DNA from: Pelagicoccus enzymogenes
GTDB lineage: Bacteria; Verrucomicrobiota; Verrucomicrobiia; Opitutales; Opitutaceae
Length of the DNA stretch: 64,000 nt
Assembly (NCBI RefSeq): GCF_014803405.1
Contig: NZ_JACYFG010000006.1
Location: forward strand, 379,501-443,500
Reading direction: 5' to 3'
Shown: positions 1-64,000 of the stretch, piece by piece
Layout of the letters: every line of letters starts with the position of its first letter
Numbering within the stretch: position 1 is the first letter of the stretch
Program-made: the position numbers and the translations under genes
The notes under the pieces: model-generated
What the model was told of the DNA's origin: nothing
What the model saw: only the letters and a program-made list of their open reading frames with translations
Database searches by the model: none

Positions 1-720
1 GTTCGCAGACTCAAGGTTTTGGCTTTGCGTTACCAGCTGCGTATCCACGAACTCGAGACGAGACTGCAAGGAACCGATTTCCGATCGGTTCTCAGCGATC
101 TCCTGAATCGTGGCTGTCAGGTGGGCGATGGTCGAGGAACCGGCGACAGACAATCCGTTTCCGTCTGTAAGCAACTGGGCGAAGTAGGAAGCGCTGTCCT
201 TGAGGTTCATCTCCGGAATGTTCATGAACTGGTCGCCAGTGGCGCCCACCACCGTCGGCAGATCGCCGCGATCGCCAAAGAGACTGATGCCGTTGAAAGT
301 GCCGATGGGCTCGCCATCGATAGTCCAGTCTGGTTCGTTAGCCCCAACAACGCTACGAAGCTGGTCCTTGAGCTGCTCAAACTCTTGCTTGTAGAGCGCT
401 TTGTCGCTGTCGTTCTTGGTAACGTCTCGAGTCATCATCGAGAGCTCACTCATACGGTTCAAGGTCTGCATCATCCCCTGCAGAAAGCCATCGGTGGTAT
501 GCAGCATGGACATGGCGTTTTGCGTGTTTGTCCTTGCCGCCAAGACTCGCGCGTTTTGCGCTTCGAGCTTTTCGGATACCGCTAGTCCGGCAGCATCGTC
601 GGACGGGTTGATGATTTTGGATCCAGAGCTGAGACGAGCTAGGCTCTTGCTGAGCATTGCAGAACTTCTTTGAAGACTGCTAGCTGCCTCAACTGCATTC
701 GAGTTAGTATTGATAACCAT
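1..720 (-). CDS. fliC: Flagellin FliC, C-terminal end outside the window
   Basis: Filament subunit, exported through the flagellar type III system and polymerised outside the cell. The frame is open from the ATG at 720 to base 1 (240 codons seen). The N-terminal D0/D1 signature is clear: MVINTNSNAVEAASSLQRSS, then LARLSSGSKI and DDAAGLAVSEKL near residues 27-52. The last visible residues (RLEFVDTQLVTQSQNL) match the start of the C-terminal flagellin helix, so this is a short flagellin of roughly 280 residues with almost no variable D2/D3 region. A strong GGAAGAGG ribosome site lies 7 bases before the ATG. It follows fliW and csrA, as in systems where CsrA represses flagellin translation. I see no clear sigma-28 promoter directly upstream, so it may be co-transcribed with csrA. 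Confidence 0.95.
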   Translation of the reverse strand, partial: MVINTNSNAVEAASSLQRSSAMLSKSLARLSSGSKIINPSDDAAGLAVSEKLEAQNARVLAARTNTQNAMSMLHTTDGFLQGMMQTLNRMSELSMMTRDVTKNDSDKALYKQEFEQLKDQLRSVVGANEPDWTIDGEPIGTFNGISLFGDRGDLPTVVGATGDQFMNIPEMNLKDSASYFAQLLTDGNGLSVAGSSTIAHLTATIQEIAENRSEIGSLQSRLEFVDTQLVTQSQNLESAN

Positions 721-727
721 ATTACGA

Positions 728-735
728 CCTCTTCC
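728..735 (-). promoter_or_regulatory. fliC Shine-Dalgarno with GGA motif, possible CsrA site
   Basis: The minus strand reads AATGGAAGAGGTCGTAATATG before fliC when split at the start codon. The ribosome site contains the GGA core that CsrA recognises. Overlap of a GGA motif with the Shine-Dalgarno is the usual arrangement for CsrA repression; CsrA action here is inferred from the neighbouring csrA and fliW. Confidence 0.5.
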
Positions 736-784
736 ATTAGGTTAGTTGGGTTGACTGAGTGTAGCGGAACGTCTCGCGAACGCA

Positions 785-1090
785 TCATGCGTCCTGGTTG
801 TGCGAGAGGCCTGCCGTTTGTTTTGATTGCTTCTTCGAAGCGAGGCTCTTGGCCAGACCGGAAAGCTTTGGCTTGGCAGGCGTTTCGCCCGCTGCCGCAG
901 CGACCGTCTTGGCGATCGCTTCCTGGTTGGCCTTTTGCATCTCTTCGAAAAGCTCCTTGCGAACGATCGGTACGGAACGCGGGGCGTCTATGCCGATCTT
1001 CACGGTATCCCCGTCGATGCGGGTAATCTTGATTTCGATGTTCTCGGCGATAACGATCGCCTCGTTCACTTTGCGGGAAAGTATTAGCAT
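785..1090 (-). CDS. csrA: Carbon storage regulator CsrA with C-terminal extension
   Basis: RNA-binding translational regulator that acts as a dimer on GGA motifs near ribosome sites. Residues 1-55 are canonical: [14 protein letters not shown], then [15 protein letters not shown], then [16 protein letters not shown] with the RNA-contacting V-x-I-x-R segment. The usual family length is about 60-75 residues; this one has 101, with an extra Ala/Lys/Ser-rich tail of about 43 residues after the C-terminal helix. It lies 31 bases after fliW and 64 bases before fliC. FliW binds CsrA and is itself displaced by flagellin in known systems, so the three genes form a likely feedback circuit on flagellin synthesis. 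Confidence 0.95.
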
Positions 1091-1121
1091 GTCGGTCCTT
1101 CCTTGGGTGCTGCAGTTTCGG

Positions 1122-1571
1122 TTAGGATGCCAAGGCGCTCTCTGACAGCAGCGGATGGCGGGCAGAGAACTTCGTGTAGTTGGCGGCGATCAACTGCTTC
1201 CCTTGAAGGGTCCGGCGATTGAGCACGATGGGCCCAACGAGATTTACGGTAGCTGACTCGATGTTGTCATCCTTGAGAGTGACAATGTTCAGTATGAGCG
1301 CGTCTTCGGCACAGTGGATGTCCAGCTTGTCCGCGTCGTCATCTGCGATCTCGACATCGTAGTCGCTGAGGATCTGGGCGGGTTCGATGACCACGAAGGC
1401 GAGCTCGTGCTGGTCGACCGCACGTATCCACATAAAGGGCTCTTCTTCTTCGTTGATCAGGAGTTCGAAACGCTTGGCATCTTCTAGGCCGATCAAACCG
1501 CCAGGGAGGTCGAACTCCATGGGTTTGGTCCAAACCTGTTTTTCCGTCTGTGATTCGGGTGCGACTTTCAT
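1122..1571 (-). CDS. fliW: Flagellar assembly factor FliW
   Basis: Small beta-barrel protein that binds CsrA and flagellin. In the known partner switch, free flagellin binds FliW, releasing CsrA to stop flagellin translation; secretion of flagellin reverses this. The 149-residue length and the segments [37 protein letters not shown] and the late [18 protein letters not shown] match the family. It sits between flgL and csrA in the same orientation, the common gene order for this circuit. It has an N-terminal extension of about 15 residues before the first barrel strand. Confidence 0.95.
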
Positions 1572-1610
1572 GATTCTTGTGGTATCGGTGAGGGTTAGGC
1601 GCCTTGGCTA

Positions 1611-2504
1611 TCAGAGATAGTCGAGCAGCGATCTGTTGAGTACCTGGCCCGCGCTCTTGAGCGAGGCTTGGTAGGCGTTCTGCACTTGGGTCAGCCTAAC
1701 CACAGTTTGTGCAATGTCCACGTCCGCCTCGGCAGAGATGTTCTCCTCGAGGTCCGTGTAGCGTTGTTGGTTGAGAGTGAGATCGAATTCGATGCGCATC
1801 TGCACGGAGCCTTGGCGACTGAGGGCGAAGATCAGATCGTCTTCCGACGATTCGAGATTCTTGCGCATCGCCGGCGTCACCGCATCGACCGCACCCGTCT
1901 CGAGGGCGTCGCGCAGCTCGATCATCTTGCCGATGAATTCGGAGAATTGCTCGTTGGTGGCTCCATCGGTGTAAGGACGAATCTTACCTGTTTCGGAAAG
2001 GTGGAACTCCGCGCCTTCGGCTGCGCCTTCATAGGATACCGCAGTGATCTTGCCATCGACTACAGTGGAGGCGAAAGGCTCGGATCCGGTGTTGATTCCA
2101 CCGAAGATGTACTCGCCATTAAACTTCGCGTTGGCGCTCTGCATGGCGTGCTCGATGAGTTCGTCCACTTCCTCGGCGTAGGCTTTCATCCCATCCGGCC
2201 CCTTCAAGCCGTCCGCCAAGGTAGCCAGCTCGGTGATGCGGTCGGAAATTTGGATGAAGTTCTGCAGCTGGGAAATGGTGGTATTGTTGATGTTTTGAGC
2301 GCGAGCTGCGTTCTTGGAGAACTGTGTGATGCGCCCCTTTTCCTCCTGCATGTCCAGGATACGGTTAGCGGAAGCCGAGTCTTCCGAAACCTTAGAGATG
2401 CGCTGTCCAGTCGACACCTGCTCGTTGAGCATGTTCATGTCCTTGGTCGTGCGCTGCAGGTGACCGAGAAGGGTGTCGGGATAGGTGTTAGAGGTGACTC
2501 TCAT
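1611..2504 (-). CDS. flgL: Hook-filament junction protein FlgL (HAP3)
   Basis: Second junction protein joining hook to filament, exported by the flagellar system. It is flagellin-like: MRVTSNTYPDTLLGHLQRTT at the N terminus, then QVSTGQRISKVSEDSASANR, and a C-terminal helix with RLTQVQNAYQASLKSAGQVL. At 297 residues it has the usual length. It follows flgK with a 42-base gap and precedes fliW, as in the flgK-flgL-fliW-csrA order of many bacteria. Confidence 0.95.
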   Translation of the reverse strand: MRVTSNTYPDTLLGHLQRTTKDMNMLNEQVSTGQRISKVSEDSASANRILDMQEEKGRITQFSKNAARAQNINNTTISQLQNFIQISDRITELATLADGLKGPDGMKAYAEEVDELIEHAMQSANAKFNGEYIFGGINTGSEPFASTVVDGKITAVSYEGAAEGAEFHLSETGKIRPYTDGATNEQFSEFIGKMIELRDALETGAVDAVTPAMRKNLESSEDDLIFALSRQGSVQMRIEFDLTLNQQRYTDLEENISAEADVDIAQTVVRLTQVQNAYQASLKSAGQVLNRSLLDYL

Positions 2505-2546
2505 CTTTGTGGGAAAACTGAGATTACTGCGTATTCAAAATTTGGT

Positions 2547-4016
2547 TTAAACGAGCCGGTTCACGATAACGTCGAGCATCTCGTCAATGGCCCGGATCAG
2601 CTTGCCTGTCGCTTCGAACGCTCGCTGGTACTTCATCATATCCGTCATTTCCTCGTCGAGGGAAACGCCTGAAACAGCGTCTTGCTGCTGCTTGAGCATC
2701 TCGAAGACAATGGTCTCGTCCTCGAGCCGCGCATCGACCTTGGCCACGCCTTCACCGAGGTCTGTGACGATGGAGCGATAGAAGGTTGCGAAATCCCGGT
2801 TGCCCAATCCGGCGAGCCGGTCGTCGTCGAGCTCGGCAATAGCGAGCGTGAGAGAGTTGTCGCCGAGATTCTGGTCAGCGTGGTTGGTGGTGCGGAGCGT
2901 GCCGGAGTTAAGGTCGGCCGCCAACTTGATACCTGCAGCCGTGAATTCGGCTGCGTCTCCGGTGTCCGCAAAAAAGTTGGTATTGCTGACCGCGGTGCCT
3001 TCGTTGTAGAGGCCGTTGATCTGAGTGACCAATTCCTTAGCCAGGCCGTCAAGGCCGCGGCGATACTCTGCGATCACTCCATCGCGAGCTGTAAGGGCGC
3101 CTTCGACGCTGCCGCTCTTGATATCGATCTGTACTTGGTTGTCACCTACAACGAATTTGTAGTTGGGATTCGACGCGGTAGAATCGATGAAAGCGATGCT
3201 CTGGAAACGGCCGCGCTCCACCAAATCGAGCTGAGGAGAGTCTCCCCCAACCGTAGGAACGTACACGCGAACCTGCCCCGAGCTGTCTGGAATTTCTTCC
3301 ACCTTGACCTGCATGATCTCGGAAAGGTCTTCCAGAACTCCCTGGCGCTGGTCGCGCAAGCTGAGGGCCTGCCCTGCCCGATTGGACTCGGCGCGAGCGA
3401 TCTCGGAATTGAGGCGGGCGATTTCCTCGATCATCTGGTTAGCTGATCCGAGATCCGTGCGAACTTGCAAACCGATGTCTTCGTGCAAGTCGCTGAAGCG
3501 TTCCGCAGTAACGTTGAGCTTTTCGGTCAGGATATCTGCCTTCTGCAGCAGCGACTCCTTTTCCGCGTCCGAACCAGGATTGGCGGAAAGGGAGTGGAAT
3601 GCGTTGAAGAAATTGTTGAGCGTCTCGGCGATACCGCCACTGCCGCCACCGTTAGCAGTGGCGCCGTCGATGAAAGGGGAATCCCCCGAGCGGGTGATCT
3701 CTTGGCCCAGGCTGGACTCCGCCTTGGCGAGAGCCGACTGCTGAGCGGTCAGCGAAGCGTTGAGGCTCGTTTCGCGGAGGACTTCGCGGTCGAGCACGGC
3801 GTCGCGCATGTGCTCGAAGCCCTGCACCTCGACTCCTAGGCCGCGTGGACCGCCAACCGTTTGCACAAAACCATCTTCCCCGATCACCACGCGCTGGCGA
3901 GCGTAGTCTGGGTTGTTGACGTTCGCCATATTGTTGCCAGCAGTGGTGACGCCGAACCGGTGAGCGGTGAGCGCTTTGCTAGCGTTGGCGAGTTCGCCTA
4001 TGATGTTTCCGGCCAT
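2547..4016 (-). CDS. flgK: Hook-associated protein FlgK (HAP1)
   Basis: First hook-filament junction protein. The N terminus contains the rod/hook/HAP signature (ALTAHRFGVTTAGNNMANVN followed by NPDYARQRVV), and the C terminus has SLDEEMTDMMKYQRAFEATG and ends in IRAIDEMLDVIVNRLV, the paired D0 helices of axial proteins. At 489 residues it is in the usual range. It is encoded after the FlgN-like chaperone gene with a 45-base gap. Confidence 0.95.
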   Translation of the reverse strand: MAGNIIGELANASKALTAHRFGVTTAGNNMANVNNPDYARQRVVIGEDGFVQTVGGPRGLGVEVQGFEHMRDAVLDREVLRETSLNASLTAQQSALAKAESSLGQEITRSGDSPFIDGATANGGGSGGIAETLNNFFNAFHSLSANPGSDAEKESLLQKADILTEKLNVTAERFSDLHEDIGLQVRTDLGSANQMIEEIARLNSEIARAESNRAGQALSLRDQRQGVLEDLSEIMQVKVEEIPDSSGQVRVYVPTVGGDSPQLDLVERGRFQSIAFIDSTASNPNYKFVVGDNQVQIDIKSGSVEGALTARDGVIAEYRRGLDGLAKELVTQINGLYNEGTAVSNTNFFADTGDAAEFTAAGIKLAADLNSGTLRTTNHADQNLGDNSLTLAIAELDDDRLAGLGNRDFATFYRSIVTDLGEGVAKVDARLEDETIVFEMLKQQQDAVSGVSLDEEMTDMMKYQRAFEATGKLIRAIDEMLDVIVNRLV

Positions 4017-4061
4017 GTGGTGTGGGTATCCAGATTTTGGTTTCGAGTCGCTGAAACAGTC

Positions 4062-4571
4062 TTACACGAAAGCTTGGTAGCGAGTCGGCAGCTTGGTCTT
4101 CACTCCGACCCGTCCTTTCTTGGTGTAGGTACGGTTGTAGTTTTCCGGCTGCAGCTTCTGCATGGTCTCATGGTTGATCTCCATGGTACGGGAGAGCAGC
4201 ATGAAGTTCTGGCGAGCCTTCTGACGGGTGCGGCGGATCATGTGGTTGATCTCGTCCACCAGCGCCTGCAGCATCGGTTGCATGAAATCGGGAAAGTGGA
4301 CGATCAGCTTGGAAAGCGGTTCTTCCTCGTCCGCCCCGCATCCGCGAGCCATGTCGCGCACGACCGCCTCGCGCTGCTCGCGGAGGCCGCCCATCTCGGA
4401 CATGTAGCTTTCGATCTCGGAATTCGTCTTGAGCACGAGCTCTGGGTCGCGGCTGAAGATTTCATCTTGCTGGCGTTCCAGTAGGTTGTACAAGCCGCCG
4501 TATTCCTGCACCTCGTTGCGGAGCAGCTCTACCAGTGGGTTCCAGTCCTTTTCTTCAAAGTTGTTACTCAT
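4062..4571 (-). CDS. flgN: FlgN-like export chaperone
   Basis: Probable cytoplasmic chaperone for FlgK and FlgL. It is a small, wholly helical protein of 169 residues starting MSNNFEEKDWNPLVELLRNE; the helices VELLRNEVQEYGGLYNLLER and IVHFPDFMQPMLQALVDEIN fit the FlgN coiled-coil hairpin. The C-terminal YTKKGRVGVKTKLPTRY is basic. The ATG at 4571 is chosen over one at 4592 because GGAAAGGGA precedes it. It overlaps the end of flgJ by 8 bases and lies just before its expected clients. FlgN proteins diverge strongly, so position carries much of the call. Confidence 0.75.
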   Translation of the reverse strand: MSNNFEEKDWNPLVELLRNEVQEYGGLYNLLERQQDEIFSRDPELVLKTNSEIESYMSEMGGLREQREAVVRDMARGCGADEEEPLSKLIVHFPDFMQPMLQALVDEINHMIRRTRQKARQNFMLLSRTMEINHETMQKLQPENYNRTYTKKGRVGVKTKLPTRYQAFV

Positions 4572-4902
4572 GGGAATTCGTTCCCTTTCCATCGTTCAAT
4601 TCTTGAGGAAACAGTTGAGCCTGCAGAACCGAAGAGAATCCGAGAGATCCGCTCTTGGTGATGCTAGAGGCCAAGGAGTCCTTGATTAAGTGTTCGTACA
4701 TGGGGGTCGATCCTGATCCAAAGTATCCATTTTCTGGATCCATTGGCTTAAGAGCTTCGTCGAGAAATTGACGTAAAAGTATCCCTTCGAACTCGCCGCC
4801 GAGCTGTTGCATCTGCTCCGCTCGCGAAGTATCCCCGGTGAGCATCTGCTCTTTCCAGGAACTGCCAGTGAGGCCTGACATCGCTGTACTTGTTACGTCC
4901 AT
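4564..4902 (-). CDS. flgJ: Rod-binding protein, FlgJ N-terminal type
   Basis: Periplasmic rod-capping scaffold. The 112 residues contain the FlgJ N-terminal domain: GEFEGILLRQFLDEALKPMD, then GSTPMYEHLIKDSLASSITK and a final LGFSSVLQAQL. The muramidase domain found in enterobacterial FlgJ is absent, as in many other phyla, so peptidoglycan opening for the rod needs another enzyme not seen in this window. It follows flgI by 43 bases and overlaps the FlgN-like gene. Confidence 0.88.
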   Translation of the reverse strand: MDVTSTAMSGLTGSSWKEQMLTGDTSRAEQMQQLGGEFEGILLRQFLDEALKPMDPENGYFGSGSTPMYEHLIKDSLASSITKSGSLGFSSVLQAQLFPQELNDGKGTNSHE

Positions 4903-4945
4903 ATTCGTTTGTTTCGTTTATTTAAAAGGTTTGGCGTGAAGGGGC

Positions 4946-6043
4946 TTACTTGATGATCAGCTCCGCTTGCAGCGCTCCCGCGCTTTTCATGGCTTGCAGG
5001 ATAGACATCATTTCCCGGGTCGAGACTCCCATCGCGTTCAAGGCGTTCGTCACCTGCTGGATGGTCGGATAGTCGGGAATCATGTGGAAGGCGCCCAACT
5101 CTTCGGTCACCTCGACCTCGGTGCCTTCCGCTACAGCGGTCTGGCCGGCCTGGGCGAAGGGGCCTGGCTGGGAGATGTTTTGCGATCGAGCAATCGTGAG
5201 GCTCAGGGAACCGTGGCTGACTGCGACAGTGGAAACGCGTACCCCAGCAGTCGCTACGATGGTACCGGTGCGTTCGTTAATGATAATGCGGGCGGGAGTG
5301 TCGGGCTCGATCGAGATGCCACCAATCGATGAAATGAAGTCGACTTCGCGGCCCAAGTACATTTCCGGAATCGTCACCTGAACAGCTGCCGCATCCACCG
5401 CGATGGTACTGGACGGGAAGATGACGTTGATGCCTTCCGCCAACTTGGAAGCCGTGTTGTAGTCTGGATTGCGCAGCAAGAGCTTCACGCGTCCACCCTT
5501 GCCGATCTCCATTTCGATCTCGCGCTCCACGATAGCGCCATTGGCGATTTGGCCGACTGTTGGATGGTTCTTTTGCACGGTCGCGCCCCCTGCTCCACCG
5601 TTTCCACCCAAGTAACCGCCGACTGCGATCTGGCCTTGGGCAACTGCGTACACCGTATCGTCCGCACCGAGCAGCGGTGTCTGCAAGAGAACCCCGCCTT
5701 GCAAGCTTTCCGCGTCGCCGATGGAGGAAACAGTCACATCAATACGAGTACCCTCGCGAGCGAAAGGAGGAATATCGGCCGTGATCATGACCGCTGCCAC
5801 GTTCTCCGACTTCAGCTCTTCCGCGTCTACCGTGAGACCGAAGCGACGCAAGGAATTGGCCACTGCATTGATCGTCATGGGCGAGTCGCTGTCGCCGTCG
5901 CCCGCGAGACCGATGACCAAGCCGTATCCAACCAGCTGGTTGTCTCGTCCGCCGTCAACGGTAACGAGATCCTTGACCCGAGCAGCCTGTACCGAAACTG
6001 CGGATACAGCGAGAAATAGAAGTGTGCGTGCTAGGAATTTCAC
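4946..6043 (-). CDS. flgI: Flagellar P-ring protein FlgI
   Basis: Forms the P ring around the rod in the peptidoglycan layer. A cleavable signal peptide (MKFLARTLLFLAVSAVSVQA) is followed by the conserved start RVKDLVTVDGGRDNQLVGYG. Further family segments are VAAVMITADIPPFAREGTRID and ARIIINERTGTIVATAGVRV, and the C terminus reads AMGVSTREMMSILQAMKSAG. At 365 residues it has standard length. It is encoded between flgH and flgJ, the usual order, and shows that the cell has an outer membrane. Confidence 0.97.
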   Translation of the reverse strand: MKFLARTLLFLAVSAVSVQAARVKDLVTVDGGRDNQLVGYGLVIGLAGDGDSDSPMTINAVANSLRRFGLTVDAEELKSENVAAVMITADIPPFAREGTRIDVTVSSIGDAESLQGGVLLQTPLLGADDTVYAVAQGQIAVGGYLGGNGGAGGATVQKNHPTVGQIANGAIVEREIEMEIGKGGRVKLLLRNPDYNTASKLAEGINVIFPSSTIAVDAAAVQVTIPEMYLGREVDFISSIGGISIEPDTPARIIINERTGTIVATAGVRVSTVAVSHGSLSLTIARSQNISQPGPFAQAGQTAVAEGTEVEVTEELGAFHMIPDYPTIQQVTNALNAMGVSTREMMSILQAMKSAGALQAELIIK

Positions 6044-6085
6044 GGTGCGAATGAGAGTAGGAATGGAGTAGGGATTTGGGTGAGG

Positions 6086-6694
6086 CTAACGAACGTTAGC
6101 TACGTTGATCAGCTTATGCACCCATCCCTTGGTTTGGGCGTCCTTGAGGTCTCCCTCGTTGAAGAGCTCGACGTTTGCGTTGAGCACGTGGGTGGAAAGT
6201 ACAGTGTTGTTGGCGAGGACGTCGTCTCCCCGAACAACTCCGCGAACTACGAGGTATTGCGCTTCACCCGAGGCCTTGACCTTGCGGGCGCCTTCGACAA
6301 CCAAGTTTCCGTTGGGCTGAACGTCCACAATGATGACCGCGATCTTGGATTGAAGGAGATTCGATTCAGTAACGGATCCACCACCTGTGTAGGAGTCCAG
6401 CGAGCCGGGGAGGCTTACTGAAGGTAGCGTCTTTCCTGTTGTGTCGATCAAGCCAGGGATAACGACGTTTCCGAGGGCCTGACTCAGCGATCCATTCGCA
6501 GATGAAGTCTTGGAGGAGCTGCGATTTACAACCGTCTCTTCGTCGACTTGGATCATGAGAATATCTCCTACGCCTGCCGCCGTGCGATCCGCGAACATGC
6601 CACGCTCGCTGTTGCGAGGAGATTCCCAAAGGGATTTTCCGAACGCAGAAGCGACTAGGAGTAGAGCAGCTGTAGTGAATAGTTGTATACGCAT
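6086..6694 (-). CDS. flgH: Flagellar L-ring protein FlgH, without a lipobox cysteine
   Basis: Forms the outer-membrane L ring. The family signatures are ERGMFADRTAAGVGDILMIQ near residues 29-49, and later AVIIVDVQPNGNLVVEGARK with YLVVRGVVRGDDVLANNTVL. At 202 residues the length is slightly short. Most FlgH proteins are lipoproteins with a signal peptide ending at Cys. Here the signal peptide (MRIQLFTTAALLLVASAFG, then KSLWES) is of the ordinary type and the whole protein has no cysteine. It lies between flgA and flgI. Confidence 0.95.
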   Translation of the reverse strand: MRIQLFTTAALLLVASAFGKSLWESPRNSERGMFADRTAAGVGDILMIQVDEETVVNRSSSKTSSANGSLSQALGNVVIPGLIDTTGKTLPSVSLPGSLDSYTGGGSVTESNLLQSKIAVIIVDVQPNGNLVVEGARKVKASGEAQYLVVRGVVRGDDVLANNTVLSTHVLNANVELFNEGDLKDAQTKGWVHKLINVANVR

Positions 6695-6715
6695 TTTTGT
6701 ATCAGAAAAAGTTTA

Positions 6716-7591
6716 CTAGAAGATAACCTCGACACGGCTCTCGCCGATGACGCGGGCGGAGAATTCCTTGGACGAATCGATGTTCCGCAGAACAATCAGG
6801 TCGCCATCGCTGCCATCTTCGCGAGCGACCGCACGCATCGTAATGGCTAGCAATCCGGTGACCGCAGAGACCTCGACAACGTCACCCTTGCGAACAAGAG
6901 CTCGCTCGGCCAAGTCGCTCCATACAAGGGCTTTGCCTGGTCGAATATCCCGTGCGTACTCGTGACGCAGGAGACTTTCTAATTGGGCTGGAACCGCGTT
7001 GGGCTCCGCCAGCAAATCGACGGCGCGGCTTTCGAAGTCCGAAGGGGAGGCCAGCTCGCCACGTCGTAGCTGCGCTCGCGGATACCATACTTCGCTGAAC
7101 AGGTGCGCTCGAAATGGAACCGTCCACTCGCCGAGCACACCTTTTTCGTTTTCCACTTGGAAACGCAGCAGCAGGTTGCCGCGGGAAAGGCTCGTGGGGG
7201 CGTTGTTGAGCTGCACGAGGAAAGGCTGAGAGTATCCCGAAAGATCGGGCAAGTCACGCAAGGCAACCAATGTAAGGTCTCCTGCAATACGCAGGTGAGA
7301 GGCCAATTCGTTGGTGATCGCTTGCTGCACGTCGGAAGCGAGAATCGCATCGGCACGATAAGCTTCTTCTTCCGCTGGAGGCGCGCTTTCGAGAAGGCTT
7401 TGCATGGTGGACACCGAGCGCAAGGACTTCACCGGCTGAACCGATTGTATCTTTCTGTTGGATACCGAGGCGACTTCCGCCACCGGCAAGGGTGCGAGAA
7501 TTTCGTCGAGGGAAGCCCGGAGCGCGGAAGCGAAGATGAAGATCGCGATACCGAGTCCGAAAGTGAGGCGTAGGAACAGGGAGATTTTCAT
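6716..7591 (-). CDS. flgA: P-ring assembly chaperone FlgA
   Basis: Periplasmic chaperone for FlgI assembly. The N terminus has a hydrophobic export segment (residues about 3-27). The C-terminal half carries the SAF-type domain of FlgA: RDIRPGKALVWSDLAERALV, then VRKGDVVEVSAVTGLLAITM, and a last strand FSARVIGESRVEVIF. At 291 residues it is longer than the enterobacterial form (about 220) because of an extra N-terminal region. It is 2 bases from flgG, implying coupled translation. Confidence 0.9.
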   Translation of the reverse strand: MKISLFLRLTFGLGIAIFIFASALRASLDEILAPLPVAEVASVSNRKIQSVQPVKSLRSVSTMQSLLESAPPAEEEAYRADAILASDVQQAITNELASHLRIAGDLTLVALRDLPDLSGYSQPFLVQLNNAPTSLSRGNLLLRFQVENEKGVLGEWTVPFRAHLFSEVWYPRAQLRRGELASPSDFESRAVDLLAEPNAVPAQLESLLRHEYARDIRPGKALVWSDLAERALVRKGDVVEVSAVTGLLAITMRAVAREDGSDGDLIVLRNIDSSKEFSARVIGESRVEVIF

Positions 7592-7593
7592 GA

Positions 7594-8376
7594 CTAGCGC
7601 TTGAGCTGGCTGACTTGCTGCATCATGGAGTCCGAGGTCTGGATGGACTTGGAGTTGATTTCGTAGGCCCGCTGGGCGAGGATCATGTTCACCATCTCTT
7701 CAACGATGTTCACGTTCGAGGTTTCCAGATAGCCTTGCTGGAGCGTACCCGTTCCGTTTTCGCCGGGAGCGCCTACCGTTGGAGTGCCGCTAGCTTCCGT
7801 TTCGCGGAAAAGATTTCCGCCTAGGCCAAGCAAGCCGGCAGGATTGGCGAAGCGAGTGAGATTGATCTCGCCAGTTCCAAGGATGTCCCCGTTGTCGGAT
7901 GTGAAGGTCACTCCGCCTGTCGAGTTGATGGAAACGTTATTGAAGCCGGCGGGAGGGGTCGGGAATCCGATAACCGCCATGCCTTGGGAGTTGGTGACCT
8001 GCCCGTCGGGCCCCAGCTTGAAGGCTCCATCGCGAGAGTACAGCGTCTCCCCGTCTGGCCCGGTGACCTGGAAGAATCCATCGCCCACGATCGCCACGTC
8101 CATGTCCTCGCCGGTCTGCGAAACTTGGCCTTGCGTAAAAACCTTGGAGGTAGAGACCACTTGGGTTCCGGTACCGACTTGGATGCCGGTGGGAACGATG
8201 CTGCCGCCTGCGTCGGCGCCAACCGACTTCGGCACTTGGTAGAACATGTCCTGAAACTCGACCTTGCTCTTCTTGAAGCCGGTCGTGCTCACATTCGCTA
8301 TGTTATTGGAGATGACATTGAGGTTGGTTTGCTGGGCCTCCATGCCGCTCGCTGCGGAGTATAGTGAAATGCTCAT
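7594..8376 (-). CDS. flgG: Distal rod protein FlgG
   Basis: Main component of the distal rod. The N terminus MSISLYSAASGMEAQQTNLN with VISNNIANVSTTGFKKSKVE is the canonical axial-protein motif. The C-terminal GYLETSNVNIVEEMVNMILA and QRAYEINSKSIQTSDSMMQQ complete the D0 helices. At 260 residues it matches the family exactly. It is 42 bases downstream of flgF. Confidence 0.98.
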   Translation of the reverse strand: MSISLYSAASGMEAQQTNLNVISNNIANVSTTGFKKSKVEFQDMFYQVPKSVGADAGGSIVPTGIQVGTGTQVVSTSKVFTQGQVSQTGEDMDVAIVGDGFFQVTGPDGETLYSRDGAFKLGPDGQVTNSQGMAVIGFPTPPAGFNNVSINSTGGVTFTSDNGDILGTGEINLTRFANPAGLLGLGGNLFRETEASGTPTVGAPGENGTGTLQQGYLETSNVNIVEEMVNMILAQRAYEINSKSIQTSDSMMQQVSQLKR

Positions 8377-8418
8377 GTTCTTGTTTGCTTAGTGTTGGTT
8401 TGAAATTAGCTGGTTGGA

Positions 8419-9171
8419 TTAGTGTCCGCCGAGAGATTGGATGGCCTTGCCGAGCACTTCGTCGTGCTGCTGGATCACCTTCTGGTTCACTTGGAAAGCG
8501 CGGGAGACGTTGATGAGGTTGATCATCTCGGTGGTGGCGGAGACGTTGCTCTGCTCGAGCGCTCCATGGCGGATGAGGGGTTCGTCGATGTCGCGGTTGT
8601 AGCCCGCGTCGTTGGGCCCGATAACGAAACCACCGTGGGAACGGATCATCTGGTCGGGATATTGAATGTCGCGAACGCTCAACTTGGCGAGCGGGGCGCC
8701 GCCTTGGCTTATGGTTCCATCGTTGGCCGCCGAAAATTCACCCAAGCCACGGCGCAGCTTGATCGTGTTGCGGGTGTCGTCCATCACGTGGAAGCCCTGC
8801 TTGCTGACCAGCTCCCCATCGTCGTTCAACTTGAATTGTCCGTCCCGGGTGTAGACAAGCTGCCCGTCGGGAGCCCTCAGCTCGAAGAACCCCTTGCCTT
8901 CAAGAGCGAAGTCGAAATCCGCGTTGGTGGTCACGATCGAGCCTGTGGAAAAATCTACCGCGCCCACTCCCTTGGTCTGGATGGTCGCGTGCTGCAGGAT
9001 GTTGCCGAAGTCGTTCTTGAGGCCGACCTTGCCCGCTTCCACGCCCTCGAAGGAGAGAACCGCCTTCTTGTAGCCGGGGGTCGACGACTGAGAAATATTC
9101 TGGGCAATCGAATTGTTCCAGCTCTCAAGGCCCGTCATGGCCGCTGCGTTTTGGTAGACTCCGTTCAACAT
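8419..9171 (-). CDS. flgF: Rod protein FlgF
   Basis: Proximal/distal rod subunit related to FlgG. From the ATG at 9171 the protein reads MLNGVYQNAAAMTGLESWNN with SIAQNISQSSTPGYKKAVLS, placing the Asn of the axial motif at residue 25 as in Escherichia coli FlgF. Longer starts at 9204 or 9207 lie inside the sigma-54 promoter core and are rejected. The C terminus (ATTEMINLINVSRAFQVNQK) is typical. At 250 residues it has normal length. It is the first gene of the flgF-to-fliC operon and has almost no untranslated leader. Confidence 0.93.
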   Translation of the reverse strand: MLNGVYQNAAAMTGLESWNNSIAQNISQSSTPGYKKAVLSFEGVEAGKVGLKNDFGNILQHATIQTKGVGAVDFSTGSIVTTNADFDFALEGKGFFELRAPDGQLVYTRDGQFKLNDDGELVSKQGFHVMDDTRNTIKLRRGLGEFSAANDGTISQGGAPLAKLSVRDIQYPDQMIRSHGGFVIGPNDAGYNRDIDEPLIRHGALEQSNVSATTEMINLINVSRAFQVNQKVIQQHDEVLGKAIQSLGGH

Positions 9172-9185
9172 TTGGGTGCAACTAA

Positions 9186-9200
9186 GCAACCCATATGCCA
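9186..9200 (-). promoter_or_regulatory. Sigma-54 promoter of the flgF operon
   Basis: The minus strand reads TGGCAT, a 5-base spacer, then TTGC, with GG and GC exactly 10 bases apart, matching the -24/-12 consensus TGGCAC-N5-TTGC. The core continues TTAG, as in three other promoters of this locus. The predicted start of transcription is near 9174, about 3 bases before the flgF ATG. Confidence 0.88.
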
Positions 9201-9248
9201 ACATCACAAAACGCTACCGTACAACAACTTGCACAACTAACAAACGCT

Positions 9249-9277
9249 AGGGGAAATTTTTACCCCTCCCCATGGGG
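9249..9277 (-). terminator. Possible terminator hairpins after the mot unit
   Basis: Two short inverted repeats follow the stop of the small gene at 9293: CCCCATGGGG at 9268-9277, and AGGGG/CCCCT arms at 9249-9267 around an A/T-rich loop. There is no clean T tract after the second arm, so termination is only suggested. Their position between the mot unit and the flgF promoter supports the idea. Confidence 0.35.
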
Positions 9278-9292
9278 AAGTATCTGCAGCGA

Positions 9293-9547
9293 CTACTCGT
9301 CGTACTGGCAGTCGATCTCGGTCACTTGTCCGCAATTGCAGGTGACGACGATCTTGGTCACGCGACCGTCTTCGGTAACGTAAGCGACCTTGCTGCCGCC
9401 GTCTCCGCAAACCTCGTTTTCCTCGCGACTCTCCGGTTCCGGAGCTGCGAGCTGCCCGAAGCTCTGGGGAGCCGCGGGTAGTTTCATGGAGTCCTTGGAC
9501 TTTTTATTCCCTCCAAGTTGTTCTCTGCCTGAAAGATAGCTATCCAT
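9293..9547 (-). CDS. Small cysteine-containing protein of the mot operon, unknown
   Basis: I do not recognise a family. The 84 residues begin MDSYLSGREQLGGNKKSKDS; a polar, probably disordered half is followed by a compact C-terminal part with VCGDGGSKVAYVTEDGRVTK and TCNCGQVTEIDCQY. Four cysteines (one near residue 47, then C-x-C and a last Cys) could bind a metal, but this is a guess. The gene starts 2 bases after motB and is last in the motA-motB unit, so translation is likely coupled and a motor-related role is reasonable. No signal peptide or membrane segment is seen. Confidence 0.7.
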   Translation of the reverse strand: MDSYLSGREQLGGNKKSKDSMKLPAAPQSFGQLAAPEPESREENEVCGDGGSKVAYVTEDGRVTKIVVTCNCGQVTEIDCQYDE

Positions 9548-9549
9548 TT

Positions 9550-10329
9550 CTAGTCTGGAAACGACGGGGGAGCCCCCTGTGCCTCACGCTCGTCGAGAAT
9601 GTTGTAGAGCTCCGACAAGACAAGGCTTATCGAGACGCGATCGTTGGACTCCGCGGTTGGATGCATGAAGGGAAGCGGCTCTCGCGTTCCGTGAGCCGTA
9701 ACCGACTCGAACTGTCCGGCCCTGACTCCGTAGCGCTCCAACAAGCGACGCGTGGAATTGGCCCGATCGCTCGAGAGTTCCCAAGCGGTGTAGTCCCAGC
9801 CGTCACCCTCGAAGCCTTCGGAAACGTAGCCGTCTACTCTCACCATGAAGCTGTGCCGTTGCACCAGCCAAGCGAGCGTCTCAATCACGAAGGAGCCCCA
9901 AGGCGTGTAGTCGGCGGTATTTTCGACGAAGAATGGATGGGCGTCTCGGTCGTAGAGCGTCACTCGCAGGCCGTCGCTGGTGACATCCAAGTCGACCGGC
10001 TTCTGGTCCGGATTCGCGCTCTCGATGTTGAGCAGGCGCATGAACTCCTGGGCCATGTCGTAGAGTACCTTGAAGTCGGAAATCTCCGCCTTGCCCTTGG
10101 CCTGCCCTTCCCGATTGGAGACCTGGCCTTCGCTCTTGCTCTCGATCACGCCCATGGAGTTGTCCATGGGAGTATTGTAGGGATCCTGAAAATACTTGGC
10201 GAGGTCGCGCTTGAGGTTCTCGTCCTGGGAAGTCAGCCAGAGAACCATGAAAAGCGCCATCATCGCGGTCACGAAGTCCGCGTAGGCAACCTTCCAAGCG
10301 CCGCCGTGGTGTGTTCCCATCTGCTTCAT
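9550..10329 (-). CDS. motB: Flagellar motor stator protein MotB
   Basis: Stator subunit that couples ion flow to torque and anchors the stator to peptidoglycan. One N-terminal membrane helix (VAYADFVTAMMALFMVLWL, residues 14-32) carries the essential aspartate at residue 18. The C-terminal OmpA/MotB domain (about 125-255) shows FMVRVDGYVSEGFEGDGW and YTAWELSSDRANSTRRLLER, with NDRVSISLVL near the end. At 259 residues it has usual length. The sequence alone does not settle proton or sodium use. It follows motA by 11 bases. Confidence 0.95.
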   Translation of the reverse strand: MKQMGTHHGGAWKVAYADFVTAMMALFMVLWLTSQDENLKRDLAKYFQDPYNTPMDNSMGVIESKSEGQVSNREGQAKGKAEISDFKVLYDMAQEFMRLLNIESANPDQKPVDLDVTSDGLRVTLYDRDAHPFFVENTADYTPWGSFVIETLAWLVQRHSFMVRVDGYVSEGFEGDGWDYTAWELSSDRANSTRRLLERYGVRAGQFESVTAHGTREPLPFMHPTAESNDRVSISLVLSELYNILDEREAQGAPPSFPD

Positions 10330-10340
10330 AGCCTCAGCGT

Positions 10341-11201
10341 TTAGCCTCCGGTGGAGGACTTTAGGATGTTCTCCAGATCGTCAGCGCTGGGCACCATGCT
10401 GGCCTCGAGGCTGCGGCGGGCGAGCTCGACCGCCATGATGGGAGCAAGGCCGCGAGCAAAGGCGCCGATGGAGCGGGACATACAGATATAGTAGGTCTCC
10501 TCCGCCTCGTTGCCGAACTCGATCACGTTGCAAAGCGGATTGATGAAACCGTAGGCCACGAAGATACCGAGGAAGGTACCGGACAGGGCCGCGGAGATCT
10601 TGCCGCCGATCACCATTACGCCTTGGTCCAAGACGCTCATGGTCAAAATAATACCCATAACCGCCGCCACGATGCCGATACCGGGGAGCGAGTCTCCGAG
10701 GAGGTGCAGCACGTTGATGGGGCCGTGGGCTGCGTGCTTCTTGGCGTCGATCTCAGCCTTGAGCAGGGGCTCGAGCTGGTCGGGCTTGATCTTGCCGTCG
10801 ATGATAGGACGGAGAGCGGAGCAGAGGAACGTCACCTTTTCCTTGTCCGCGAGAAAGCTGGGATAGTTGGAGAAGATCGAGCTCGATTCGGGGGAGCTGA
10901 CGTGTTCGTCGAGGGCGAGCAGACCATTGCGACGGCCGAGCATGAAGAGCTCGTACATCACCTTCATGAGGTCGAGGTAATCATCCTTGTTGGGACCGGA
11001 CCCCTTCAAGGCGCCGATGATGGCCTTGATGGTGTGGACCAGTACGTCCTTGGGAGCGCAAATGGTCGCCACCCCGGCCGTGATGCCGAAGATCGCAAGG
11101 AATTCCGGCGGGTGCCAGAGCAACACGAGGCTACCTCCAGACCAGAGGAATGCTCCGACTGTCGCGCCTAGTACGATTAATGCTCCGATGATTACAAACA
11201 T
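10341..11201 (-). CDS. motA: Flagellar motor stator protein MotA
   Basis: Stator subunit with four membrane helices. The first two lie at residues about 1-48 (MFVIIGALIVLGATVGAFLW, then PPEFLAIFGITAGVATICAP). The last two lie near 175-225 (DSLPGIGIVAAVMGIILTM and ISAALSGTFLGIFVAYGFIN), with the conserved GxGIVAAVxG and GTFLG motifs. The cytoplasmic loop between helices 2 and 3 carries the rotor-facing charged residues. It is first in the motA-motB-small protein unit behind a sigma-28 promoter. Confidence 0.96.
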   Translation of the reverse strand: MFVIIGALIVLGATVGAFLWSGGSLVLLWHPPEFLAIFGITAGVATICAPKDVLVHTIKAIIGALKGSGPNKDDYLDLMKVMYELFMLGRRNGLLALDEHVSSPESSSIFSNYPSFLADKEKVTFLCSALRPIIDGKIKPDQLEPLLKAEIDAKKHAAHGPINVLHLLGDSLPGIGIVAAVMGIILTMSVLDQGVMVIGGKISAALSGTFLGIFVAYGFINPLCNVIEFGNEAEETYYICMSRSIGAFARGLAPIMAVELARRSLEASMVPSADDLENILKSSTGG

Positions 11202-11216
11202 GACTTGTGGACTCTC

Positions 11217-11243
11217 CTATCGGTTGCCCGGCGGAGAACTTTA
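11217..11243 (-). promoter_or_regulatory. Sigma-28 (FliA) promoter of motA
   Basis: The minus strand reads TAAAGTTC (11236-11243), exactly 11 bases, then ACCGATAG (11217-11224), against the FliA consensus TAAAGTTT-N11-GCCGATAA. The -10 box overlaps the motA ribosome site GGAGAG, so the leader would be about 10 bases. It makes the motor genes late class. Confidence 0.85.
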
Positions 11244-11261
11244 CTCACGCAGTGAACAAAA

Positions 11262-12071
11262 CTACTTATGCATCACAGTCGTGATGTAGCTTCTCAAACT
11301 GATGATCGCCTGGGAGTGGATCTGGCAGATGCGAGACTCCGTCAGCCCGAAGACTTCCGCGATTTCCGCGAGGCGCATGTCCTGGAAATAGTACATGGCT
11401 AGCACCTTGCGCGGCGTTTCGGGGAGCTGGTTGATCCGCTCCGCAACGAGACGCGTGACTTCGTCCTTTTCCATCTTGGAGGTGACGGGCACGACATTGT
11501 CGTCGGGGATCACTTCGTAGAGGTCCGCTCCCTCGCCGTCGTCGCCGCCGGCGGCCGCGTTGTCGAGAGGCAAAAAGCTGACCGGGCGGGTTTCCGCCAT
11601 CAACTGGTCGTATTCCTTGCGGCTGATGCCGAGCTCGGCACGGATTTCCTCTTCCGTCGCGGGACGTCCGAGGCGCTGCTCCACTTCTTCGATCGTGGCG
11701 CGCAGCTTCTTGAAATTGGTTCTGGCGTTGCGAGGCATCCAGTCCATGCGACGGAGCTCGTCGAGGATGGAACCGCGAATACGCATCGCCGCATAGGAGC
11801 CGAAGGACTTCTTCTGGGCGGGGTCGTACTTCTTGAGGGCCGCGATCAAGCCCGTGATGCCCACGCTGTGCAGGTCTTGCTCGTCGATGTGGGGTGGCAG
11901 GTTGATCTTGATACGAGCTACGATGGAGCGCACCAGCGGCATGTACGTCTCGAATAGCTCGGCATTCTGGACAGGAGGTTTCGAGGAATCCCCCACGCCA
12001 TAGGCCTTTGCCGCCTGCGCCTTCCTCCCCTTTGAACTGTCTTTCCTCTCCTTCACGTTAATGTCATTCAT
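11262..12071 (-). CDS. fliA: Flagellar sigma factor FliA (sigma-28)
   Basis: RNA polymerase sigma factor for late flagellar genes. Region 2 appears as MPLVRSIVARIKINLPPHID, EQDLHSVGITGLIAALKKYD and FGSYAAMRIRGSILDELRRM. Region 3 follows (WMPRNARTNFKKLRATIEEV), and region 4 is LPETPRKVLAMYYFQDMRLA with EIAEVFGLTESRICQIHSQA. At 269 residues it has an extra basic N-terminal stretch of about 35 residues. It is the last gene of the export-gate operon, so sigma-54 would drive its synthesis. I see no FlgM anti-sigma gene in the window. Confidence 0.96.
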   Translation of the reverse strand: MNDINVKERKDSSKGRKAQAAKAYGVGDSSKPPVQNAELFETYMPLVRSIVARIKINLPPHIDEQDLHSVGITGLIAALKKYDPAQKKSFGSYAAMRIRGSILDELRRMDWMPRNARTNFKKLRATIEEVEQRLGRPATEEEIRAELGISRKEYDQLMAETRPVSFLPLDNAAAGGDDGEGADLYEVIPDDNVVPVTSKMEKDEVTRLVAERINQLPETPRKVLAMYYFQDMRLAEIAEVFGLTESRICQIHSQAIISLRSYITTVMHK

Positions 12072-12085
12072 AGTTGGTTGAGTAG

Positions 12086-12358
12086 TTATACGGGTTTTGA
12101 ACCGCGCTCTTTAGCGTCTCGCTGTTTTCTTTCATCAGCCTCCGCCATCGCAGCGACGGCGGCTTGACGCTTCTCCATGAGCATTTGCCGGACATTCTTT
12201 ATCCAAATTTGACCGACCCACAGGAACAGCAGGCCGCACAGGAAGCTGCCGACGCTTGCTTGGCCGAGGGCGCTGAGCGGGTCCTTCCCCACTCCGAGGG
12301 CGACGAGGAAGATCGAAACGAAGCCGAGCATTCCTCCCATAAGCATAGTGTACATCAT
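12086..12358 (-). CDS. Small two-helix membrane protein between flhF and fliA, unknown
   Basis: Family not recognised. The 90 residues hold two membrane segments: MMYTMLMGGMLGFVSIFLVA at the start and SVGSFLCGLLFLWVGQIWI in the middle. A charged helical tail (VRQMLMEKRQAAVAAMAEAD, then ERKQRDAKERGSKPV) probably faces the cytoplasm. Its ATG overlaps the last codons of flhF and it ends 14 bases before fliA, so it is co-transcribed. The position is the one normally held by flhG, which is missing; the protein has no resemblance to that MinD-like ATPase. A role at the flagellar base is possible but unproven. Confidence 0.7.
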   Translation of the reverse strand: MMYTMLMGGMLGFVSIFLVALGVGKDPLSALGQASVGSFLCGLLFLWVGQIWIKNVRQMLMEKRQAAVAAMAEADERKQRDAKERGSKPV

Positions 12359-13695
12359 GAGCTATACCTCTCCTCTCCAGATTGCGTGGCGCCTACTGGC
12401 TTGCCCCGCTTGGCGGCGGCGGCGAGTTGGCGGCCGTTCGGGAAGGAACGTTCCAACAAGTAGCTGTAGGTTTCCATGGTGTATTCCCCAGCCGGATTCG
12501 GGCCTTCGCTGAAAAAGAGCGGCTCCATCCGACGATTTAACAAAAACTTCCAAAGCTTCCCCGCCCGGCGGGTCTCCTCCAAGTGGGTAAAAATTACTTT
12601 CGTGGCTCCGATCGACTCGCCGGTGGCCAGCATGTCGGCGATCAGCTCCGCCTCGTAGGCCGCGTTGACCACCACGATGCGCTCGTCGATGCCCAAGGAG
12701 TCCAAGGTCTCGCGGCAGGCCTGCACGGACTTCCCGTCCGACAAGGAATAGCCGGGCATGTCCACCAGCAAGGGACGGCTCTGGTCCGTCTCGCCCACCT
12801 CCTCCGCAGAGCGGGCCAGTCCGACTCCCATGATTTCGCAAAAGACCTCCAAGCTGTCGCTCGGATTTGGCAGCTCCGAATCGACCTTCAATACGGTAGG
12901 GGCCAAGCCGTTTACGAACACGTCCGCCGAGAGCATCTTGCAGAGGGCGGAAGTCTTGCCCACTCCGCTACAGCCGATGAATGCCCGGCGGGGGCCGAGT
13001 TCAGGCTTGGACGTATGGGGAAAACGACTACGCAACCAATCGCAAATCTTGGCGTAGAGATCCATGGTCGGCAACGAGCCGATGTCGCGGAAATCCACTT
13101 CCGAACGGATGCGCTCGATGAGAGAGCGGTCGAAGCCTACGGACTCGAGCATGGAGATGGCCCGCTGCACCGCTTCCAACGTTCCTCGCTTGACCGGGTT
13201 CGCGGCGGAACCGAGGGGCGCTTCCTGTTCTTCCGAATCGACGGCAGGGACCTTCGTCTTGGCAGGAGCGTCGTCCTCGAACTGGGAAAAGTAGCTCCCC
13301 GCGTCGTCATCCTCGGAATTGCTTTTTGAATACAGATCCCCGATAGGAGTCTTGTTCAGAGGGGCTTGCTTCTGTTCGCTGGCGGAGGCCGCGGCCTTGG
13401 GAGACGGCGTATCCTCTTTTTGAATATTCGGCTTGGGGGTCGCCGCAGCCGCTTGCGCGGGAGGGTTCGCCGCAGGCGCCTTGGCCTTCGATTGCGGCCC
13501 CGGGCCCAGAATCTCCACGATCACTTCCAAACGCGGCTTGCTCACCAAACGCTTGAGCCCCCCCGCTTCCACTTGCTTGACGGAGAGGACGCGAGCTTGC
13601 TCGCCATACTTTTCGCGTATGACGTTTACCGCCTCGCTCGCGGTGTTCACGAGAAGCTTGATCTGGGTGCCTGCAGGGGTGGAGTCTTGGCTCAT
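12355..13695 (-). CDS. flhF: FlhF-like SRP-family GTPase with altered nucleotide motifs
   Basis: FlhF places and counts polar flagella. The N-terminal signature is GTQIKLLVNTASEAVNVIRE; a long Ala/Pro/Lys linker (about 65-170) follows, then the N domain and the G domain. The P-loop GCSGVGKT is at about residues 241-248 and is intact. The switch segment normally reading DTAG is DMPG (near 313), and the guanine-specificity motif TKxD reads THLE (near 370). GTP binding or hydrolysis may therefore be altered. It is encoded directly after flhA, the usual order. Length 446 is normal. Confidence 0.88.
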   Translation of the reverse strand: MSQDSTPAGTQIKLLVNTASEAVNVIREKYGEQARVLSVKQVEAGGLKRLVSKPRLEVIVEILGPGPQSKAKAPAANPPAQAAAATPKPNIQKEDTPSPKAAASASEQKQAPLNKTPIGDLYSKSNSEDDDAGSYFSQFEDDAPAKTKVPAVDSEEQEAPLGSAANPVKRGTLEAVQRAISMLESVGFDRSLIERIRSEVDFRDIGSLPTMDLYAKICDWLRSRFPHTSKPELGPRRAFIGCSGVGKTSALCKMLSADVFVNGLAPTVLKVDSELPNPSDSLEVFCEIMGVGLARSAEEVGETDQSRPLLVDMPGYSLSDGKSVQACRETLDSLGIDERIVVVNAAYEAELIADMLATGESIGATKVIFTHLEETRRAGKLWKFLLNRRMEPLFFSEGPNPAGEYTMETYSYLLERSFPNGRQLAAAAKRGKPVGATQSGEERYSS

Positions 13696-13725
13696 GGAAA
13701 TAGGTTACCTAACTATGGGCGTTTA

Positions 13726-15963
13726 TCAATTAGGCTGGAAGCTCGCAGCCATCGGGCCGTTGGCAGCTGCTTCGGTGGCGCCGTTCGCCTGAGCCCTCGC
13801 CTGCATGTCCTGCTGAGCAAAATCCGGGAACAGTATGATGGCGTGGTTCATAATCTCGGTGCTCGACGGAAGCTCCTGGTAACTCAGGATGTTGAGCTTG
13901 GGCAGCGAAGGTTCGAAGAATCTCTTGAAGGGCAAGCGTATTTCAGCCGCCGTTACCAGAATAGGTAGCAGACCGTTTTCGATCTGGTCATTAGCCTTTA
14001 TGGCCAGCTCTCGCAGTAGGTACTGCGCGAGCTTGGGATCTAGGGAAAGCGTGTAGTCGGTATTTGTGCGTTGCACCTTAGAGGCCAGTACCTGCTCGAG
14101 GCGCGGATCCATGGTGATCGCCTTCAATACGCCCTTCTCCGACTCATACTCGGCCACGAAGAATTCTCCAGTGCGACGGCGAACGTACTCGGACAGATCG
14201 TCTGGATTCTTGGAAATGGGAGCGAAATCCCCTATTCCTTCGAGGATCAAAGTTAGGTTCCGAATGGCCACGCCTTCCTTGAGTAGATTTTGGAAAACGC
14301 GATGTATCGTTCCGATGGATACGAGATCCGGCATAAGCTCCTGTACGAGCGCCGGATGAGTCTCCTCGACATGGTCCACCAACTTTTGGGTATCCTGACG
14401 GCTGAGCAAATGGTGGGCGTTGTTCTTGAGGCATTCGGAAAGATGCGTGATGAGCACGGATGCCGCATCCACTACGGAGAAGCCGTTGATCTCGGCGCTC
14501 TTCTTTTCGTCCTCGTCGACCCAAACCGCCTCGATGCCGAACACCGGTTCCTTGGTCGGAATGCCTGCCAACTCCACGTCGCTGCCGGTCACGTTCATAG
14601 CCATCCAGCGGTTTGGCATCACCTCGCCTCGAGCCACTTCCTTGTCGTGCAAGAGGAAACGGTACTCCTGCCCTTCCAGCTCCATGTTGTCGCGCACTGC
14701 GATCGGCGGCACCACGATGCCAAGCTCGCGAGCCAAGGTTTTGCGAACTCCCGTCACGCGCTCCAAAAGGTCGCCGCCTTGGGCCTTGTCGGCGAGGGAG
14801 AGAAGATTAAATCCAATTTCTAGGGCAAACACATCTACTTCGATTAACTTTTCAAACTCGGCTGGCAGGTGCTTGGAAGCGTTGGGATCCACCGCTTCCC
14901 CACCCTGGCCACCGCCGCCTTGGCGAGCCTGAGCCTTTTCTTCGACTTCCTTCCGCTTCTCCTCTTCCTTCTTCTTGCCTTGGACGCGGTTCAGGGCTAC
15001 TGCCCCAGCTCCGACACCCGCCGCCATGATGAAGAAAGGAATAAACGGCATTCCCGGTATGATTCCGAACAGTCCCAACATGCCTGCTAGCACGCCGAGG
15101 GCCTTCGGATAAGCGGCCACCTGACCGCCGATTTGCGAACCAAGGTCTTCGTCTTCACCCGAGTTGCGAGTGACCAAAAGACCGGCCGCGAGAGAGATGA
15201 CTAGAGCTGGAATCTGCGAAACCAATCCGTCACCAATCGAGAGAAGCGTGAAGCGTTGCAGCGCTTCCTGAAAGCTCATGTCCTGCTGCCACATGCCGAT
15301 GGCGATACCGCCCAGCACGTTGATAGCTGTGATCAGAATACCTGCGGTCGCGTCACCGCGAACGAACTTGCTGGCACCGTCCATGGAACCGTAGAAGTCC
15401 GCCTCCTTCTGCACCTTCTCGCGGCGCTTGGTGGCCTTGACCTCGTCGATGATGCCCGCGTTGAGCTCCGCGTCGATCGCCATCTGCTTACCTGGCATCG
15501 CGTCCAAGGTGAAGCGGGCCGCAACTTCCGCGATACGCCCCGCGCCCTTGGTGATAACGATGAAGTTGATCGCGACCAGGATGAGGAAGATAACCGTTCC
15601 CACGAGATAGTTGTTTCTCACTACAAAGGAACCGAAAGAGTCGATCACGCTACCGGCATAGCCATCGAGGAGAATCAAGCGAGTCGAGGCCACGTTCAGC
15701 CCCAATCGGAACAAAGTTACGCCCAGCAGCACCGTGGGGAAGCCCGAGAACTCGGAAGGTTCCTTCACGTAGACGATGATGAGCAAGATCAGCAAGGACG
15801 CTCCCACGCTGGCCGCCAGCAAGACGTCCAGCATCATGGGCGGAAGCGGCAATACCAGCAAGAGGACCGTGCCGAACAAACAGGCCACCAGAGCGGTGTC
15901 GCCACGCTTGAGGAAGTCGAGGAGCTTTGCGGGAGAAAAGGACTGTGCTGCGGAATCGCTCAT
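13726..15963 (-). CDS. flhA: Flagellar export gate protein FlhA
   Basis: Large membrane component of the type III export gate. The N-terminal half has about eight membrane helices, with the FHIPEP-family core VYVKEPSEFSGFPTVLLGVT and LFRLGLNVASTRLILLDG near residues 65-105. It continues with TKGAGRIAEVAARFTLDAMPG and KQMAIDAELNAGIIDEVKAT. The C-terminal cytoplasmic domain (about 370-700) docks chaperone-substrate complexes. At 745 residues it is slightly long through a Lys/Glu/Gly linker near 335-365. It shares one base with flhB. Confidence 0.98.
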   Translation of the reverse strand: MSDSAAQSFSPAKLLDFLKRGDTALVACLFGTVLLLVLPLPPMMLDVLLAASVGASLLILLIIVYVKEPSEFSGFPTVLLGVTLFRLGLNVASTRLILLDGYAGSVIDSFGSFVVRNNYLVGTVIFLILVAINFIVITKGAGRIAEVAARFTLDAMPGKQMAIDAELNAGIIDEVKATKRREKVQKEADFYGSMDGASKFVRGDATAGILITAINVLGGIAIGMWQQDMSFQEALQRFTLLSIGDGLVSQIPALVISLAAGLLVTRNSGEDEDLGSQIGGQVAAYPKALGVLAGMLGLFGIIPGMPFIPFFIMAAGVGAGAVALNRVQGKKKEEEKRKEVEEKAQARQGGGGQGGEAVDPNASKHLPAEFEKLIEVDVFALEIGFNLLSLADKAQGGDLLERVTGVRKTLARELGIVVPPIAVRDNMELEGQEYRFLLHDKEVARGEVMPNRWMAMNVTGSDVELAGIPTKEPVFGIEAVWVDEDEKKSAEINGFSVVDAASVLITHLSECLKNNAHHLLSRQDTQKLVDHVEETHPALVQELMPDLVSIGTIHRVFQNLLKEGVAIRNLTLILEGIGDFAPISKNPDDLSEYVRRRTGEFFVAEYESEKGVLKAITMDPRLEQVLASKVQRTNTDYTLSLDPKLAQYLLRELAIKANDQIENGLLPILVTAAEIRLPFKRFFEPSLPKLNILSYQELPSSTEIMNHAIILFPDFAQQDMQARAQANGATEAAANGPMAASFQPN

Positions 15964-17072
15964 TATTTGGTCTTCTTGAGGGCGGCGCGACGGGCCTTGA
16001 GCTTGTGGAAGTAGTAGCGGTGCGTCTTGTAGACGAAGGCGAGAATTTCAGCCACCGACTGAAACATCTCCATCGGGATCGGAGAGCCGACCTGGGAAAC
16101 CTTGTAGAGCATGCGGGCGACCATCTTGTTTTCCACCACGGGTACGCCATGCTCGGCCGCAACGGCCTTGATGCGCTGGGCAAAGGCGTTTTCGCCCTTG
16201 GCCAAAACCATCGGAGCGGAATCGATGCCTCGCTCGTACTTCAAAGCGACCGCATAGTGTGTCGGATTTGTCACTACGACATCCGCCGTGGCCACGTCGT
16301 CGAGCATCTGCCCCTGCATCAGGCGCATCGCCATCTGCATGCGAGCCTTGCGCACCTCCGGGCTCATGTCCTGGTCCTTGCGCTCCTGCTTGACCTCTTC
16401 CTTGGTCATCTTGAGCCCGTCCATCGTCTTCTTGTGCTGCCAGAGGTAGGATATGATGGCGATGATGCCGACTGCCACCGTCAAGCGAATGAAGACGTAG
16501 ACCAAGGTATCAGTGATGAAGAGGCCGACGTGCTTGATGTCGATTTCAGCGTAGAAGATCGGGTCCTTGATGATCTTGCGCATCGCTACCCACAGGATCA
16601 GTCCCATGGCCGCCATCTTCAACAGGTCGATCCCGAAGCGTACCAGCACGTCCTTGGACATGATGTTCTTGGCGCCGTTGATGGGGTTGAGCTTGTTGAA
16701 CTTGATGCCCAAGGCCTTGGGAGTCAGGCGGAACTTGGTTTGCAAGCCTCCTGCTATGATACCAGCCACCATGGCGGTGACCAGGAAGGGAGCCGACATC
16801 TTGCCCAGCATTACGATGATCTCGTTGAAAAAGTAGCTGATGTTGTCGACCGAGAGATCAACAGAGGAAAGGTTTCCGAACAAGGTGGACGAGACATCGA
16901 ACACTTGAGTGACCAAGGAACGCCCCATGAACATCACCACCAACAAGCCCGCTAACAAGGTGAAGGTAACGCCCACCTCCTGAGCTTGCGGCATGTTACC
17001 CTCGCTGCGCGCTTCGTTCAGCTTCTTGTCTGTGGGCTTCTCTGTCTTTGAATCCTTATCCGTATCAGCCAT
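15963..17072 (-). CDS. flhB: Flagellar export switch protein FlhB
   Basis: Export gate component that switches substrate class from rod/hook to filament. Four membrane helices occupy roughly residues 30-215. The autocleavage motif NPTH lies near residue 269 in VVVTNPTHYAVALKYERG. The N terminus DKDSKTEKPTDKKLNEARSE is typical. At 369 residues it has normal length. The C-terminal tail ends in a basic cluster (KLKARRAALKKTK). It lies between fliR (4 bases away) and flhA. Confidence 0.97.
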   Translation of the reverse strand: MADTDKDSKTEKPTDKKLNEARSEGNMPQAQEVGVTFTLLAGLLVVMFMGRSLVTQVFDVSSTLFGNLSSVDLSVDNISYFFNEIIVMLGKMSAPFLVTAMVAGIIAGGLQTKFRLTPKALGIKFNKLNPINGAKNIMSKDVLVRFGIDLLKMAAMGLILWVAMRKIIKDPIFYAEIDIKHVGLFITDTLVYVFIRLTVAVGIIAIISYLWQHKKTMDGLKMTKEEVKQERKDQDMSPEVRKARMQMAMRLMQGQMLDDVATADVVVTNPTHYAVALKYERGIDSAPMVLAKGENAFAQRIKAVAAEHGVPVVENKMVARMLYKVSQVGSPIPMEMFQSVAEILAFVYKTHRYYFHKLKARRAALKKTK

Positions 17073-17076
17073 CTGG

Positions 17077-17844
17077 TTACGCCTCCGGTCTAAATAGGAT
17101 GAAGCGGAGCATCATCTCTGGAGTTTCGGATATGTAGTTGACCGCGTAGTGAGCGATCAGGCCTACGGTGAGAGCCAGCACCGTAGTGCCGAGGAAGATG
17201 CGAGCAGAGAAGCTCAGGATGAAGACGTTCAACTTTGGAACGACCTTTCCAAGAACGGCGAACACCAGGTTCACCAAAAAGTTTACCGCGATGATGGGAG
17301 CTCCCATCAAGATGCCGATTTTGAAGATGTCCGCGGTAGCAAGAATAATGTAGTCTCCCGCGAAAGAATTGAGTCCGAAGAAGCCCAGCGGGGCGACCTC
17401 GAAGCTCCGCATGAAAGCGAGGAGGATGTCGTACTCGCTACCCGAGAGCAATATCGCCAAGCCTAGAAAATAGATGATCGTTCCCAACGGATTGCCTTGG
17501 GAGGACGCATCCGGATCGAAGGCCTGCCCCGGCTGGAGGCCGATTTCCACCGTGATGACGTGGGACGCGAAATCGAGCACGAAGAAGATCATGCGAATGC
17601 CGATCCCCATGAGCGCTCCCACCACCAGCTCCTTGGCGAACCAAAGCGCTAAACTCCACACTTCCGTCGGCATGGCAATGTCCACATCGACCATCGGCAA
17701 AGCCATGACGGCAAACGCAGCCGCCAGCGTCACCTTGCCTACGATGGGAATCGACTTGTGTGAGAAGACAGGCGCAGCCATGAAGAGCCCGAGCACCCGC
17801 GTCAGGATCAACAAAAAGATAGCGATGTCTTCGATTGTCATCAT
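17077..17844 (-). CDS. fliR: Flagellar export gate protein FliR
   Basis: Part of the FliPQR export channel. The 255 residues form six or so hydrophobic helices, beginning MTIEDIAIFLLILTRVLGLF with MAAPVFSHKSIPIVGKVTLA. The FliR segment VITVEIGLQPGQAFDPDASS lies near residues 98-117. It is encoded after fliQ with a 32-base gap and before flhB, the standard order. Confidence 0.96.
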   Translation of the reverse strand: MMTIEDIAIFLLILTRVLGLFMAAPVFSHKSIPIVGKVTLAAAFAVMALPMVDVDIAMPTEVWSLALWFAKELVVGALMGIGIRMIFFVLDFASHVITVEIGLQPGQAFDPDASSQGNPLGTIIYFLGLAILLSGSEYDILLAFMRSFEVAPLGFFGLNSFAGDYIILATADIFKIGILMGAPIIAVNFLVNLVFAVLGKVVPKLNVFILSFSARIFLGTTVLALTVGLIAHYAVNYISETPEMMLRFILFRPEA

Positions 17845-17876
17845 CTAGTGAATACGTTTCCAGATTGGCCTGTTGC

Positions 17877-18146
17877 TCAGAAAGGAACCTCCGGAATCTT
17901 TTGGTAGATCTCGATGGTGAAGCCCATCAGCGTTTTAAGCAGCCAAGAGGAGCCAATGATCAGAATTCCTCCAACCGCGAAGAGCTTAGGAGCGAAAGAC
18001 AGGGTCTGTTCCTGAATACTGGTGACGGACTGGATAAGGCTAATCACCAAGCCCACGACGATCGTCGTGATAAGGATCGGGCTAACCAGCATGAGCGCGT
18101 TGGTCACGGCCTGACGGAACAGTTCGATTGCGGTTTCGAGGTTCAT
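17877..18146 (-). CDS. fliQ: Flagellar export gate protein FliQ
   Basis: Small two-helix subunit of the export channel. The 89 residues start MNLETAIELFRQAVTNALML and contain VGLVISLIQSVTSIQEQTLS, then FAPKLFAVGGILIIGSSWLL, all canonical for FliQ. The first codons overlap the end of fliP by 4 bases. Confidence 0.97.
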   Translation of the reverse strand: MNLETAIELFRQAVTNALMLVSPILITTIVVGLVISLIQSVTSIQEQTLSFAPKLFAVGGILIIGSSWLLKTLMGFTIEIYQKIPEVPF

Positions 18147-18919
18147 ATATTGAAGCTTTGTACCAGAGATTTAATTACGAGCGTCCAGCCATCGACGAGG
18201 ACGAAGAGGAGCAGCTTGAAAGGGAGAGAAATGACCACAGGCGGCATCATCATCATACCCATGGCCATCAGCGTTGTGCCGACGAGGAAGTCGACCATGA
18301 TGAAGGGCAGGAAGATCAGGAAGCCCATCTTGAAAGCCGTACGGATTTCGCTCATTACGAACGCGGGAACCACCACGCGCATCGGCAGCTCGGACGCAGG
18401 CGTCGGGCCGTAGTCGGCAAGGTCCAAGAAAAACTCGATATCGGTCACTTGCGTCTGGTTCAGCATGAAGTCGCGCAATGGCCCGGAGCCCGCTTCGAAT
18501 GCCTCCATGGTCGTAATCTCCTTCGCCATGAGCGGCTGCAGCGCATTGTCGTTCACGTTGCTGAGAACCGGCTGCATGATAAAGAAAGTGATGATCAGGG
18601 AAAGGCCCACGATGATCTGGTTGGATGGCGCTTGGTGAACGCCAATGGCGGTGCGCACGAACCCGAGCACGATAATGATACGCGTAAAGCTGGTCATGAG
18701 CACGATCATGGAAGGGCCCAAGGTCAGCAAAGTCATGAGCAGGAGCACCTGAATCGCCGCTCCCACATCTTGCGTGCCGCCGTCACCTCCCATGTTGACG
18801 CTCAACTGCACCCCCGTTCCTCCGATGCTTCCCGCATCTTGGGCATCCTGCGCAGAGACGCCGTTCGCAAAAACGAAGGCGACCAACAGTATCCAAAAGA
18901 TGGATAGACGAAGCTTCAC
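18143..18919 (-). CDS. fliP: Flagellar export gate protein FliP
   Basis: Core of the export channel. A signal peptide (residues 1-23, ending VSAQ) precedes four membrane helices. Conserved segments are LGPSMIVLMTSFTRIIIVLG, then FVRTAIGVHQAPSNQIIVGL, and later VVPAFVMSEIRTAFKMGFLI with FLPFIMVDFLVGTTLMAMG. At 258 residues it matches the family. It overlaps fliO and fliQ by 4 bases each. Confidence 0.97.
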   Translation of the reverse strand: MKLRLSIFWILLVAFVFANGVSAQDAQDAGSIGGTGVQLSVNMGGDGGTQDVGAAIQVLLLMTLLTLGPSMIVLMTSFTRIIIVLGFVRTAIGVHQAPSNQIIVGLSLIITFFIMQPVLSNVNDNALQPLMAKEITTMEAFEAGSGPLRDFMLNQTQVTDIEFFLDLADYGPTPASELPMRVVVPAFVMSEIRTAFKMGFLIFLPFIMVDFLVGTTLMAMGMMMMPPVVISLPFKLLLFVLVDGWTLVIKSLVQSFNI

Positions 18920-19407
18920 GCCTGCCCTCCTAACTTCGCATCGACCTCAGGTGCTTCCACCTCTGGAAACTCGCCTGCGCTGTTCTGCAGCGTGGTGAGG
19001 TAATCAATTTTGCCTGGCCCGACCCCTATCAAAATCTTTTGGCTGCCGTACTCCACGACAGAGAGAAACTGGCGGTTCCCCAGCATGCGAGTTTCGGCGA
19101 TCTTCAGCTTTCCCTCCGACTTGGAGAAGTTCTTGCGGATGATGCCGCTGCGGAAAAGGAACCACACGACCACCGCGAGGGCACCAATGATGACCGCGTA
19201 GCCGAGCAAGGTGATGAGAGCGCCGGAGGAAGCGGAATCGCCGGAAAACAGTCCCTGCATGGCCTGCGACGACTGTTCGTTGCCTGCGTCTCCCTCAGGA
19301 CGGGGACCGCCGATCACCTGGTCTCCGTCGATAGCGGCGGAGACAAGCTGGCAAAGCGTGAGCGCCGCTGTGGTGGAGAACGCGGCAAAGGTGGTGCGGA
19401 AGGACAT
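18916..19407 (-). CDS. fliO: Flagellar biosynthesis protein FliO
   Basis: Membrane scaffold for FliP assembly. With the ATG at 19407 the protein has 163 residues. A probable signal peptide (MSFRTTFAAFSTTAALTLCQ, then LVSAA) is followed by a membrane helix LITLLGYAVIIGALAVVVWF. The cytoplasmic FliO domain contains GKLKIAETRMLGNRQFLSVV and YGSQKILIGVGPGKIDYLTT. A longer start at 19473 runs through the sigma-54 promoter and is rejected. It is the first gene of the export-gate operon. Confidence 0.92.
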   Translation of the reverse strand: MSFRTTFAAFSTTAALTLCQLVSAAIDGDQVIGGPRPEGDAGNEQSSQAMQGLFSGDSASSGALITLLGYAVIIGALAVVVWFLFRSGIIRKNFSKSEGKLKIAETRMLGNRQFLSVVEYGSQKILIGVGPGKIDYLTTLQNSAGEFPEVEAPEVDAKLGGQA

Positions 19408-19439
19408 AGGAAATAGGTGGTTGGTGCGACCGTGTCTAA

Positions 19440-19454
19440 GCAACGCAGGTGCCA
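19440..19454 (-). promoter_or_regulatory. Sigma-54 promoter of the fliO operon
   Basis: The minus strand reads TGGCAC, a 5-base spacer, then TTGC followed by TTAG. The -24 element matches the consensus fully, and GG and GC are 10 bases apart. Predicted transcription start is near 19428, leaving a leader of about 21 bases before fliO. Confidence 0.9.
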
Positions 19455-19554
19455 ACCGCTCCACACCGAACATAAACCATTAGAAACCAAAGAGATAAAA
19501 ACCAAAAAAAGATTTAAGTTCTCCCGAAAGATGTCGTCTAGGCAGTTTTTTCCT

Positions 19555-19742
19555 AGCCCGAAAAACGGGTACTACGTGGAGTCCCGAGCGCGTTGTTTGC
19601 CCCCCTCGTAGCGCAGCAAACGTAGGGCTGCGCGCTCGCGCCACGCCGCACTGCAAACAGTTGAACGAGCGAGACGCGGCGTGCCGCAAGCGGCAGCCCC
19701 ACGACGGTAAAACCCATTCGCAGCGCGACAGCGCCAAACACA
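19555..19742. repeat. Hairpin-rich non-coding segment between fliN and fliO
   Basis: The 468-base gap 19408-19875 holds no gene I can support. Inside it I see the inverted repeats GCGCAGC/GCTGCGC (19611-19633) and TGCCGC/GCGGCA (19682-19695). GTGGAGTCCCG is repeated directly at 19576-19586 and 19821-19831, and AGCGGAT/ATCCGCT arms lie just after fliN near 19835-19860. The G+C-rich, repeat-dense character suggests a dispersed intergenic element. Confidence 0.5.
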
Positions 19743-19780
19743 AAGAAGCCGCGCCCTTCTTCACAAGGGAGCGGCTTCTT
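19743..19780 (-). terminator. Terminator of the flgD-to-fliN operon
   Basis: A perfect 10-base inverted repeat, AAGAAGCCGC/GCGGCTTCTT, encloses a further CCCTT/AAGGG stem. In the fliN direction the hairpin is followed by the T-rich TTTGTGTTTGG. It lies 96 bases after the fliN stop. Confidence 0.75.
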
Positions 19781-19875
19781 AAACATATCAGTTATACAAT
19801 CAAAAATCGGGGCGTTCCGGGTGGAGTCCCGCGGAGCGGATTTCTTGCAGGATCCGCTAAAAAGTGGCGTTCGCC

Positions 19876-20130
19876 TTAGCCGTTGGCCATTTCGGTGATC
19901 TTGATGCCGAAGTTGTCTTCCACCACGACCACTTCGCCGTAAGCGATCAACTTGTCGTTGATGTAGAGCCCGACGGGGTCCTTGGCCTCTTGGTTGAGCT
20001 GGATGACCGACCCCGGCACTAGCTCCATGACTTCGCGCATCGGCATGCGGCAAGATCCGAGCTGGACCGTGAGCTTGACGCGCACGTCCATCAGGAGGCC
20101 TAGGTCTTTGGTTTCTTCGAGCATGTTCAT
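19876..20130 (-). CDS. fliN: Flagellar switch protein FliN
   Basis: C-ring subunit of the motor switch. The 84 residues are essentially one SpoA domain: DLGLLMDVRVKLTVQLGSCR, then MREVMELVPGSVIQLNQEAK and LIAYGEVVVVEDNFGIKITE. It is a short form without the extra N-terminal region of enterobacterial FliN (137 residues). It overlaps fliM by 4 bases and ends its operon. Confidence 0.95.
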   Translation of the reverse strand: MNMLEETKDLGLLMDVRVKLTVQLGSCRMPMREVMELVPGSVIQLNQEAKDPVGLYINDKLIAYGEVVVVEDNFGIKITEMANG

Positions 20131-21149
20131 TCTTCGGGTAATTCCTCTTCTACTTTTTTGTTAAGCTTCACGCCGACTCGGTTGTTCTCCAAGCCGATCT
20201 CTCCGGTAAATTTGATGGTGTTGGAAAGCCGCACCCGCGTGTTCTTCAGCACGCTCTTGGGGAAGCGAATGACGTCGCCGGGGCGCAGGTTGAGCACTTC
20301 CTTGGTGGTGAGACTGTCGCCGTCCCACTCGGCTTGCACGGGGATGTCGATCTGGTTGAAGCTCGCTTGCCAGGCGCTTTCCGACTGGGCGAGGTCCAGC
20401 CCGAGGTCCTTTTCCTTGGCCTCGTGCATGCGCTTGATGATGGGCTCCAAAGTGTAATACGGCAGGCCGATCTGGATGGTCTCGGAGCAGTCCCCTACTC
20501 CCGCCTCCATGGAAAGCACCAGCATGATAGCGTCCGCCGGAGAGGTCTCCAGGAAGCGACCGTTGCTTTCGTGGCCGATGATGGTGGTGTCGAGCTCCTG
20601 CTCGGACTTCCACTGGCGGCACCATTCCTCAAGCACGATGCTGACCACGTCGTCCACGAGGTTCGTCTCGATCTCGGTGAGGTAGCGCTCGCCTTGCACG
20701 GAGTGGCCCTTGCCCCCGAGCATGCGGTCCACCATGGTGAGGGCCAGGCGCGGGTTGATGTCGATGACCCCTACTCCGAAAAGCTGCTCGATCTTGAAGA
20801 GCACCACGTGGGCTGGATTGGGAATGGTTTCGGTAAACTTGCTGTAGGTCAGCGTCGAGAGACGCGACATCTTGAGCGAGTACTCGAGACGCAGGAAAAT
20901 CGAGAGTCGGGCCGCCAGGTAGCGGATGAACTCTTCGTGGCGAATACGAACGCGGCGCAGCTCCACTTCCGTGAGGAAGATCGGGTTGCGAAAGTCGTAA
21001 GGCTCGATGCGCGTCCCCTTCGGGGTCTTAACCTTATTGCCTTCGGGATCGTAGATGATCTCCTCCGGCTCCTCCATCGCCTCTTGAATAAGAGCGTCGA
21101 TGTCGGTTTGGTTCAGCAGTTCGCCTTCGTTCTGGTCGTCGTCAGCCAT
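20127..21149 (-). CDS. fliM: Flagellar switch protein FliM
   Basis: C-ring subunit that receives phospho-CheY and sets rotation direction. The N terminus contains GELLNQTDIDALIQEAMEEP, a match to the CheY-binding motif LSQxEIDALL. The middle CheC-like domain includes YLAARLSIFLRLEYSLKMSR and RLALTMVDRMLGGKGHSVQG. The C-terminal SpoA domain (about 265-330) includes VLNLRPGDVIRFPKSVLKNT. Length 340 is normal. It is encoded between fliL and fliN. Confidence 0.97.
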   Translation of the reverse strand: MADDDQNEGELLNQTDIDALIQEAMEEPEEIIYDPEGNKVKTPKGTRIEPYDFRNPIFLTEVELRRVRIRHEEFIRYLAARLSIFLRLEYSLKMSRLSTLTYSKFTETIPNPAHVVLFKIEQLFGVGVIDINPRLALTMVDRMLGGKGHSVQGERYLTEIETNLVDDVVSIVLEEWCRQWKSEQELDTTIIGHESNGRFLETSPADAIMLVLSMEAGVGDCSETIQIGLPYYTLEPIIKRMHEAKEKDLGLDLAQSESAWQASFNQIDIPVQAEWDGDSLTTKEVLNLRPGDVIRFPKSVLKNTRVRLSNTIKFTGEIGLENNRVGVKLNKKVEEELPEE

Positions 21150-21173
21150 TTTCAGTCTCGATCTCGGGCAGGA

Positions 21174-21698
21174 CTATTGGGTTACGAAAGAGTCGAAGTA
21201 GATCTCCTCTACGAGCGGCTTGCCAAGGTGGTGGTTGAAGCCTTCGCGCAGCTGGTTGCGCACGATGTTCTTGATCTCGCGCTTCTCCAGGTCGGCCAAA
21301 GTCAGCCCGCCGAGCACGCTGTCCGCATGGTCGCGAAGACGCACCTTCTTAGCCTCGATCAGGGCATTGAAGTCAGGGTGCTTGCCGTAGACGGTAAAAA
21401 CTGCCTGCACGAAACGCGTCTGGCTGGTGCCGAGAACGTTGGCGATGACGGGCTCGAACGAGTATGCGATCTGTTCCGCCGACTCCTGGTAGCTGATGTT
21501 GAGGTCTTCCGCCGTAATGGGCGCAGCCTCGCCCTGCTCGGGCAGCTCGGCCTTGATCATTGGGATGATCATGAACTTGAACATCGCGAAGGAGATTATC
21601 GGCATGAGCACGATAACGAGGAGGGCGGGAATCATCCCGCTACCTCCTCCACCTTTCGCGGACTGTTGTGGGGCTTCTGAAGCTTGTTCTTCTGCCAT
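21174..21698 (-). CDS. fliL: Flagellar basal-body protein FliL
   Basis: Membrane protein that supports the stator. A Gly/Ala/Ser-rich N terminus precedes one membrane helix (GMIPALLVIVLMPIISFAMF, residues about 21-40). The periplasmic domain shows EPVIANVLGTSQTRFVQAVF, then the C-terminal region LEKREIKNIVRNQLREGFNH with a final VEEIYFDSFVTQ, the typical FliL ending. 174 residues. It lies between flgE and fliM. Confidence 0.93.
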   Translation of the reverse strand: MAEEQASEAPQQSAKGGGGSGMIPALLVIVLMPIISFAMFKFMIIPMIKAELPEQGEAAPITAEDLNISYQESAEQIAYSFEPVIANVLGTSQTRFVQAVFTVYGKHPDFNALIEAKKVRLRDHADSVLGGLTLADLEKREIKNIVRNQLREGFNHHLGKPLVEEIYFDSFVTQ

Positions 21699-21756
21699 GT
21701 TATTCAGTCTTCGAGGGTTATTACTACTATTTTAGGTTAGGTTACCTAGTTGTTGG

Positions 21757-23511
21757 TTATCGCTTCAGGTTTACGACTTCCTGAAGAATGTCATCGGATA
21801 CCGTAATGATACGGGATCCTGCCTGGAAACCACGCTGGGTGGTGATCATGTTGGCAAATTCGTTGGTGAGATCCACGTTGGAGAGCTCGAGAGCGCCCTG
21901 CTTGATGACGCCGAGGCCGTTGGTGCCAGCCACTTGCAATCCGTCAGGGTTTCCGTTCTGAGCTTCCTTCACGCCCGCCGCTCCGAAGCTGGAGTAGAGG
22001 TTCTGGCCTTCGCGAATGAGGGCTGTCTTGTCGTTGAAGTCTACGAGCTGGATTTGGCCACGCTTGAAGCTGTCACCATTGTTGAGGAAGTAGACGATCG
22101 AGCCTTGGTCATCGATGGAAAAACGGCTGAGTTCGGGCGTCTTTTCGGCGCGGACCGAGCTCATGAGCGTTTGAGCTTCCGTCAAGCCGGCCGGGAACGT
22201 CTCCATAATGGCGGAAACGGTGTCCTGCTCCTTGATGGTCGCGTCCCAAGTCAAATCGCCGTTGTCGATCATGAGGCGCTGCACCGCCTGTCCGTCGATC
22301 TTGATAGGGCCGTCGAACATGTTGGAAAGCGTCGCTGGGCTGCTCGGATTTGCGGTGTCCCACGCGGAGATTGCAGCCTGGCCGACAGCGGTACCGTTTC
22401 TTAGATCAGCCGCGGTCGCGAGCGTAGCAGGAGCTGGCGTGGTGTTGTTGTAAGCGTCGAGAACTTCCTGCCCCTTGGTGCTGATACCGTAGAGAGTCGG
22501 GTTGTTCTGGATGAGGGTCTCGTTCTGAGCGCTCAGATCCGCCCCGAACATCTTGTAGAAAAAGTCGCTACTGACCGCTTGCTCGATTTCAGCGTCCGTC
22601 ACGACACCGGTGAGGTTGCCTTCGTTACTGACGTTGCGCAGGGTCTTGAGGTTGGTGACGGCATCTTCCATGAAAGCATGCCAACCGGTTACGCCCTCGA
22701 TCGAGGTAGCTTCCCCGCCGGCATTCAATCCAAAGGTGAAGGCGCCCACGCGGTGGGGAGTCCCTACAGCGTCGCCACCGTAGTTAACGGCCGACATGTC
22801 AAAAACTCCGGTGGTCCCGTTAGGCGTAGGCATGCTTCCCCAAACCACATTGCCGCTGGCGTCCTCGCCGAGGAGATCGTTGGTGTACATCACCGAGTTG
22901 CGGTTCAAAGTGCCGTTCAAGTGCTGTGCGTTGACCACTTCGGCCGAGCCCTTGTCGTAGTCGAGGCGGATGTCCCCGTAGTTCGCTGGGCTGATCGTAC
23001 CAGTCTGCGTGTCTTCGTTCGGCACGAAGCTCCAGTTTCCGTCTTCGCCGATATCGACTTCAAATCCCAAAGAGCCTCCGGTCAAACCTTGTACGCGCAT
23101 GCCACCGCTGGTGACGAGGAAGCCTCGGTCGTCGATACGGAAGTCGCCGCCACGAGTGGCGAACTGCGAGGTCTCATTCTTCGGGTCCTGCACGAGGAAG
23201 AAACCTTCTCCTGAAATAGCGAGGTCCGTCAGCTGGTTGGTGGAGGAGAGCCCGCCTTGGTGGAACTGGCCCACGATGCCTTCCACCTGCACGCCCAAGC
23301 CGACCTGGGAAGCCTGCACGTTAGAGCGGTCTCCGCTCGATGGCGATGGCGCGGATTGCTTGAGAACTTGGTTAAACGTCTCCGAGTACTTGATACGCGA
23401 AGACTTGAACGAGACGGTGTTAACATTCGCGATGTTGTTACCGATGACCTCCATCCCTTTCGAGAAACTGTTGAGGGCGCTGATTCCGCTGCTGAGTGCT
23501 CCAAATGCCAT
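21757..23511 (-). CDS. flgE: Flagellar hook protein FlgE
   Basis: Subunit of the hook, the universal joint. The N terminus is MAFGALSSGISALNSFSKGM with EVIGNNIANVNTVSFKSSRI. The FlgE/F/G core GEGFFLVQDPKNETSQFATR with GGDFRIDDRGFLVTSGGMRV lies near 100-140. The C terminus GALELSNVDLTNEFANMITT with QRGFQAGSRIITVSDDILQE completes it. At 584 residues it is longer than the enterobacterial 402, the extra length falling in the middle surface domain (about 200-420), which varies between phyla. It follows flgD by 61 bases. Confidence 0.96.
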   Translation of the reverse strand: MAFGALSSGISALNSFSKGMEVIGNNIANVNTVSFKSSRIKYSETFNQVLKQSAPSPSSGDRSNVQASQVGLGVQVEGIVGQFHQGGLSSTNQLTDLAISGEGFFLVQDPKNETSQFATRGGDFRIDDRGFLVTSGGMRVQGLTGGSLGFEVDIGEDGNWSFVPNEDTQTGTISPANYGDIRLDYDKGSAEVVNAQHLNGTLNRNSVMYTNDLLGEDASGNVVWGSMPTPNGTTGVFDMSAVNYGGDAVGTPHRVGAFTFGLNAGGEATSIEGVTGWHAFMEDAVTNLKTLRNVSNEGNLTGVVTDAEIEQAVSSDFFYKMFGADLSAQNETLIQNNPTLYGISTKGQEVLDAYNNTTPAPATLATAADLRNGTAVGQAAISAWDTANPSSPATLSNMFDGPIKIDGQAVQRLMIDNGDLTWDATIKEQDTVSAIMETFPAGLTEAQTLMSSVRAEKTPELSRFSIDDQGSIVYFLNNGDSFKRGQIQLVDFNDKTALIREGQNLYSSFGAAGVKEAQNGNPDGLQVAGTNGLGVIKQGALELSNVDLTNEFANMITTQRGFQAGSRIITVSDDILQEVVNLKR

Positions 23512-23572
23512 GATTAATTAGTGAGTGTTAAAGTGTTACTGGTTGGAAAAGTGATTTGAGAGAAAGTATTGA

Positions 23573-24190
23573 TTAACCGGATACTCCACGATCGGGAGCA
23601 TCGACTCCGTCCGCATTGCTGCTGCCCGACTTAGATTGCCCGGTCCCGACGAAGGGATCGGTGATGGTCTTGGCGGCCTGGGTGATGGCGTTGGCAATCG
23701 TTTCCGAGAGGTCGTTGGAAACTTGCTTGGAGGAACTGACCGTTGCCCCTTCACCTGATCCCGGCGCCACTCGGTAGATGTTATCTACGCTACGGCCGTT
23801 GGTGTTGCTGCCATCGAGAAATACGATGGTCTCGCCGTTCTGGCGTTCAACGGAAGTGACGACCCCTTCTTCCCCCGTCGAGAGACTCACCGTCTTGCCG
23901 ATGTAGCCGTGGGCCGAAGCGAATTGCTGAGTGTCGCTAAGCTTGTCGAAAGCCTTGGTCATTTCAGATGTCATCTCGAGCTGGCTGAAGCTCGCCATCT
24001 GGGCGATGAAAGCGGTGTCTTCCATCGGCTCGAGCGGGTCTTGCGATGCGAGCTGGGTCGTGAGCAACTTGAAGAATTCGTCCTGGCCGAGGGCCTTCTG
24101 CTCAACACGCTCCTGTCCCGATCCCCCGGAGCGCGTTGTCGATACTCCGTCAAGGGTCTGTGTTGTACTGCCTACTGCGTCTACTGGCAT
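23573..24190 (-). CDS. flgD: Hook cap assembly protein FlgD
   Basis: Scaffold at the tip of the growing hook. The conserved N-terminal part is KALGQDEFFKLLTTQLASQD with PLEPMEDTAFIAQMASFSQL (residues about 32-72). A central FlgD domain follows with HGYIGKTVSLSTGEEGVVTS. At 205 residues it is close to usual, with a Ser/Thr-rich tail. It is the first gene of the flgD-flgE-fliL-fliM-fliN operon behind a sigma-54 promoter. Confidence 0.94.
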   Translation of the reverse strand: MPVDAVGSTTQTLDGVSTTRSGGSGQERVEQKALGQDEFFKLLTTQLASQDPLEPMEDTAFIAQMASFSQLEMTSEMTKAFDKLSDTQQFASAHGYIGKTVSLSTGEEGVVTSVERQNGETIVFLDGSNTNGRSVDNIYRVAPGSGEGATVSSSKQVSNDLSETIANAITQAAKTITDPFVGTGQSKSGSSNADGVDAPDRGVSG

Positions 24191-24252
24191 GGGGGTGTGT
24201 TCAATATGGAGGTTCTAGTTGTTCGCGTACATTTTTGACTACCCCTCTCTAA

Positions 24253-24267
24253 GCAACGGCGATGCCA
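24253..24267 (-). promoter_or_regulatory. Sigma-54 promoter of the flgD operon
   Basis: The minus strand reads TGGCAT, 5 bases, then TTGC followed by TTAG; GG and GC are 10 bases apart. Predicted transcription start is near 24241, giving a leader of about 50 bases. The rest of the 289-base gap (24191-24479) holds the terminator below and no gene. Confidence 0.9.
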
Positions 24268-24399
24268 ACTCTCGCACAAACCACACAAACCACTGTCAGT
24301 AAACGACTTAAAATATAAATTTTATTCTCCCCGTCGCTCGTTTCCTCCTCCGGCAAGAACTGCCCATCCCTCGGGAAAAGCGTGCCGCTAAAACGCAGA

Positions 24400-24427
24400 A
24401 ACGGGGACCCCAAATGGGATCCCCGTT
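24400..24427 (-). terminator. Terminator after fliK
   Basis: AACGGGGA-CCC and GGGATCCCCGTT form an 11-pair stem with one bulge around a short loop. In the fliK direction it is followed by TCTGCGTTTT. It sits 53 bases after the fliK stop, between two operons. Confidence 0.7.
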
Positions 24428-24479
24428 CCAGTCTCGAACAATGTACGCGTGTTCGAAAAGTTAGCGTCGAAATCTGTTT

Positions 24480-26924
24480 CTAAGCGTAGGCCTTCAGCTC
24501 CTTGTCGGAAACGACCTGCTGGCGCGGCTCGCTTCCTTGGCCGCGAGCTTCCCCTTGATCAGCGGAGCCATCGGCGAATCCCCTTGGGTTGGAAGCTTGC
24601 TTGGCGCCGCGACCGCGGCCGTCGCCCATTCTTCCCTCAGCTTGGCGATCCTGCTTGGAAGCGAAGTCGCTGTGGTTTTCGAATGAGGAGGAAGAATCCT
24701 TGCCCATCTCGGAATTTTGGAAATGCGGCGTGGAGAGCTTAACGCCCTTCTGGTTCCAATCGTTGGCCAACTCGCCCCAGTTCGCCTTGATCGCCGCTTC
24801 GAGTCCGACCACGTCGGTCTGCATGGATGTCGCAACCTTTCCGCCCTCCATCGAGATGCTCAGCTTGAGGCTGCCTCCCCCTTCGAAAGTGAGCTTCAGG
24901 TTCATCGCACCCGACTTGTCGGTAACCAGACGATCGATGCTCTTGGTCAAAGTCGCCACCACTTCCTTCACTTCCGCAGCCGTCTTGCTCACGTAGGATG
25001 TTTGACGGGCCTTGCTGGCGGCTTCGGTACGGCGATTGGCCGCCGCTTCTACCTTCGCGTCAAAAGACTGTCCTCCATCGAGCGGCTTGTCGCTGCTCTT
25101 GGAAGCGGAAGCTTGTTTCAGCGAGGCTGCAAAATCTTGCTTGGCGGCGGGATCGCCATCCGAGTTTTGCGAACTACCCTGCTGGGCGCCCTGAGCGTTC
25201 AAGCTGTTAGCCATGGTCTGGGCTCCGCCTGACACGCCACCAACTGCCGTTGTCGCAGGTGAATTCGTAGGGGCGGCGGCACTGCGAGCTTGCCCGCTAG
25301 CGGGCTGAGCACGGGTTGCAGCGGCGGCAACTGACTCGCGAGCGAATTGGTTCGCAGTCACTTTGGCGGAAGTTGTCGCCTGGCCCGTTCTGCCATCCAC
25401 CACCACGCCCTCTTGAGCGTTGGACTTGCCTTGAGACGAGGCTTCAACTGCAGCCTTGCTGTTGCCAGCCCCACGCTGTTGGGCGCTCGCCAAGCCGTCT
25501 CGTTTGCTCATGTCAGCGTTGGAAAATTCCTTGGTTTCGGCCTTTGCGATTTCGCCCAGTCGGGGAGTCGCAGCCACTTCGCTGGCGGGAGCTTTGCTCG
25601 CCGCCTCAAGCGGAACGGCTACTCCCTGAGGAGCGGATTGGCTCGACCCGGCAGGCGACTGGGCTGCAGGAGCGCTTGGCTTGGCGGCAGCTGTCTTGGC
25701 AAACGCCTCGCTCACCGCTTCCTTGGCCTTCGCCACGTCAAATCCCAATCCTTCCTTCGCCGCAGGCGTGTCCTTGCTCAGACCAAGCGTTTCCTTGGCA
25801 GGAACGTGAGTTTCCGAAACAGGCTTGTTCGCTGGAGCCTCAGGCTTGCTGGATCCTACCGAACTCATCTCGGGCTTGGAGGTTTTATCGGCTGCAGGAG
25901 TCGCAACCGCTTCGCCTTCCGGTTTCGCTACCGCGAGCGGCTTGGCGGAGGGCACCGGAGTCGCAGGCGCTTCCGCTTTGGCTTCAGCAGGCTTGCTCGC
26001 TGCTGGATTCGTCGTCACTGCGGCCTGAGCTTGAGTAGCAGCTTGTGATGGTAGTTGCGTCTTACCGCCTTCCGTAGGAACTTGAGTATTCGGATTTCCA
26101 TTACCCGATTTCGGTTGAGCAACTGCCGAAGGAACTGCGGCCTGCTGAGGAGCTTGGGCCTTTTCAACAGGCCCCGAAGGATTCGCAGGAGACTGGGTCG
26201 TCGCCGGGACTGCTGCAGACTGGGCAACTGTTGCCTGGGCTTCCTGCTGGAGTCCTGGAGCCTGGGCTGGCTGAGCCGCGGCGCCCTGCACAGGCGGGGG
26301 CGATACCAGAGCTTGGGCAGGAGTTGACTTCGGAGCGGGCTTGCTGGGCACAGCCTCCATCCGCTTTTCCTTTCCGGTCGACTCGTCCTCGGCGAGGTCT
26401 TCCGAAACCGCCTTCCCTTGAGAGGAGGATTCAGAGCTCGGTGCAGGCCCCTTCTCCGCTGCGGGTCGTTCGCTCTGGGAGAACTCGTTTCCTCCCTTCG
26501 CCTTGGGCGTATCAAAGCTGGAACCGGCTTGGAATTCGTTCACGCTCGCTTCGGGCGCGGCGCGTGAGGTGGCTACGCTGCCGAAAGTGTTTCCGCCGAA
26601 GGCAGCGCCTCCGAAGCTGCCGAAACGGCGGCCGGAAAAGCTCGGGGTGGACTGCACGCCCAATTCGCTGCCGACATTGCGGCCTGTGTTGGAATCTTGG
26701 CTTTCTTCCTTTTCTCCCTTTTCTTCAAGAGCTGCGGATCCGGACTTGTCGGAACCAAAAAGCTTCTGGGCGCCGTTGATGGCTTTTTCCCAAAGACTGT
26801 TGAGGGGGCGATCCTTGCCTCCGGTAGAGCTTCCTTGCATTGACGTCCAAGACCCAAAGCTGGCGGACGACGATTCGACTTCACGTACCGCTGGCTTGGA
26901 TACGCTGGTAGGCTCTATTGGCAT
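24480..26924 (-). CDS. fliK: Hook-length control protein FliK
   Basis: Secreted molecular ruler that ends hook growth and switches FlhB specificity. The 814 residues are mostly a low-complexity Ala/Pro/Ser/Lys/Gln region (about 100-640), as expected for the ruler. The conserved C-terminal domain (about 650-750) contains KEVVATLTKSIDRLVTDKSG and MNLKLTFEGGGSLKLSISME, with VGLEAAIKANWGELANDWNQ. It is about twice the length of the Salmonella protein (405), which pairs with the unusually long hook protein here. It ends the flgB operon. Confidence 0.88.
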   Translation of the reverse strand: MPIEPTSVSKPAVREVESSSASFGSWTSMQGSSTGGKDRPLNSLWEKAINGAQKLFGSDKSGSAALEEKGEKEESQDSNTGRNVGSELGVQSTPSFSGRRFGSFGGAAFGGNTFGSVATSRAAPEASVNEFQAGSSFDTPKAKGGNEFSQSERPAAEKGPAPSSESSSQGKAVSEDLAEDESTGKEKRMEAVPSKPAPKSTPAQALVSPPPVQGAAAQPAQAPGLQQEAQATVAQSAAVPATTQSPANPSGPVEKAQAPQQAAVPSAVAQPKSGNGNPNTQVPTEGGKTQLPSQAATQAQAAVTTNPAASKPAEAKAEAPATPVPSAKPLAVAKPEGEAVATPAADKTSKPEMSSVGSSKPEAPANKPVSETHVPAKETLGLSKDTPAAKEGLGFDVAKAKEAVSEAFAKTAAAKPSAPAAQSPAGSSQSAPQGVAVPLEAASKAPASEVAATPRLGEIAKAETKEFSNADMSKRDGLASAQQRGAGNSKAAVEASSQGKSNAQEGVVVDGRTGQATTSAKVTANQFARESVAAAATRAQPASGQARSAAAPTNSPATTAVGGVSGGAQTMANSLNAQGAQQGSSQNSDGDPAAKQDFAASLKQASASKSSDKPLDGGQSFDAKVEAAANRRTEAASKARQTSYVSKTAAEVKEVVATLTKSIDRLVTDKSGAMNLKLTFEGGGSLKLSISMEGGKVATSMQTDVVGLEAAIKANWGELANDWNQKGVKLSTPHFQNSEMGKDSSSSFENHSDFASKQDRQAEGRMGDGRGRGAKQASNPRGFADGSADQGEARGQGSEPRQQVVSDKELKAYA

Positions 26925-26926
26925 AA

Positions 26927-27547
26927 TTAATTTTGGGCTAAGTTGTCCTTTGTATTGTCCGAAAAGAGTCGGAGCATATCGGAAATCTTGGCCGCCCGGC
27001 GCACCTGTTCCGCTATACCGCCATTCGCAGTCGCCATCTCTTGGAGAACAGCGCCCACAGTGTCGGATTTCATGAAAAACAGGATCTTCACGACTGTGGA
27101 GTCGTCGAGGTCCCGGAAAATGTTAACCGTCGCATCGGGAGTGAGCGTGGCATAGACCTTGGCCAGGCGCTTGAGGTTCTCCACTTCGTCGGACTCGAGC
27201 TTAACAACGCCTTCCAAGAGATGCTCTCGCATCCGCTCGACCTGGGTTTTGATTTCCTCAATCTCTGCACGATCCGCTCCGAGACGGGCTTCATAAGCGT
27301 TCAACTCTTCCTCACGCGCATCCAACATCATGATACGTTCGTGCAGCTCGCGTTCGAGCTGGGTGATGTACTCCGACGCGAATCCCCACTCGAAGGGTTT
27401 CGGCTCCTCGCGCTTAATCACCACAGCCGACGCTTCCGGCTCGGGAAAAAGTTCCGACCAATACATCTTCAAAGCGACAAACTGCGTCCCGACCATGAGG
27501 ACGAGAGCGATCAATGCGATGACCAGGGGTTTAGATAGCATTTGCAT
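26927..27547 (-). CDS. MotE/FliG-like coiled-coil membrane protein
   Basis: The 206 residues comprise one N-terminal membrane helix (ALIALVLMVGTQFVALKMYW), a coiled coil (about 60-125, including ITQLERELHERIMMLDAREE), and a C-terminal MgtE_N/FliG-like domain with VYATLTPDATVNIFRDLDDS and VVKILFFMKSDTVGAVLQEM. The architecture matches MotE-type proteins, which chaperone MotC/PflA-like stator parts or sit near fliJ in other phyla. Here it lies between fliJ and fliK with gaps of 2-5 bases. The helix-coil-domain layout suggests a periplasmic C-terminal domain. Function at the motor is inferred. Confidence 0.75.
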   Translation of the reverse strand: MQMLSKPLVIALIALVLMVGTQFVALKMYWSELFPEPEASAVVIKREEPKPFEWGFASEYITQLERELHERIMMLDAREEELNAYEARLGADRAEIEEIKTQVERMREHLLEGVVKLESDEVENLKRLAKVYATLTPDATVNIFRDLDDSTVVKILFFMKSDTVGAVLQEMATANGGIAEQVRRAAKISDMLRLFSDNTKDNLAQN

Positions 27548-27552
27548 AACGA

Positions 27553-27993
27553 CTAGCGAGCGCTCCTCCGCGCGTTGTAGATGTCTTCAATTTCGTTCGC
27601 TTCCTGCTTCAGCGCTTCAGCGGTGTACTCTTGAAAGCGTTTTTCCTTGAGGTTCGTGACGACCTTGCGATTGCGGGACGCTTCCTGCAGGGCTTGCATC
27701 GCCTTGGCTCGGCGTTCTTGAGCCTTTTTCATAAGCTCGCGGGCTTCTTCCGTCTGGCGTTTCAGTTCCGCCACCTGATTGGCCAAGCCCATCCGATCCA
27801 TGGGAGAAAAGCGTCGTCCGCTCTCGCCATCCCACGATGCGTAGGTGCCTGACACGGAATCCTCCAACTGGGCGATGTGCTGGTTGATGCGCTCGACTTG
27901 GGCATTCACCTCGGACAAGGCCATGCGAGCGTTCTGCTCGTCGCGCTCCCGCAGGACCAGCAAGGGATCTAGAATAAAAGTAAACTTCTTCAT
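27553..27993 (-). CDS. fliJ: Flagellar export protein FliJ
   Basis: Coiled-coil stalk of the export ATPase, comparable to the gamma subunit of ATP synthase. The 146 residues are almost entirely helical: KFTFILDPLLVLRERDEQNA at the start and a C-terminal coil with QEASRNRKVVTNLKEKRFQE. The N-terminal pattern F-x-L-x-P-L-L-x-L-R-E-x-x-E is typical. It overlaps the end of fliI by 4 bases. Confidence 0.9.
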   Translation of the reverse strand: MKKFTFILDPLLVLRERDEQNARMALSEVNAQVERINQHIAQLEDSVSGTYASWDGESGRRFSPMDRMGLANQVAELKRQTEEARELMKKAQERRAKAMQALQEASRNRKVVTNLKEKRFQEYTAEALKQEANEIEDIYNARRSAR

Positions 27994-29312
27994 CGGATCA
28001 GAGCAGCAAGTTTCTGGTAGCTTTCATTCCGAGGAACGCTCTCGGTGTAGCCTTGTTTCAGATAGTTCATCACGCGCTCGTTGGCGATGATAGCAGCGTC
28101 GATCCGCTGGTTCGCTCCACGCACGTAAGCGCCCAGATTGACGATGTCCTCATTCTTTCGATACAAGGCAAGGTAGTCGCGAGCGAGACCCGCCGTCGCG
28201 AGCTCCTCCTCGCTGGAAATGTCATTACGCAAGCGGCTTATGCTCTCCAGCACGTCAATCGCTGGAAAATGGTTAGCCGTAGCCAGCTGACGAGAAAGCA
28301 CGATGTGCCCGTCGAGAATACCGCGAACCGCGTCCGCGATGGGCTCGTTCAAGTCGTCCCCTTCTACCAGCACGGTATAGAACGCGGTGATGGACCCCTT
28401 GTCCGAATTGCCCGTACGCTCCAACAAGCGCGGCAGCGTCGAAAACACCGACGGGGTATAACCGCGGCTGGCAGGCGGTTCGCCCACAGCCAAGCCCACC
28501 TCGCGCTGAGCCATGGCGTAACGCGTGACGGAATCCATCAGGAATAGGACTTTTTTGCCGGCATCCCGGAAATTCTCGGCAATGCTGGTCGCCATGTTGG
28601 CGGCTCGCAAACGCATCGGAGCCGACTGGTCGGAAGTAGCCACCACCACCACCGTACGAGCCATGCCCTCAGGACCGAGGTCCTTCTCGATGAACTCGCG
28701 CAACTCGCGACCACGCTCACCGACCAGAGCGATTACGTTGACGTCTGCCTTGGAACCGCGGGCAAGCATGCCGAGCAAAGTCGATTTACCCACACCCGAT
28801 CCGGCAAAAACTCCCATACGCTGCCCTTCCCCCACCGGAGAAAAGAGATCGATGGCCTTCACGCCGGTATTGAAGGGCTCCGAAATACGTTGACGCAAAA
28901 GCGGGTTCGGCACCTTGCCGGTCGACGCGCTCGGCTTCTGGTAGTGCATGGGGCCGATCCCATCGATGGGTCGACCGAGGCCATCGACCACGCGACCGAG
29001 TACCTCGTTGCCCGCAGGCACCTTGTTGAAACCGCTGCTCAACTTCACGTCGCAGCCGGGATGCACGCCCGCTACGTCGCCAAGCGGCATGAGCAAAATC
29101 CGTTGTTCGCGGAAGCCAACAACTTCCGCGTAAACCTTCACCGCAGTGCCTGGGGACGTGATCTCGCAAACCTCGCCCAAGCTCGCTTGAGGCCCTTCTG
29201 ACTCCACAATCAAACCGGTTACTTGGGCAACCTTACCCAAGTGGCTAAGCGTATCCAAGGCGCCAACACGCGCTCCGATATCGGAAGCCCAATCTGGAAG
29301 CAAACGGTTCAT
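27990..29312 (-). CDS. fliI: Flagellar export ATPase FliI
   Basis: Hexameric ATPase that prepares substrates for export. It has the F1-beta-like fold with the P-loop FAGSGVGKSTLLGMLARGSK near residues 168-188. The VNVIALVGERGRELREFIEK motif follows, then the Walker B region KKVLFLMDSVTRYAMAQREV with GLAVGEPPASRGYTPSVFST. At 440 residues it has standard length. It overlaps fliH and fliJ by 4 bases each. Confidence 0.98.
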   Translation of the reverse strand: MNRLLPDWASDIGARVGALDTLSHLGKVAQVTGLIVESEGPQASLGEVCEITSPGTAVKVYAEVVGFREQRILLMPLGDVAGVHPGCDVKLSSGFNKVPAGNEVLGRVVDGLGRPIDGIGPMHYQKPSASTGKVPNPLLRQRISEPFNTGVKAIDLFSPVGEGQRMGVFAGSGVGKSTLLGMLARGSKADVNVIALVGERGRELREFIEKDLGPEGMARTVVVVATSDQSAPMRLRAANMATSIAENFRDAGKKVLFLMDSVTRYAMAQREVGLAVGEPPASRGYTPSVFSTLPRLLERTGNSDKGSITAFYTVLVEGDDLNEPIADAVRGILDGHIVLSRQLATANHFPAIDVLESISRLRNDISSEEELATAGLARDYLALYRKNEDIVNLGAYVRGANQRIDAAIIANERVMNYLKQGYTESVPRNESYQKLAALIR

Positions 29313-29905
29313 GAGGGACGCAAGCTCTCCCCTAGCTTGTGAAGCTTGTTCGCGATCGTTCCGTCGATCTTGCCAAAACGGCTGGAAAGGATGCAGTCGC
29401 CGCGACGCAACATGTCGTCGGCCACGAACTCAAGGCCCGGATGCTTCGCTTTCAAATTCGAATCGAGCTCGGTCAGCAAAGCGATATCGGCGGAATGCAG
29501 GCGCACTTCCATGCGCTCGTCCTCCAGCCCTGCTTCCTTCACCACGCCTTCGACAACGGCTTCGATCGCCTCTGCAGGCATTTCGAAACCGCCGAGCGTT
29601 TGCTTAACGCACTCGTAGGTCAGCGTCATGAGCGCTTCGCGAGCTTCGCCTACGATCGTGGTAAACTTGTTTTCCAACTCCGAGAAAGTCCCTTCTCGCA
29701 AAGCGTTGATCTCGGAACGAAAATCGAGGATCTGTTGGTTGTACTGGGAGCTCGCGTCTTCGTATCCAGTCTTGTAGGACGCGTCCACTTCTTGCTTGTG
29801 GGCAAGACTGTCCACGCGCGGTTGACCGTCGTAAGCGACTGCCAACGACACCAGCTTGTCCTCCAGAACGAGGCGGTGCTTCTTAGACTGTTTGGCCGCC
29901 ACCAT
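29309..29905 (-). CDS. fliH: Flagellar export regulator FliH
   Basis: Binds FliI and links it to the C ring, comparable to the peripheral stalk of ATP synthase. The 198 residues show an N-terminal charged part, a helical middle (EINALREGTFSELENKFTTI) and a C-terminal domain ECVKQTLGGFEMPAEAIEAV with EVRLHSADIALLTELDSNLK. The last part (LRRGDCILSSRFGKIDGTIA) corresponds to the conserved G-x-C-x-V-x-T-x-x-G-x-I-D segment. It overlaps the end of fliG by 23 bases. Confidence 0.9.
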   Translation of the reverse strand: MVAAKQSKKHRLVLEDKLVSLAVAYDGQPRVDSLAHKQEVDASYKTGYEDASSQYNQQILDFRSEINALREGTFSELENKFTTIVGEAREALMTLTYECVKQTLGGFEMPAEAIEAVVEGVVKEAGLEDERMEVRLHSADIALLTELDSNLKAKHPGLEFVADDMLRRGDCILSSRFGKIDGTIANKLHKLGESLRPS

Positions 29906-30890
29906 CGAGTGAGATCTCCTCTTGTTCTTCCAGTCTGCGTACCACTTGGATAACGCGTTCCTGGGCTGCTTCCACTTCGGTCAGCTTGACCGGCCCCATC
30001 ATTTCGAGCTCTTCCTTCAACGTTTCCGCCGCCCGCTTGGATACCGCGTCCATGACGGCCTCCTTGAGCGAATCGGTCGCCGACTTGAGGGCGATAATGA
30101 GGTCGCCCGAATCCACCTCGCGCATGATGCGCTGCAGATCTGGGAGCTCGAGACGGGAAAGGTCTTCGAAGCTGAACATCTTCTTGCGAATCTCCGCCCC
30201 GAGGGCTGGGTTGCGCTCTTCGATGTTGGTGAGGATCGACTTGCTGTCCTCCTTTTCCAGAGTGTTGAGCAAGTCTGCCACCATGCGAATGCCGCCGCTC
30301 TTGTTGAGCGTGGTCTTCTGCTTCGTATCCAAATTCTTAGAGAGCGCATTAGCGACCTTGTTGATCAGCTCCAGCGAAGTCGGCTCCATGATACCGAGGC
30401 GTTCGATAACTTCCTCGCGCACCTCGTGGTTGAACATGCCGAGGATCGGGCCAGCCTTGTCGCGCTCGAGATATGAGAGCACGAAAGCGATGGTCTGAGC
30501 CTGTTCGGTCTTGATCATGTTGAAGATCTGACGCGGCTCCATCTGCTCGATTTCCTTGATGACCTCGGCAGAGTTGCTCGTCGGCGCGATGCGTTCCAAG
30601 ATGCTGGTCGCCTTGAAGTCGCCCTTGGCGATCTCCAATGCGCGACGGGTGTAGAGCGGACCGCCTAACAAGGATCCGTAGCTGGAAAGGATGAAACTGG
30701 AGAACTCTTCCACCGCAGCTTTCTGCAGGTCGGTCTCGATGGCGGAGATGTTGGTCATCTCCTTACAGATGATCTCGATGGATTCGTCGTCGAATTCCTT
30801 GAGAACGTGGGCCGCGGCTTCAGGACCGATCACCACCAAGAAGGTGGCGAGGCGCTGCACGCGAGAAAGGCTTTTGTAATCGGCAGGCAT
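29883..30890 (-). CDS. fliG: Flagellar motor switch protein FliG
   Basis: Rotor protein that contacts the stator. The N-terminal domain begins SLSRVQRLATFLVVIGPEAA with HVLKEFDDESIEIICKEMTN. The middle domain has QMEPRQIFNMIKTEQAQTIA and the EHPQ-like helix region. The C-terminal torque domain carries EIRKKMFSFEDLSRLELPDL with QRIMREVDSGDLIIALKSAT, containing the charged residues that meet MotA. At 335 residues it matches the family. Confidence 0.97.
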   Translation of the reverse strand: MPADYKSLSRVQRLATFLVVIGPEAAAHVLKEFDDESIEIICKEMTNISAIETDLQKAAVEEFSSFILSSYGSLLGGPLYTRRALEIAKGDFKATSILERIAPTSNSAEVIKEIEQMEPRQIFNMIKTEQAQTIAFVLSYLERDKAGPILGMFNHEVREEVIERLGIMEPTSLELINKVANALSKNLDTKQKTTLNKSGGIRMVADLLNTLEKEDSKSILTNIEERNPALGAEIRKKMFSFEDLSRLELPDLQRIMREVDSGDLIIALKSATDSLKEAVMDAVSKRAAETLKEELEMMGPVKLTEVEAAQERVIQVVRRLEEQEEISLDGGGQTV

Positions 30891-30895
30891 AGGAA

Positions 30896-32476
30896 CTACT
30901 TCTTATTGACTTCCTCTCCAATCCATTCGCGCAGCGAGACGCCTATGTTGGCGGGCTTTTGGCGAATGAGTTCGTTAAGCATTTCGGGAGTGACCTGGCT
31001 GGTGTCTTCCATCTTGCGGGTCTCTAGCATCTGCTCTGGCTGGAGCACCTCGATGGAGATCTTCTCAGGCTTGTAGCGCTTGAGCATCTGCATGAAGAAG
31101 ATGATCACGCCGAGGCCGAGCACCGCGCCGACCGCGTTTTTTCCGATCTCGATGTAGCGCTGGAAGTTCGCCTCCTCCTTGAGCAGGTCGCCATGGTCTT
31201 CAAAAGGATCCGCCGCAAAGGCCATTTCCTTAACGGTCACGAAGTCGGCCGCTTGCTGGCCCGGGGCGAGTTGGATGCCGAGGGCAGTCAAAACGATGTC
31301 CTCCAGCTCCTGCAGCTCTTCGGTCGTGCGGTTGGCGAGTTCCATGTTCCCGCCTACGTTCTTCATTTGCTTGGCCACTACCAGCGATGCGGTGAGGCGC
31401 TTGATCGCCCCTGGATTCTGCACGCTGCTAACCACCCGCTCGTTGATCTCGAAATTTTCCGTGCGGGTCTTGTTCTTGTCCTCACGCTCCTTGATGGTGG
31501 AGAAAGAACCGCCCGCTGCCGACCCCGCGCCAGGAGTATTGGCCGAGATTCCAGCGGCCGTGGAAGAGGCATCGCCAGTGGTCTCGCGCTCGATCTGCGA
31601 GTCGTCGTCGGTAATAGTGGAGCGCGCCACTTGGCTTTCTGGATCGTAGATCTTTTCGGTGGTCTGAACCGACGAGGTGTCGATATCCACTGCTACGCGA
31701 ACTTCTGATTGATTGGGGCCGAGAACGCGGTCGAGCATGGACTGTACCTTGTTGGTGAAGTAGCTTTCCATCGACTTGCGGTACTTCATGACGTCGCTGG
31801 TCATTCCGCCGCCCAGTCCGTCGCTGCGTAGTTCCTCGCTCAATACAGTTCCCATGCTGTCAACGACTACCACGTCGTTGACGTTGAGACGCTGGATGGC
31901 GTTGGCCACCAAGTGGCGGATGGAATTGACGGTGCTGGAAGTCAGTCCGCCGCCGTCGACAAAGACCGATGCGGTGGGGCGGTCTTGGCCTTCGCTGCGA
32001 GAGAGCAGACGATTTTCGGGCATGACCACCATGACGCGAGCGGACTCGATCCCGTCAAACTGCGAGATGGTGCGGGAGAGTTCGCCCTGAACCGCACGCA
32101 AGAAATTCGTGCGTTGCACGAAATCGCTGATGCCGAAGCTGCCTTCGTCGAAGAGCTCGAAGCCTGGGCCGCTGCCACCCGCTGGGATGCCTTCCGTAGC
32201 GAGCTCCATGCGCAGGCGATGCACCTGAGAAGCTTCCACGTAGATGGAGTTTCCGCCAGAACCGGTCTCGAACTTGATTCCCTTCTGCTCCAGCTTGGCC
32301 ACGATCTTACCCGCTTCTTCTGGAGAAAGCTTTCCGTAGAGCAGCTGCAGATCCGGCTGAGCCGCCCAGATCATCATGCCAATCATGGCGAGGAGAACGA
32401 GGCCGGAAGCGAGGATGAGCGAGATGCGTTGGTTTGCTCCCAACGACTGCCAGATTTCTTTAAATTGATTAGCCAT
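30896..32476 (-). CDS. fliF: Flagellar MS-ring protein FliF
   Basis: Forms the MS ring in the inner membrane. Two membrane helices flank the large periplasmic part: the first at residues about 18-40 (ISLILASGLVLLAMIGMMIW), the second near 443-465 (VGAVLGLGVIIFFMQML). The ring-building motifs include LLYGKLSPEEAGKIVAKLEQ and QGELSRTISQFDGIESARVM. The cytoplasmic C terminus (DTSQVTPEMLNELIRQKPAN) binds FliG, encoded 5 bases downstream. Length 526 is normal. Confidence 0.97.
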   Translation of the reverse strand: MANQFKEIWQSLGANQRISLILASGLVLLAMIGMMIWAAQPDLQLLYGKLSPEEAGKIVAKLEQKGIKFETGSGGNSIYVEASQVHRLRMELATEGIPAGGSGPGFELFDEGSFGISDFVQRTNFLRAVQGELSRTISQFDGIESARVMVVMPENRLLSRSEGQDRPTASVFVDGGGLTSSTVNSIRHLVANAIQRLNVNDVVVVDSMGTVLSEELRSDGLGGGMTSDVMKYRKSMESYFTNKVQSMLDRVLGPNQSEVRVAVDIDTSSVQTTEKIYDPESQVARSTITDDDSQIERETTGDASSTAAGISANTPGAGSAAGGSFSTIKEREDKNKTRTENFEINERVVSSVQNPGAIKRLTASLVVAKQMKNVGGNMELANRTTEELQELEDIVLTALGIQLAPGQQAADFVTVKEMAFAADPFEDHGDLLKEEANFQRYIEIGKNAVGAVLGLGVIIFFMQMLKRYKPEKISIEVLQPEQMLETRKMEDTSQVTPEMLNELIRQKPANIGVSLREWIGEEVNKK

Positions 32477-32508
32477 AGTAGTTATTTCCTATCGTATCAG
32501 TGGCTTAA

Positions 32509-32856
32509 CTACACTGGCATCTTCATCAGTTCCTGATAGGACTGAACGAGCTTGTTGCGAATTTCGACCATCATGTTGAAGGCGACTCCTGCCTCCTGGC
32601 TGGCGATCATCGCCTGGTGAACGTTGTCTGCCTCCCCGAGCAAAACCTTGTTGGACTCGGCAGCGGCGACCTTGTGCTTGGCGTCGACTTCATGGATGAA
32701 CTTGCCGATCACTCCGTCGAAGGCCTTGGCTTCGGAAGCTCTATTGAGCGAGTCGGTCGGGTTCTGGAACTCGACGCTTTGAAGCTTCTTTTGGTGCTCG
32801 AGCTGGTTGGTCTTGAAGAGCTGCTGCGCTGCGAGATTGGATACAGAGTCTATCAT
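32509..32856 (-). CDS. fliE: Hook-basal body protein FliE
   Basis: Joins the MS ring to the rod. The 115 residues show SFxxxL-like helices, with VAAAESNKVLLGEADNVHQA and MIASQEAGVAFNMMVEIRNK, then LVQSYQELMKMPV, the conserved FliE C terminus. It lies between flgC and fliF. Confidence 0.94.
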   Translation of the reverse strand: MIDSVSNLAAQQLFKTNQLEHQKKLQSVEFQNPTDSLNRASEAKAFDGVIGKFIHEVDAKHKVAAAESNKVLLGEADNVHQAMIASQEAGVAFNMMVEIRNKLVQSYQELMKMPV

Positions 32857-32910
32857 GGGGAAGTGGCGCTAACGGTGTAGGAAAGTGGTATTCAAGAGTT
32901 GGGCCGGCGA

Positions 32911-33342
32911 TTAGTGCTTACCGATCTTCAAGGCTTGCTGAGCCATTTGCTTGGAGGTGCGGACGACTTGCAGGTTCGCTTCGTAAGAGCGGGAGGCGGA
33001 AATGAGGTCCACCATCTCATGGGTGAGGTTGACGTTGGGCAGTCGAACCATGCCCTTCTCGTCAGCATCGGGATGCCCTGGGTTGAAGACCAGCGGCCCC
33101 GCTGTCTCGTCCGTCACGATGTTGCGAACGTTCACGCCTTGGGCGGTTTGCATCTGGCCGTTCTGGTCGCGGCCAAGCTCGAGGAGCTTCGCCTCGAACT
33201 GGACGGTCTGGCGCTGGTAAGGCTTGCCGTCCGGACCCCGCGTGGTGTGGGCGTTGGCGATGTTCTGCCCGATGATGTCCATGCGGAGCTTCTCTGCCTG
33301 CAGTGCAGAGGAGGTGGAGTCGATGCCTGGCATTAAGTTCAT
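32911..33342 (-). CDS. flgC: Proximal rod protein FlgC
   Basis: Proximal rod subunit. The N terminus MNLMPGIDSTSSALQAEKLR with MDIIGQNIANAHTTRGPDGK and the C terminus PNVNLTHEMVDLISASRSYE with ANLQVVRTSKQMAQQALKIG are canonical. At 143 residues it has normal length. It follows flgB by 30 bases. Confidence 0.97.
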   Translation of the reverse strand: MNLMPGIDSTSSALQAEKLRMDIIGQNIANAHTTRGPDGKPYQRQTVQFEAKLLELGRDQNGQMQTAQGVNVRNIVTDETAGPLVFNPGHPDADEKGMVRLPNVNLTHEMVDLISASRSYEANLQVVRTSKQMAQQALKIGKH

Positions 33343-33372
33343 AGCGGGTGTCTATCTAATAGAGGTGATCCT

Positions 33373-33753
33373 TTAAACGCGGCCGGAAATGGCAGTCTTC
33401 AGGCGGTTGAGCGAAGTAGAGGTGTAGTTCGCCAAAAATTCGTACTGGATCGCGTTCTTCTGCATCGCGAGCATCTCCTGGTCGATCTGGACGTTGTTCC
33501 CGTCCGCTCGTTGGTTGGGAGATTCGAGATCGCGTACGGTCCGGAATTCGAGGTTGCGGATCTCGTTGACGTCGTTGGTGGCAGCAGCGCGCTTCAGCTG
33601 GGCGTCGAAGCTCGTCTCGATGTCCATGCGCTTGTAGCCAGGGGTCTCCACATTCGCCAAGTTCGAGGCGATCGCGTTCTGCTTGGCGTGGGACACGTCC
33701 AACAGCTTTTTGGCCAAGACGTAATTTTCGCGCTGCATGAGATCATCTATCAT
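33373..33753 (-). CDS. flgB: Proximal rod protein FlgB
   Basis: Innermost rod subunit. The protein begins MIDDLMQRENYVLAKKLLDV and carries the axial motif KQNAIASNLANVETPGYKRM; the C terminus includes NVQIDQEMLAMQKNAIQYEF. The ATG at 33753 is preferred over a GTG at 33762 because it gives the family's N-terminal spacing and the GTG lies upstream of the predicted transcription start. 126 residues. It heads the longest flagellar operon and appears to have essentially no leader. Confidence 0.94.
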   Translation of the reverse strand: MIDDLMQRENYVLAKKLLDVSHAKQNAIASNLANVETPGYKRMDIETSFDAQLKRAAATNDVNEIRNLEFRTVRDLESPNQRADGNNVQIDQEMLAMQKNAIQYEFLANYTSTSLNRLKTAISGRV

Positions 33754-33765
33754 GCCTCGCACTAA

Positions 33766-33780
33766 GCAAAGCCTATGCCC
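33766..33780 (-). promoter_or_regulatory. Sigma-54 promoter of the flgB operon
   Basis: The minus strand reads GGGCAT, 5 bases, then TTGC followed by TTAG. GG and GC are 10 bases apart; only the first T of TGGCA(C/T) differs. The predicted transcription start is at about 33754, next to the flgB ATG at 33753. Confidence 0.82.
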
Positions 33781-33831
33781 GCAAGCTCAACAATGCCTTT
33801 TAACTACTACCCATCAATGACTTAAAAATCT

Positions 33832-33852
33832 AAAAAAGTTCTAAAGCTGAAC
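33832..33852 (-). terminator. Weak terminator after the sulfatase-like gene
   Basis: GTTC and GAAC arms around a 7-base loop are followed by six T in the direction of the upstream gene. The stem is only 4 pairs, so this is a weak candidate. It would separate the sulfatase-like gene from the flgB operon. Confidence 0.3.
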
Positions 33853-33878
33853 AAAAAATCGTCGACGGAAGAATTTGC

Positions 33879-35090
33879 CTAGGCCTCAAATTCCGCCTTT
33901 GAGTAATGCTCGATAGCAAAGCTCGGACCGGATTCCGGGAAGACTTCCGTGCGGCCAGCGACCCGATTAGCGGTCCAAACATAGGGGCACTGCTTGGCAA
34001 AAGGCGGCACGCTCGGCATCGACAATTCTTGCTGGGCTGGACCCGATTCACCGCCTCGAAGGCATCCGGAAAGGTCCATTCCGTCCACGCCCAATTCACC
34101 CTTTCCAACCGCAAGGCCCAGAAGGGTCGGCCCTAGATCGGTCAAACTGACCAGCAGGTCGTCATTCACGCCCCGCAGGCCAACTCCAGCCAGAAGCAAT
34201 GGCACCCGCACCGCTTCCTCGTGCGGCCAGCCTTTGCGGAATTTTCCGTCGACCCCATGCATGTCGCCATGGACCGAGGAAAACGCGAACAAGCCACCTG
34301 TGGGATTCCAAGCCTCCCATAAGCGCCCTATCGCGCGATCCGTGGCCTCGACGTGGGCGTAGTAGCCGGCAAGCTCGCGACGGGCGATGGATCTTTCCTC
34401 CCCATTCCGAGTCGTCCCTTTGAGGAGTCGAATGCTCTCCGGATCTTTGGCCTGAATTCTCGAAGCCTCCGCAGCGTAGGGCGGATGCGGCGCATCCAAA
34501 CTCAAAACAGCGAAAAGCGGCCGCGAGGAAGTTCGCCGTTCGCGAAACCGCAAAAATCGCTCCACCAGAACATCGCTTTGATAGCCTTGAAATCGAGTCG
34601 GCTGCGGCAGCTCGCTGCCATGCAACAAGGGATCGTTGAGCAAGAATCCCGATTCGAATCCCTCCCAGTGCCCGAATCCGCCGCGACGCCGCTCCGGCAC
34701 CACCACCCGCGCGTGCTCCTCCCCGACCACCGGCGCCTTGGGATCCCGCTCGAAAAGCTGCCATTTCCCAAAGAATGCCGTGTCGTAACCGGAATCCGCG
34801 AAAGCGTGAGCCAGCGTTCGCGAGTCCGCGGGCAAGGTATCGTAGTAGTCCCGCAACCCGTTGCCAGGACTTCGCGTGCCCGTAAGAAAAGCCGCACGGG
34901 CGAAGACCCCAAAGGGATGCGGCGTCACTGCCTGTCTCAACCAGAGCGATCCATCGGCAATCCGGTCCAAACAAGGCGTGCGGGCGTTCGGGTCCCCCGC
35001 GAAACCGAAAGCCGATGCCCGCCACTGGGTGGTCAATACGACCAGCACATCGGGGAGCTTCGATAAGGCATCCGTTTTCACAAAGGGCAT
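33879..35090 (-). CDS. Sulfatase-fold protein lacking catalytic residues
   Basis: The 403-residue protein has the alkaline-phosphatase/sulfatase layout: LPDVLVVLTTQWRASAFG at the start, ARTPCLDRIADGSLWLRQAV, AAFLTGTRSPGNGLRDYY, YDTAFFGKWQLF, LSLDAPHPPY, and FAFSSVHGDMHG. In true sulfatases the first strand carries two metal-binding Asp (here Thr20-Thr21). The C-x-P-S-R motif gives formylglycine (here G-V-F-A-R, residues 61-65), GKWH has His (here Gln), and SDHG has Asp (here SVHG). All are replaced in an intact frame, so it is probably a non-catalytic paralogue. The ATG at 35090 has GGAAGGT upstream. No signal peptide is seen. Confidence 0.85.
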   Translation of the reverse strand: MPFVKTDALSKLPDVLVVLTTQWRASAFGFAGDPNARTPCLDRIADGSLWLRQAVTPHPFGVFARAAFLTGTRSPGNGLRDYYDTLPADSRTLAHAFADSGYDTAFFGKWQLFERDPKAPVVGEEHARVVVPERRRGGFGHWEGFESGFLLNDPLLHGSELPQPTRFQGYQSDVLVERFLRFRERRTSSRPLFAVLSLDAPHPPYAAEASRIQAKDPESIRLLKGTTRNGEERSIARRELAGYYAHVEATDRAIGRLWEAWNPTGGLFAFSSVHGDMHGVDGKFRKGWPHEEAVRVPLLLAGVGLRGVNDDLLVSLTDLGPTLLGLAVGKGELGVDGMDLSGCLRGGESGPAQQELSMPSVPPFAKQCPYVWTANRVAGRTEVFPESGPSFAIEHYSKAEFEA

Positions 35091-35212
35091 GGACACCTTC
35101 CTGATCCGCCCTTCTCCATTTGCCAAACGCAAAAGCGAAAAAGCCAATTTCGCGCGGCAAGCCGGAACGACCTCGCCTGCCCCCGGCAAATCCCTTTCAT
35201 CAACCGGCATCC

Positions 35213-35977
35213 ATGCTGGCACGACTCAAATGGCTCACTTTCCTTTCGCTCGACGCACCCCTCGTCGCCACGACTTGGCAAGCCCTCTTCGCTAAGGAAC
35301 ATGCCGTAAACCTGCGTTGGTACCACTCCCTCATCGTATTCCTGTCAGTTTGGCTTGGATACGCTGCCGATCGCTGGTGCGACAACCTCAAGGGCGGACG
35401 CCCCGCTAGCGAGCAACACCAGTTCTACGCCAAACACAGGACTTCGGTGCTTGCCATCTGGCTTCTCGCGCTCGCGGTCGCGGTCACCCTCGCCTTCAAC
35501 TACCTGAGCAAATCAGAATTGGCTCACGGCTTCGCCTTGATGGGGCTCGCCCTCGCCTACACTTTGTTCGCCCAAAAAGGGAGACGCATCAGATACTACG
35601 CTTTCCTAAAATCCGTCTTCACCGCCCTGCTCGTTCTCGCCAGCTCCCTGCTCTTCCTCCCAATCGAGTCCAGTCCCTACCTTTCGGCAATCTGCGTTTG
35701 GATGCTTTTCGCCAGCAACTGCTTGTTTATCCGATCCTGGACTCACGAGGGGGAAGAAAAGTCCGCCTTGCAGGCCACTGGACTGGCAGCGGCAGTGATC
35801 CTCGTTTCGGTATCCGCCCTTTGGGCACGCGATTCGCAGACGGCCATCGCGACCTTGATTGCCCAGTGCGCCATCCTTGCCCTGCATATCGCACGCGGGC
35901 GAATCGGATCAATGACACTACGTACCGCAGCGGACATCTGCCTGCTGAGCCCTTGGATCATCCTGCTTTTCCCATGA
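35213..35977 (+). CDS. UbiA-like polytopic membrane protein, unknown
   Basis: A 254-residue protein with seven or eight membrane segments. The N-terminal region MLARLKWLTFLSLDAPLVAT and the segment WLGYAADRWCDNLKG near 48-62 resemble the Asp-rich first motif of UbiA prenyltransferases (N/D-x-x-x-D), followed by a basic loop (RPASEQHQFYAKHRTSVLA). Further helices include ELAHGFALMGLALAYTLFAQ and FTALLVLASSLLFLP. UbiA enzymes join isoprenoids to aromatic or other acceptors; here the second Asp motif is not clear. Its stop overlaps the start of a methyltransferase, so the two may act in one lipid or quinone-like pathway. An upstream ATG at 35120 would overlap the divergent gene and is less likely. 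Confidence 0.65.
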   Translation: MLARLKWLTFLSLDAPLVATTWQALFAKEHAVNLRWYHSLIVFLSVWLGYAADRWCDNLKGGRPASEQHQFYAKHRTSVLAIWLLALAVAVTLAFNYLSKSELAHGFALMGLALAYTLFAQKGRRIRYYAFLKSVFTALLVLASSLLFLPIESSPYLSAICVWMLFASNCLFIRSWTHEGEEKSALQATGLAAAVILVSVSALWARDSQTAIATLIAQCAILALHIARGRIGSMTLRTAADICLLSPWIILLFP

Positions 35978-36582
35978 GAGGATTCGATCGACTCGCCAAG
36001 GCCTACCAGCCTCTGGAGCGTCTCAGCTTCGCCAACCGCCTGCAAACGCTGCGCTGCTTTTGCATTCCCTACCTGACGGGTTGCAGAAATGGACTGCTCA
36101 TCGGCAACGGAGACGGACGTTTTTCAGCGAAACTCCTGCAGGCCAACTCGAGCATCCGAGTCGACAGCATCGACATCAGCCGCCGCATGCTGGAGGTCGC
36201 CCAAGCAAATGCGTCAGGCCACTCGGACCGGCTCAATCCTGTCCATGGTGACGCCCTGAAATACACGTATCCGGAAACAGCCTACGACTTCATTGGCCTC
36301 CACTTTTGCCTAGACTGCTTTTCCCAAAAGCAAATCGACAGTTTGCTTCCAAAACTAACTGCCTGCCTGCGTCCCGGAGGTGTCATCGCCTACAGCGACT
36401 TCCAAGCAAGCAGCTTTTGGCAACGCGCCGTGGTGCGAAGCCTGTACCTATGCTTTCGCGCGGCCACCGGATTGGAAGTCCAGAGGCTCCCCAACGCGGA
36501 ATGGCCCGGCGCCTTGCGACAAGTCGCTGAGGCGGAGGTGCTGGCAGGACTCGCGTTCAGCCGCGTGCTGCGCAAGTCGTAG
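35974..36582 (+). CDS. Class I SAM-dependent methyltransferase
   Basis: A 202-residue methyltransferase. Motif I is GLLIGNGDGRFSAKLL near residues 39-54, with the acidic end of strand 2 in VDSIDISRRMLEVAQANAS. Motif IV-like FIGLHFCLDCF and motif VI-like KLTACLRPGGVIAYSDFQAS follow. The N terminus MRGFDRLAKAYQPLERLSFA is typical of this family of verrucomicrobial and planctomycetal enzymes as I recall it. It starts in an ATGA overlap with the upstream UbiA-like gene. The substrate is unknown; a membrane-associated lipid or phospholipid-type acceptor is plausible from context. Confidence 0.85.
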   Translation: MRGFDRLAKAYQPLERLSFANRLQTLRCFCIPYLTGCRNGLLIGNGDGRFSAKLLQANSSIRVDSIDISRRMLEVAQANASGHSDRLNPVHGDALKYTYPETAYDFIGLHFCLDCFSQKQIDSLLPKLTACLRPGGVIAYSDFQASSFWQRAVVRSLYLCFRAATGLEVQRLPNAEWPGALRQVAEAEVLAGLAFSRVLRKS

Positions 36583-36618
36583 AGCAGTCGCTAGCGGAAA
36601 GCCCTACCACGAGCGAAT

Positions 36619-38100
36619 TTACTGCAAGGCGTTGGGAAAGCCGTTCAAGGTGCCGTTTAGCAAACGCAGCGTCTTCTGCAGTTCGCCTGTATCGAGCCTG
36701 CCGCTGAGATCCAAGGTGGAGACGGGGACGAAGTTGTTGACCAAGGCACAGTAGCGACGGTTTACCATCACCCCCAGCAGCTCACCGGTTTTCGACAAAA
36801 CCAAGTCCCCAGTCGATGGAGAGAATTCGCCGAAGATCTTGCTGAAGATCTTGTTCTGCATCTTCACGAAACCAGGCGTGTCCGCATCCAGCTTAAACTC
36901 CACCTCGCCATAGTAGTCGCCTTGCCGGTTCACGAGTACCGCCTCAGCAAACTTGAACGGCTCGATCGCCGTCAAGTAGGGTTTGCCTCCAAGGTTCTTC
37001 GCTTGCTCTGCAGTGAGCGGCACCACCGCGATGCGGGGATCGAGCATGAGAAACTGCATGCGGTCCACAGCCAATTTTTCGCCCTTCCGAGAGAGCGAAA
37101 GCTCCATCTGGCGAACCGTGTCGGGAACCGTGCGGAGACCGAAAGGAAGACTGTCGAGATGGGCGATCGCAAAGACGTTTTTCCCATCGCTCACGAGAAC
37201 GGTCATAGTCGTCTCCTTCGTATTCACGAAGCGGTTACGCATGAGTTCTATCGCAGCGAAGTCCGCTCTAATTTGGTTATTCTTAAAGTCGGCGAAGAGC
37301 TGGTTGGCGTTGATCTCGAAGCTGGAACGCAATTCCTGGCGCAGGTCTTGCGAGCTGGCCGCAAGCTCACTCACACCCTGGGCCAGCACCGTGGACTGTT
37401 CTTGCAGACGCAAGCGCTCTTCCCTTTCGGCGACCACTTCGCCCTTCAAGGTACTCACCGAATTTTGCAAAAAGGAGTTTTCCTGCTCCTTCATCCGCAC
37501 CTGCACATCAAGCTCCTGCACCTTTTGCTGGGTGGCGGCGAGGGCTCGATCCTTCTCCGCCAAGGCAGCTTCCTTGGCTGCGATATCGGAAAGCTTTTTC
37601 TCGAGCTCTTCCTGAAGCAAGCGCGACTGGGCCTGGTTTTCCAAGGCTTGCTTCTGCGTCTCCGCCAGCTGCTGGCTAACGCTGCTGTACTCGTTGCGGA
37701 CAGCCGTGACTTGGCTTTCCAGCTCCTGCGTTTCGCGTTGCAGCCTCTCTCGAGCGGCAGCGAGCTCCCGTTCCCGCTTCTCCGCCTCGGTCAGCGTGCT
37801 CTCCAGATTTTGGATACGTTGCTGGCGCTGGGCGAGCTCTTCCTCCCGTTTGGCCAGTTCAGCAGCTTTCGCCTCCAGGTCTTCGTTCAGCTCGTTTCGC
37901 TCGGCCTGCTCTTCCTCGAGGGAATACTTAAGCGTGTCGAGGAGGTCCTGCTCCATCATCGCCATTGCCGAAACGTTTACGTCCTGCGACTCCGAGCTCG
38001 GAGCATCAGAGGGAGGCGGAGCCTCTTCTTCCGTCTTCCACATCGAAAGAATAGTGAGCAACAAGAAGTCGCAGAGTATGAGTAGTAAGGTCTTGTTCAT
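36619..38100 (-). CDS. Membrane-anchored coiled-coil protein, ExbD/TolR-like N terminus
   Basis: Family not named. The 493 residues contain a single N-terminal membrane helix with a buried aspartate (MNKTLLLILCDFLLLTILSM, Asp11), resembling the ion-binding helix of ExbD/TolR (D-x-L-L-x(4)-F/M). A 25-residue acidic/Pro linker and a long coiled coil (about 55-240) follow. The C-terminal globular domain (about 260-480) shows ETTMTVLVSDGKNVFAIAHL and PSTGDLVLSKTGELLGVMVN, which recalls the barrel of trypsin-like proteases without a clear catalytic Ser. It is second in a two-gene unit, 21 bases after a multi-helix partner. Confidence 0.7.
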   Translation of the reverse strand: MNKTLLLILCDFLLLTILSMWKTEEEAPPPSDAPSSESQDVNVSAMAMMEQDLLDTLKYSLEEEQAERNELNEDLEAKAAELAKREEELAQRQQRIQNLESTLTEAEKRERELAAARERLQRETQELESQVTAVRNEYSSVSQQLAETQKQALENQAQSRLLQEELEKKLSDIAAKEAALAEKDRALAATQQKVQELDVQVRMKEQENSFLQNSVSTLKGEVVAEREERLRLQEQSTVLAQGVSELAASSQDLRQELRSSFEINANQLFADFKNNQIRADFAAIELMRNRFVNTKETTMTVLVSDGKNVFAIAHLDSLPFGLRTVPDTVRQMELSLSRKGEKLAVDRMQFLMLDPRIAVVPLTAEQAKNLGGKPYLTAIEPFKFAEAVLVNRQGDYYGEVEFKLDADTPGFVKMQNKIFSKIFGEFSPSTGDLVLSKTGELLGVMVNRRYCALVNNFVPVSTLDLSGRLDTGELQKTLRLLNGTLNGFPNALQ

Positions 38101-38121
38101 CGCGTTCGCGGTTGGGCGCGT

Positions 38122-39816
38122 TTACGACTTTTCCGACAGGCTGACGATCTGCCGCTCGCCAGCCATGATGAGCTTGGTCTTGTACGGGCGCACGAGGCGG
38201 ATCTTCACGATCGCCACGCAAAGGATGCCGAAGAGGTTGGACGAGTACGCCGCCAGCAGGTTGTGGTCGACGAGGTTGATAACCTGCATGACCAACGCAA
38301 TACACGTCCCGGCAATGCCCACGTAGAGACCGCTGTCGAAAAGGTTTTCCTCGTTCTCCATGAGCTTGAGCTTCACGAGCGGGTCGAGCTCGCGCTTTTC
38401 GATCTCTCGCACCTTAAGCATACAGATGAGAAAGACCAATGCCTGAAGCAGGAAGAAGAAGGCGATGGTGAGTAGGGTTGCTGGTTGCATAGATGTTGTG
38501 GACGTTGTTTCGACAATTTGAATTTCGCCATCGACCTGAGTCAGGACCGGCATGACAAAGCTGAAGTCGTAGCCGTCGAAGGCTCCAGAAGCGGAAAGGT
38601 AAGGTTCGCTCAAGACCGCGAAAATCAGCACGGAAGCGGTCGCTCCGAAAAAGCGCTGGGTAAAAGCCAAGACCGGAGAAATCGTTTCCCGGTAAAAGCG
38701 GCCAAACATGCTCACCCCCCAGAGGGCCAGGAACGAGCCGACAAAGAACGAGCTGTACTTGATCGCCAAAGAAAGGCGAGGGTTCTTGAGGCTGAAGGGC
38801 GACATGGCCACCTGCAGCTTGGAAACCAAGGAGCCGGAATCCTCCAAAGCCTCGTCCTCGATGGGAAGCTGCTCCCGCAAAGCGAGCAAGTATCCATCAA
38901 TGCCGGTGGCCAAGGCCGACTCCAGGCGTTCGAAGCCGAGATCTCCAAATGCTTCCAGATAGGAAAACAAGTCGCTCGCGTCCCGAGCGTTCAGCCCCAT
39001 GGCAAAAACGAGGGGTTGTTGCTCGCTTTTACGGTGAAGCAGGAAACGCATTCGCTTCAAGTGGTCCGCCGATTCTAGCTTGGCGAAGACTTCCTTGAGC
39101 TGCCCCCAATCGAAAACCCGCATCAAGGAGAGCGTGTCGAGATAGAAGTCCTCCAGCGTACCGATACTGCCGGTTGCCTTCGCATCCAAGATAAGCCCCC
39201 GCAGCTCGCCGCGCAGCGTGTCGCTGAAATGGTCGCCTTGGGCGAGAAGCCCGAGTCCGAGCAAGGTCACCTCCAGAGGCCGCCCGGAGGTGCTGGAAAC
39301 AGGAAAGAGGCGGCGGTAGGTCGTGAACTCGCCGGTCGCCAGCAAGTCCTGCACAAGCGGATTGCGAGAGTTTTCCAGCAAACCTGAAACCGCAGCGCGG
39401 CAAGGCTTGCCAAGCAAGATCCCCAACGCTCCGGGCTCCGAGGAATAGGCGTCCAAGGGAACGTCCTTCAAGGCCGCGTCCAAAAAAGGATCCCAGGCGC
39501 CCCAACGGGCAAGCTGAGGATTCGCCTCCAGTTCCCTGCTCACCTGGGACAGCAGCAAGGAAGCCTTGGCTTCCTCTAGCTCCCGCGCAGCCTCCGCCAT
39601 CAAGCGTGCCGCCCCGAAATTTCCGTCGAGCAAAAGCGCTCTTCCTTTGTCCGAAACGCTGGCTCCCGATTGCCCCGCCTCGCGTACAACCTGGAAGGGC
39701 ACCGACTTGAAGCGCGAGGGCACCACCCAGCCAAAACCAATGATCAACGCCCCCAGCAGCAGCAAAAAGCTGCCAACAAGGGCATGAGAACGAAAGGGTT
39801 TTGCGGAATTTGGCAT
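38122..39816 (-). CDS. Multi-helix membrane protein, possible ExbB/TolQ-like partner
   Basis: Family not named. The 564 residues have one N-terminal membrane helix (LVGSFLLLLGALIIGFGWVV) and a large, mostly helical extracytoplasmic part (about 35-340). Five C-terminal helices follow, the last two reading GLYVGIAGTCIALVMQVINL and SSNLFGILCVAIVKIRLVRP. That pair resembles the channel helices of MotA/TolQ/ExbB (G-x-x-G-T..., then G-L-x-x-A-I). It is first in a unit with the coiled-coil protein that has an Asp in its membrane helix. The assignment to the ExbB family is an inference from pattern only. Confidence 0.65.
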   Translation of the reverse strand: MPNSAKPFRSHALVGSFLLLLGALIIGFGWVVPSRFKSVPFQVVREAGQSGASVSDKGRALLLDGNFGAARLMAEAARELEEAKASLLLSQVSRELEANPQLARWGAWDPFLDAALKDVPLDAYSSEPGALGILLGKPCRAAVSGLLENSRNPLVQDLLATGEFTTYRRLFPVSSTSGRPLEVTLLGLGLLAQGDHFSDTLRGELRGLILDAKATGSIGTLEDFYLDTLSLMRVFDWGQLKEVFAKLESADHLKRMRFLLHRKSEQQPLVFAMGLNARDASDLFSYLEAFGDLGFERLESALATGIDGYLLALREQLPIEDEALEDSGSLVSKLQVAMSPFSLKNPRLSLAIKYSSFFVGSFLALWGVSMFGRFYRETISPVLAFTQRFFGATASVLIFAVLSEPYLSASGAFDGYDFSFVMPVLTQVDGEIQIVETTSTTSMQPATLLTIAFFFLLQALVFLICMLKVREIEKRELDPLVKLKLMENEENLFDSGLYVGIAGTCIALVMQVINLVDHNLLAAYSSNLFGILCVAIVKIRLVRPYKTKLIMAGERQIVSLSEKS

Positions 39817-39889
39817 CGGTTACAGGGCGCGAAGAAAGAAATTGATCTAGATTTGGGCTAAGTGTTGGTTAGGTCAAAAACGAAGACCT

Positions 39890-40465
39890 ATGCTACTACA
39901 AATAGTTCAATACGGAGAAAAAGTGCTGCACCAAGCCGGCGAACCAATCACGGAGTTCGACGAAGAACTGCGCACCCTCTTCCAGGATATGGTGGACACG
40001 ATGTACGAAGCAGAGGGAATCGGTCTCGCCGCTCAACAAGTCGGACTGGCCAAGCAATTCTGCGTCGTCGACCTCACCGGTTGCGATCCGGATTTCGAAT
40101 ACACGCTGGACGGGGCAAAGCCGCCCCTCGACCTCTTCATGCCGATGGGCATGTGCAACCCGAAGGTAGAAGTCCTGAAATCCGAGCCTCTTGTCTACGA
40201 GGAAGGCTGCCTATCCTTTCCCAACATCCGCGGAGACGTGGAACGCATCGAGAGCATTCGCTGCGAATACCAGGACATCGACGGCAATCCTCACGTCATC
40301 GAAGCGGACGGCTTGCTCGGACGCTGCATCCAGCACGAGGTCGACCACCTCAACGGCATCCTCTTCACCGACCGCATGAAGAAAAAGGTCCTCAAGAAGA
40401 TCCAACTGCCCGTTAACGCCCTCAAAGCAAAAACGCTCCAGCGACTCAAACGTCGCGGAGCGTAG
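39890..40465 (+). CDS. def: Peptide deformylase
   Basis: Metalloenzyme removing the formyl group from new proteins. All three motifs are intact: GIGLAAQQVG (residues 43-52), EEGCLSFP (about 104-111, metal Cys) and QHEVDHLNG (about 148-156, metal His pair and catalytic Glu). At 191 residues it has normal length. It is transcribed divergently from the membrane module with only 73 bases between them, which must hold both promoters. No methionyl-tRNA formyltransferase gene is adjacent. Confidence 0.97.
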   Translation: MLLQIVQYGEKVLHQAGEPITEFDEELRTLFQDMVDTMYEAEGIGLAAQQVGLAKQFCVVDLTGCDPDFEYTLDGAKPPLDLFMPMGMCNPKVEVLKSEPLVYEEGCLSFPNIRGDVERIESIRCEYQDIDGNPHVIEADGLLGRCIQHEVDHLNGILFTDRMKKKVLKKIQLPVNALKAKTLQRLKRRGA

Positions 40466-40483
40466 AAAATTGAAACAGGTGGC

Positions 40484-40502
40484 GCGGCTTCTCCGAAGCC
40501 GC
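40484..40502. terminator. Hairpin between converging def and phoH-like genes
   Basis: A perfect 8-base inverted repeat GCGGCTTC/GAAGCCGC with a 3-base loop lies 18 bases after the def stop. There is no T tract on either strand, but its place between converging genes favours a two-way terminator. Confidence 0.5.
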
Positions 40503-40580
40503 ACGAAAGCCGCCGCCCCAGCCATAATCGGCATCTTCCGAAAATGGCTGCTTCGAGACAGCTCCGCGCGACGTATCAGC

Positions 40581-42068
40581 CTACAACAAGTCCGCCGCCA
40601 ATTCCGCCAGCAAGGAGCGCTCGCCCTTCGTCAACTGCACGTGAGCTGCGATGGCCTGCCCTTTCATTCGGTTGGAACAGTAGACCAGCCCATTGCTTCG
40701 CGAATCGACGTAGGGATTGTCGATCTGAGCCGGATCGCCGATAAGCACGATCTTAGAACCTTCCGAAATGCGGGTGATCACCGTCTTTACCTCATGCGGG
40801 GTAAGCTGCTGGGCCTCGTCCAAAATGAAGAAGCGATTGGAAATGGAACGCCCGCGGATGAAACAAAGCGCCTCGATTTCGACCAGTCCGCTGTCCAAAA
40901 GCTTCTCGTAAGGCTTCTGAGGACCCTTGCCCGGAACCGATGGCTCCTTGTCCTTCATCTTGTTGCGCTGCCGCTTGTTCTCGAATTGCGGCTCCTTCGG
41001 CTCCTTGCTCGGAATGAGAACTTCCAAGGCATCGTAGTACGGCTGCAGCCAAGGGTTCATCTTCTCCTCCAGCGTGCCGGGAAGAAAACCGATCTCCTTG
41101 CCGACCCCGATCACTGGACGGGAAATGGAAACTCCGTCGTATTTACAATCTGAGGACGAAACCGTTTGCTGGATGGCGCAAACGGTCGAGAGCAAAGTCT
41201 TTCCTGTACCCGCTTTTCCATAACAGGTGATCAGCGAAATCGTATCGTCCAAGAGAGCGTCCATGAAAAAGCGCTGCTCCAAGTTTCGAGGGCGAATCGG
41301 CACCCCGCCCGGAGCCTTGACATACTCCGGCAGGATCAACTTGCGCAACACTCCGTCGCCGTAGTGACGAGCCGGAATGGTTTTACCTTCTTCCGAAACG
41401 AGAAGCAGGTATTCGTTAACGAAGAGTTGCCCTTCTTCATAGTCCTCCAGAGCAAATTCCCCCTCCGAAGCGAAGCGCTGTAGTTCATATTTCGATACTT
41501 CTACTTTCTTGTAAGATCGAAACTCCGGCTCTTCCGGCGCCTTGTCGTTGAGGTAATCCTGCGACTCCAGACCGACTGCCCTTGCCTTGAGCTGCACGTT
41601 GATGTCCTTGGAAACCAAGATCGTGGGCGGCGGCAAGTTCTCTTGCACGAAAAGGGCAGCGGCAATGATACGGTTGTCTTTCTTGTCGAAGTCCAGCAAT
41701 GACTTGAATTGCTTGAAACGCTCTGGGACCTGCTTGCCTGAGTCGTGTATGTATTTATTAATTACAACCGACAAAGTCCCGCCCGTATCTAAGGTGACGC
41801 CTTCAGCCATCGACCGGGAATCCGGCAGCAGCTCCCTCAGCATCCGATGGACTCGGCGGGCATTCCTGCCCCGCTCAGAGCTTTGCTCCATCTTGATAGA
41901 ATCCAATTCTTCCAATACTTCTATCGGAATAACGAGATTATTGTCGTCGAATTTGAAGATGCAGTGTGGATCATGAATCAGAACGTTTGTATCCAAAACA
42001 TACGTCTTTACTCGATTCACGGCTGACTTGCGTGACTTCAATTTGGAAGAACCGGCAGGTGATCCCAT
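40581..42068 (-). CDS. PIN domain-PhoH family ATPase (YlaK type)
   Basis: A two-domain RNA-associated protein. The N-terminal PIN domain begins KTYVLDTNVLIHDPHCIFKF with the acidic residues of the nuclease fold (about residues 20-160). The C-terminal PhoH ATPase has P-loop CYGKAGTGKTLLSTVCAIQQ near 282-300. Walker B lies in RFFILDEAQQLTPHEVKTVI, with the sensor segment SKIVLIGDPAQIDNPYVD. At 495 residues it is the usual PIN-PhoH fusion, thought to act as a helicase-nuclease on RNA. It converges with def. The first 18 residues are basic and Ser-rich. Confidence 0.93.
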   Translation of the reverse strand: MGSPAGSSKLKSRKSAVNRVKTYVLDTNVLIHDPHCIFKFDDNNLVIPIEVLEELDSIKMEQSSERGRNARRVHRMLRELLPDSRSMAEGVTLDTGGTLSVVINKYIHDSGKQVPERFKQFKSLLDFDKKDNRIIAAALFVQENLPPPTILVSKDINVQLKARAVGLESQDYLNDKAPEEPEFRSYKKVEVSKYELQRFASEGEFALEDYEEGQLFVNEYLLLVSEEGKTIPARHYGDGVLRKLILPEYVKAPGGVPIRPRNLEQRFFMDALLDDTISLITCYGKAGTGKTLLSTVCAIQQTVSSSDCKYDGVSISRPVIGVGKEIGFLPGTLEEKMNPWLQPYYDALEVLIPSKEPKEPQFENKRQRNKMKDKEPSVPGKGPQKPYEKLLDSGLVEIEALCFIRGRSISNRFFILDEAQQLTPHEVKTVITRISEGSKIVLIGDPAQIDNPYVDSRSNGLVYCSNRMKGQAIAAHVQLTKGERSLLAELAADLL

Positions 42069-42162
42069 GTAACGACAAACCTAATACACATCATCGAATT
42101 GTCCACTAAGAAATTCGTTACATTCGTTTTTCAATTGGGCGGACCGTGTCACGCGGACGCAC

Positions 42163-42195
42163 AAAACTCCTTGCTGGCAAAGGGCCGACAAGGAG
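42163..42195 (-). terminator. Terminator after the Ig-like protein gene
   Basis: CTCCTTG/CAAGGAG arms (42167-42173 and 42189-42195) enclose a 15-base loop and are followed by TTTTG in the minus direction. It lies about 95 bases after the stop of the gene at 42290. The rest of the 221-base gap holds a second small hairpin near 42203-42216 and no gene. Confidence 0.55.
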
Positions 42196-42289
42196 CTCGT
42201 CCATGACTGTTTCCAGTCGTTAAAGCAATTCGCATGCCGACGACCGGCAAGCGATAGACTCTGCTCGATATTGCCGCTAGGCGATCCTC

Positions 42290-42754
42290 CTAGTGGAGAC
42301 CGTTCGCAACGTAGGAAGCGTAGTCGACGCCTCCACCGGCGAAGGCATGGCCTTGGATGTCGATGAGCACCACTTGCTCGCGCGGTTCACCTGCCTCCGT
42401 GCTGACCACCACAAACTCGTGGAAGCCGGCGCGCAAAGGCACTCCCTCCAAGCTCGCCTCCTTCGCGTTGAAAACCAATCCCCGCGGCAAGGAACTGACC
42501 TCGCCGTCCGCGTTTTTTCCCACCACGCACTTCTCCACTGCCTGTCCGCTCGCCGCGGGGAGTTCGTAGCGGAAGCGCTCGCCCACTCGGGCAAACACCA
42601 TGACACAACTGCTGTCCCCGGAATCGCTTTCGCTCAAGGCAACCGCGGAGCTCGACTCCCCCTGCCCGGTTGCCTGAGCGAAGTTTACAAGAGAGCCGGC
42701 GGCCAAGAGGACCGCGACAGAAAGGGAGGAGCGATTTTTGGAGAACAATTTCAT
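42290..42754 (-). CDS. Secreted protein with one putative Ig-like domain
   Basis: A 154-residue exported protein. The signal peptide (residues 1-28, MKLFSKNRSSLSVAVLLAAG then ending FAQA) precedes a single domain. GERFRYELPAASGQAVEKCV, SLPRGLVFNAKEASLEGVPL and AGFHEFVVVSTEAGEP match the pattern of putative Ig (He_PIG) domains, L-P-x-G-L-x-F-x...-I-x-G-x-P...-A-G. These are normally repeated in large surface proteins, so a stand-alone copy is unusual. Two Cys (about 48 and 72) may form a disulfide. Function unknown. Confidence 0.72.
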   Translation of the reverse strand: MKLFSKNRSSLSVAVLLAAGSLVNFAQATGQGESSSAVALSESDSGDSSCVMVFARVGERFRYELPAASGQAVEKCVVGKNADGEVSSLPRGLVFNAKEASLEGVPLRAGFHEFVVVSTEAGEPREQVVLIDIQGHAFAGGGVDYASYVANGLH

Positions 42755-42963
42755 CTACGTGACGGGTCAGAGGTTTTCTTTGCGGTGCGATCTTCCGTGC
42801 GGCGAAGCTCGACCTGCGAACGAGTTGCCCTTTTCATCGGCCTTTCCCCAGCAGCTTCAGCAGCGCCGAAACGAAACAGCGCCATTCCTCGATTTTCTGG
42901 AAATACGTGGTCTTCAGACCCTAGACGGATCCTGAGCCCTCGCCCTTTCGCCCTTATTTTCCA

Positions 42964-43449
42964 CTACCCAGCAGGCCCGATTCCACACCCTTCCTGGCCC
43001 TCGAAGCCGTAGTCTTCCAGCATCGCTTCGATGATCTCGGGCAGGGACTGACGATTTTCGGAACTTCCGCCAAACTCCGCGCTGCACTGCACGTAACCCA
43101 CGACGGAACTCGCGCTCGACACCCTTCCGTTGGCCGCTAAGTGGGATTGCACGCATTCGAAAGCCGCCAACCAAGAGGCTAGGTCGAAAGAGGATTCGTC
43201 GACTAGAGCTCGAAGCCGCTGCAAAAATCCGTCGAGGCCGCCGTCCTCTCTCGAAGTGCCCCGCGCGCAAGCGTCCAAGGTACGGGCGTTCTTGAAAGCG
43301 GAGAGCAATTGCAGCAAGGTCCCCTCGGAAGCGCCCGCTGCGAGAGCCTCGGCCACCGCGCGTTCCCAGACGATTTTCTGCGACTGGACAGCGCCACACT
43401 TTTCCGCAACCGCGGCCCGCAAGGTGGGAGAGATCTCGATCTGACTCAT
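42964..43449 (-). CDS. Hypothetical protein after the acidic membrane protein
   Basis: I do not recognise this 161-residue protein. With the ATG at 43449 it begins MSQIEISPTLRAAVAEKCGA and continues helical (VWERAVAEALAAGASEGTLL, then FLQRLRALVDESSFDLASWL). There is no signal peptide or membrane segment. It contains five or six cysteines, one in the tail near EGQEGCGIGPAG. It follows the 1311-residue acidic protein by 78 bases on the same strand and is probably co-transcribed. A competing frame here (42914-43462) is Arg/Gly-rich and does not look coding. Confidence 0.6.
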   Translation of the reverse strand: MSQIEISPTLRAAVAEKCGAVQSQKIVWERAVAEALAAGASEGTLLQLLSAFKNARTLDACARGTSREDGGLDGFLQRLRALVDESSFDLASWLAAFECVQSHLAANGRVSSASSVVGYVQCSAEFGGSSENRQSLPEIIEAMLEDYGFEGQEGCGIGPAG

Positions 43450-43527
43450 GGAATCCCAACATCTGGGAAGGCCCTCCGCAAAGGCGAGCATCAAAAACCT
43501 TGCGGCTGTCCGCTGCAGCGACTTGCC

Positions 43528-46500
43528 CTAGAGGTTTCTGGTGAGGCGGAACGAAAGGTCGCGCGAGTCCCCTTCCAAGCGGAAACCGTCCGCCCGCAAC
43601 CTCATGCGCGAAACGTTGTGGGAATCGAAGAACGGGGTTGCCGCTGTCTCAGAGGTCGGCGCGTCGATAGCGACCGTTTTTAGGCTGAGATAACCTTGCT
43701 CGCGCCCGCTCATGCTCTTTTCGAATTCGAGCGAGCCTACGAAGTGCTTGGAGAGCACTTGCTTTTCCCCCGTCAATTTGACGACCCCTTTTACGAAACT
43801 TCCATCTTCGCGCACCTCGGTGATCACGAGCTGAACGTCGCGCGAAGACGCCGCGTCCTCGCCCACGATGGCCAGCCCGTTGAATAACGCGCCTTCGGCC
43901 AGGGCCATTTTTACGCGGTCTCGCTGCCGCTCGTTCTCTCGCTTGAGGGCAAGCACGCTTTCCTCTTCTCGAGACTTGAGGCGGTCGATTCGAGCTACGT
44001 AGTTCTGGGCCGCCGCAGCGTAGTCCTCATAGACCTTGGCAAACTCGAGGGAGTGGATGTCGTAGGCGTTTTCGCCAAACGCGTGCTTGGGCTCACCTTC
44101 AGGCCACTCGAGGTCGCCCTTGTAGCCACTGACTTTGATGCGGGACAATTCCCAGTCCGCCTCCTTGCTTGCGCGGCTCAGTCCGTAGGTCACCCGCAGA
44201 GGCAGCACCTCTTCCTTCTTCGCTGAAATCTCGTACAAGCGATCCCAAGGCCGTTCCGGAAAGTTGCCGATCTCCTCGGGATAGCGGTCGCGAGCGTAGC
44301 CCAAGGTTTCGAGCAATACGCTTTCGTCGTACCCCTTTTCCTGCTCCAGTCGCGATTCCAGTACCGGACGATAAAGGTTTTCTCGCAACCGAGCTCCCAC
44401 GACCGCGTGCAAGCGAATCTCGTTTTCCGACAAGCGACGGACCTCGCTGTCTACCCATTGCATCCGGTATAGTCCCTTCTCGTCGAACTTGCTCAGGGCG
44501 TGCGTGCCGATCTCTTGAATTTCCTGCAGGAGAGCCGAACCATCGATATCGCGGCCTTCGTAGTACTCGACTATCTGCTGCTTCCAGATCGCCAAAACGC
44601 TCGCGAGGCCAACCAGCACCAAGCCCGCTGCAACTGCCATGGAATGAGTCAACCGCCAAAGCAAACTTGGCTTGGGCATCTCTAAGACTGTTGCAGCGAC
44701 TTCCTTTTCGGCAGGCTCGCCTTCGGTCGTTTCCTCTCCGCTGATCGCGTCCTCGCTGTCCAGGCCCTCGCCCTCCTCGTCGATGTCCAGTTCAGCAAAA
44801 CCTTCGGTAAAGTCATCGAGGGAGATTTCGTTGGCGAACGGGTCTTCGATCACCTCGTCGTCAGCCGAGTCGTCTGCCTCTGGCTCCGCTTCCAACACCT
44901 CTTCGGGTACCGGAGCCTGCAGATCCTCATCAGGCGGTTCCTCGTCTAGAATTTCAACCGGAGCGGGCGGCGGTGGCGGCAGATCTCCTCCTCGGTCGGC
45001 AACATTTCCCGGAGCGGGAACGTCTTCCTCGTCGTCATCGTCGATAACTGCGACCGCTTCCCCGTCCGCAGTCATAAGAGACTCCGGATCGGGCAAAGCC
45101 ACGACCTCTTCATCTTCGTCGTCCGCTCCATCGGACAATTCCGATTTGGCCGCCTCCTCAGCCATCGCGTCCGCGATGACTTGGTCGGGTGAAGGAAGGG
45201 CGACGACTTCTTCGTCGTCCTCTTCTTCAATTGCGTCCAGCAGGTCGCTGGCATCTTCGGCTGGCTTCTTGGAATCGCCATTGAGCAGGTTACCAGCTCG
45301 CATCAGAAGCTCCTCGGCAGACGGCGCCGCCTTGACGGGCTTTTCGTCATCCGCCGACTGCTCTTCCGCTGCATGAGCCTCTTCCTCGTCGTCGCCAACT
45401 TCTACAAGGCCCGGAACTTCCGGAACTGGAAGCTCCACGATCTCCTCGTCGTCATCGTCGAGAACATCCAAGCTCGGCGCCGCTTCCTCGGATTCAACCA
45501 AATCCTCTGAGCCCGGGTCGGCTTCGCCAGCCGACTCGATCAAACTGCTTATATCTTCTTCCTCGAGATCCTCGTCTACTTCGACGAGTCCTGGCGCTTC
45601 GGCAGCGGCAGCCACTTCCTCTGTATCTTCCGGAGCGGCGTCGCTGGTGTCATCTCCCATCAGATCCTCTGGCGATGGAAGCTCCACGAGCTCATCTTCC
45701 TCTTCCGGCAGCGATTCACTCTCGGCAGCCGCTTCAACCGAGCCCTCCTGATCTTCATCTTCTTCGACAACCGAAGCGATGAGGTCGGAAATATCTTCTT
45801 CCTCTAAGTCTTCATCCAAGGTCTCAACCTCTGGGGCGACAGCTTTCTCAACGAGGCCCTCTTCCGTTTGGGCCGGTTCGTCTTCGAGGGCCTGAGAGGC
45901 CTCGTCTACGGCTTCCTCTTCCAACTGCCTGTCTTCCGAAACCTCTTCCTCGTCGATAGCATCCAAAAGCGCCGAGAGGTCTTCCTCCTCTTCGATCTCT
46001 TCTGGCAAAGCGGCCGTTTCCGCCAAGGGTTCCGCATCCTCTTCTGGCGCAGTTTCCTCCTCCGACTCCGGCTCCTCTAAAGCGCTGGCCAATTCGGGTT
46101 CTTCCGCTTCGACCTCAGAGGCTTCCGCACTGGCCTCTGGCAATTCCGTCGGCTCCAAGCTTTCTCGAGATTCTGCCAACGAATCGTCGGCCGTTTCCGT
46201 CTCAAGCGATTCTGCAACGGGCTCTTCCAACTCCGATTCGGACGGCTCCGGTTCCGACTCGAGTTCCTCCGCTGCAGGATCAGCTCCTAGGTCGTTCGCG
46301 TCAAAAAGCACGTGCTCGTGTCCCTCCACGCCGGAGGGTCCCTCTTCTAGCCCCAAATCTTCAAGAACTTCGGCCTCCTCAGGCAAGGAATCCGCAGTCG
46401 CCTCGACTGGAGGCGTTTCCGTCTCGAGCGCTTCGCCACGAGGCTCCTCCGAAGGCGACTCCGGATTCACAATCGGGGCGGCATCGGGAGCAGCAGCAAC

Positions 46501-47463
46501 AGGAGGAGTTGGCGGGCTCTTGGCTACCTCTTTGGGAGCTTCTGCAGTCACAGGCGAAGCGGGAGCGGGAGCATTGGGAGAAACGCTCTGGGACTCCTTC
46601 GCAGGGGAAGGGTCAGCCGGGATTTCAAAATCTGGGGGAACGCGAGTGGGGCGCTCAGGCGCTTTTTCGGTTGGGGCAGTCGCGACGCTCGCAGCCGGCT
46701 CAGCCGCTGTCGGCTTCACTTCTTGCGGGGCGGGCGACTCGTCGATTTCAGCAACCTGCGGAGCCGGTTCCTCGGAGCGGGACGGCTCCGGATCGTCGGG
46801 AATTTCGTAATCGACTGAAGGACTTGGAAAAGCTGGGGACTCGTCGAAAGCTTCTTCCTCTTCCGCGTTTGGATCGACCGAATTGCGGAGCGAGTCATCC
46901 GGGTCATCCATTTTGAAGAGGCCATCGGATCCGGAGGAGACCTGACTCTGTCCTTCCTCATCGAGGTCTACGAAACCACCCGCCTCATAGTCCTCCACTT
47001 CCTCCATTAGGTCATCGATCACGTCATCGAGCCCCATGCCTCCCAGTTCGGAGTCGATTTCTGCAAATACGTCAGCCCCTAAGTCATCATCGCCAAGGAC
47101 GCGACTCGGCTTCGGCTCCGGCTTCTTCTCAATCTTCTCAACTGGTCGCACCTTTGCAGCGGCAGCGGATTCTGCGGTCTGAGACGTGGAAGCGCTGCCA
47201 GTTTCCTGCGAGGGAATCGGCCCATCCGCACTCGGCAAGTCATCGATTTCAAAGACGTCCAACTCGCGATCCGACTCGTCGAAATCTGCTCTAGGATCAG
47301 AGTTAACCGTTTGGTCTTCAGAAACTTGATTCTTCTCAACAGAAGAAGGAGCTGCTTCCCCCTTGGACGCACCAGTCCCTTCCTTGGAAGCAGCGCTTTC
47401 TTCGCGCTCCACTTCCAAGTCCGATATGTCGAACTCGAAGTCTGGAGAATCCGATTGAGTCAT
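43528..47463 (-). CDS. Giant acidic membrane-anchored protein with repeated short motifs
   Basis: Family not recognised. Of 1311 residues, the first 930 or so are a very acidic, low-complexity region rich in Glu, Asp, Ala, Pro and Ser. One membrane helix follows (SMAVAAGLVLVGLASVLAIW, about 940-960), then a 350-residue C-terminal domain with normal composition, including YRMQWVDSEVRRLSENEIRL and LSKHFVGSLEFEKSMSGREQ. Inside the acidic part two motifs recur. One is EED(I/L)SxL(I/L), near residues 499, 557, 638 and 741; the other is V(E/A)LPxPE/D, near 598, 680, 758 and 796. The likely topology is a cytoplasmic acidic arm and an extracytoplasmic C-terminal domain. Confidence 0.75.
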   Translation of the reverse strand: MTQSDSPDFEFDISDLEVEREESAASKEGTGASKGEAAPSSVEKNQVSEDQTVNSDPRADFDESDRELDVFEIDDLPSADGPIPSQETGSASTSQTAESAAAAKVRPVEKIEKKPEPKPSRVLGDDDLGADVFAEIDSELGGMGLDDVIDDLMEEVEDYEAGGFVDLDEEGQSQVSSGSDGLFKMDDPDDSLRNSVDPNAEEEEAFDESPAFPSPSVDYEIPDDPEPSRSEEPAPQVAEIDESPAPQEVKPTAAEPAASVATAPTEKAPERPTRVPPDFEIPADPSPAKESQSVSPNAPAPASPVTAEAPKEVAKSPPTPPVAAAPDAAPIVNPESPSEEPRGEALETETPPVEATADSLPEEAEVLEDLGLEEGPSGVEGHEHVLFDANDLGADPAAEELESEPEPSESELEEPVAESLETETADDSLAESRESLEPTELPEASAEASEVEAEEPELASALEEPESEEETAPEEDAEPLAETAALPEEIEEEEDLSALLDAIDEEEVSEDRQLEEEAVDEASQALEDEPAQTEEGLVEKAVAPEVETLDEDLEEEDISDLIASVVEEDEDQEGSVEAAAESESLPEEEDELVELPSPEDLMGDDTSDAAPEDTEEVAAAAEAPGLVEVDEDLEEEDISSLIESAGEADPGSEDLVESEEAAPSLDVLDDDDEEIVELPVPEVPGLVEVGDDEEEAHAAEEQSADDEKPVKAAPSAEELLMRAGNLLNGDSKKPAEDASDLLDAIEEEDDEEVVALPSPDQVIADAMAEEAAKSELSDGADDEDEEVVALPDPESLMTADGEAVAVIDDDDEEDVPAPGNVADRGGDLPPPPPAPVEILDEEPPDEDLQAPVPEEVLEAEPEADDSADDEVIEDPFANEISLDDFTEGFAELDIDEEGEGLDSEDAISGEETTEGEPAEKEVAATVLEMPKPSLLWRLTHSMAVAAGLVLVGLASVLAIWKQQIVEYYEGRDIDGSALLQEIQEIGTHALSKFDEKGLYRMQWVDSEVRRLSENEIRLHAVVGARLRENLYRPVLESRLEQEKGYDESVLLETLGYARDRYPEEIGNFPERPWDRLYEISAKKEEVLPLRVTYGLSRASKEADWELSRIKVSGYKGDLEWPEGEPKHAFGENAYDIHSLEFAKVYEDYAAAAQNYVARIDRLKSREEESVLALKRENERQRDRVKMALAEGALFNGLAIVGEDAASSRDVQLVITEVREDGSFVKGVVKLTGEKQVLSKHFVGSLEFEKSMSGREQGYLSLKTVAIDAPTSETAATPFFDSHNVSRMRLRADGFRLEGDSRDLSFRLTRNL

Positions 47464-47594
47464 TTAATTTTTTCCCGGAAAAAGCGGTCAGAAAAGAAGT
47501 GGGGACCGCATAATCCCTTATCGGCGGCAAACCGACCTTGTTTAAGGCCAATCTCTCGTGCCTCGACTGGAAACATCCCTTCTTCCCCCTCCAC

Positions 47595-47795
47595 ATGAGC
47601 GACTTACAGATCCAGGATCTTCAGATAAAACAAACCTTCCTCGAACGGCACGTCGAAGAGCAAGACCGCGTCATCTACGCGATGCAGTCCGAGCTGGCAA
47701 AGCTGCGCAAAGAGATCGAGACCCTTAAGGAGCAAGCCTCCGCAAACTCCGACGACAGCGACATGCCCGCCAACGAAAAGCCCCCGCACTACTAG
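47595..47795 (+). CDS. slyX: SlyX family protein
   Basis: A 66-residue coiled-coil protein of unknown biochemical role. From the ATG at 47595 it reads MSDLQIQDLQIKQTFLERHV, then EEQDRVIYAMQSELAKLRKE, and ends EKPPHY; the closing PPHY and the helical heptads are the SlyX hallmark. A longer reading from 47538 adds a stretch that does not fit the family. It is divergent from the acidic protein gene and 29 bases before a glycosyltransferase. Confidence 0.88.
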   Translation: MSDLQIQDLQIKQTFLERHVEEQDRVIYAMQSELAKLRKEIETLKEQASANSDDSDMPANEKPPHY

Positions 47796-47824
47796 ACCCG
47801 CAGCCAAATCGCACGCCCTTCACG

Positions 47825-50416
47825 ATGGAAGTCTCCTTCGTCGTTTCCGCACCTTCCGCCAAATCGGACTTGGCTGACTTTCTGTCCTCACTCACTTCTT
47901 CCCTTCCTCCGCTGAAGCACGAGATTATACTCTCGGCTCCCGCTGCGGAGGCCAAACAGCTGCTCGAGCTGAAAACCATTCCCTGTCTCCAGCTTGTCGA
48001 CAGCGGAGCCGAAACAAGCACGGCCGCCCTGAGCAACCGCGGCGCCTTGCAAGCGAGAGGAGCGACGCTCGTCTTCGTAGATTCGCAAACGCGATTCTCG
48101 AAGGGCTGGCTCCAACCCCTCCTCGGCGCTCTCGAAGCCGATCCCGAACTCGGCGTCCTTGGATCTCGAAGCCGCAGCCTGCCGGGGGAAACGGAACTGA
48201 ACACTGGCTTCGCCCCTAGCCTTTCCAGCCAACTCCATCCTAGGCCAGCGAGAGCATCCTCTCGCAAACCCCTGCAACATTTCCCCCTCGTCGACTCACC
48301 ATGCCTCGCGATTCCGCGGGCGATCTGGCAAGAGCTTGGCAGCTTCGACGAAGCCTACACGCAAGGCCACGAGGCCTTCGACCTCTGCCTCCGCCTGCTT
48401 GATGCAGGCAAGCGAAACGGGGTCGCAACCCGCAGCATCGTTCAATCGACCCGTCCGAAAGTCTCCGATTCGCGCTCCGTCGAGCAGGCGCTCGACCGAC
48501 GCTACTTCCAACGTCGCTGGAAAGCAGCCCTGCAAAGCCTCGCAGCCAAGGAATGGCCGCGCCACTATTTGCTTGGCCTCTTCTCCCAGCGAAGCACCTT
48601 CGACTCGAAACTGGCCGTGGAAGCCCTTCTCCGCTGGTCTCGCATCCTTACCAATGAAGCGCCCTCTGCCAAGCGCGCAGCCCAGTCCATTTGCTTCGCC
48701 AACGAAATCCGTTGGGCAAAAACCATCGACAACCACATGCCCTCCACCCTCCGCAGAGAGCTTTGCAAGAAACACGGCAATTGGCTCACTGAACGAATCT
48801 CCTCGTCCGGCCTCTTCCAATCGCAAGGAAAACGCAGCGGAGTATGGATCAAGGAAGAGGCCAAGCTCTCACTGCCACGCGGACTCGCCGCCGCCCAGCT
48901 CACTCTAAGCGGCGAGATCCACCCCGCCGCCGACCGCGAAAGCCGAGGCGAACTGGGCTTGCGAATCCGTATCAACGGAAGCGAGGCTCAAACCTTTTTC
49001 CCGCTGACGGAAGGTCCTTTCTCGCTCCGGCTCGATGCTCCCGCCTTCGATCCCGCCCAGCCAAGCCTCATCGAGCTGCAGCTCATGGGAGCCGGCCGAG
49101 CCAACGCATACGCCTACCTCGGACGCAAGCTTGAGCACGTCGCCCTCGTACCTCCCGCCTGGCGGAAGCGCCTGCAAGCCTACCGGCCCCAAAAACTCAA
49201 CCAGCGGCTCTGCATTCACGGACTCCATCTGGACGAAGAGCAACTGCTCGACTTCGCCTCCAATCCGAGTTCTCCGCAATGCTTCGATTTCATCCGCAAC
49301 AATAGCGACTTGGGCATCAACCTCGTGGGCTGGCACACTGCAGAACTCGGGGTCGGCGAATCCGCCCGCGTCGCGGCCAAAGCCTTGCAAGCCAGCCAGA
49401 TCGCCCACGCCTTGGTCCCACTCAAAGCAACCTGCCTCGCCCGCAAGGGCGACCAGTCTCTCGCTCCCCTCCTGCAGGACGACAACCCCTACCCCATCAA
49501 CATTTTCCACATCGACGCGCCCCAGTCCAAGGACATCGATCCCAGCCACGGCAAAGCCTTCCGACAGGGAAAATACAACATCGCCTACTGGGCATGGGAG
49601 CTGCCGGAATTTCCCGACGCGTGGATCGAGAACTTCCAATACTTCGACGAGATCTGGACCCCCTCGAACTTCGTCCGCGATGCGATCTCCGCCAAGTCCC
49701 CACTCCCCGTAGTGACCATTCCCCACTGCATCGACTTTGAAATTCCCGAAGGCGACCAACGATCCCGCTTCGGCCTTCCCGTCGACAAGTACCTCTTCTG
49801 CTTCGCCTACGACCTCAACAGCTACCAAAGCCGAAAAAACCCGCAGGCCATCATCGACGCCTATCGCTCCGCCTTCCTTTCCAGCGACCGGAAAAACGAC
49901 GTCGGGCTCGTCATCAAAACCCAATCCCGCGAACGCAACCCAGAGGAGTTCGCCAAGCTTCGCGACGCCATCGAAGGACTGCCCGATTGCCACCTCATCG
50001 ACCAGACCCTTCCTCGAGAAGCCGTCTACGGCTTGATGCAAGCCTGCGACAGCTACGTTTCCTTACACCGTTCCGAGGGCTTCGGCCTGACCGTGGCCGA
50101 AAGCATGTTTCTAGGAAAGCCGGTGATTTCCACCAACTGGTCCGCCACCAGCGAGTTCCTAGACGCCCAAAACGGTTGCCCGGTCGACTACCAACTCGTC
50201 GAATTGCAGGAGACCTTCGGTCCCTACGCCAAAGGCCAACACTGGGCCGAGGCCTCCGTCGAACACGCCGCCAACTACATGCGGCGATTGGTCAACGACT
50301 CCGGCTACGCGCAATCCATCGGCCAAGCTGCTGCCCGCAGCATCCGCGCACGCTTCAGCCCGACACGCGTGGCCAAACTCTACGAAGCCCGCCTCAAAGC
50401 CATGTGCACCTGGTAG
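47825..50416 (+). CDS. Large two-domain glycosyltransferase (GT2-like + GT4)
   Basis: Probable polysaccharide-building enzyme of 863 residues. The N-terminal part (about 1-210) has a degenerate GT2 shape: EVSFVVSAPSAKSDLADFLS, then RGATLVFVDSQTRFSKGWLQ and GSFDEAYTQGHEAFDLCLRL. A middle section (about 310-470) looks like a beta-sandwich. The C-terminal GT4 domain starts at INLVGWHTAELGVGESARVA and includes RSEGFGLTVAESMFLGKPVI with STNWSATSEFL, the E-x(7)-E nucleotide-sugar motif. The acceptor and donor sugars are unknown. It opens the glycosyltransferase cluster. Confidence 0.85.
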   Translation: MEVSFVVSAPSAKSDLADFLSSLTSSLPPLKHEIILSAPAAEAKQLLELKTIPCLQLVDSGAETSTAALSNRGALQARGATLVFVDSQTRFSKGWLQPLLGALEADPELGVLGSRSRSLPGETELNTGFAPSLSSQLHPRPARASSRKPLQHFPLVDSPCLAIPRAIWQELGSFDEAYTQGHEAFDLCLRLLDAGKRNGVATRSIVQSTRPKVSDSRSVEQALDRRYFQRRWKAALQSLAAKEWPRHYLLGLFSQRSTFDSKLAVEALLRWSRILTNEAPSAKRAAQSICFANEIRWAKTIDNHMPSTLRRELCKKHGNWLTERISSSGLFQSQGKRSGVWIKEEAKLSLPRGLAAAQLTLSGEIHPAADRESRGELGLRIRINGSEAQTFFPLTEGPFSLRLDAPAFDPAQPSLIELQLMGAGRANAYAYLGRKLEHVALVPPAWRKRLQAYRPQKLNQRLCIHGLHLDEEQLLDFASNPSSPQCFDFIRNNSDLGINLVGWHTAELGVGESARVAAKALQASQIAHALVPLKATCLARKGDQSLAPLLQDDNPYPINIFHIDAPQSKDIDPSHGKAFRQGKYNIAYWAWELPEFPDAWIENFQYFDEIWTPSNFVRDAISAKSPLPVVTIPHCIDFEIPEGDQRSRFGLPVDKYLFCFAYDLNSYQSRKNPQAIIDAYRSAFLSSDRKNDVGLVIKTQSRERNPEEFAKLRDAIEGLPDCHLIDQTLPREAVYGLMQACDSYVSLHRSEGFGLTVAESMFLGKPVISTNWSATSEFLDAQNGCPVDYQLVELQETFGPYAKGQHWAEASVEHAANYMRRLVNDSGYAQSIGQAAARSIRARFSPTRVAKLYEARLKAMCTW

Positions 50417-50426
50417 ACGCTCTCTG

Positions 50427-51125
50427 CTAAATGTAGAGCAAGCCGTACTTCGTGATGACGTACAGCGCCCGAAAGCCATCGATAGGGCCAATCTTCTTGC
50501 CCTCGTCAAACTCGCGACGGTTGTAGGCGATGGGAATCTCTTCCACTCGCAGGCCATGGTCGGCAGCCTTCGCGGTGATCTCCGGCTCGATCCCGAAACG
50601 GTTCTCCTCCATCTCGATGCTCTTCATGAAAGAGAGCGGAAGCAGCTTGTAGCAGGTCTCCATGTCCGTCAGGCGGAAGCCCGTGAACAAATTCGAAAAT
50701 TCAGTCAGCCCACGGTTCACCGCCCGGTGCCAGAGCGGACAAATTTCCTTCGTCTTCGGATGCAGGAATCGAGAGCCATAAACCGCATCCGCCTTGCCCG
50801 ACTGAACGATTTCCAGCATCGCGCCCAACTCGCCCGGATCGTACTCGAGGTCCGCATCCTGGAAGACCACGAACTCGCCCGTAGCCACCCCGATGCCAGA
50901 GCGCAGCGCGGCACCCTTTCCCTGATTGACCTCGTGCAGCACAATCTTGTCGATCAATCCAGAAAGCTCCTCCTGCAACACCGTCCGAGTCCCGTCGCTC
51001 GAGCAATCGTCCACCACGATCAACTCAGCGCCCGCCGGCCCCCTTTCACGAACGGAACGCACAACGTCGGAAACCGTTGAGAATTCGTTGTATACGGGAA
51101 TGATAATCGAGAGCGCAGCAGACAT
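50427..51125 (-). CDS. GT2 glycosyltransferase, DPM1/polyprenyl-phosphate type
   Basis: A 232-residue cytoplasmic GT-A enzyme. It starts LSIIIPVYNEFSTVSDVVRS and continues AELIVVDDCSSDGTRTVLQE, with NQGKGAALRSGIGVATGEFV and the DxD region FQDADLEYDPGELGAMLEIV near 93-112. YGSRFLHPK follows. The absence of C-terminal membrane helices and the short length match dolichol/undecaprenyl-phosphate mannosyl- or glucosyltransferases. It is convergent with the upstream large enzyme (10 bases between stops). Donor unknown. Confidence 0.9.
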   Translation of the reverse strand: MSAALSIIIPVYNEFSTVSDVVRSVRERGPAGAELIVVDDCSSDGTRTVLQEELSGLIDKIVLHEVNQGKGAALRSGIGVATGEFVVFQDADLEYDPGELGAMLEIVQSGKADAVYGSRFLHPKTKEICPLWHRAVNRGLTEFSNLFTGFRLTDMETCYKLLPLSFMKSIEMEENRFGIEPEITAKAADHGLRVEEIPIAYNRREFDEGKKIGPIDGFRALYVITKYGLLYI

Positions 51126-51323
51126 TGGGCAAAAGCGAAAGCCGACTATGGAGGGGATACTTTACCGATTGTCCAACTGTTTCAGCCCCGGCGCGCGCGA
51201 TTGACACCCAGCAAACAAACGGGCTTCTGCCAACCGTTCCAGCAACGCAACGCCCTTCGCGCCAGCCACAGCCGACTTTTTGCTTGTGCACACTGAGGCT
51301 TCTCCCTCAATCCCAAGAACTCC

Positions 51324-52553
51324 ATGGCCATCATCGACTCCTACCGCAAAAGCGCCTTCCTGCAAAACGAATCAGGACATCACTTGGACGCGTGGAGAAA
51401 CCCCAGCTATTGGAAATCGGTCCAATCGCAAAGCGGAGCCAACAGGCCACCCAAAGGCTGGAGCCACTTCGTCTTGGAGCCGCCGGAGCGAGCCCTCGAC
51501 TATCTCGATTGGCTCAACCATCGCCACCCCAACAAGCCCTACCTCGTTCGAAGACTGCTCCACCCCACTTGGCTGCTGGCTAGTATCCTGGAAGCCGTCG
51601 CCTCGCAACAAATCACCCGCATCCTCAACTACAACCAAGTCCAAAGCGTCGACATCTCGGCCTACGCGAAACAGGCAATGGCCTGGAAACGCGACCTGGA
51701 ATTCCTGCTCGAGAGGAGCGCTTGGAGCCTTTCCCTGATGCGAGCCATGCGCCTCAACAGCGAATGGCTGCGGGCCCGAGAAAAGCTGATCCAGCAGACC
51801 ATCGAAGCCAAGGCCCGGGAAGCCGGCTCGGTACCGGAACCAGTGGAAGTCAGAGCTCGCCCCTGGGATCGTCCCGGCGTCGGCACCTGGAACGCCCGCA
51901 AAACCCTCCGCAAGCTGCTGGACCTGCACGAAAAAGCGGACAACGAGCTGTCGATCGCTCTGACCGACTTCGGCTCCCAATCCGCTCCCATAAAAATTCC
52001 CCTCGCCAAACGCCCGCTCCCGAACGCCGATCCACGCATCGACAAGGGACACTACCTCTTCGCCGAAGCCAACCAAGCCATCGCCTACCTGAAGTGGCTG
52101 AACCACCGCCACCCGAAGTGGCCCTACCTGCTCCGAAGACTATTCCTTCCCATCCTCGAGCTGACCCGCATGGTGGAGGCCATCGCAAACCACCAGCTCA
52201 CGCAGCTGGAACAAGTTCCCGCCCTCTCATCCAAGGTCGGCAAAAGCTACACCGCTAAAGCCCAAACCTGGAAAAATTCCATCCAAGACTGCACCCGCAA
52301 ACCCGCTGCCTCGATTCCCCTGATGCGAGCCATACGCCTCAACTGCGAATGGCTCAAATGTCGACAAGAGCAGATCGACGCATCCGCGAGCGGCGCCGCG
52401 CGAGAAGCAGGACCTGTCGAAGTCAGAGCCGTCCCCTGGAAACGGACTGACGGAAAACCGAAGGCAAACGACGCCGTTTTTCGAGAACTGCTTGCCCTGC
52501 AGCTCAGCGTTGACAAGCAACTCCAGTCCCTTTCGGCACAAACCCACCCATGA
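51324..52553 (+). CDS. Unknown protein made of two copies of one domain
   Basis: No known family recognised. The 409 residues contain two related halves. Copy 1 has YLDWLNHRHPNKPYLVRRLL near residue 59, then SLMRAMRLNSEWLRAREKLI and EPVEVRARPWDRPG. Copy 2 has YLKWLNHRHPKWPYLLRRLF near residue 255, then PLMRAIRLNCEWLKCRQEQI and GPVEVRAVPWKRTDG. The spacing between equivalents is about 196 residues. The protein is basic, helical, and has no signal peptide or membrane segment. It overlaps the following GT4 gene by 4 bases (ATGA), so it is part of the cluster's operon and may recognise or modify a glycan or its carrier. Confidence 0.8.
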   Translation: MAIIDSYRKSAFLQNESGHHLDAWRNPSYWKSVQSQSGANRPPKGWSHFVLEPPERALDYLDWLNHRHPNKPYLVRRLLHPTWLLASILEAVASQQITRILNYNQVQSVDISAYAKQAMAWKRDLEFLLERSAWSLSLMRAMRLNSEWLRAREKLIQQTIEAKAREAGSVPEPVEVRARPWDRPGVGTWNARKTLRKLLDLHEKADNELSIALTDFGSQSAPIKIPLAKRPLPNADPRIDKGHYLFAEANQAIAYLKWLNHRHPKWPYLLRRLFLPILELTRMVEAIANHQLTQLEQVPALSSKVGKSYTAKAQTWKNSIQDCTRKPAASIPLMRAIRLNCEWLKCRQEQIDASASGAAREAGPVEVRAVPWKRTDGKPKANDAVFRELLALQLSVDKQLQSLSAQTHP

Positions 52554-53596
52554 GAATCGCGGTCGTCAACACTCAGGTCCCCTTCACCCATGGCGGAGCG
52601 GAGCAGCACGCAAAGAACCTGCTCTCCGCCCTGCAAAGGCATGGGCACGAAGCGGAGCTCGTTAGCATCCCCTTCAATTGGCGAGATCCCTGGAGCGCGC
52701 TCGACCACCTCATGGCGACCCGACTGCTCGACCTAGAGGAGGTCAACGGCAAGACGATCGATCAAGTCATCGGACTTCGCTTCCCAGCCTATCACCTGCG
52801 CCATCCCCGCAAGGTGCTCTGGATCATACATCAGTACCGTTCCGCCTACGACTTTTGGGACCACCCCCAAGCGGACCTCCCCTTGCAAGAAGGCGGCAAA
52901 GCAGTGCGCGACAGCATACGCTTCCTCGAACGCCGGCTGTTCAACGAATGCGCAAACATCTTCGCCAACTCCAAAAACGTATCCAATAGGTTGAGACGCT
53001 TCTGCGGCCACGAAGCCCCCGCGCTCTACCATCCGCCCGGCCTCGCCGACCTCCTTTCCCCACAGGAAGCGGAGCCCTATTTTCTCTGCCCCGGGCGAAT
53101 CGAAACGATGAAGCGACAAGACTTCGTGCTCGAAAGCCTCGCCCTCACCAAGCAATCCGTACGTATCCGTTTTGCGGGCACGAATACCGATCCCAAATTC
53201 CAGGAAAAGCTCGATCGACTCGTCGCCCAGCACGGACTCAAGGACCGCGTGAGCTGGGAGGGCTTCGTGAGCGACCAAGAACTCGCCACCCTCTACGGAA
53301 AAGCCCAGGCCATCGTCTACGCCCCGATCGACGAGGACTACGGATACGTGTCCCTCGAAGCAGCCCTGTCGCACAAGCCGGTCGTCACCACCCAAGCCTC
53401 AGGCGGGGTGCTCGAGTTCGTCAACCAAGACACCGGTTGGGTCGCCTCCGACACGCCGGAAGCCTTCGCCCACTACCTCGACGAGGCCTGGGCCGAAACG
53501 AAAAAGTGCCGCGAAAAAGGAGGCGACGCCTTCAGCTCCTACCAGACCAAAAACATCAGTTGGGACCATGTCGTCCAAACGCTGACCCAAGCCTGA
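52550..53596 (+). CDS. GT4 family glycosyltransferase
   Basis: A 348-residue GT-B enzyme. It begins MRIAVVNTQVPFTHGGAEQH with AKNLLSALQRHGHEAELVSI, the usual N-terminal GT4 fold with a GGAE acceptor loop. The C-terminal domain has EPYFLCPGRIETMKRQDFVL, VSWEGFVSDQELATLYGKAQ and AIVYAPIDEDYGYVSLEAAL, the E-x(7)-E motif being EDYGYVSLE. It is translationally coupled to genes on both sides (4-base overlap before, 1-base overlap after). Confidence 0.93.
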   Translation: MRIAVVNTQVPFTHGGAEQHAKNLLSALQRHGHEAELVSIPFNWRDPWSALDHLMATRLLDLEEVNGKTIDQVIGLRFPAYHLRHPRKVLWIIHQYRSAYDFWDHPQADLPLQEGGKAVRDSIRFLERRLFNECANIFANSKNVSNRLRRFCGHEAPALYHPPGLADLLSPQEAEPYFLCPGRIETMKRQDFVLESLALTKQSVRIRFAGTNTDPKFQEKLDRLVAQHGLKDRVSWEGFVSDQELATLYGKAQAIVYAPIDEDYGYVSLEAALSHKPVVTTQASGGVLEFVNQDTGWVASDTPEAFAHYLDEAWAETKKCREKGGDAFSSYQTKNISWDHVVQTLTQA

Positions 53597-54915
53597 TGCG
53601 CATCCACTGGTTTTCCCCGCTTTCCCCAGAAAGGACCGACATCGGCCATTTCACCCTGCGCGTCTGCGAGGAATTGGCCAAACACTGCGACCTCACCCTC
53701 TGGACCCACCCCCAACACTTCTCCGGTCCACAGCAACCTTCATGGCGCAAACGCTACAAGGCATTTCCTTACTCGGAATTCGAGCAACAACTTGAGGCCC
53801 TCAACAGAGCCGACGCTATTTTCTACAACATCGGCAACAACGCGGCCTTTCACCGCGAGATCCTCGACGCCATGCGACGCGTCCCCGGAGTCGCCATCAT
53901 GCACGACCGTTGCCTTTTCGAATGTATCTCCAGCGTATACCGAGAAAAGCCTCATGGGGAACGCCTGTTTTCACAACTCATGGAGGTCACCTACGGACCG
54001 GAGGCTAAGAGCGATAACGCAGCTTGGCTCAAGGGCGACCGCTCGTTGGACCAGCTCGCCACCCAGTATCCATTCGATGAACACGCTGCGCTCGGAGCCT
54101 GGGGAACCATCCACCATTCCGACCCCGTGGACGACCAGCCCCCAAGCGCTCCCGCTCCTCATTCCTGGACCCTCTCGCTTCCCTATCCCGCGGAACCGCT
54201 CCTGAACGCTCCCAAACTCCGCGAGCGCGACGGATGCCTTCATTGCCTGCTCTTCGGCTACCTCGGCGGCCCCAACCGGCGGCTCGCGGAGACCTTGCAA
54301 GCCCTGAAAGCCTACCCGCAAAAAGACCGCATCCGGCTTCACCTCGCAGGCGAGGTGCACGAAAACTTCAAGATCGACAGCCTTCTCGCCAAGCTGGGAC
54401 TCAGCGAGCAGGTGACGCGCGAAGGCTTCCTGCCCGAAAACGAATTGGACCAGCTGCTCAGCGGATCCGACTTGGTAATCAACCTGCGCTTCCCCACTCG
54501 CGGGGAAGCTTCAGGCTCGCTGCTACGCGCCTGGAACCAAGCAGCACCCTCCGCAGTGACAAACCGGGGAGCCTATGCTCAATTGCCAGACGACGTCGTT
54601 TGGAAAGTCGATCCCGAACAAGAGGCCAGCCAGCTCATGGGAATTTGGGATTCACTCCTCCTCGATCCCCAAGCGGCCGTTGAAAAAGGCCAAGCCGGCC
54701 GCCGGCTTCTCCAACGAAAGCACAGCGTGGAGTCCTATGTCGCATCGCTCCTGGAAATCGCCGCCACTCCCGGCATCGAGAGAGGACCGACAATCCTTCC
54801 CCTGCTCGAACAACGCTACGCCCTCTTTGCCCAACAGCTCTTTCAACTCTCCCCCGAGGACGTGGTCCCCGTCCTCAGCTCCCTCGACCGCGAGCTAGAA
54901 ACCTGGTTTCGCTGA
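53596..54915 (+). CDS. GT4-type glycosyltransferase
   Basis: A 439-residue GT-B enzyme. The start in TGATG overlaps the previous stop. It begins MRIHWFSPLSPERTDIGHFT and LRVCEELAKHCDLTLWTHPQ, then RVPGVAIMHDRCLFECISSV. The C-terminal domain has GCLHCLLFGYLGGPNRRLAE, VTREGFLPENELDQLLSGSD and LVINLRFPTRGEASGSLLRA, where GEASGSLLRA stands for the E-x(7)-E segment. Substrates are unknown. Its last 21 bases overlap the end of the converging GT2 gene on the other strand. Confidence 0.9.
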   Translation: MRIHWFSPLSPERTDIGHFTLRVCEELAKHCDLTLWTHPQHFSGPQQPSWRKRYKAFPYSEFEQQLEALNRADAIFYNIGNNAAFHREILDAMRRVPGVAIMHDRCLFECISSVYREKPHGERLFSQLMEVTYGPEAKSDNAAWLKGDRSLDQLATQYPFDEHAALGAWGTIHHSDPVDDQPPSAPAPHSWTLSLPYPAEPLLNAPKLRERDGCLHCLLFGYLGGPNRRLAETLQALKAYPQKDRIRLHLAGEVHENFKIDSLLAKLGLSEQVTREGFLPENELDQLLSGSDLVINLRFPTRGEASGSLLRAWNQAAPSAVTNRGAYAQLPDDVVWKVDPEQEASQLMGIWDSLLLDPQAAVEKGQAGRRLLQRKHSVESYVASLLEIAATPGIERGPTILPLLEQRYALFAQQLFQLSPEDVVPVLSSLDRELETWFR

Positions 54916-55839
54916 CCCCTTGGAACCCTGCTTTTCCGGAGGCAAGACAAACGGTTTTGCGCGCTTCAGAAGCCGCTCGCGAAACCGAGCCAAAGTCACC
55001 TGAGCAGCCGCCTTGGCCCAACGCGCCGCGACCGGATGCTGCTCGAGCTCCCGCAGCCACAGGTAGCGAACTTGGTCGATCAAAGCCATCTCCTGCACCG
55101 GATAGCGCCACTTTTCCCAAAACAGACGCTCGTTGCGCTCGCTCGTTTCAGAGGAGTCGCGAGAAGCGCTCACCGCGTGTTCGATCACGCTCCGATTCGC
55201 CACTACCGCCACCCGTCCCGCCTGCAAGGATTGCAGGCAAAAATCGATGTCTTCCATTCCGTTCAGATACCGTTCGTCAAAGCCGCCAAACTCGCTGAAG
55301 TGCGACCTCTCCATCAACCAACAGGCCGCCGTGGCCGCCGACCAGGCCGTGAAAGCGCCGCAGGCAGGCAATTCAGCTTCGTCTTGGAAAGCGTGATGCG
55401 GGGCCGCGTACAAATTGATGTAAATCCCCCCATGATCGATACGCTTGTCGTCCATACGCCGCTGCACGTTGCCCACGACCCCCGCCCGCCTGCGATGCCC
55501 CATCCAAGGATGCGTTCTCCTCGAAGCGCTCACCATCGGCTCCAACCACCCAGGACTCAGCAATATATCGTTGTTGAGAAAAACGAGGTAGTCGCCCGTG
55601 GCTTGCCGACACGCTAGGTTGTTGCTTTTCGCAAAGCCGAGATTCCGGTCATTGAGCAATACCTTGACCTTTGTCCGGCCTTCCAGCGACTTCAAATAAG
55701 CCCTTGTGCCATCGCTACTTCCGTCGTCGACGAGGATCAGCTCGTAGTCCACGCCCACCAGCGTAGATTCGAGGCTTTCCAGATACTTTTTCGTATAGTC
55801 CAGCCCATTGAACAAAGCCGTCACGACCGAGAACCGCAT
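54895..55839 (-). CDS. GT2 family glycosyltransferase (rhamnosyltransferase-like)
   Basis: A 314-residue GT-A enzyme. It begins MRFSVVTALFNGLDYTKKYL, then YELILVDDGSSDGTRAYLKS, NLGFAKSNNLACRQATGDYL and the acidic metal site VFLNNDILLSPGWLEPM (NND at about 92-94). Later FSEFGGFDERYLNGMEDIDF holds the catalytic base region. The pattern resembles rhamnosyl- and galactofuranosyltransferases. The C terminus is a basic amphipathic region. It is transcribed toward the preceding GT4 and away from the 1093-residue enzyme. Confidence 0.9.
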   Translation of the reverse strand: MRFSVVTALFNGLDYTKKYLESLESTLVGVDYELILVDDGSSDGTRAYLKSLEGRTKVKVLLNDRNLGFAKSNNLACRQATGDYLVFLNNDILLSPGWLEPMVSASRRTHPWMGHRRRAGVVGNVQRRMDDKRIDHGGIYINLYAAPHHAFQDEAELPACGAFTAWSAATAACWLMERSHFSEFGGFDERYLNGMEDIDFCLQSLQAGRVAVVANRSVIEHAVSASRDSSETSERNERLFWEKWRYPVQEMALIDQVRYLWLRELEQHPVAARWAKAAAQVTLARFRERLLKRAKPFVLPPEKQGSKGSAKPGF

Positions 55840-55991
55840 GGCGACGAAAGCAATCGCAAGCCCCCTTGCATGTCAACCGCCACCAAGCCCTTCATAATTT
55901 GGAACCCCATACCAAAGAAAACTGGATCTTCTCCAGCGAATCCCAAATGTCTCCCACCTGAAATCGAGAACCCTTTATCACCGCAGACACC

Positions 55992-58900
55992 TTGAACATC
56001 CTCTTCATCAACTACGGCGACCTAAGGTCAAATAGCATGGAGCATATCTGTCCCTATGCGAATGAACTGAGCAAAAGCGGACATTCCTGCAGCATAGCGG
56101 TCGAAAAAATAGAAACCCGAGATCTCGAGCCCTCAGGTGAAGCCCTCTATTCCCTCTATAACCACCTGGAACTTGCCGCCGGACATTCCCTTTTTCCAAA
56201 CGGAAAACCTGCAGACCTCATACACGCCTGGACGCCGCGGGAGAACGTTCGAAAACTAACCCTTGAATACCAAAAGCGTCACCCCAAAACCAAGCTCATC
56301 GTTCATCTCGAGGACAACGAAGAGTCCATTCTGGAAAGCTACTACCTCTCCAATATCGAAGAACTGCGCCAAAAAGCCCTCGAGCAAAGGCAAGCCGACT
56401 GGCACCCTCGACTCTCCCACCCCATCGAATTCCGCCGCCTCCTCGCGAAGGCTGACGCCGTGACACTCATTACGCCGAGCCTGCAGAAACTGCTACCCAT
56501 CTGCAAGGAGACCCTCGTGATCAATCCCATCATCGAAGCGGAAGACTCGCCCCAGCAGATCAGCGACTCGGAGCTAAGACAAAAATACGGGCTGCCAGAT
56601 GACACGATCATAACCGTTTTTCCAGGAGGAATAACTTCGAACAACCGAGAAGATATCCGCAATCTCTACCTCGCGATACACGCGCTACAGAGAGATGGGA
56701 TCCGTATCAAACTCGTAAAGACAGGACCTAGCTGCGACCTCTTCGAACGAAGCTTTCGCTTCGACATCAAGCAAGTCGCCATCGACCTAGGGTACATCAG
56801 CGAGAGAGACCTCAAAGGACTCATAGGACTCTCCAACCTGCTCGTGCAGCCGGGGCAAGACAATGCCTTCAATCGCGACCGGTTTCCCTGCAAGATTCCC
56901 GTGTATCTCTCCTCCCACCGCCCCTGCATTATCCCTTCCTTCTACCAACCCTACCACTTGCCCGAAGATCAAATCTGCCTCAGCCTCACAACCAGTAGCC
57001 CTGAGGAAATCGCGGAGAAAATCAAACAACTGATCGACGCACCAGAGATCGGCGCCAAGCTCGCGAAAAACGCCCACACCTACGCACTCCAAGCCTATGC
57101 TCCCAGACGTAATCGCGAGCGACTAGAAAGGTTCTATAGCCAAGTGATCTCTTCATCAGTGATCACAGACACGGAACCGCCAAAACTTCCTGAGGAGCTA
57201 CACGCCGAGATCGCTGAGCTTAAGCGCGAAATCGCAGAGCAAGCCGCTGAATCCTCCTCAGCCCTAAAGCAAAAAGAACAGGAGCTTTGCGCGCACAAGG
57301 AGTTGTACAATAAGCTGCAGCAAGAGCTCGACCAATGGGTAGAACGCGACCAGCGAAGGCGTAGTACCTTTTCTTGGCAAGTAACAGCCCCCCTCCGCGC
57401 GCTTCGCCGCGCCACAATCGATCACCTCAAAAAAAAGCCAAAGCCCGAGCAGCCAACTGCCTCCACCCCAGAGCCACCTCCCGCCCTCGAACCGGTAGCG
57501 CTGGAACCCATACAAAGCGAACCGATCGATGCTCAATCGACACCCGACTCCGACGCTCCCCCCGAAGGTCACCGATGCTACATCAAGAACTACCATAAAT
57601 TCGTCGAACGTGAGGAATGGATACGCTCGATCTACCTCGACAAATACCAACATCCCCCGCAAGGCCCCAACTGCCCCAAAATATCGATTCTGCTCCCGGT
57701 CTACAACGTGGAAGAAATATGGCTTAGAAAATGCATGGATTCAGTGATAGCGCAGTGCTACCAGAACTGGGAGCTTTGCATCGCAGACGATGCCTCAACC
57801 GAGCTTCACATCGGCCCGACTCTCTACCAATACTCCCAGTCCGACCCACGAATCCGCGTCACAACCCGTAGCGTCAACGGACACATCTCCGCAGCCAGCA
57901 ACTCCGCCTTCGAGCTTGCCAGCGGAGACTATATCGCGCTGCTCGACCACGACGACGAACTACCGCCACACGCTCTGGCGAAGGTCGTCGATGCCATCAA
58001 CCAAAACCCGCAAGCAAAGCTCATCTACAGCGACGAAGACAAGATCGACCAACTCGGGATTCGCCACGACCCACACCTCAAGAGCGACTGGAACTACGAT
58101 CTCCTACTCAGTTGCAACACCATAAGCCATCTAGGCGTGTATCGAAGAGATGTCTACGAGCAAGCCGGCGGATTCCGGGTAGGCTTCGAAGGAGCCCAAG
58201 ACTGGGACCTTGCACTGCGCACCATCGAGAACTGTGACGACGACGAAATCGTCCACATCCCCGAAATCCTCTACCACTGGCGCACCATCGAGAGCTCGAC
58301 CGCGAACCACCATTCCGCAAAAAACTACGCCCACGAAGCCCAACGCCGCTCCATATCCGATCACCTCCAACGCCAAAGGAAAACGGCCGAGCTCATCAGC
58401 ATCGACGGCATCCACTGGCGCGTGCGTTATCCTCTCCCCCCCGAACCGCCCAAGGTCTCCATCGTCATCCCCACCAAAGACTGGCCCGATCTCATTTCGC
58501 AATGCGTCGACAGCATACTCGAAAATACCACTTATCCCAATTACGAAGTGCTCGTAGTCGATAACCAGACAAAAGATCCGACCGCCCTCAAATACCTTAA
58601 AAGCGTCCAAAAAGATCCCAGAGTAAAAGTCCTACGCTTCGATAGGAGCTTCAACTATTCTGCCATCAACAACTACGCCGTCAGCCAAAGCGACGCCGAG
58701 GTCATCTGCCTACTTAACAACGACACCGAGGTCATCACCCCCGACTGGCTCGAAGAGCTCGTCAGCCACGCGATCCGCCCAGAGATTGGCGTAGTAGGAG
58801 CCAAACTCCTCTATCCGGATGACCACATCCAACACGCAGGCATCGTCTTGGGAATCGACGGCGTCGCGAAACACGCATTTCGATTCTTACATAAAGACGA

Positions 58901-59273
58901 TTTTGGACACGTGCATCGTGCCAACCTCATATCCCAGTGGTCAGCAGTGACTGGAGCCTGCCTAGCCTTCCGGCGGTGCCTCTGGACGAGGCTCCACGGA
59001 CTGGACGAAGAGAACCTCTCGATAGCGTATAACGACGTAGACTTTTGCCTTCGGTGTAGAGAAGCAGGCTTCAAGACGATCCTCACTCCCTACGCCCTGC
59101 TCTACCACAAAGAATCCACCACAAGAGGTTGGGACCAAACACCCGCACAACTAGCGCTTCACCACACCGAAGCAGCCTACATGTACAAACGCTGGCCCAA
59201 AGAAATCCAGCAAGACCCCTACTACAACCCCAATTTCGCAAAAACAAAAAACGACTTCGAATACGTTACGTAG
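55992..59273 (+). CDS. Giant tri-domain glycosyltransferase (GT4 + coiled coil + 2 GT2)
   Basis: A 1093-residue protein with three transferase-like modules. Residues about 1-380 are GT4-like (NILFINYGDLRSNSMEHICP; GYISERDLKGLIGLSNLLVQ). A coiled coil spans about 400-450 (ELHAEIAELKREIAEQAAES). The first GT2 domain starts at 562 (KISILLPVYNVEEIWLRKCM), with metal site DHDDE. The second starts at 819 (KVSIVIPTKDWPDLISQCVD), with CLLNNDTEVITPDWLEELVS and NVDFCLRCREAGFK-like DVDFCLRCREAGF. Such fusions build repeating surface polysaccharides. The start is a TTG at 55992, since the fold needs the first strand; the next ATG removes it. It ends the glycosyltransferase block. Confidence 0.87.
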   Translation: MNILFINYGDLRSNSMEHICPYANELSKSGHSCSIAVEKIETRDLEPSGEALYSLYNHLELAAGHSLFPNGKPADLIHAWTPRENVRKLTLEYQKRHPKTKLIVHLEDNEESILESYYLSNIEELRQKALEQRQADWHPRLSHPIEFRRLLAKADAVTLITPSLQKLLPICKETLVINPIIEAEDSPQQISDSELRQKYGLPDDTIITVFPGGITSNNREDIRNLYLAIHALQRDGIRIKLVKTGPSCDLFERSFRFDIKQVAIDLGYISERDLKGLIGLSNLLVQPGQDNAFNRDRFPCKIPVYLSSHRPCIIPSFYQPYHLPEDQICLSLTTSSPEEIAEKIKQLIDAPEIGAKLAKNAHTYALQAYAPRRNRERLERFYSQVISSSVITDTEPPKLPEELHAEIAELKREIAEQAAESSSALKQKEQELCAHKELYNKLQQELDQWVERDQRRRSTFSWQVTAPLRALRRATIDHLKKKPKPEQPTASTPEPPPALEPVALEPIQSEPIDAQSTPDSDAPPEGHRCYIKNYHKFVEREEWIRSIYLDKYQHPPQGPNCPKISILLPVYNVEEIWLRKCMDSVIAQCYQNWELCIADDASTELHIGPTLYQYSQSDPRIRVTTRSVNGHISAASNSAFELASGDYIALLDHDDELPPHALAKVVDAINQNPQAKLIYSDEDKIDQLGIRHDPHLKSDWNYDLLLSCNTISHLGVYRRDVYEQAGGFRVGFEGAQDWDLALRTIENCDDDEIVHIPEILYHWRTIESSTANHHSAKNYAHEAQRRSISDHLQRQRKTAELISIDGIHWRVRYPLPPEPPKVSIVIPTKDWPDLISQCVDSILENTTYPNYEVLVVDNQTKDPTALKYLKSVQKDPRVKVLRFDRSFNYSAINNYAVSQSDAEVICLLNNDTEVITPDWLEELVSHAIRPEIGVVGAKLLYPDDHIQHAGIVLGIDGVAKHAFRFLHKDDFGHVHRANLISQWSAVTGACLAFRRCLWTRLHGLDEENLSIAYNDVDFCLRCREAGFKTILTPYALLYHKESTTRGWDQTPAQLALHHTEAAYMYKRWPKEIQQDPYYNPNFAKTKNDFEYVT

Positions 59274-59420
59274 TTAACGCAGCGTCTCGGTCCACTTTCC
59301 AAGACACTCCGTACGAGCAAACAATCAATCAATGGGCGGCATTGAGAACAGTATTCTCACACCCCACGCTACACTTGGTCCAGCTCAACCCCGGTCCAAT
59401 ATTACCTATTGGAAAAATCG

Positions 59421-61193
59421 CTATTCGTCATTCAGAACGGTTATCCCGTCCGGGACGTGAATATCGCTGACGACCGTACCGTCTTCCGCTCTATGATGAC
59501 TCACGAGGATGACCCCAAAGGGCGTGGGCACCTTCCCCTTGACCCATGACAAACCGCCAAGATTCGGCTCGATTCGAACCTCCTCGAATCCAGGCGAAGC
59601 CGCTCGGACACCTAAAACATGCTCGCTCAACCAGGCGGTCGGCCCGCTTGCCCACCCGTGACATAAACTATTGCGGTGGCCTTTGTAGCTATGGTCTCCA
59701 TAGGTCGCGTGAACATCGACTGTGCCCTCAGCGACAAGCTCATCGATCCGCGATGCGTTTTCCATCCAATTCAAATCGAAATCCTCCCAGAAGGTCGTAG
59801 CTCCCAAATCCAGCATCCCCCCCCAGAACTGCCTGATAAATTCAATCCCTGTATTGAACTCCCTCGCTTGCGCCAACGCTTCCAGAACGTAGTAGCCCCC
59901 GAATGTGGAAAACCCGTGTGGCCCTCCTTCCTTCAATGTTTCATTGGCCACTTCCTTCGCATCTTTCAGACCCGCTAGGCTTGACAAGGCAGCTGGCACT
60001 TTCCTGCCGCTCTGGGAGAAACCCGCACTCTTAAGCTTCTGGGCGGTGGCTAAGCATCTGGAGGCCATCTCCTGGTTGCCCAATTCTGCCATCAGACGCT
60101 CGCCACACGACATGGCCAACGTCATCAGTGACTGCAATCCCTCGTGGACCGCGACTGGATTCTCGGATGTTGGCCAGTCAACAAAACGAACCCCATCGAG
60201 TATCTCACCTCCCTCTTCATCCACCAGTAGCGTAAGCCTTCCGAGCAGATCCTCAAGGTAGACCTTTTGGGACCGCAAGTATTCATCGTCTCCAGTGCGA
60301 AACCATAAATCATGCTGAATTATGATCCACCAGAGCGAATAGGAGCTGATGGTGTTCATCCACTCGCTCGCTGGAGTCACATCGCGAACTAAATCCAAGC
60401 TATCCGTAATAACTTCCTGCGGACCGAAGACCGCCAGGATCGTCATGATCTCTGGATGCATGTCGCCCACCCAAACTAGGCGATCTCGCTTTATACCATC
60501 CCAGAGAAACTCCTGCATATTGAGATGCACTGTTCTAGCCCCGGTCCTCCAGATTTCATCAAGGCGGTCGTCACTCGAATCAAACGCCCCAAGGTACTCG
60601 AGATCCCGCAGCTGCAATGTCGCTCGAACTTCCTCAAGATGCAGGTCTAGCTCAGGATCATGATTGTCGATCCTCAAGAAACGAAACCCACCGGGCCCCA
60701 CCATAGTCTTCCCGAACCACGCCAATTCGACGACTTGATCCCTCACCGCGCAATCGTTGCTCGCATTCGACGCGCCACCTACGTCCGACATCGCTTCAGA
60801 CACTGACTCGCCAAAGCGTATGCGTGCTTTTCGGAGATGGTCCTTTTCAGGCATGACGAGAGTGGATACTTCGACATACCCGTTCAATTCTTGGCCGAAA
60901 TCGACCAGCAACGAGCCCCCTGGTTTCAATACAGTCGGCGAGCTAACAGCCCCTAAGAGTAATTGACCATTTTTTTCCTCTAACAAGCGATCTGCATGCT
61001 CAACCCCTCCCTCGCTCTCCCAGACGATCCGAGTAGGATAAACTACGAAGCTGGAAATGGGAGACTTCTTCGGTATCCAAGCTTGGGCTTCGACCGAACC
61101 AGCCTCAGAAGCTGCATCGCCTTGCTCCCTGCCTTGGGATAAAAAAGGCAGCAACGCTAGCGACAACAAAGCGAATAGAAATAGATGCTTCAT
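59421..61193 (-). CDS. Secreted GH78-like alpha-L-rhamnosidase
   Basis: Probable exo-enzyme releasing L-rhamnose from polysaccharide. The 590 residues start with a signal peptide (about 1-22, MKHLFLFALLSLALLPFLSQ). A beta-sandwich region (about 50-200) contains FLRIDNHDPELDLHLEEVRA. The (alpha/alpha)6 barrel starts at TGARTVHLNMQEFLWDGIKR with DRLVWVGDMHPEIMTILAVF; the D-x-x-x-R-D/E-R motif is the GH78 catalytic signature. The C terminus shows GHRNSLCHGWASGPTAWLSE and VLGVRAASPGFEEVRIEPNL. It is shorter than many GH78 enzymes (about 900), lacking extra N-terminal domains. Confidence 0.85.
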   Translation of the reverse strand: MKHLFLFALLSLALLPFLSQGREQGDAASEAGSVEAQAWIPKKSPISSFVVYPTRIVWESEGGVEHADRLLEEKNGQLLLGAVSSPTVLKPGGSLLVDFGQELNGYVEVSTLVMPEKDHLRKARIRFGESVSEAMSDVGGASNASNDCAVRDQVVELAWFGKTMVGPGGFRFLRIDNHDPELDLHLEEVRATLQLRDLEYLGAFDSSDDRLDEIWRTGARTVHLNMQEFLWDGIKRDRLVWVGDMHPEIMTILAVFGPQEVITDSLDLVRDVTPASEWMNTISSYSLWWIIIQHDLWFRTGDDEYLRSQKVYLEDLLGRLTLLVDEEGGEILDGVRFVDWPTSENPVAVHEGLQSLMTLAMSCGERLMAELGNQEMASRCLATAQKLKSAGFSQSGRKVPAALSSLAGLKDAKEVANETLKEGGPHGFSTFGGYYVLEALAQAREFNTGIEFIRQFWGGMLDLGATTFWEDFDLNWMENASRIDELVAEGTVDVHATYGDHSYKGHRNSLCHGWASGPTAWLSEHVLGVRAASPGFEEVRIEPNLGGLSWVKGKVPTPFGVILVSHHRAEDGTVVSDIHVPDGITVLNDE

Positions 61194-61483
61194 CTAATGG
61201 ACATGAGAGGACGATCACAGATGCTTTACGCAGGTAATTGAGCAAAATACCCAACGAGGCCAAAAACCAAACGCAAAGAAAGAATGCTCACACTAACAAA
61301 AAAGTGCAGCGGGCAAGGTGGAAAAACAACCGGTTGAGGCTTGAAATGACAATAGGGAAATACGACAACAGCCGCCTTGGTTGGCTGGAACAAAGCAGCT
61401 CGCCTGCTAGGTGAAAAGGCGAATGCCAATTCGTAAATTTCATCGTTTATCCAACACAGAAACCAATTCGATCCCTGCATACA

Positions 61484-64000
61484 GTGATAGTGACAATCTA
61501 CCTATTATCCGCCCTCGCCTTGTTCGTGCCCAATGGTGAGGGAGCAGCAGTGTACGCCTCGCCATCAGGTAGCGAACATGCGTCAGGCACTCAGAGTGAC
61601 CCCTACTCCCTAAGCCACGCGCTGAACCTCGCTACAAACGAGGAGGTCACCGAGCTAATTCTGCTAGATGGCGAATACGAGCTCGAGGATACGCTGATAC
61701 TTTCATCCGACCACTCAAGACGTGCCACCCTGACCGTACGCGCACAAACCCCCGGAAAAGCAACACTAAGCGGATCCATAAAACTTCAAAGCAGCGTTCC
61801 CTCCGCTGGCAAAATTCAAAGGTATGCTAAACCAGACGACCCAAGGCTCCACGCTTCACGCGACCTGTTCATCGGCAACCAACGAGCAACCCGCGCAAGA
61901 TCTATCACCTACGAAGCGTGGGACGACAAATTCTCCGCAATTCCCGGACTCACCAAACTTACTCGCGACTCCATCAGCTCAGAGATTCACATCGAACCTG
62001 GTACCCTGATACATGATCACACAAGAACACTACCACCTTTTACCCAGTGGGAAAACCCAGAGGACATCGAGTTCGTATTCCGCTGCGCATGGTGGGAAAA
62101 GAGATGCGGAGTCGATTCAGTCGGCGAAAACTGGCTTACTTTTAAAGAACCAGGTTGGAGTACCCTTAATACCCTATGGGGTAGCGAGACTTCGAGCCGA
62201 CTCAACGCCCTGATGCCAAAATCGACTGTAATCGAAGGAGCTATCGAACTCCTCGACAGCCCAGGCGAGTGGCACAACGGCAATGAGTTCCTATCACTCA
62301 TTCCGTTGGACGAAGCCAAGCCAAACGAACAAGAAATAAGGCTCGCACGACTACAAACACTATTGCGCATCGAAAATGCTGCGAGGGTGAGGTTCGAAGG
62401 AATCACCTTTGCCCATACCACATGGCTCGCTCCAATAAAAACAAAGGGATTCAACGAAGGGCAGGCAAACTTCGAACAGATCGGGCAAATTGGACGTCCA
62501 AGCGAAGCAATCGGTCTCTACCAGGCTAAAAACGTTACCTTTGAAGGCTGTACGTTCAAAAACCTAGGAGGATGGGGACTCGGAATATTCCAATCCTCCC
62601 GAAATATCACAGTGAACAACTGCCAGTTCATTGACATTGCTGGCAACGGGATCGTAGTCGGATCAGTCAGCGACGAGGAAGCATTGGGCACGCTCGAACC
62701 GGTAAGAGACGTGACTATTTCCGATTCCTTGGTTCACAAACCCGCTTCCGTCTATCATGGCGGCGTCGGAATTTTCGTCGGCCATGCATCTCGAGTAAGC
62801 ATTCTGAGAAACGAAGTTTGCCACGCACCTTACACCGGAATTTCGATAGGATGGGGCTGGAACACCTTCGATTCAACTGAAATAGAAACTCACGGAAACC
62901 GAGTGATAGGCAACCACGTCCATCACTATTTATATCAAATGTATGATGGAGGAGGCATTTATACGTTAGGACCTCAATCAAACAGTGCACGCGGTATCAA
63001 TGGCGGTCTTGTAATCGAGCGCAACATTGTCCACAACCAAGGCGGCATTGGAAACATTCTATACAGTGACGGAGGCAGCCGCTGGATTAGAATACAACAC
63101 AACACTACTTCCAATAACCTCAAAGAGCTCGAGGATTATTACGAACAAAAGGCAATGTATGTCCCAGACTGGGGAGGTTGCGGCCCCTACGGCGACCTTG
63201 TTTTCTCTCACAACACACTAGGCAACGTCGCCATGCGTTCGCCCAACTTTAGATGCGCACCTGCGGACCCAGAGCCATGGAGCGAGAGTTTCGAACTCCC
63301 CCCCAACACGCTTTACGAAGAGAACAAATTCGAAGCATACCAAAATGTCAAAGAGCAAGCCGACGCATCTCTCAAACATAGAAATTCGTATTTAAAACCC
63401 GCACATCTCAACGCAATCAAGAGTTTCACAACACAGGCCAGCGACGTAGAGTTTACACTTTTCACTGATTCCCAGGTCGAAATAACGACCGAGGCAATCG
63501 CGACTCCAATATCATTGATATCCCTCGCCACAGGCGAACTTGCACACATCCACCAGACCGAGAAATCAGCCGTTTTCCTAAGGGAAGGCTCCTACAAGTT
63601 CGGTCAAACAATCCAAGGAGGATTCCTCAAGCAACCGCAAAGTGCGACAACAGTATCGACCCAACACGGAAATATAACCAGCATCCAAGCCACCGGCGGT
63701 AAAATCGAAATAGATACAGGCAAAGCGCTTAAGCGGTCCTACCTCGCCTACAGCGTAGGTACACATCCTGAAGAACTTTTCCTAAGATCTGGATCCCTCT
63801 CCCAAATCAAAAAGAGCGGACCTTGGACCGACCAGCCCTTCCATTGGCAAGCTCTCAGAGCGTTTATCGATATAAACGCAGAATTACCCTCAGTCGAGAC
63901 AAGAGCGATCCTTTACGAACTACCACAAGGAACTTTTACAATCGATGCAGCGGGAGAATCTTCAAAGACAACCCTCGCTGTAAGTGTGCAGACAACTGGG
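61484..64000 (+). CDS. Secreted right-handed beta-helix protein, C terminus outside window
   Basis: The frame is open from a stop at 61412 to the window end; 839 codons are seen from the GTG at 61484. A hydrophobic export segment (VTIYLLSALALFVPNGEG) leads to VYASPSGSEHASGTQSDPYS and LILLDGEYELEDTLILSSDH, the start of a polysaccharide-lyase-like beta-helix. Helix coils include RFEGITFAHTTW, NVTFEGCTFKNLGGWGLGIF and NITVNNCQFIDIAGNGIVVG. The segment EFVFRCAWWEKRCGVDSVG recalls GH141-type enzymes. A C-terminal region (from about residue 640) appears to be a separate beta domain. No ATG with a good ribosome site is present, so the start is uncertain. It is divergent from the GH78 gene. Confidence 0.75.
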   Translation, partial: MIVTIYLLSALALFVPNGEGAAVYASPSGSEHASGTQSDPYSLSHALNLATNEEVTELILLDGEYELEDTLILSSDHSRRATLTVRAQTPGKATLSGSIKLQSSVPSAGKIQRYAKPDDPRLHASRDLFIGNQRATRARSITYEAWDDKFSAIPGLTKLTRDSISSEIHIEPGTLIHDHTRTLPPFTQWENPEDIEFVFRCAWWEKRCGVDSVGENWLTFKEPGWSTLNTLWGSETSSRLNALMPKSTVIEGAIELLDSPGEWHNGNEFLSLIPLDEAKPNEQEIRLARLQTLLRIENAARVRFEGITFAHTTWLAPIKTKGFNEGQANFEQIGQIGRPSEAIGLYQAKNVTFEGCTFKNLGGWGLGIFQSSRNITVNNCQFIDIAGNGIVVGSVSDEEALGTLEPVRDVTISDSLVHKPASVYHGGVGIFVGHASRVSILRNEVCHAPYTGISIGWGWNTFDSTEIETHGNRVIGNHVHHYLYQMYDGGGIYTLGPQSNSARGINGGLVIERNIVHNQGGIGNILYSDGGSRWIRIQHNTTSNNLKELEDYYEQKAMYVPDWGGCGPYGDLVFSHNTLGNVAMRSPNFRCAPADPEPWSESFELPPNTLYEENKFEAYQNVKEQADASLKHRNSYLKPAHLNAIKSFTTQASDVEFTLFTDSQVEITTEAIATPISLISLATGELAHIHQTEKSAVFLREGSYKFGQTIQGGFLKQPQSATTVSTQHGNITSIQATGGKIEIDTGKALKRSYLAYSVGTHPEELFLRSGSLSQIKKSGPWTDQPFHWQALRAFIDINAELPSVETRAILYELPQGTFTIDAAGESSKTTLAVSVQTTG

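Follow-up and report, generated by a model that had tools for sequence, protein, structure and literature searches.

The 64-kb window analyzed here, a 64,000-nucleotide stretch of the Pelagicoccus enzymogenes genome, carries four flagellar operons on the minus strand, each preceded by a sequence resembling a sigma-54 promoter. Detailed accounts of how flagella are regulated come mainly from Proteobacteria and Bacillus. This locus raises the question of whether a single class of sigma-54 promoter controls these operons as one regulon, and through which activator.

The motif GGCAY-N5-TTGCTTAG is found exactly at four positions, each directly 5' of the first gene of an operon headed by flgF, fliO, flgD, or flgB (table 1), in agreement with the earlier note. 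The intervals given there (9186-9200, 19440-19454, 24253-24267, and 33766-33780) mark the same sites but add the T or G in front and omit the TTAG. In all four, the GG and GC doublets lie 10 bases apart within TGGCAY-N5-TTGC, and the flgB site does begin with GGGCAT, its first G being position 33780. Rod, hook, MS ring, C ring, export gate, flhF, fliA, and motAB are all encoded by the four operons, which bears out the claim that nearly the whole basal body is covered. One candidate considered for the activator, the ORF adjoining flgB on its upstream side (33879-35222), was identified as a sulfatase.

Table 1. Flagellar operons of the window with their predicted promoters and activator sites (window positions; distances are from the C of the -12 GC)
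Feature	Coordinates	Strand	Sequence or remark
flgB operon promoter, predicted sigma-54	33762..33779	-	GGCATAGGCTTTGCTTAG
flgB predicted activator site	33867..33879	-	GGCAAATTCTTCC; centre 107 nt upstream; shuffle p ~0.015
flgB	33373..33753	-	TIGR01396; heads flgB-flgC-fliE-fliF-fliG-fliH-fliI-fliJ-orf26927-fliK
flgC, fliE, fliF, fliG, fliH, fliI, fliJ, FlbB-like protein, fliK	24480..33342	-	family matches; fliH, FlbB-like protein, and fliK identified only by matches under curated cut-offs
flgD operon promoter, predicted sigma-54	24249..24266	-	GGCATCGCCGTTGCTTAG
flgD predicted activator site	24352..24364	-	GGCAGTTCTTGCC; centre -105
flgD, flgE, fliL, fliM, fliN	19876..24190	-	
fliO operon promoter, predicted sigma-54	19436..19453	-	GGCACCTGCGTTGCTTAG
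fliO predicted activator site	19541..19553	-	GGAAAAAACTGCC; centre -107; coordinates computed from promoter position
fliO, fliP, fliQ, fliR, flhB, flhA, flhF, orf12086, fliA, motA, motB, orf9293	9293..19407	-	fliO, fliR, flhB, flhF, and motA match under NCBIfam cut-offs; fliO start set at 19407
flgF operon promoter, predicted sigma-54	9182..9199	-	GGCATATGGGTTGCTTAG
flgF predicted activator site 1	9276..9288	-	TGCAGATACTTCC; centre -96
flgF predicted activator site 2	9252..9264	-	GGTAAAAATTTCC; centre -72; three mismatches to consensus in window
flgF, flgG, flgA, flgH, flgI, orf4564, flgN, flgK, flgL, fliW	1122..9171	-	flgF start 9171

A genome scan with the extended motif, as had been proposed, returned exactly four matches in 6.23 Mb, all at the starts of these operons. 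About 0.30 exact matches are expected from the base composition of the window (genome-wide Poisson P of at least four, 2.6e-4). This P value leaves aside the placement of all four sites at operon starts. With up to one mismatch, the genome holds 13 matches versus 9 for the reversed-pattern control. No enrichment was seen in the 64-kb window with up to three mismatches (28 matches, a count reached in 20 of 100 shuffles, versus 23.3 expected), nor in the genome for the short core KGGCAY-N5-TTGC alone (43 versus 44 in the control). The window also holds two sites with two mismatches, one of them at 42221. Thirty of the 43 core sites were checked against mechanical ORF calls on either strand: 27 lie inside an ORF and three outside (flgD, flgB, and L050), the flgF and fliO sites being counted inside because the ORF caller took over-long starts. 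The 26 nonflagellar core sites examined were not retained as further targets; 25 of them fall within mechanically called ORFs. An ORF start lies within 250 nt downstream of three of these 26 (L031, L045, and L046); L050 has no start downstream in range. Across 177 Opitutales genomes, GGCAYN5YTGCTWAG has a match in 48, with five in the P. enzymogenes genome and at most two in every other. Because matches elsewhere are sparse and the reversed control also matches in many of these genomes, this pattern is informative only at operon starts.

Such starts were compared in relatives. In the near group (Pelagicoccus and Opitutaceae MAGs, with the window's own four sites included), a site is present at 35 of 42 testable orthologous positions; the seven positions lacking one are flgD of L064, L065, L068, L069, and L071 and fliO of L064 and L069. 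The flgD promoter is found in all four Pelagicoccus-group loci that reach far enough, including the window, and is absent from five of five MAG loci. We left out flgD of L063, where the locus end cuts the region off; L183, L185, and L186 duplicate other loci, and L132 and L072 come from one genome (G040 = G187). The 35 near rows were chosen after a score that included the extension and were later placed by the core score only. GG and GC are present in 35/35 near sites, both doublets weighing in the choice of site; the spacer varies, and T occupies +1 in 34/35. The presence of rpoN, which the earlier note had named as a check, was confirmed: the gene occurs once in the genome (E 1.7e-59). It is also present in 159 of the 177 Opitutales genomes, and a correlation between rpoN and flagella is uninformative as evidence since the gene is nearly universal in the order. 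Taken with the flagellum-linked activator described below, rpoN and the recurring -24/-12 elements support sigma-54 control of the four flagellar operons as first read.

The TTAG beyond the -12 box had been proposed to be lineage specific. The fourth base after GC, which was not used for site placement, is G in 34 of the 35 near flagellar sites and in 8 of 15 flagellar sites from more distant Opitutales. At nonflagellar sigma-54 sites, it is never G (0/12; psp 0/10, rsr 0/2), at least two of these 12 being possibly misplaced. The proposal therefore stands for the flagellar promoters of Pelagicoccus and related Opitutaceae MAGs and fails for the 12 psp and rsr sites. On the sequences compared, the extension marks flagellar promoters in this group and is not shared by sigma-54 promoters there in general. 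The gene adjoining RtcR, first taken for rtcB, has its match instead to Rsr, a Ro60-like RNA-binding protein (E 1.6e-26, a match under the cut-off). The published consensus TGGCACN5-7TTGCT, as quoted in PMC12316311, has no TAG; this, like the absence of the extension from psp and rsr sites of the same genomes, could mean that TTGCTTAG is no sigma-54 element but part of another protein's binding site, or a resemblance due to chance. However, GG-N10-GC recurs in 35/35 near sites with a variable spacer, the distance to the start is constant at flgB and flgF, and palindromes lie upstream; we consider this explanation highly improbable.

Sigma-54 promoters depend on RpoN, with a transcription start expected about 12 nt past the GC. 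From spacing only, the predicted +1 lies 1 nt before the flgB ATG (33753) and 3 nt before the flgF ATG (9171). At flgB, the C of the GC is 13 nt from the ATG in 12/12 loci, the L182 site being weak. At flgF, the distance is 15-16 nt in 12/12 near loci. Among 16 distant loci (15 genomes), 11 keep it at 13-17 nt, with FlgF identity down to 29%, and the other five lack a flgF promoter at short distance. These 13-17 nt between the -12 GC and the start codons predict near-leaderless flgB and flgF mRNAs. Alternatively, this geometry might be only apparent, slipping sigma-54 starts or a second promoter giving both operons ordinary leaders. Such a reading is compatible with starts predicted from spacing, and several genes of the window have no good Shine-Dalgarno match whatever their leader, so that little can be read from its absence at flgB and flgF. 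Yet the 13-17 nt are kept at 29-60% protein identity despite changes in the spacer and upstream DNA, and we regard ordinary leaders as rather unlikely.

Further upstream, a 13-bp palindrome resembling GGCARATNYTGCC occurs at recurring distances from the flagellar promoters, with exceptions. We counted offsets in 42 rows (flgB 11, flgD 4, fliO 8, and flgF 19). At least six of the eight half-site bases are present at -105 of flgD in 4/4 rows (all eight bases in 4/4), at -107/-108 of flgB in 9/11 and of fliO in 7/8, and for flgF at -72 in 13/19 and at -96/-97 in 11/19. Over all offsets of the same 42 chosen rows, the mean is 1.9-2.0 of eight. The consensus was derived from the Pelagicoccus alignments, and those rows are no test of it. 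The count excludes flgB of L182, every flgD and fliO row lacking a promoter, and flgF of L132, L072, L135, L140, L144, L146, L167, L168, and L170. Among the exceptions, flgF of L144, L146, L167, and L168 has a promoter and no palindrome at the usual place (best copies at -127, -254, -129, and -227), and the best copy at flgB of L182 is at -99 (p 0.34), away from the usual place. In the window itself, the copies are weak at fliO (shuffle p ~0.07) and flgF (~0.055). Searched alone in its own genome with up to one mismatch, the palindrome is not enriched (156 versus 185 in the control). An exact IHF consensus between palindrome and promoter (flgB 3/11, flgD 2/4, fliO 1/8, and flgF 1/19) is suggestive only of an IHF site there.

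Which protein might bind these palindromes? The FlrC/FleQ-type activator sought by the earlier note has a counterpart outside the window: the genome encodes a flagellum-linked protein resembling FlrC/FleR/FlgR (G000:C50:152937-154553). It combines REC (PF00072), AAA+ (PF00158), and Fis-type helix-turn-helix (PF02954) domains (L155:5438-7051), with GAYTGA as its GAFTGA-type loop at residue 234. In the region around its gene are genes for two flagellins, fliD, fliS, PseI, and other Pse-type (pseudaminic-acid) genes. We profiled it in 49 chosen entries. Eleven were named loci, 19 were drawn from the 39 genomes that passed the FlhA cut-off, and 19 from the 99 in which FlhA had no match; a further 39 with weaker FlhA matches, which may represent type III secretion, were left out. 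Orthologs are present in 29/29 distinct FlhA-positive genomes (30/30 entries) and 0/19 FlhA-negative ones, "flagellated" here meaning that FlhA was found in the genome and not that flagella were seen. The best match reaches at least 458 bits in the 30 positive entries and at most 344 bits in the 19 negative genomes (Fisher P 9e-14, a value that ignores shared ancestry). A G[AS][FY]TGA loop is present in 29/30 loci and CheX lies within 1.5 kb in 17/30; the matched neighbors are a Polysacc_synt_2 protein, CheX, and a double receiver protein, and no histidine kinase was recognized among the genes beside the activator. This candidate likely works like FlrC, and we do not claim it to be an FlrC. 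A guess at an FlgM-like protein (L188:19246) matched no family.

The genome has 16 PF00158 matches, about 13 of them strong, and the flagella profiling covered one. The promoters might therefore be sigma-54 promoters served by different or several enhancer-binding proteins, with the profiled protein acting on part of the regulon only. Early and rod/hook classes are indeed separately controlled in Vibrio, Pseudomonas, and Campylobacter, according to the part of PMC7064773 that we draw on, and the flgF palindromes stand at -72/-96 when the others lie near -107. Against this, core, extension, and a similar palindrome are common to all four promoters, and the profiled activator has a strong link to flagella; divided control seems improbable, though by no means remote.

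We conclude that the four sites are very probably genuine sigma-54 (-24/-12) promoters forming one basal-body regulon, with a dedicated activator predicted to act at the upstream palindromes and near-leaderless mRNAs predicted for flgB and flgF. The sites, their conservation and spacings, rpoN, and the phyletic and genomic link of the activator to flagella are read directly from the genomes. In the mechanism that we infer, RNA polymerase with sigma-54 would occupy TTGGCAY-N5-TTGC, and the dedicated response regulator would pair with the GGCARATNYTGCC-like palindrome about 105-108 nt upstream or, at flgF, with the pair at about -96 and -72. ATP hydrolysis by the activator would open the promoter. 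The flgB and flgF operon transcripts would begin 1-5 nt ahead of the start codon and be near-leaderless, with presumably leaderless translation; in Pelagicoccus, the fliO and flgD leaders would measure about 21 and 51 nt. In the predicted order of expression, FliA made from the fliO operon would then turn to late genes. More tentatively, and with less than even confidence, we suggest that flagellated Opitutales use a one-step switch: a single sigma-54 activator for export gate, MS ring, C ring, rod, and hook, a flagellum-specific TTGCTWAG in Pelagicoccus and near relatives, and rod operons read as leaderless mRNAs whose geometry is kept across the order. If so, promoter and translation start would be one combined element.

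These data outline a whole predicted circuit (sigma factor, activator, sites, promoters, and starts) for a phylum for which we found little literature on flagellar regulation. Its steps are testable in Pelagicoccus strains available in culture, among them P. mobilis KCTC 13126 (L070), and the activator gene may prove to be a genomic marker for flagella in Opitutales. Two points are of specialist interest: parts made in two steps by other bacteria would here depend on a single promoter class, and a sigma-54 promoter stands where its transcript would lack a leader.

For Opitutia (Verrucomicrobiota), one of the 33 classes covered by the computational sigma-54 regulons of Carrera-Reyna et al. (2025), motility is already predicted to be under sigma-54 control (PMC12316311). 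In the portion of that paper available to us, we found for Opitutia neither an operon map nor an extended -12 element, and no activator, upstream sites, or start geometry. Our predictions add a likely activator, a recurring upstream palindrome, and the near-leaderless geometry of flgB and flgF. Leaderless mRNAs starting at or a few nucleotides from the ATG are described in Leptospira and Caulobacter, which bear RpoN; the passages of these accounts that we cite contain no RpoN flagellar promoter set with a conserved ATG distance (PMC5243855, PMC4287350). Sigma-54 flagellar hierarchies, as outlined in the part of PMC7064773 used here, operate through FlrA/FlrBC in Vibrio cholerae, FleQ/FleSR in Pseudomonas aeruginosa, and FlgSR in Campylobacter jejuni. 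The Pelagicoccus system resembles these in its predicted sigma-54 control of the basal body, its flagellum-linked response-regulator activator, and FliA as the likely later sigma factor. Unlike them, as far as that part of the source describes them, it has one promoter type for the export gate, MS ring, C ring, rod, and hook operons, and so far, with one of 16 PF00158 proteins profiled, no sign of separate early and middle activators. It differs also in an activator that adjoins CheX and a double receiver protein in place of a recognized kinase, and in the predicted near-leaderless geometry of flgB and flgF.

All four sites that the earlier note had placed before the flgB, flgD, fliO and flgF operons were found on the minus strand of the window, and its sigma-54 reading of them is well supported in silico. 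Scanning the whole genome for the exact extended motif (the GGCAY-N5-TTGC core followed by TTAG) returned four matches, every one at these flagellar sites, against 0.30 expected (P = 2.6e-4). The finding is real. With at most one mismatch, the genome yielded 13 matches versus 9 in the control. The core without TTAG was not enriched genome-wide (43 versus 44 in the control). Within the window alone, the extended motif with up to three mismatches showed no excess either (28 versus 23.3 in shuffles).

The operons and neighboring features are listed in the table. The cluster's gene order is to a large part shared by Opitutales; fliH, fliO, fliR, flhB, flhF, motA, and fliK were named by gene order together with matches below curated cut-offs. 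The start codons of flgF, fliO, and flgB differ from those of the longest ORFs. No gene for FlhG (MinD-like) was seen at its usual place near flhF in the window.

Features of the window and of related loci (G000, the window's own genome; L-numbers, loci)
Feature	Coordinates	Strand	Basis or remark
flgB-flgC-fliE-F-G-H-I-J-orf26927-fliK operon	start codon 33753	minus	family searches
flgD-flgE-fliL-M-N operon		minus	family searches
fliO-P-Q-R-flhB-flhA-flhF-orf12086-fliA-motA-motB-orf9293 operon	start codon 19407	minus	family searches
flgF-G-A-H-I-orf4564-flgN-flgK-flgL-fliW operon	start codon 9171	minus	family searches
Protein between fliJ and fliK	26927-27547		weak match (E 2.8e-10, below curated cut-off) to FlbB, a periplasmic-type flagellar collar protein
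flhF, 90-aa protein, fliA	12086-13695		flhF by weak matches; 90-aa protein without match in NCBIfam or Pfam
TAAA-N15-ACCGATAG	about 11202-11250	minus	directly before motA
Two proteins, 493 and 564 aa	36622-39816		no Pfam match
GGCATGCGAATTGCTTTA	42221-42238	minus	differs from the flagellar motif by two mismatches; a PhoH/PIN protein is encoded about 150 nt downstream
1311-aa protein	43531-47463	minus	not far from the flagellar cluster; no Pfam match
Second flagellar cluster	G000:C50:138203-156588 (L188, L189)		two flagellin genes, fliD, fliS, PseI and other pseudaminic-acid (Pse-type) genes, activator, CheX, double receiver protein
Candidate activator	G000:C50:152937-154553		receiver, AAA+, and Fis domains
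TAAA-N15-ACCGATA	L188:16637		promoter-like, upstream of fliD; scan
psp/rsr sigma-54 sites of the lineage	L162:6235-6250; L163, before rsr		strong -24 (TGGCACG); -12 GC often replaced by GT or GA, with TAATA next in several genomes

According to FlhA, the closest relatives are Pelagicoccus (L061, L063, L070), together with Verrucomicrobiae DG1235 (L062), followed by Opitutales and Opitutaceae MAGs (L064-L069, L071). When up to 350 nt in front of each orthologous first gene were examined in this near group, 35 of 42 testable positions carried a site, a count that includes the four of the window. With placement by core score alone, the bases following the GC doublet are T in 34/35 sites, T or A in 33/35, A in 27/35, and G in 34/35, although the rows were picked by an earlier score containing the extension, which somewhat favors TTAG; the N5 spacer is variable. 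Among distant Opitutales, 15 of 17 rows scored above the threshold for the core; in 12 (11 flgF, 1 flgB) the site lies at the short distance, and the fourth-base G drops to 8/15. The core thus recurs order-wide at flgF, and TTAG is a trait of the nearer clade.

As non-flagellar yardsticks in the same genome, we used pspA beside its activator PspF and rsr (Ro60-like) beside RtcR; PspF, PspA, and RtcR score above their cut-offs and Rsr below. The best site of each combines a strong -24 element (TTGGCACG, CTGGCACG) with GTGA or GTGT in the -12 position. None of ten psp and two rsr sites, relatives included, has G four bases beyond the doublet; in L230 and L231 the scored site may be the wrong one. 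Relative to these two yardsticks, TTAG therefore marks the flagellar class. The lineage-specific character proposed for it in the earlier note holds for flagellar sites of the nearer clade, but not as a general sigma-54 feature.

By the usual convention, the C of the GC doublet is -12. The A of the flgB ATG lies 13 nt from this C in 12/12 loci (the L182 site being weak); for flgF, each of the 12 loci of the near group has 15-16 nt, and among the 16 distant loci, which come from 15 genomes, 11 have 13-17 nt. If this C is indeed -12, transcription is predicted to start 1-5 nt before the flgB and flgF ATGs. In the Pelagicoccus group, the distances are 33-34 nt for fliO and 63-66 nt for flgD. In L065, L068, and L071, an ATG follows the fliO site at 13 nt; as the alignment-inferred fliO start lies 79-187 nt beyond the site, this ATG may open an upstream ORF. 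Since several window genes have no clear Shine-Dalgarno match, translation without one seems usual here, and passages of PMC10783764 name some Verrucomicrobia among Shine-Dalgarno-scarce bacteria. From sequence, we infer leaderless translation of the flgB and flgF operons.

Beyond the promoter, Pelagicoccus upstream alignments show conserved islands whose common element is a 13-bp palindrome like GGCARATNYTGCC. Taking the consensus from these alignments and requiring at least six of eight half-site bases, we found it at -105 for flgD (4/4 loci), at -107 or -108 for flgB (9/11) and fliO (7/8), and for flgF at -72 (13/19) and at -96 or -97 (11/19), against a mean half-site match over all offsets of 1.9-2.0 of 8; these counts are not independent, because each set consists of related rows and the consensus came from the Pelagicoccus ones, so that the MAG and distant rows test it more fairly. 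The flgF regions of L144, L146, L167, and L168 have the promoter and their best palindrome elsewhere, flgB of L182 has no palindrome, and in the window itself the copies at fliO and flgF are weak. The palindrome alone was not enriched in a scan of its own genome. In some relatives, exact IHF-like matches lie at similar offsets, about -46 to -59 from the -12 C: at flgB of L172, L173, and L181, flgD of L062 and L070, and fliO of L071.

The genome has 16 PF00158 matches, one of which, the candidate activator, sits in the second flagellar cluster. There, fliD and fliS flank the gene of a 95-aa protein without any family match, in the position where one would look for FlgM. Among 49 genome handles profiled, with at most 29 candidates scored per genome, the activator match reaches at least 458 bits in the 30 FlhA-positive handles (29 distinct) and at most 344 bits in the 19 FlhA-negative ones (Fisher 9e-14, uncorrected for ancestry). 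CheX lies within 1.5 kb of the activator in 17/30 loci, and seven genomes (G013, G066, G135, G040 with a second copy, G167, G054, and G072) carry an activator copy on the flhA contig, about 18-57 kb away. Elsewhere in the window's genome (L157, G000:C3), another sigma-54 activator adjoins a haem-NO-binding (H-NOX) protein, an HDOD protein, and a receiver-kinase, which suggests NO-controlled sigma-54 transcription.

Given the observed sites and spacing, the phosphorylated activator would most likely bind the palindromes, contact the sigma-54 polymerase, and thereby open all four operon promoters. As a product of the fliO operon, FliA would afterwards serve late promoters. The TAAA-N15-ACCGATA sequence upstream of fliD also occurs, by eye, upstream of motA, where the TAAA-N15-ACCGATAG inside the fliO operon looks like a FliA-type promoter.

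Sigma-54 control of motility in Opitutia is already predicted in passages of PMC12316311; the main text of PMC3162934 mentions neither Verrucomicrobia nor Opitutus. Among titles and abstract openings of the open-licence literature, we found no other title on sigma-54 flagellar activators in the phylum and none on leaderless sigma-54 flagellar mRNAs. The new details are the flagellum-specific extension, the candidate activator together with the sites it may bind, and the near-leaderless arrangement of promoter and start codon. In polar-flagellate Proteobacteria, as described in part of PMC7064773, the early and rod/hook classes are under separate control, whereas the four operons of the window have promoters of one kind; this points to a single-step switch without proving it.
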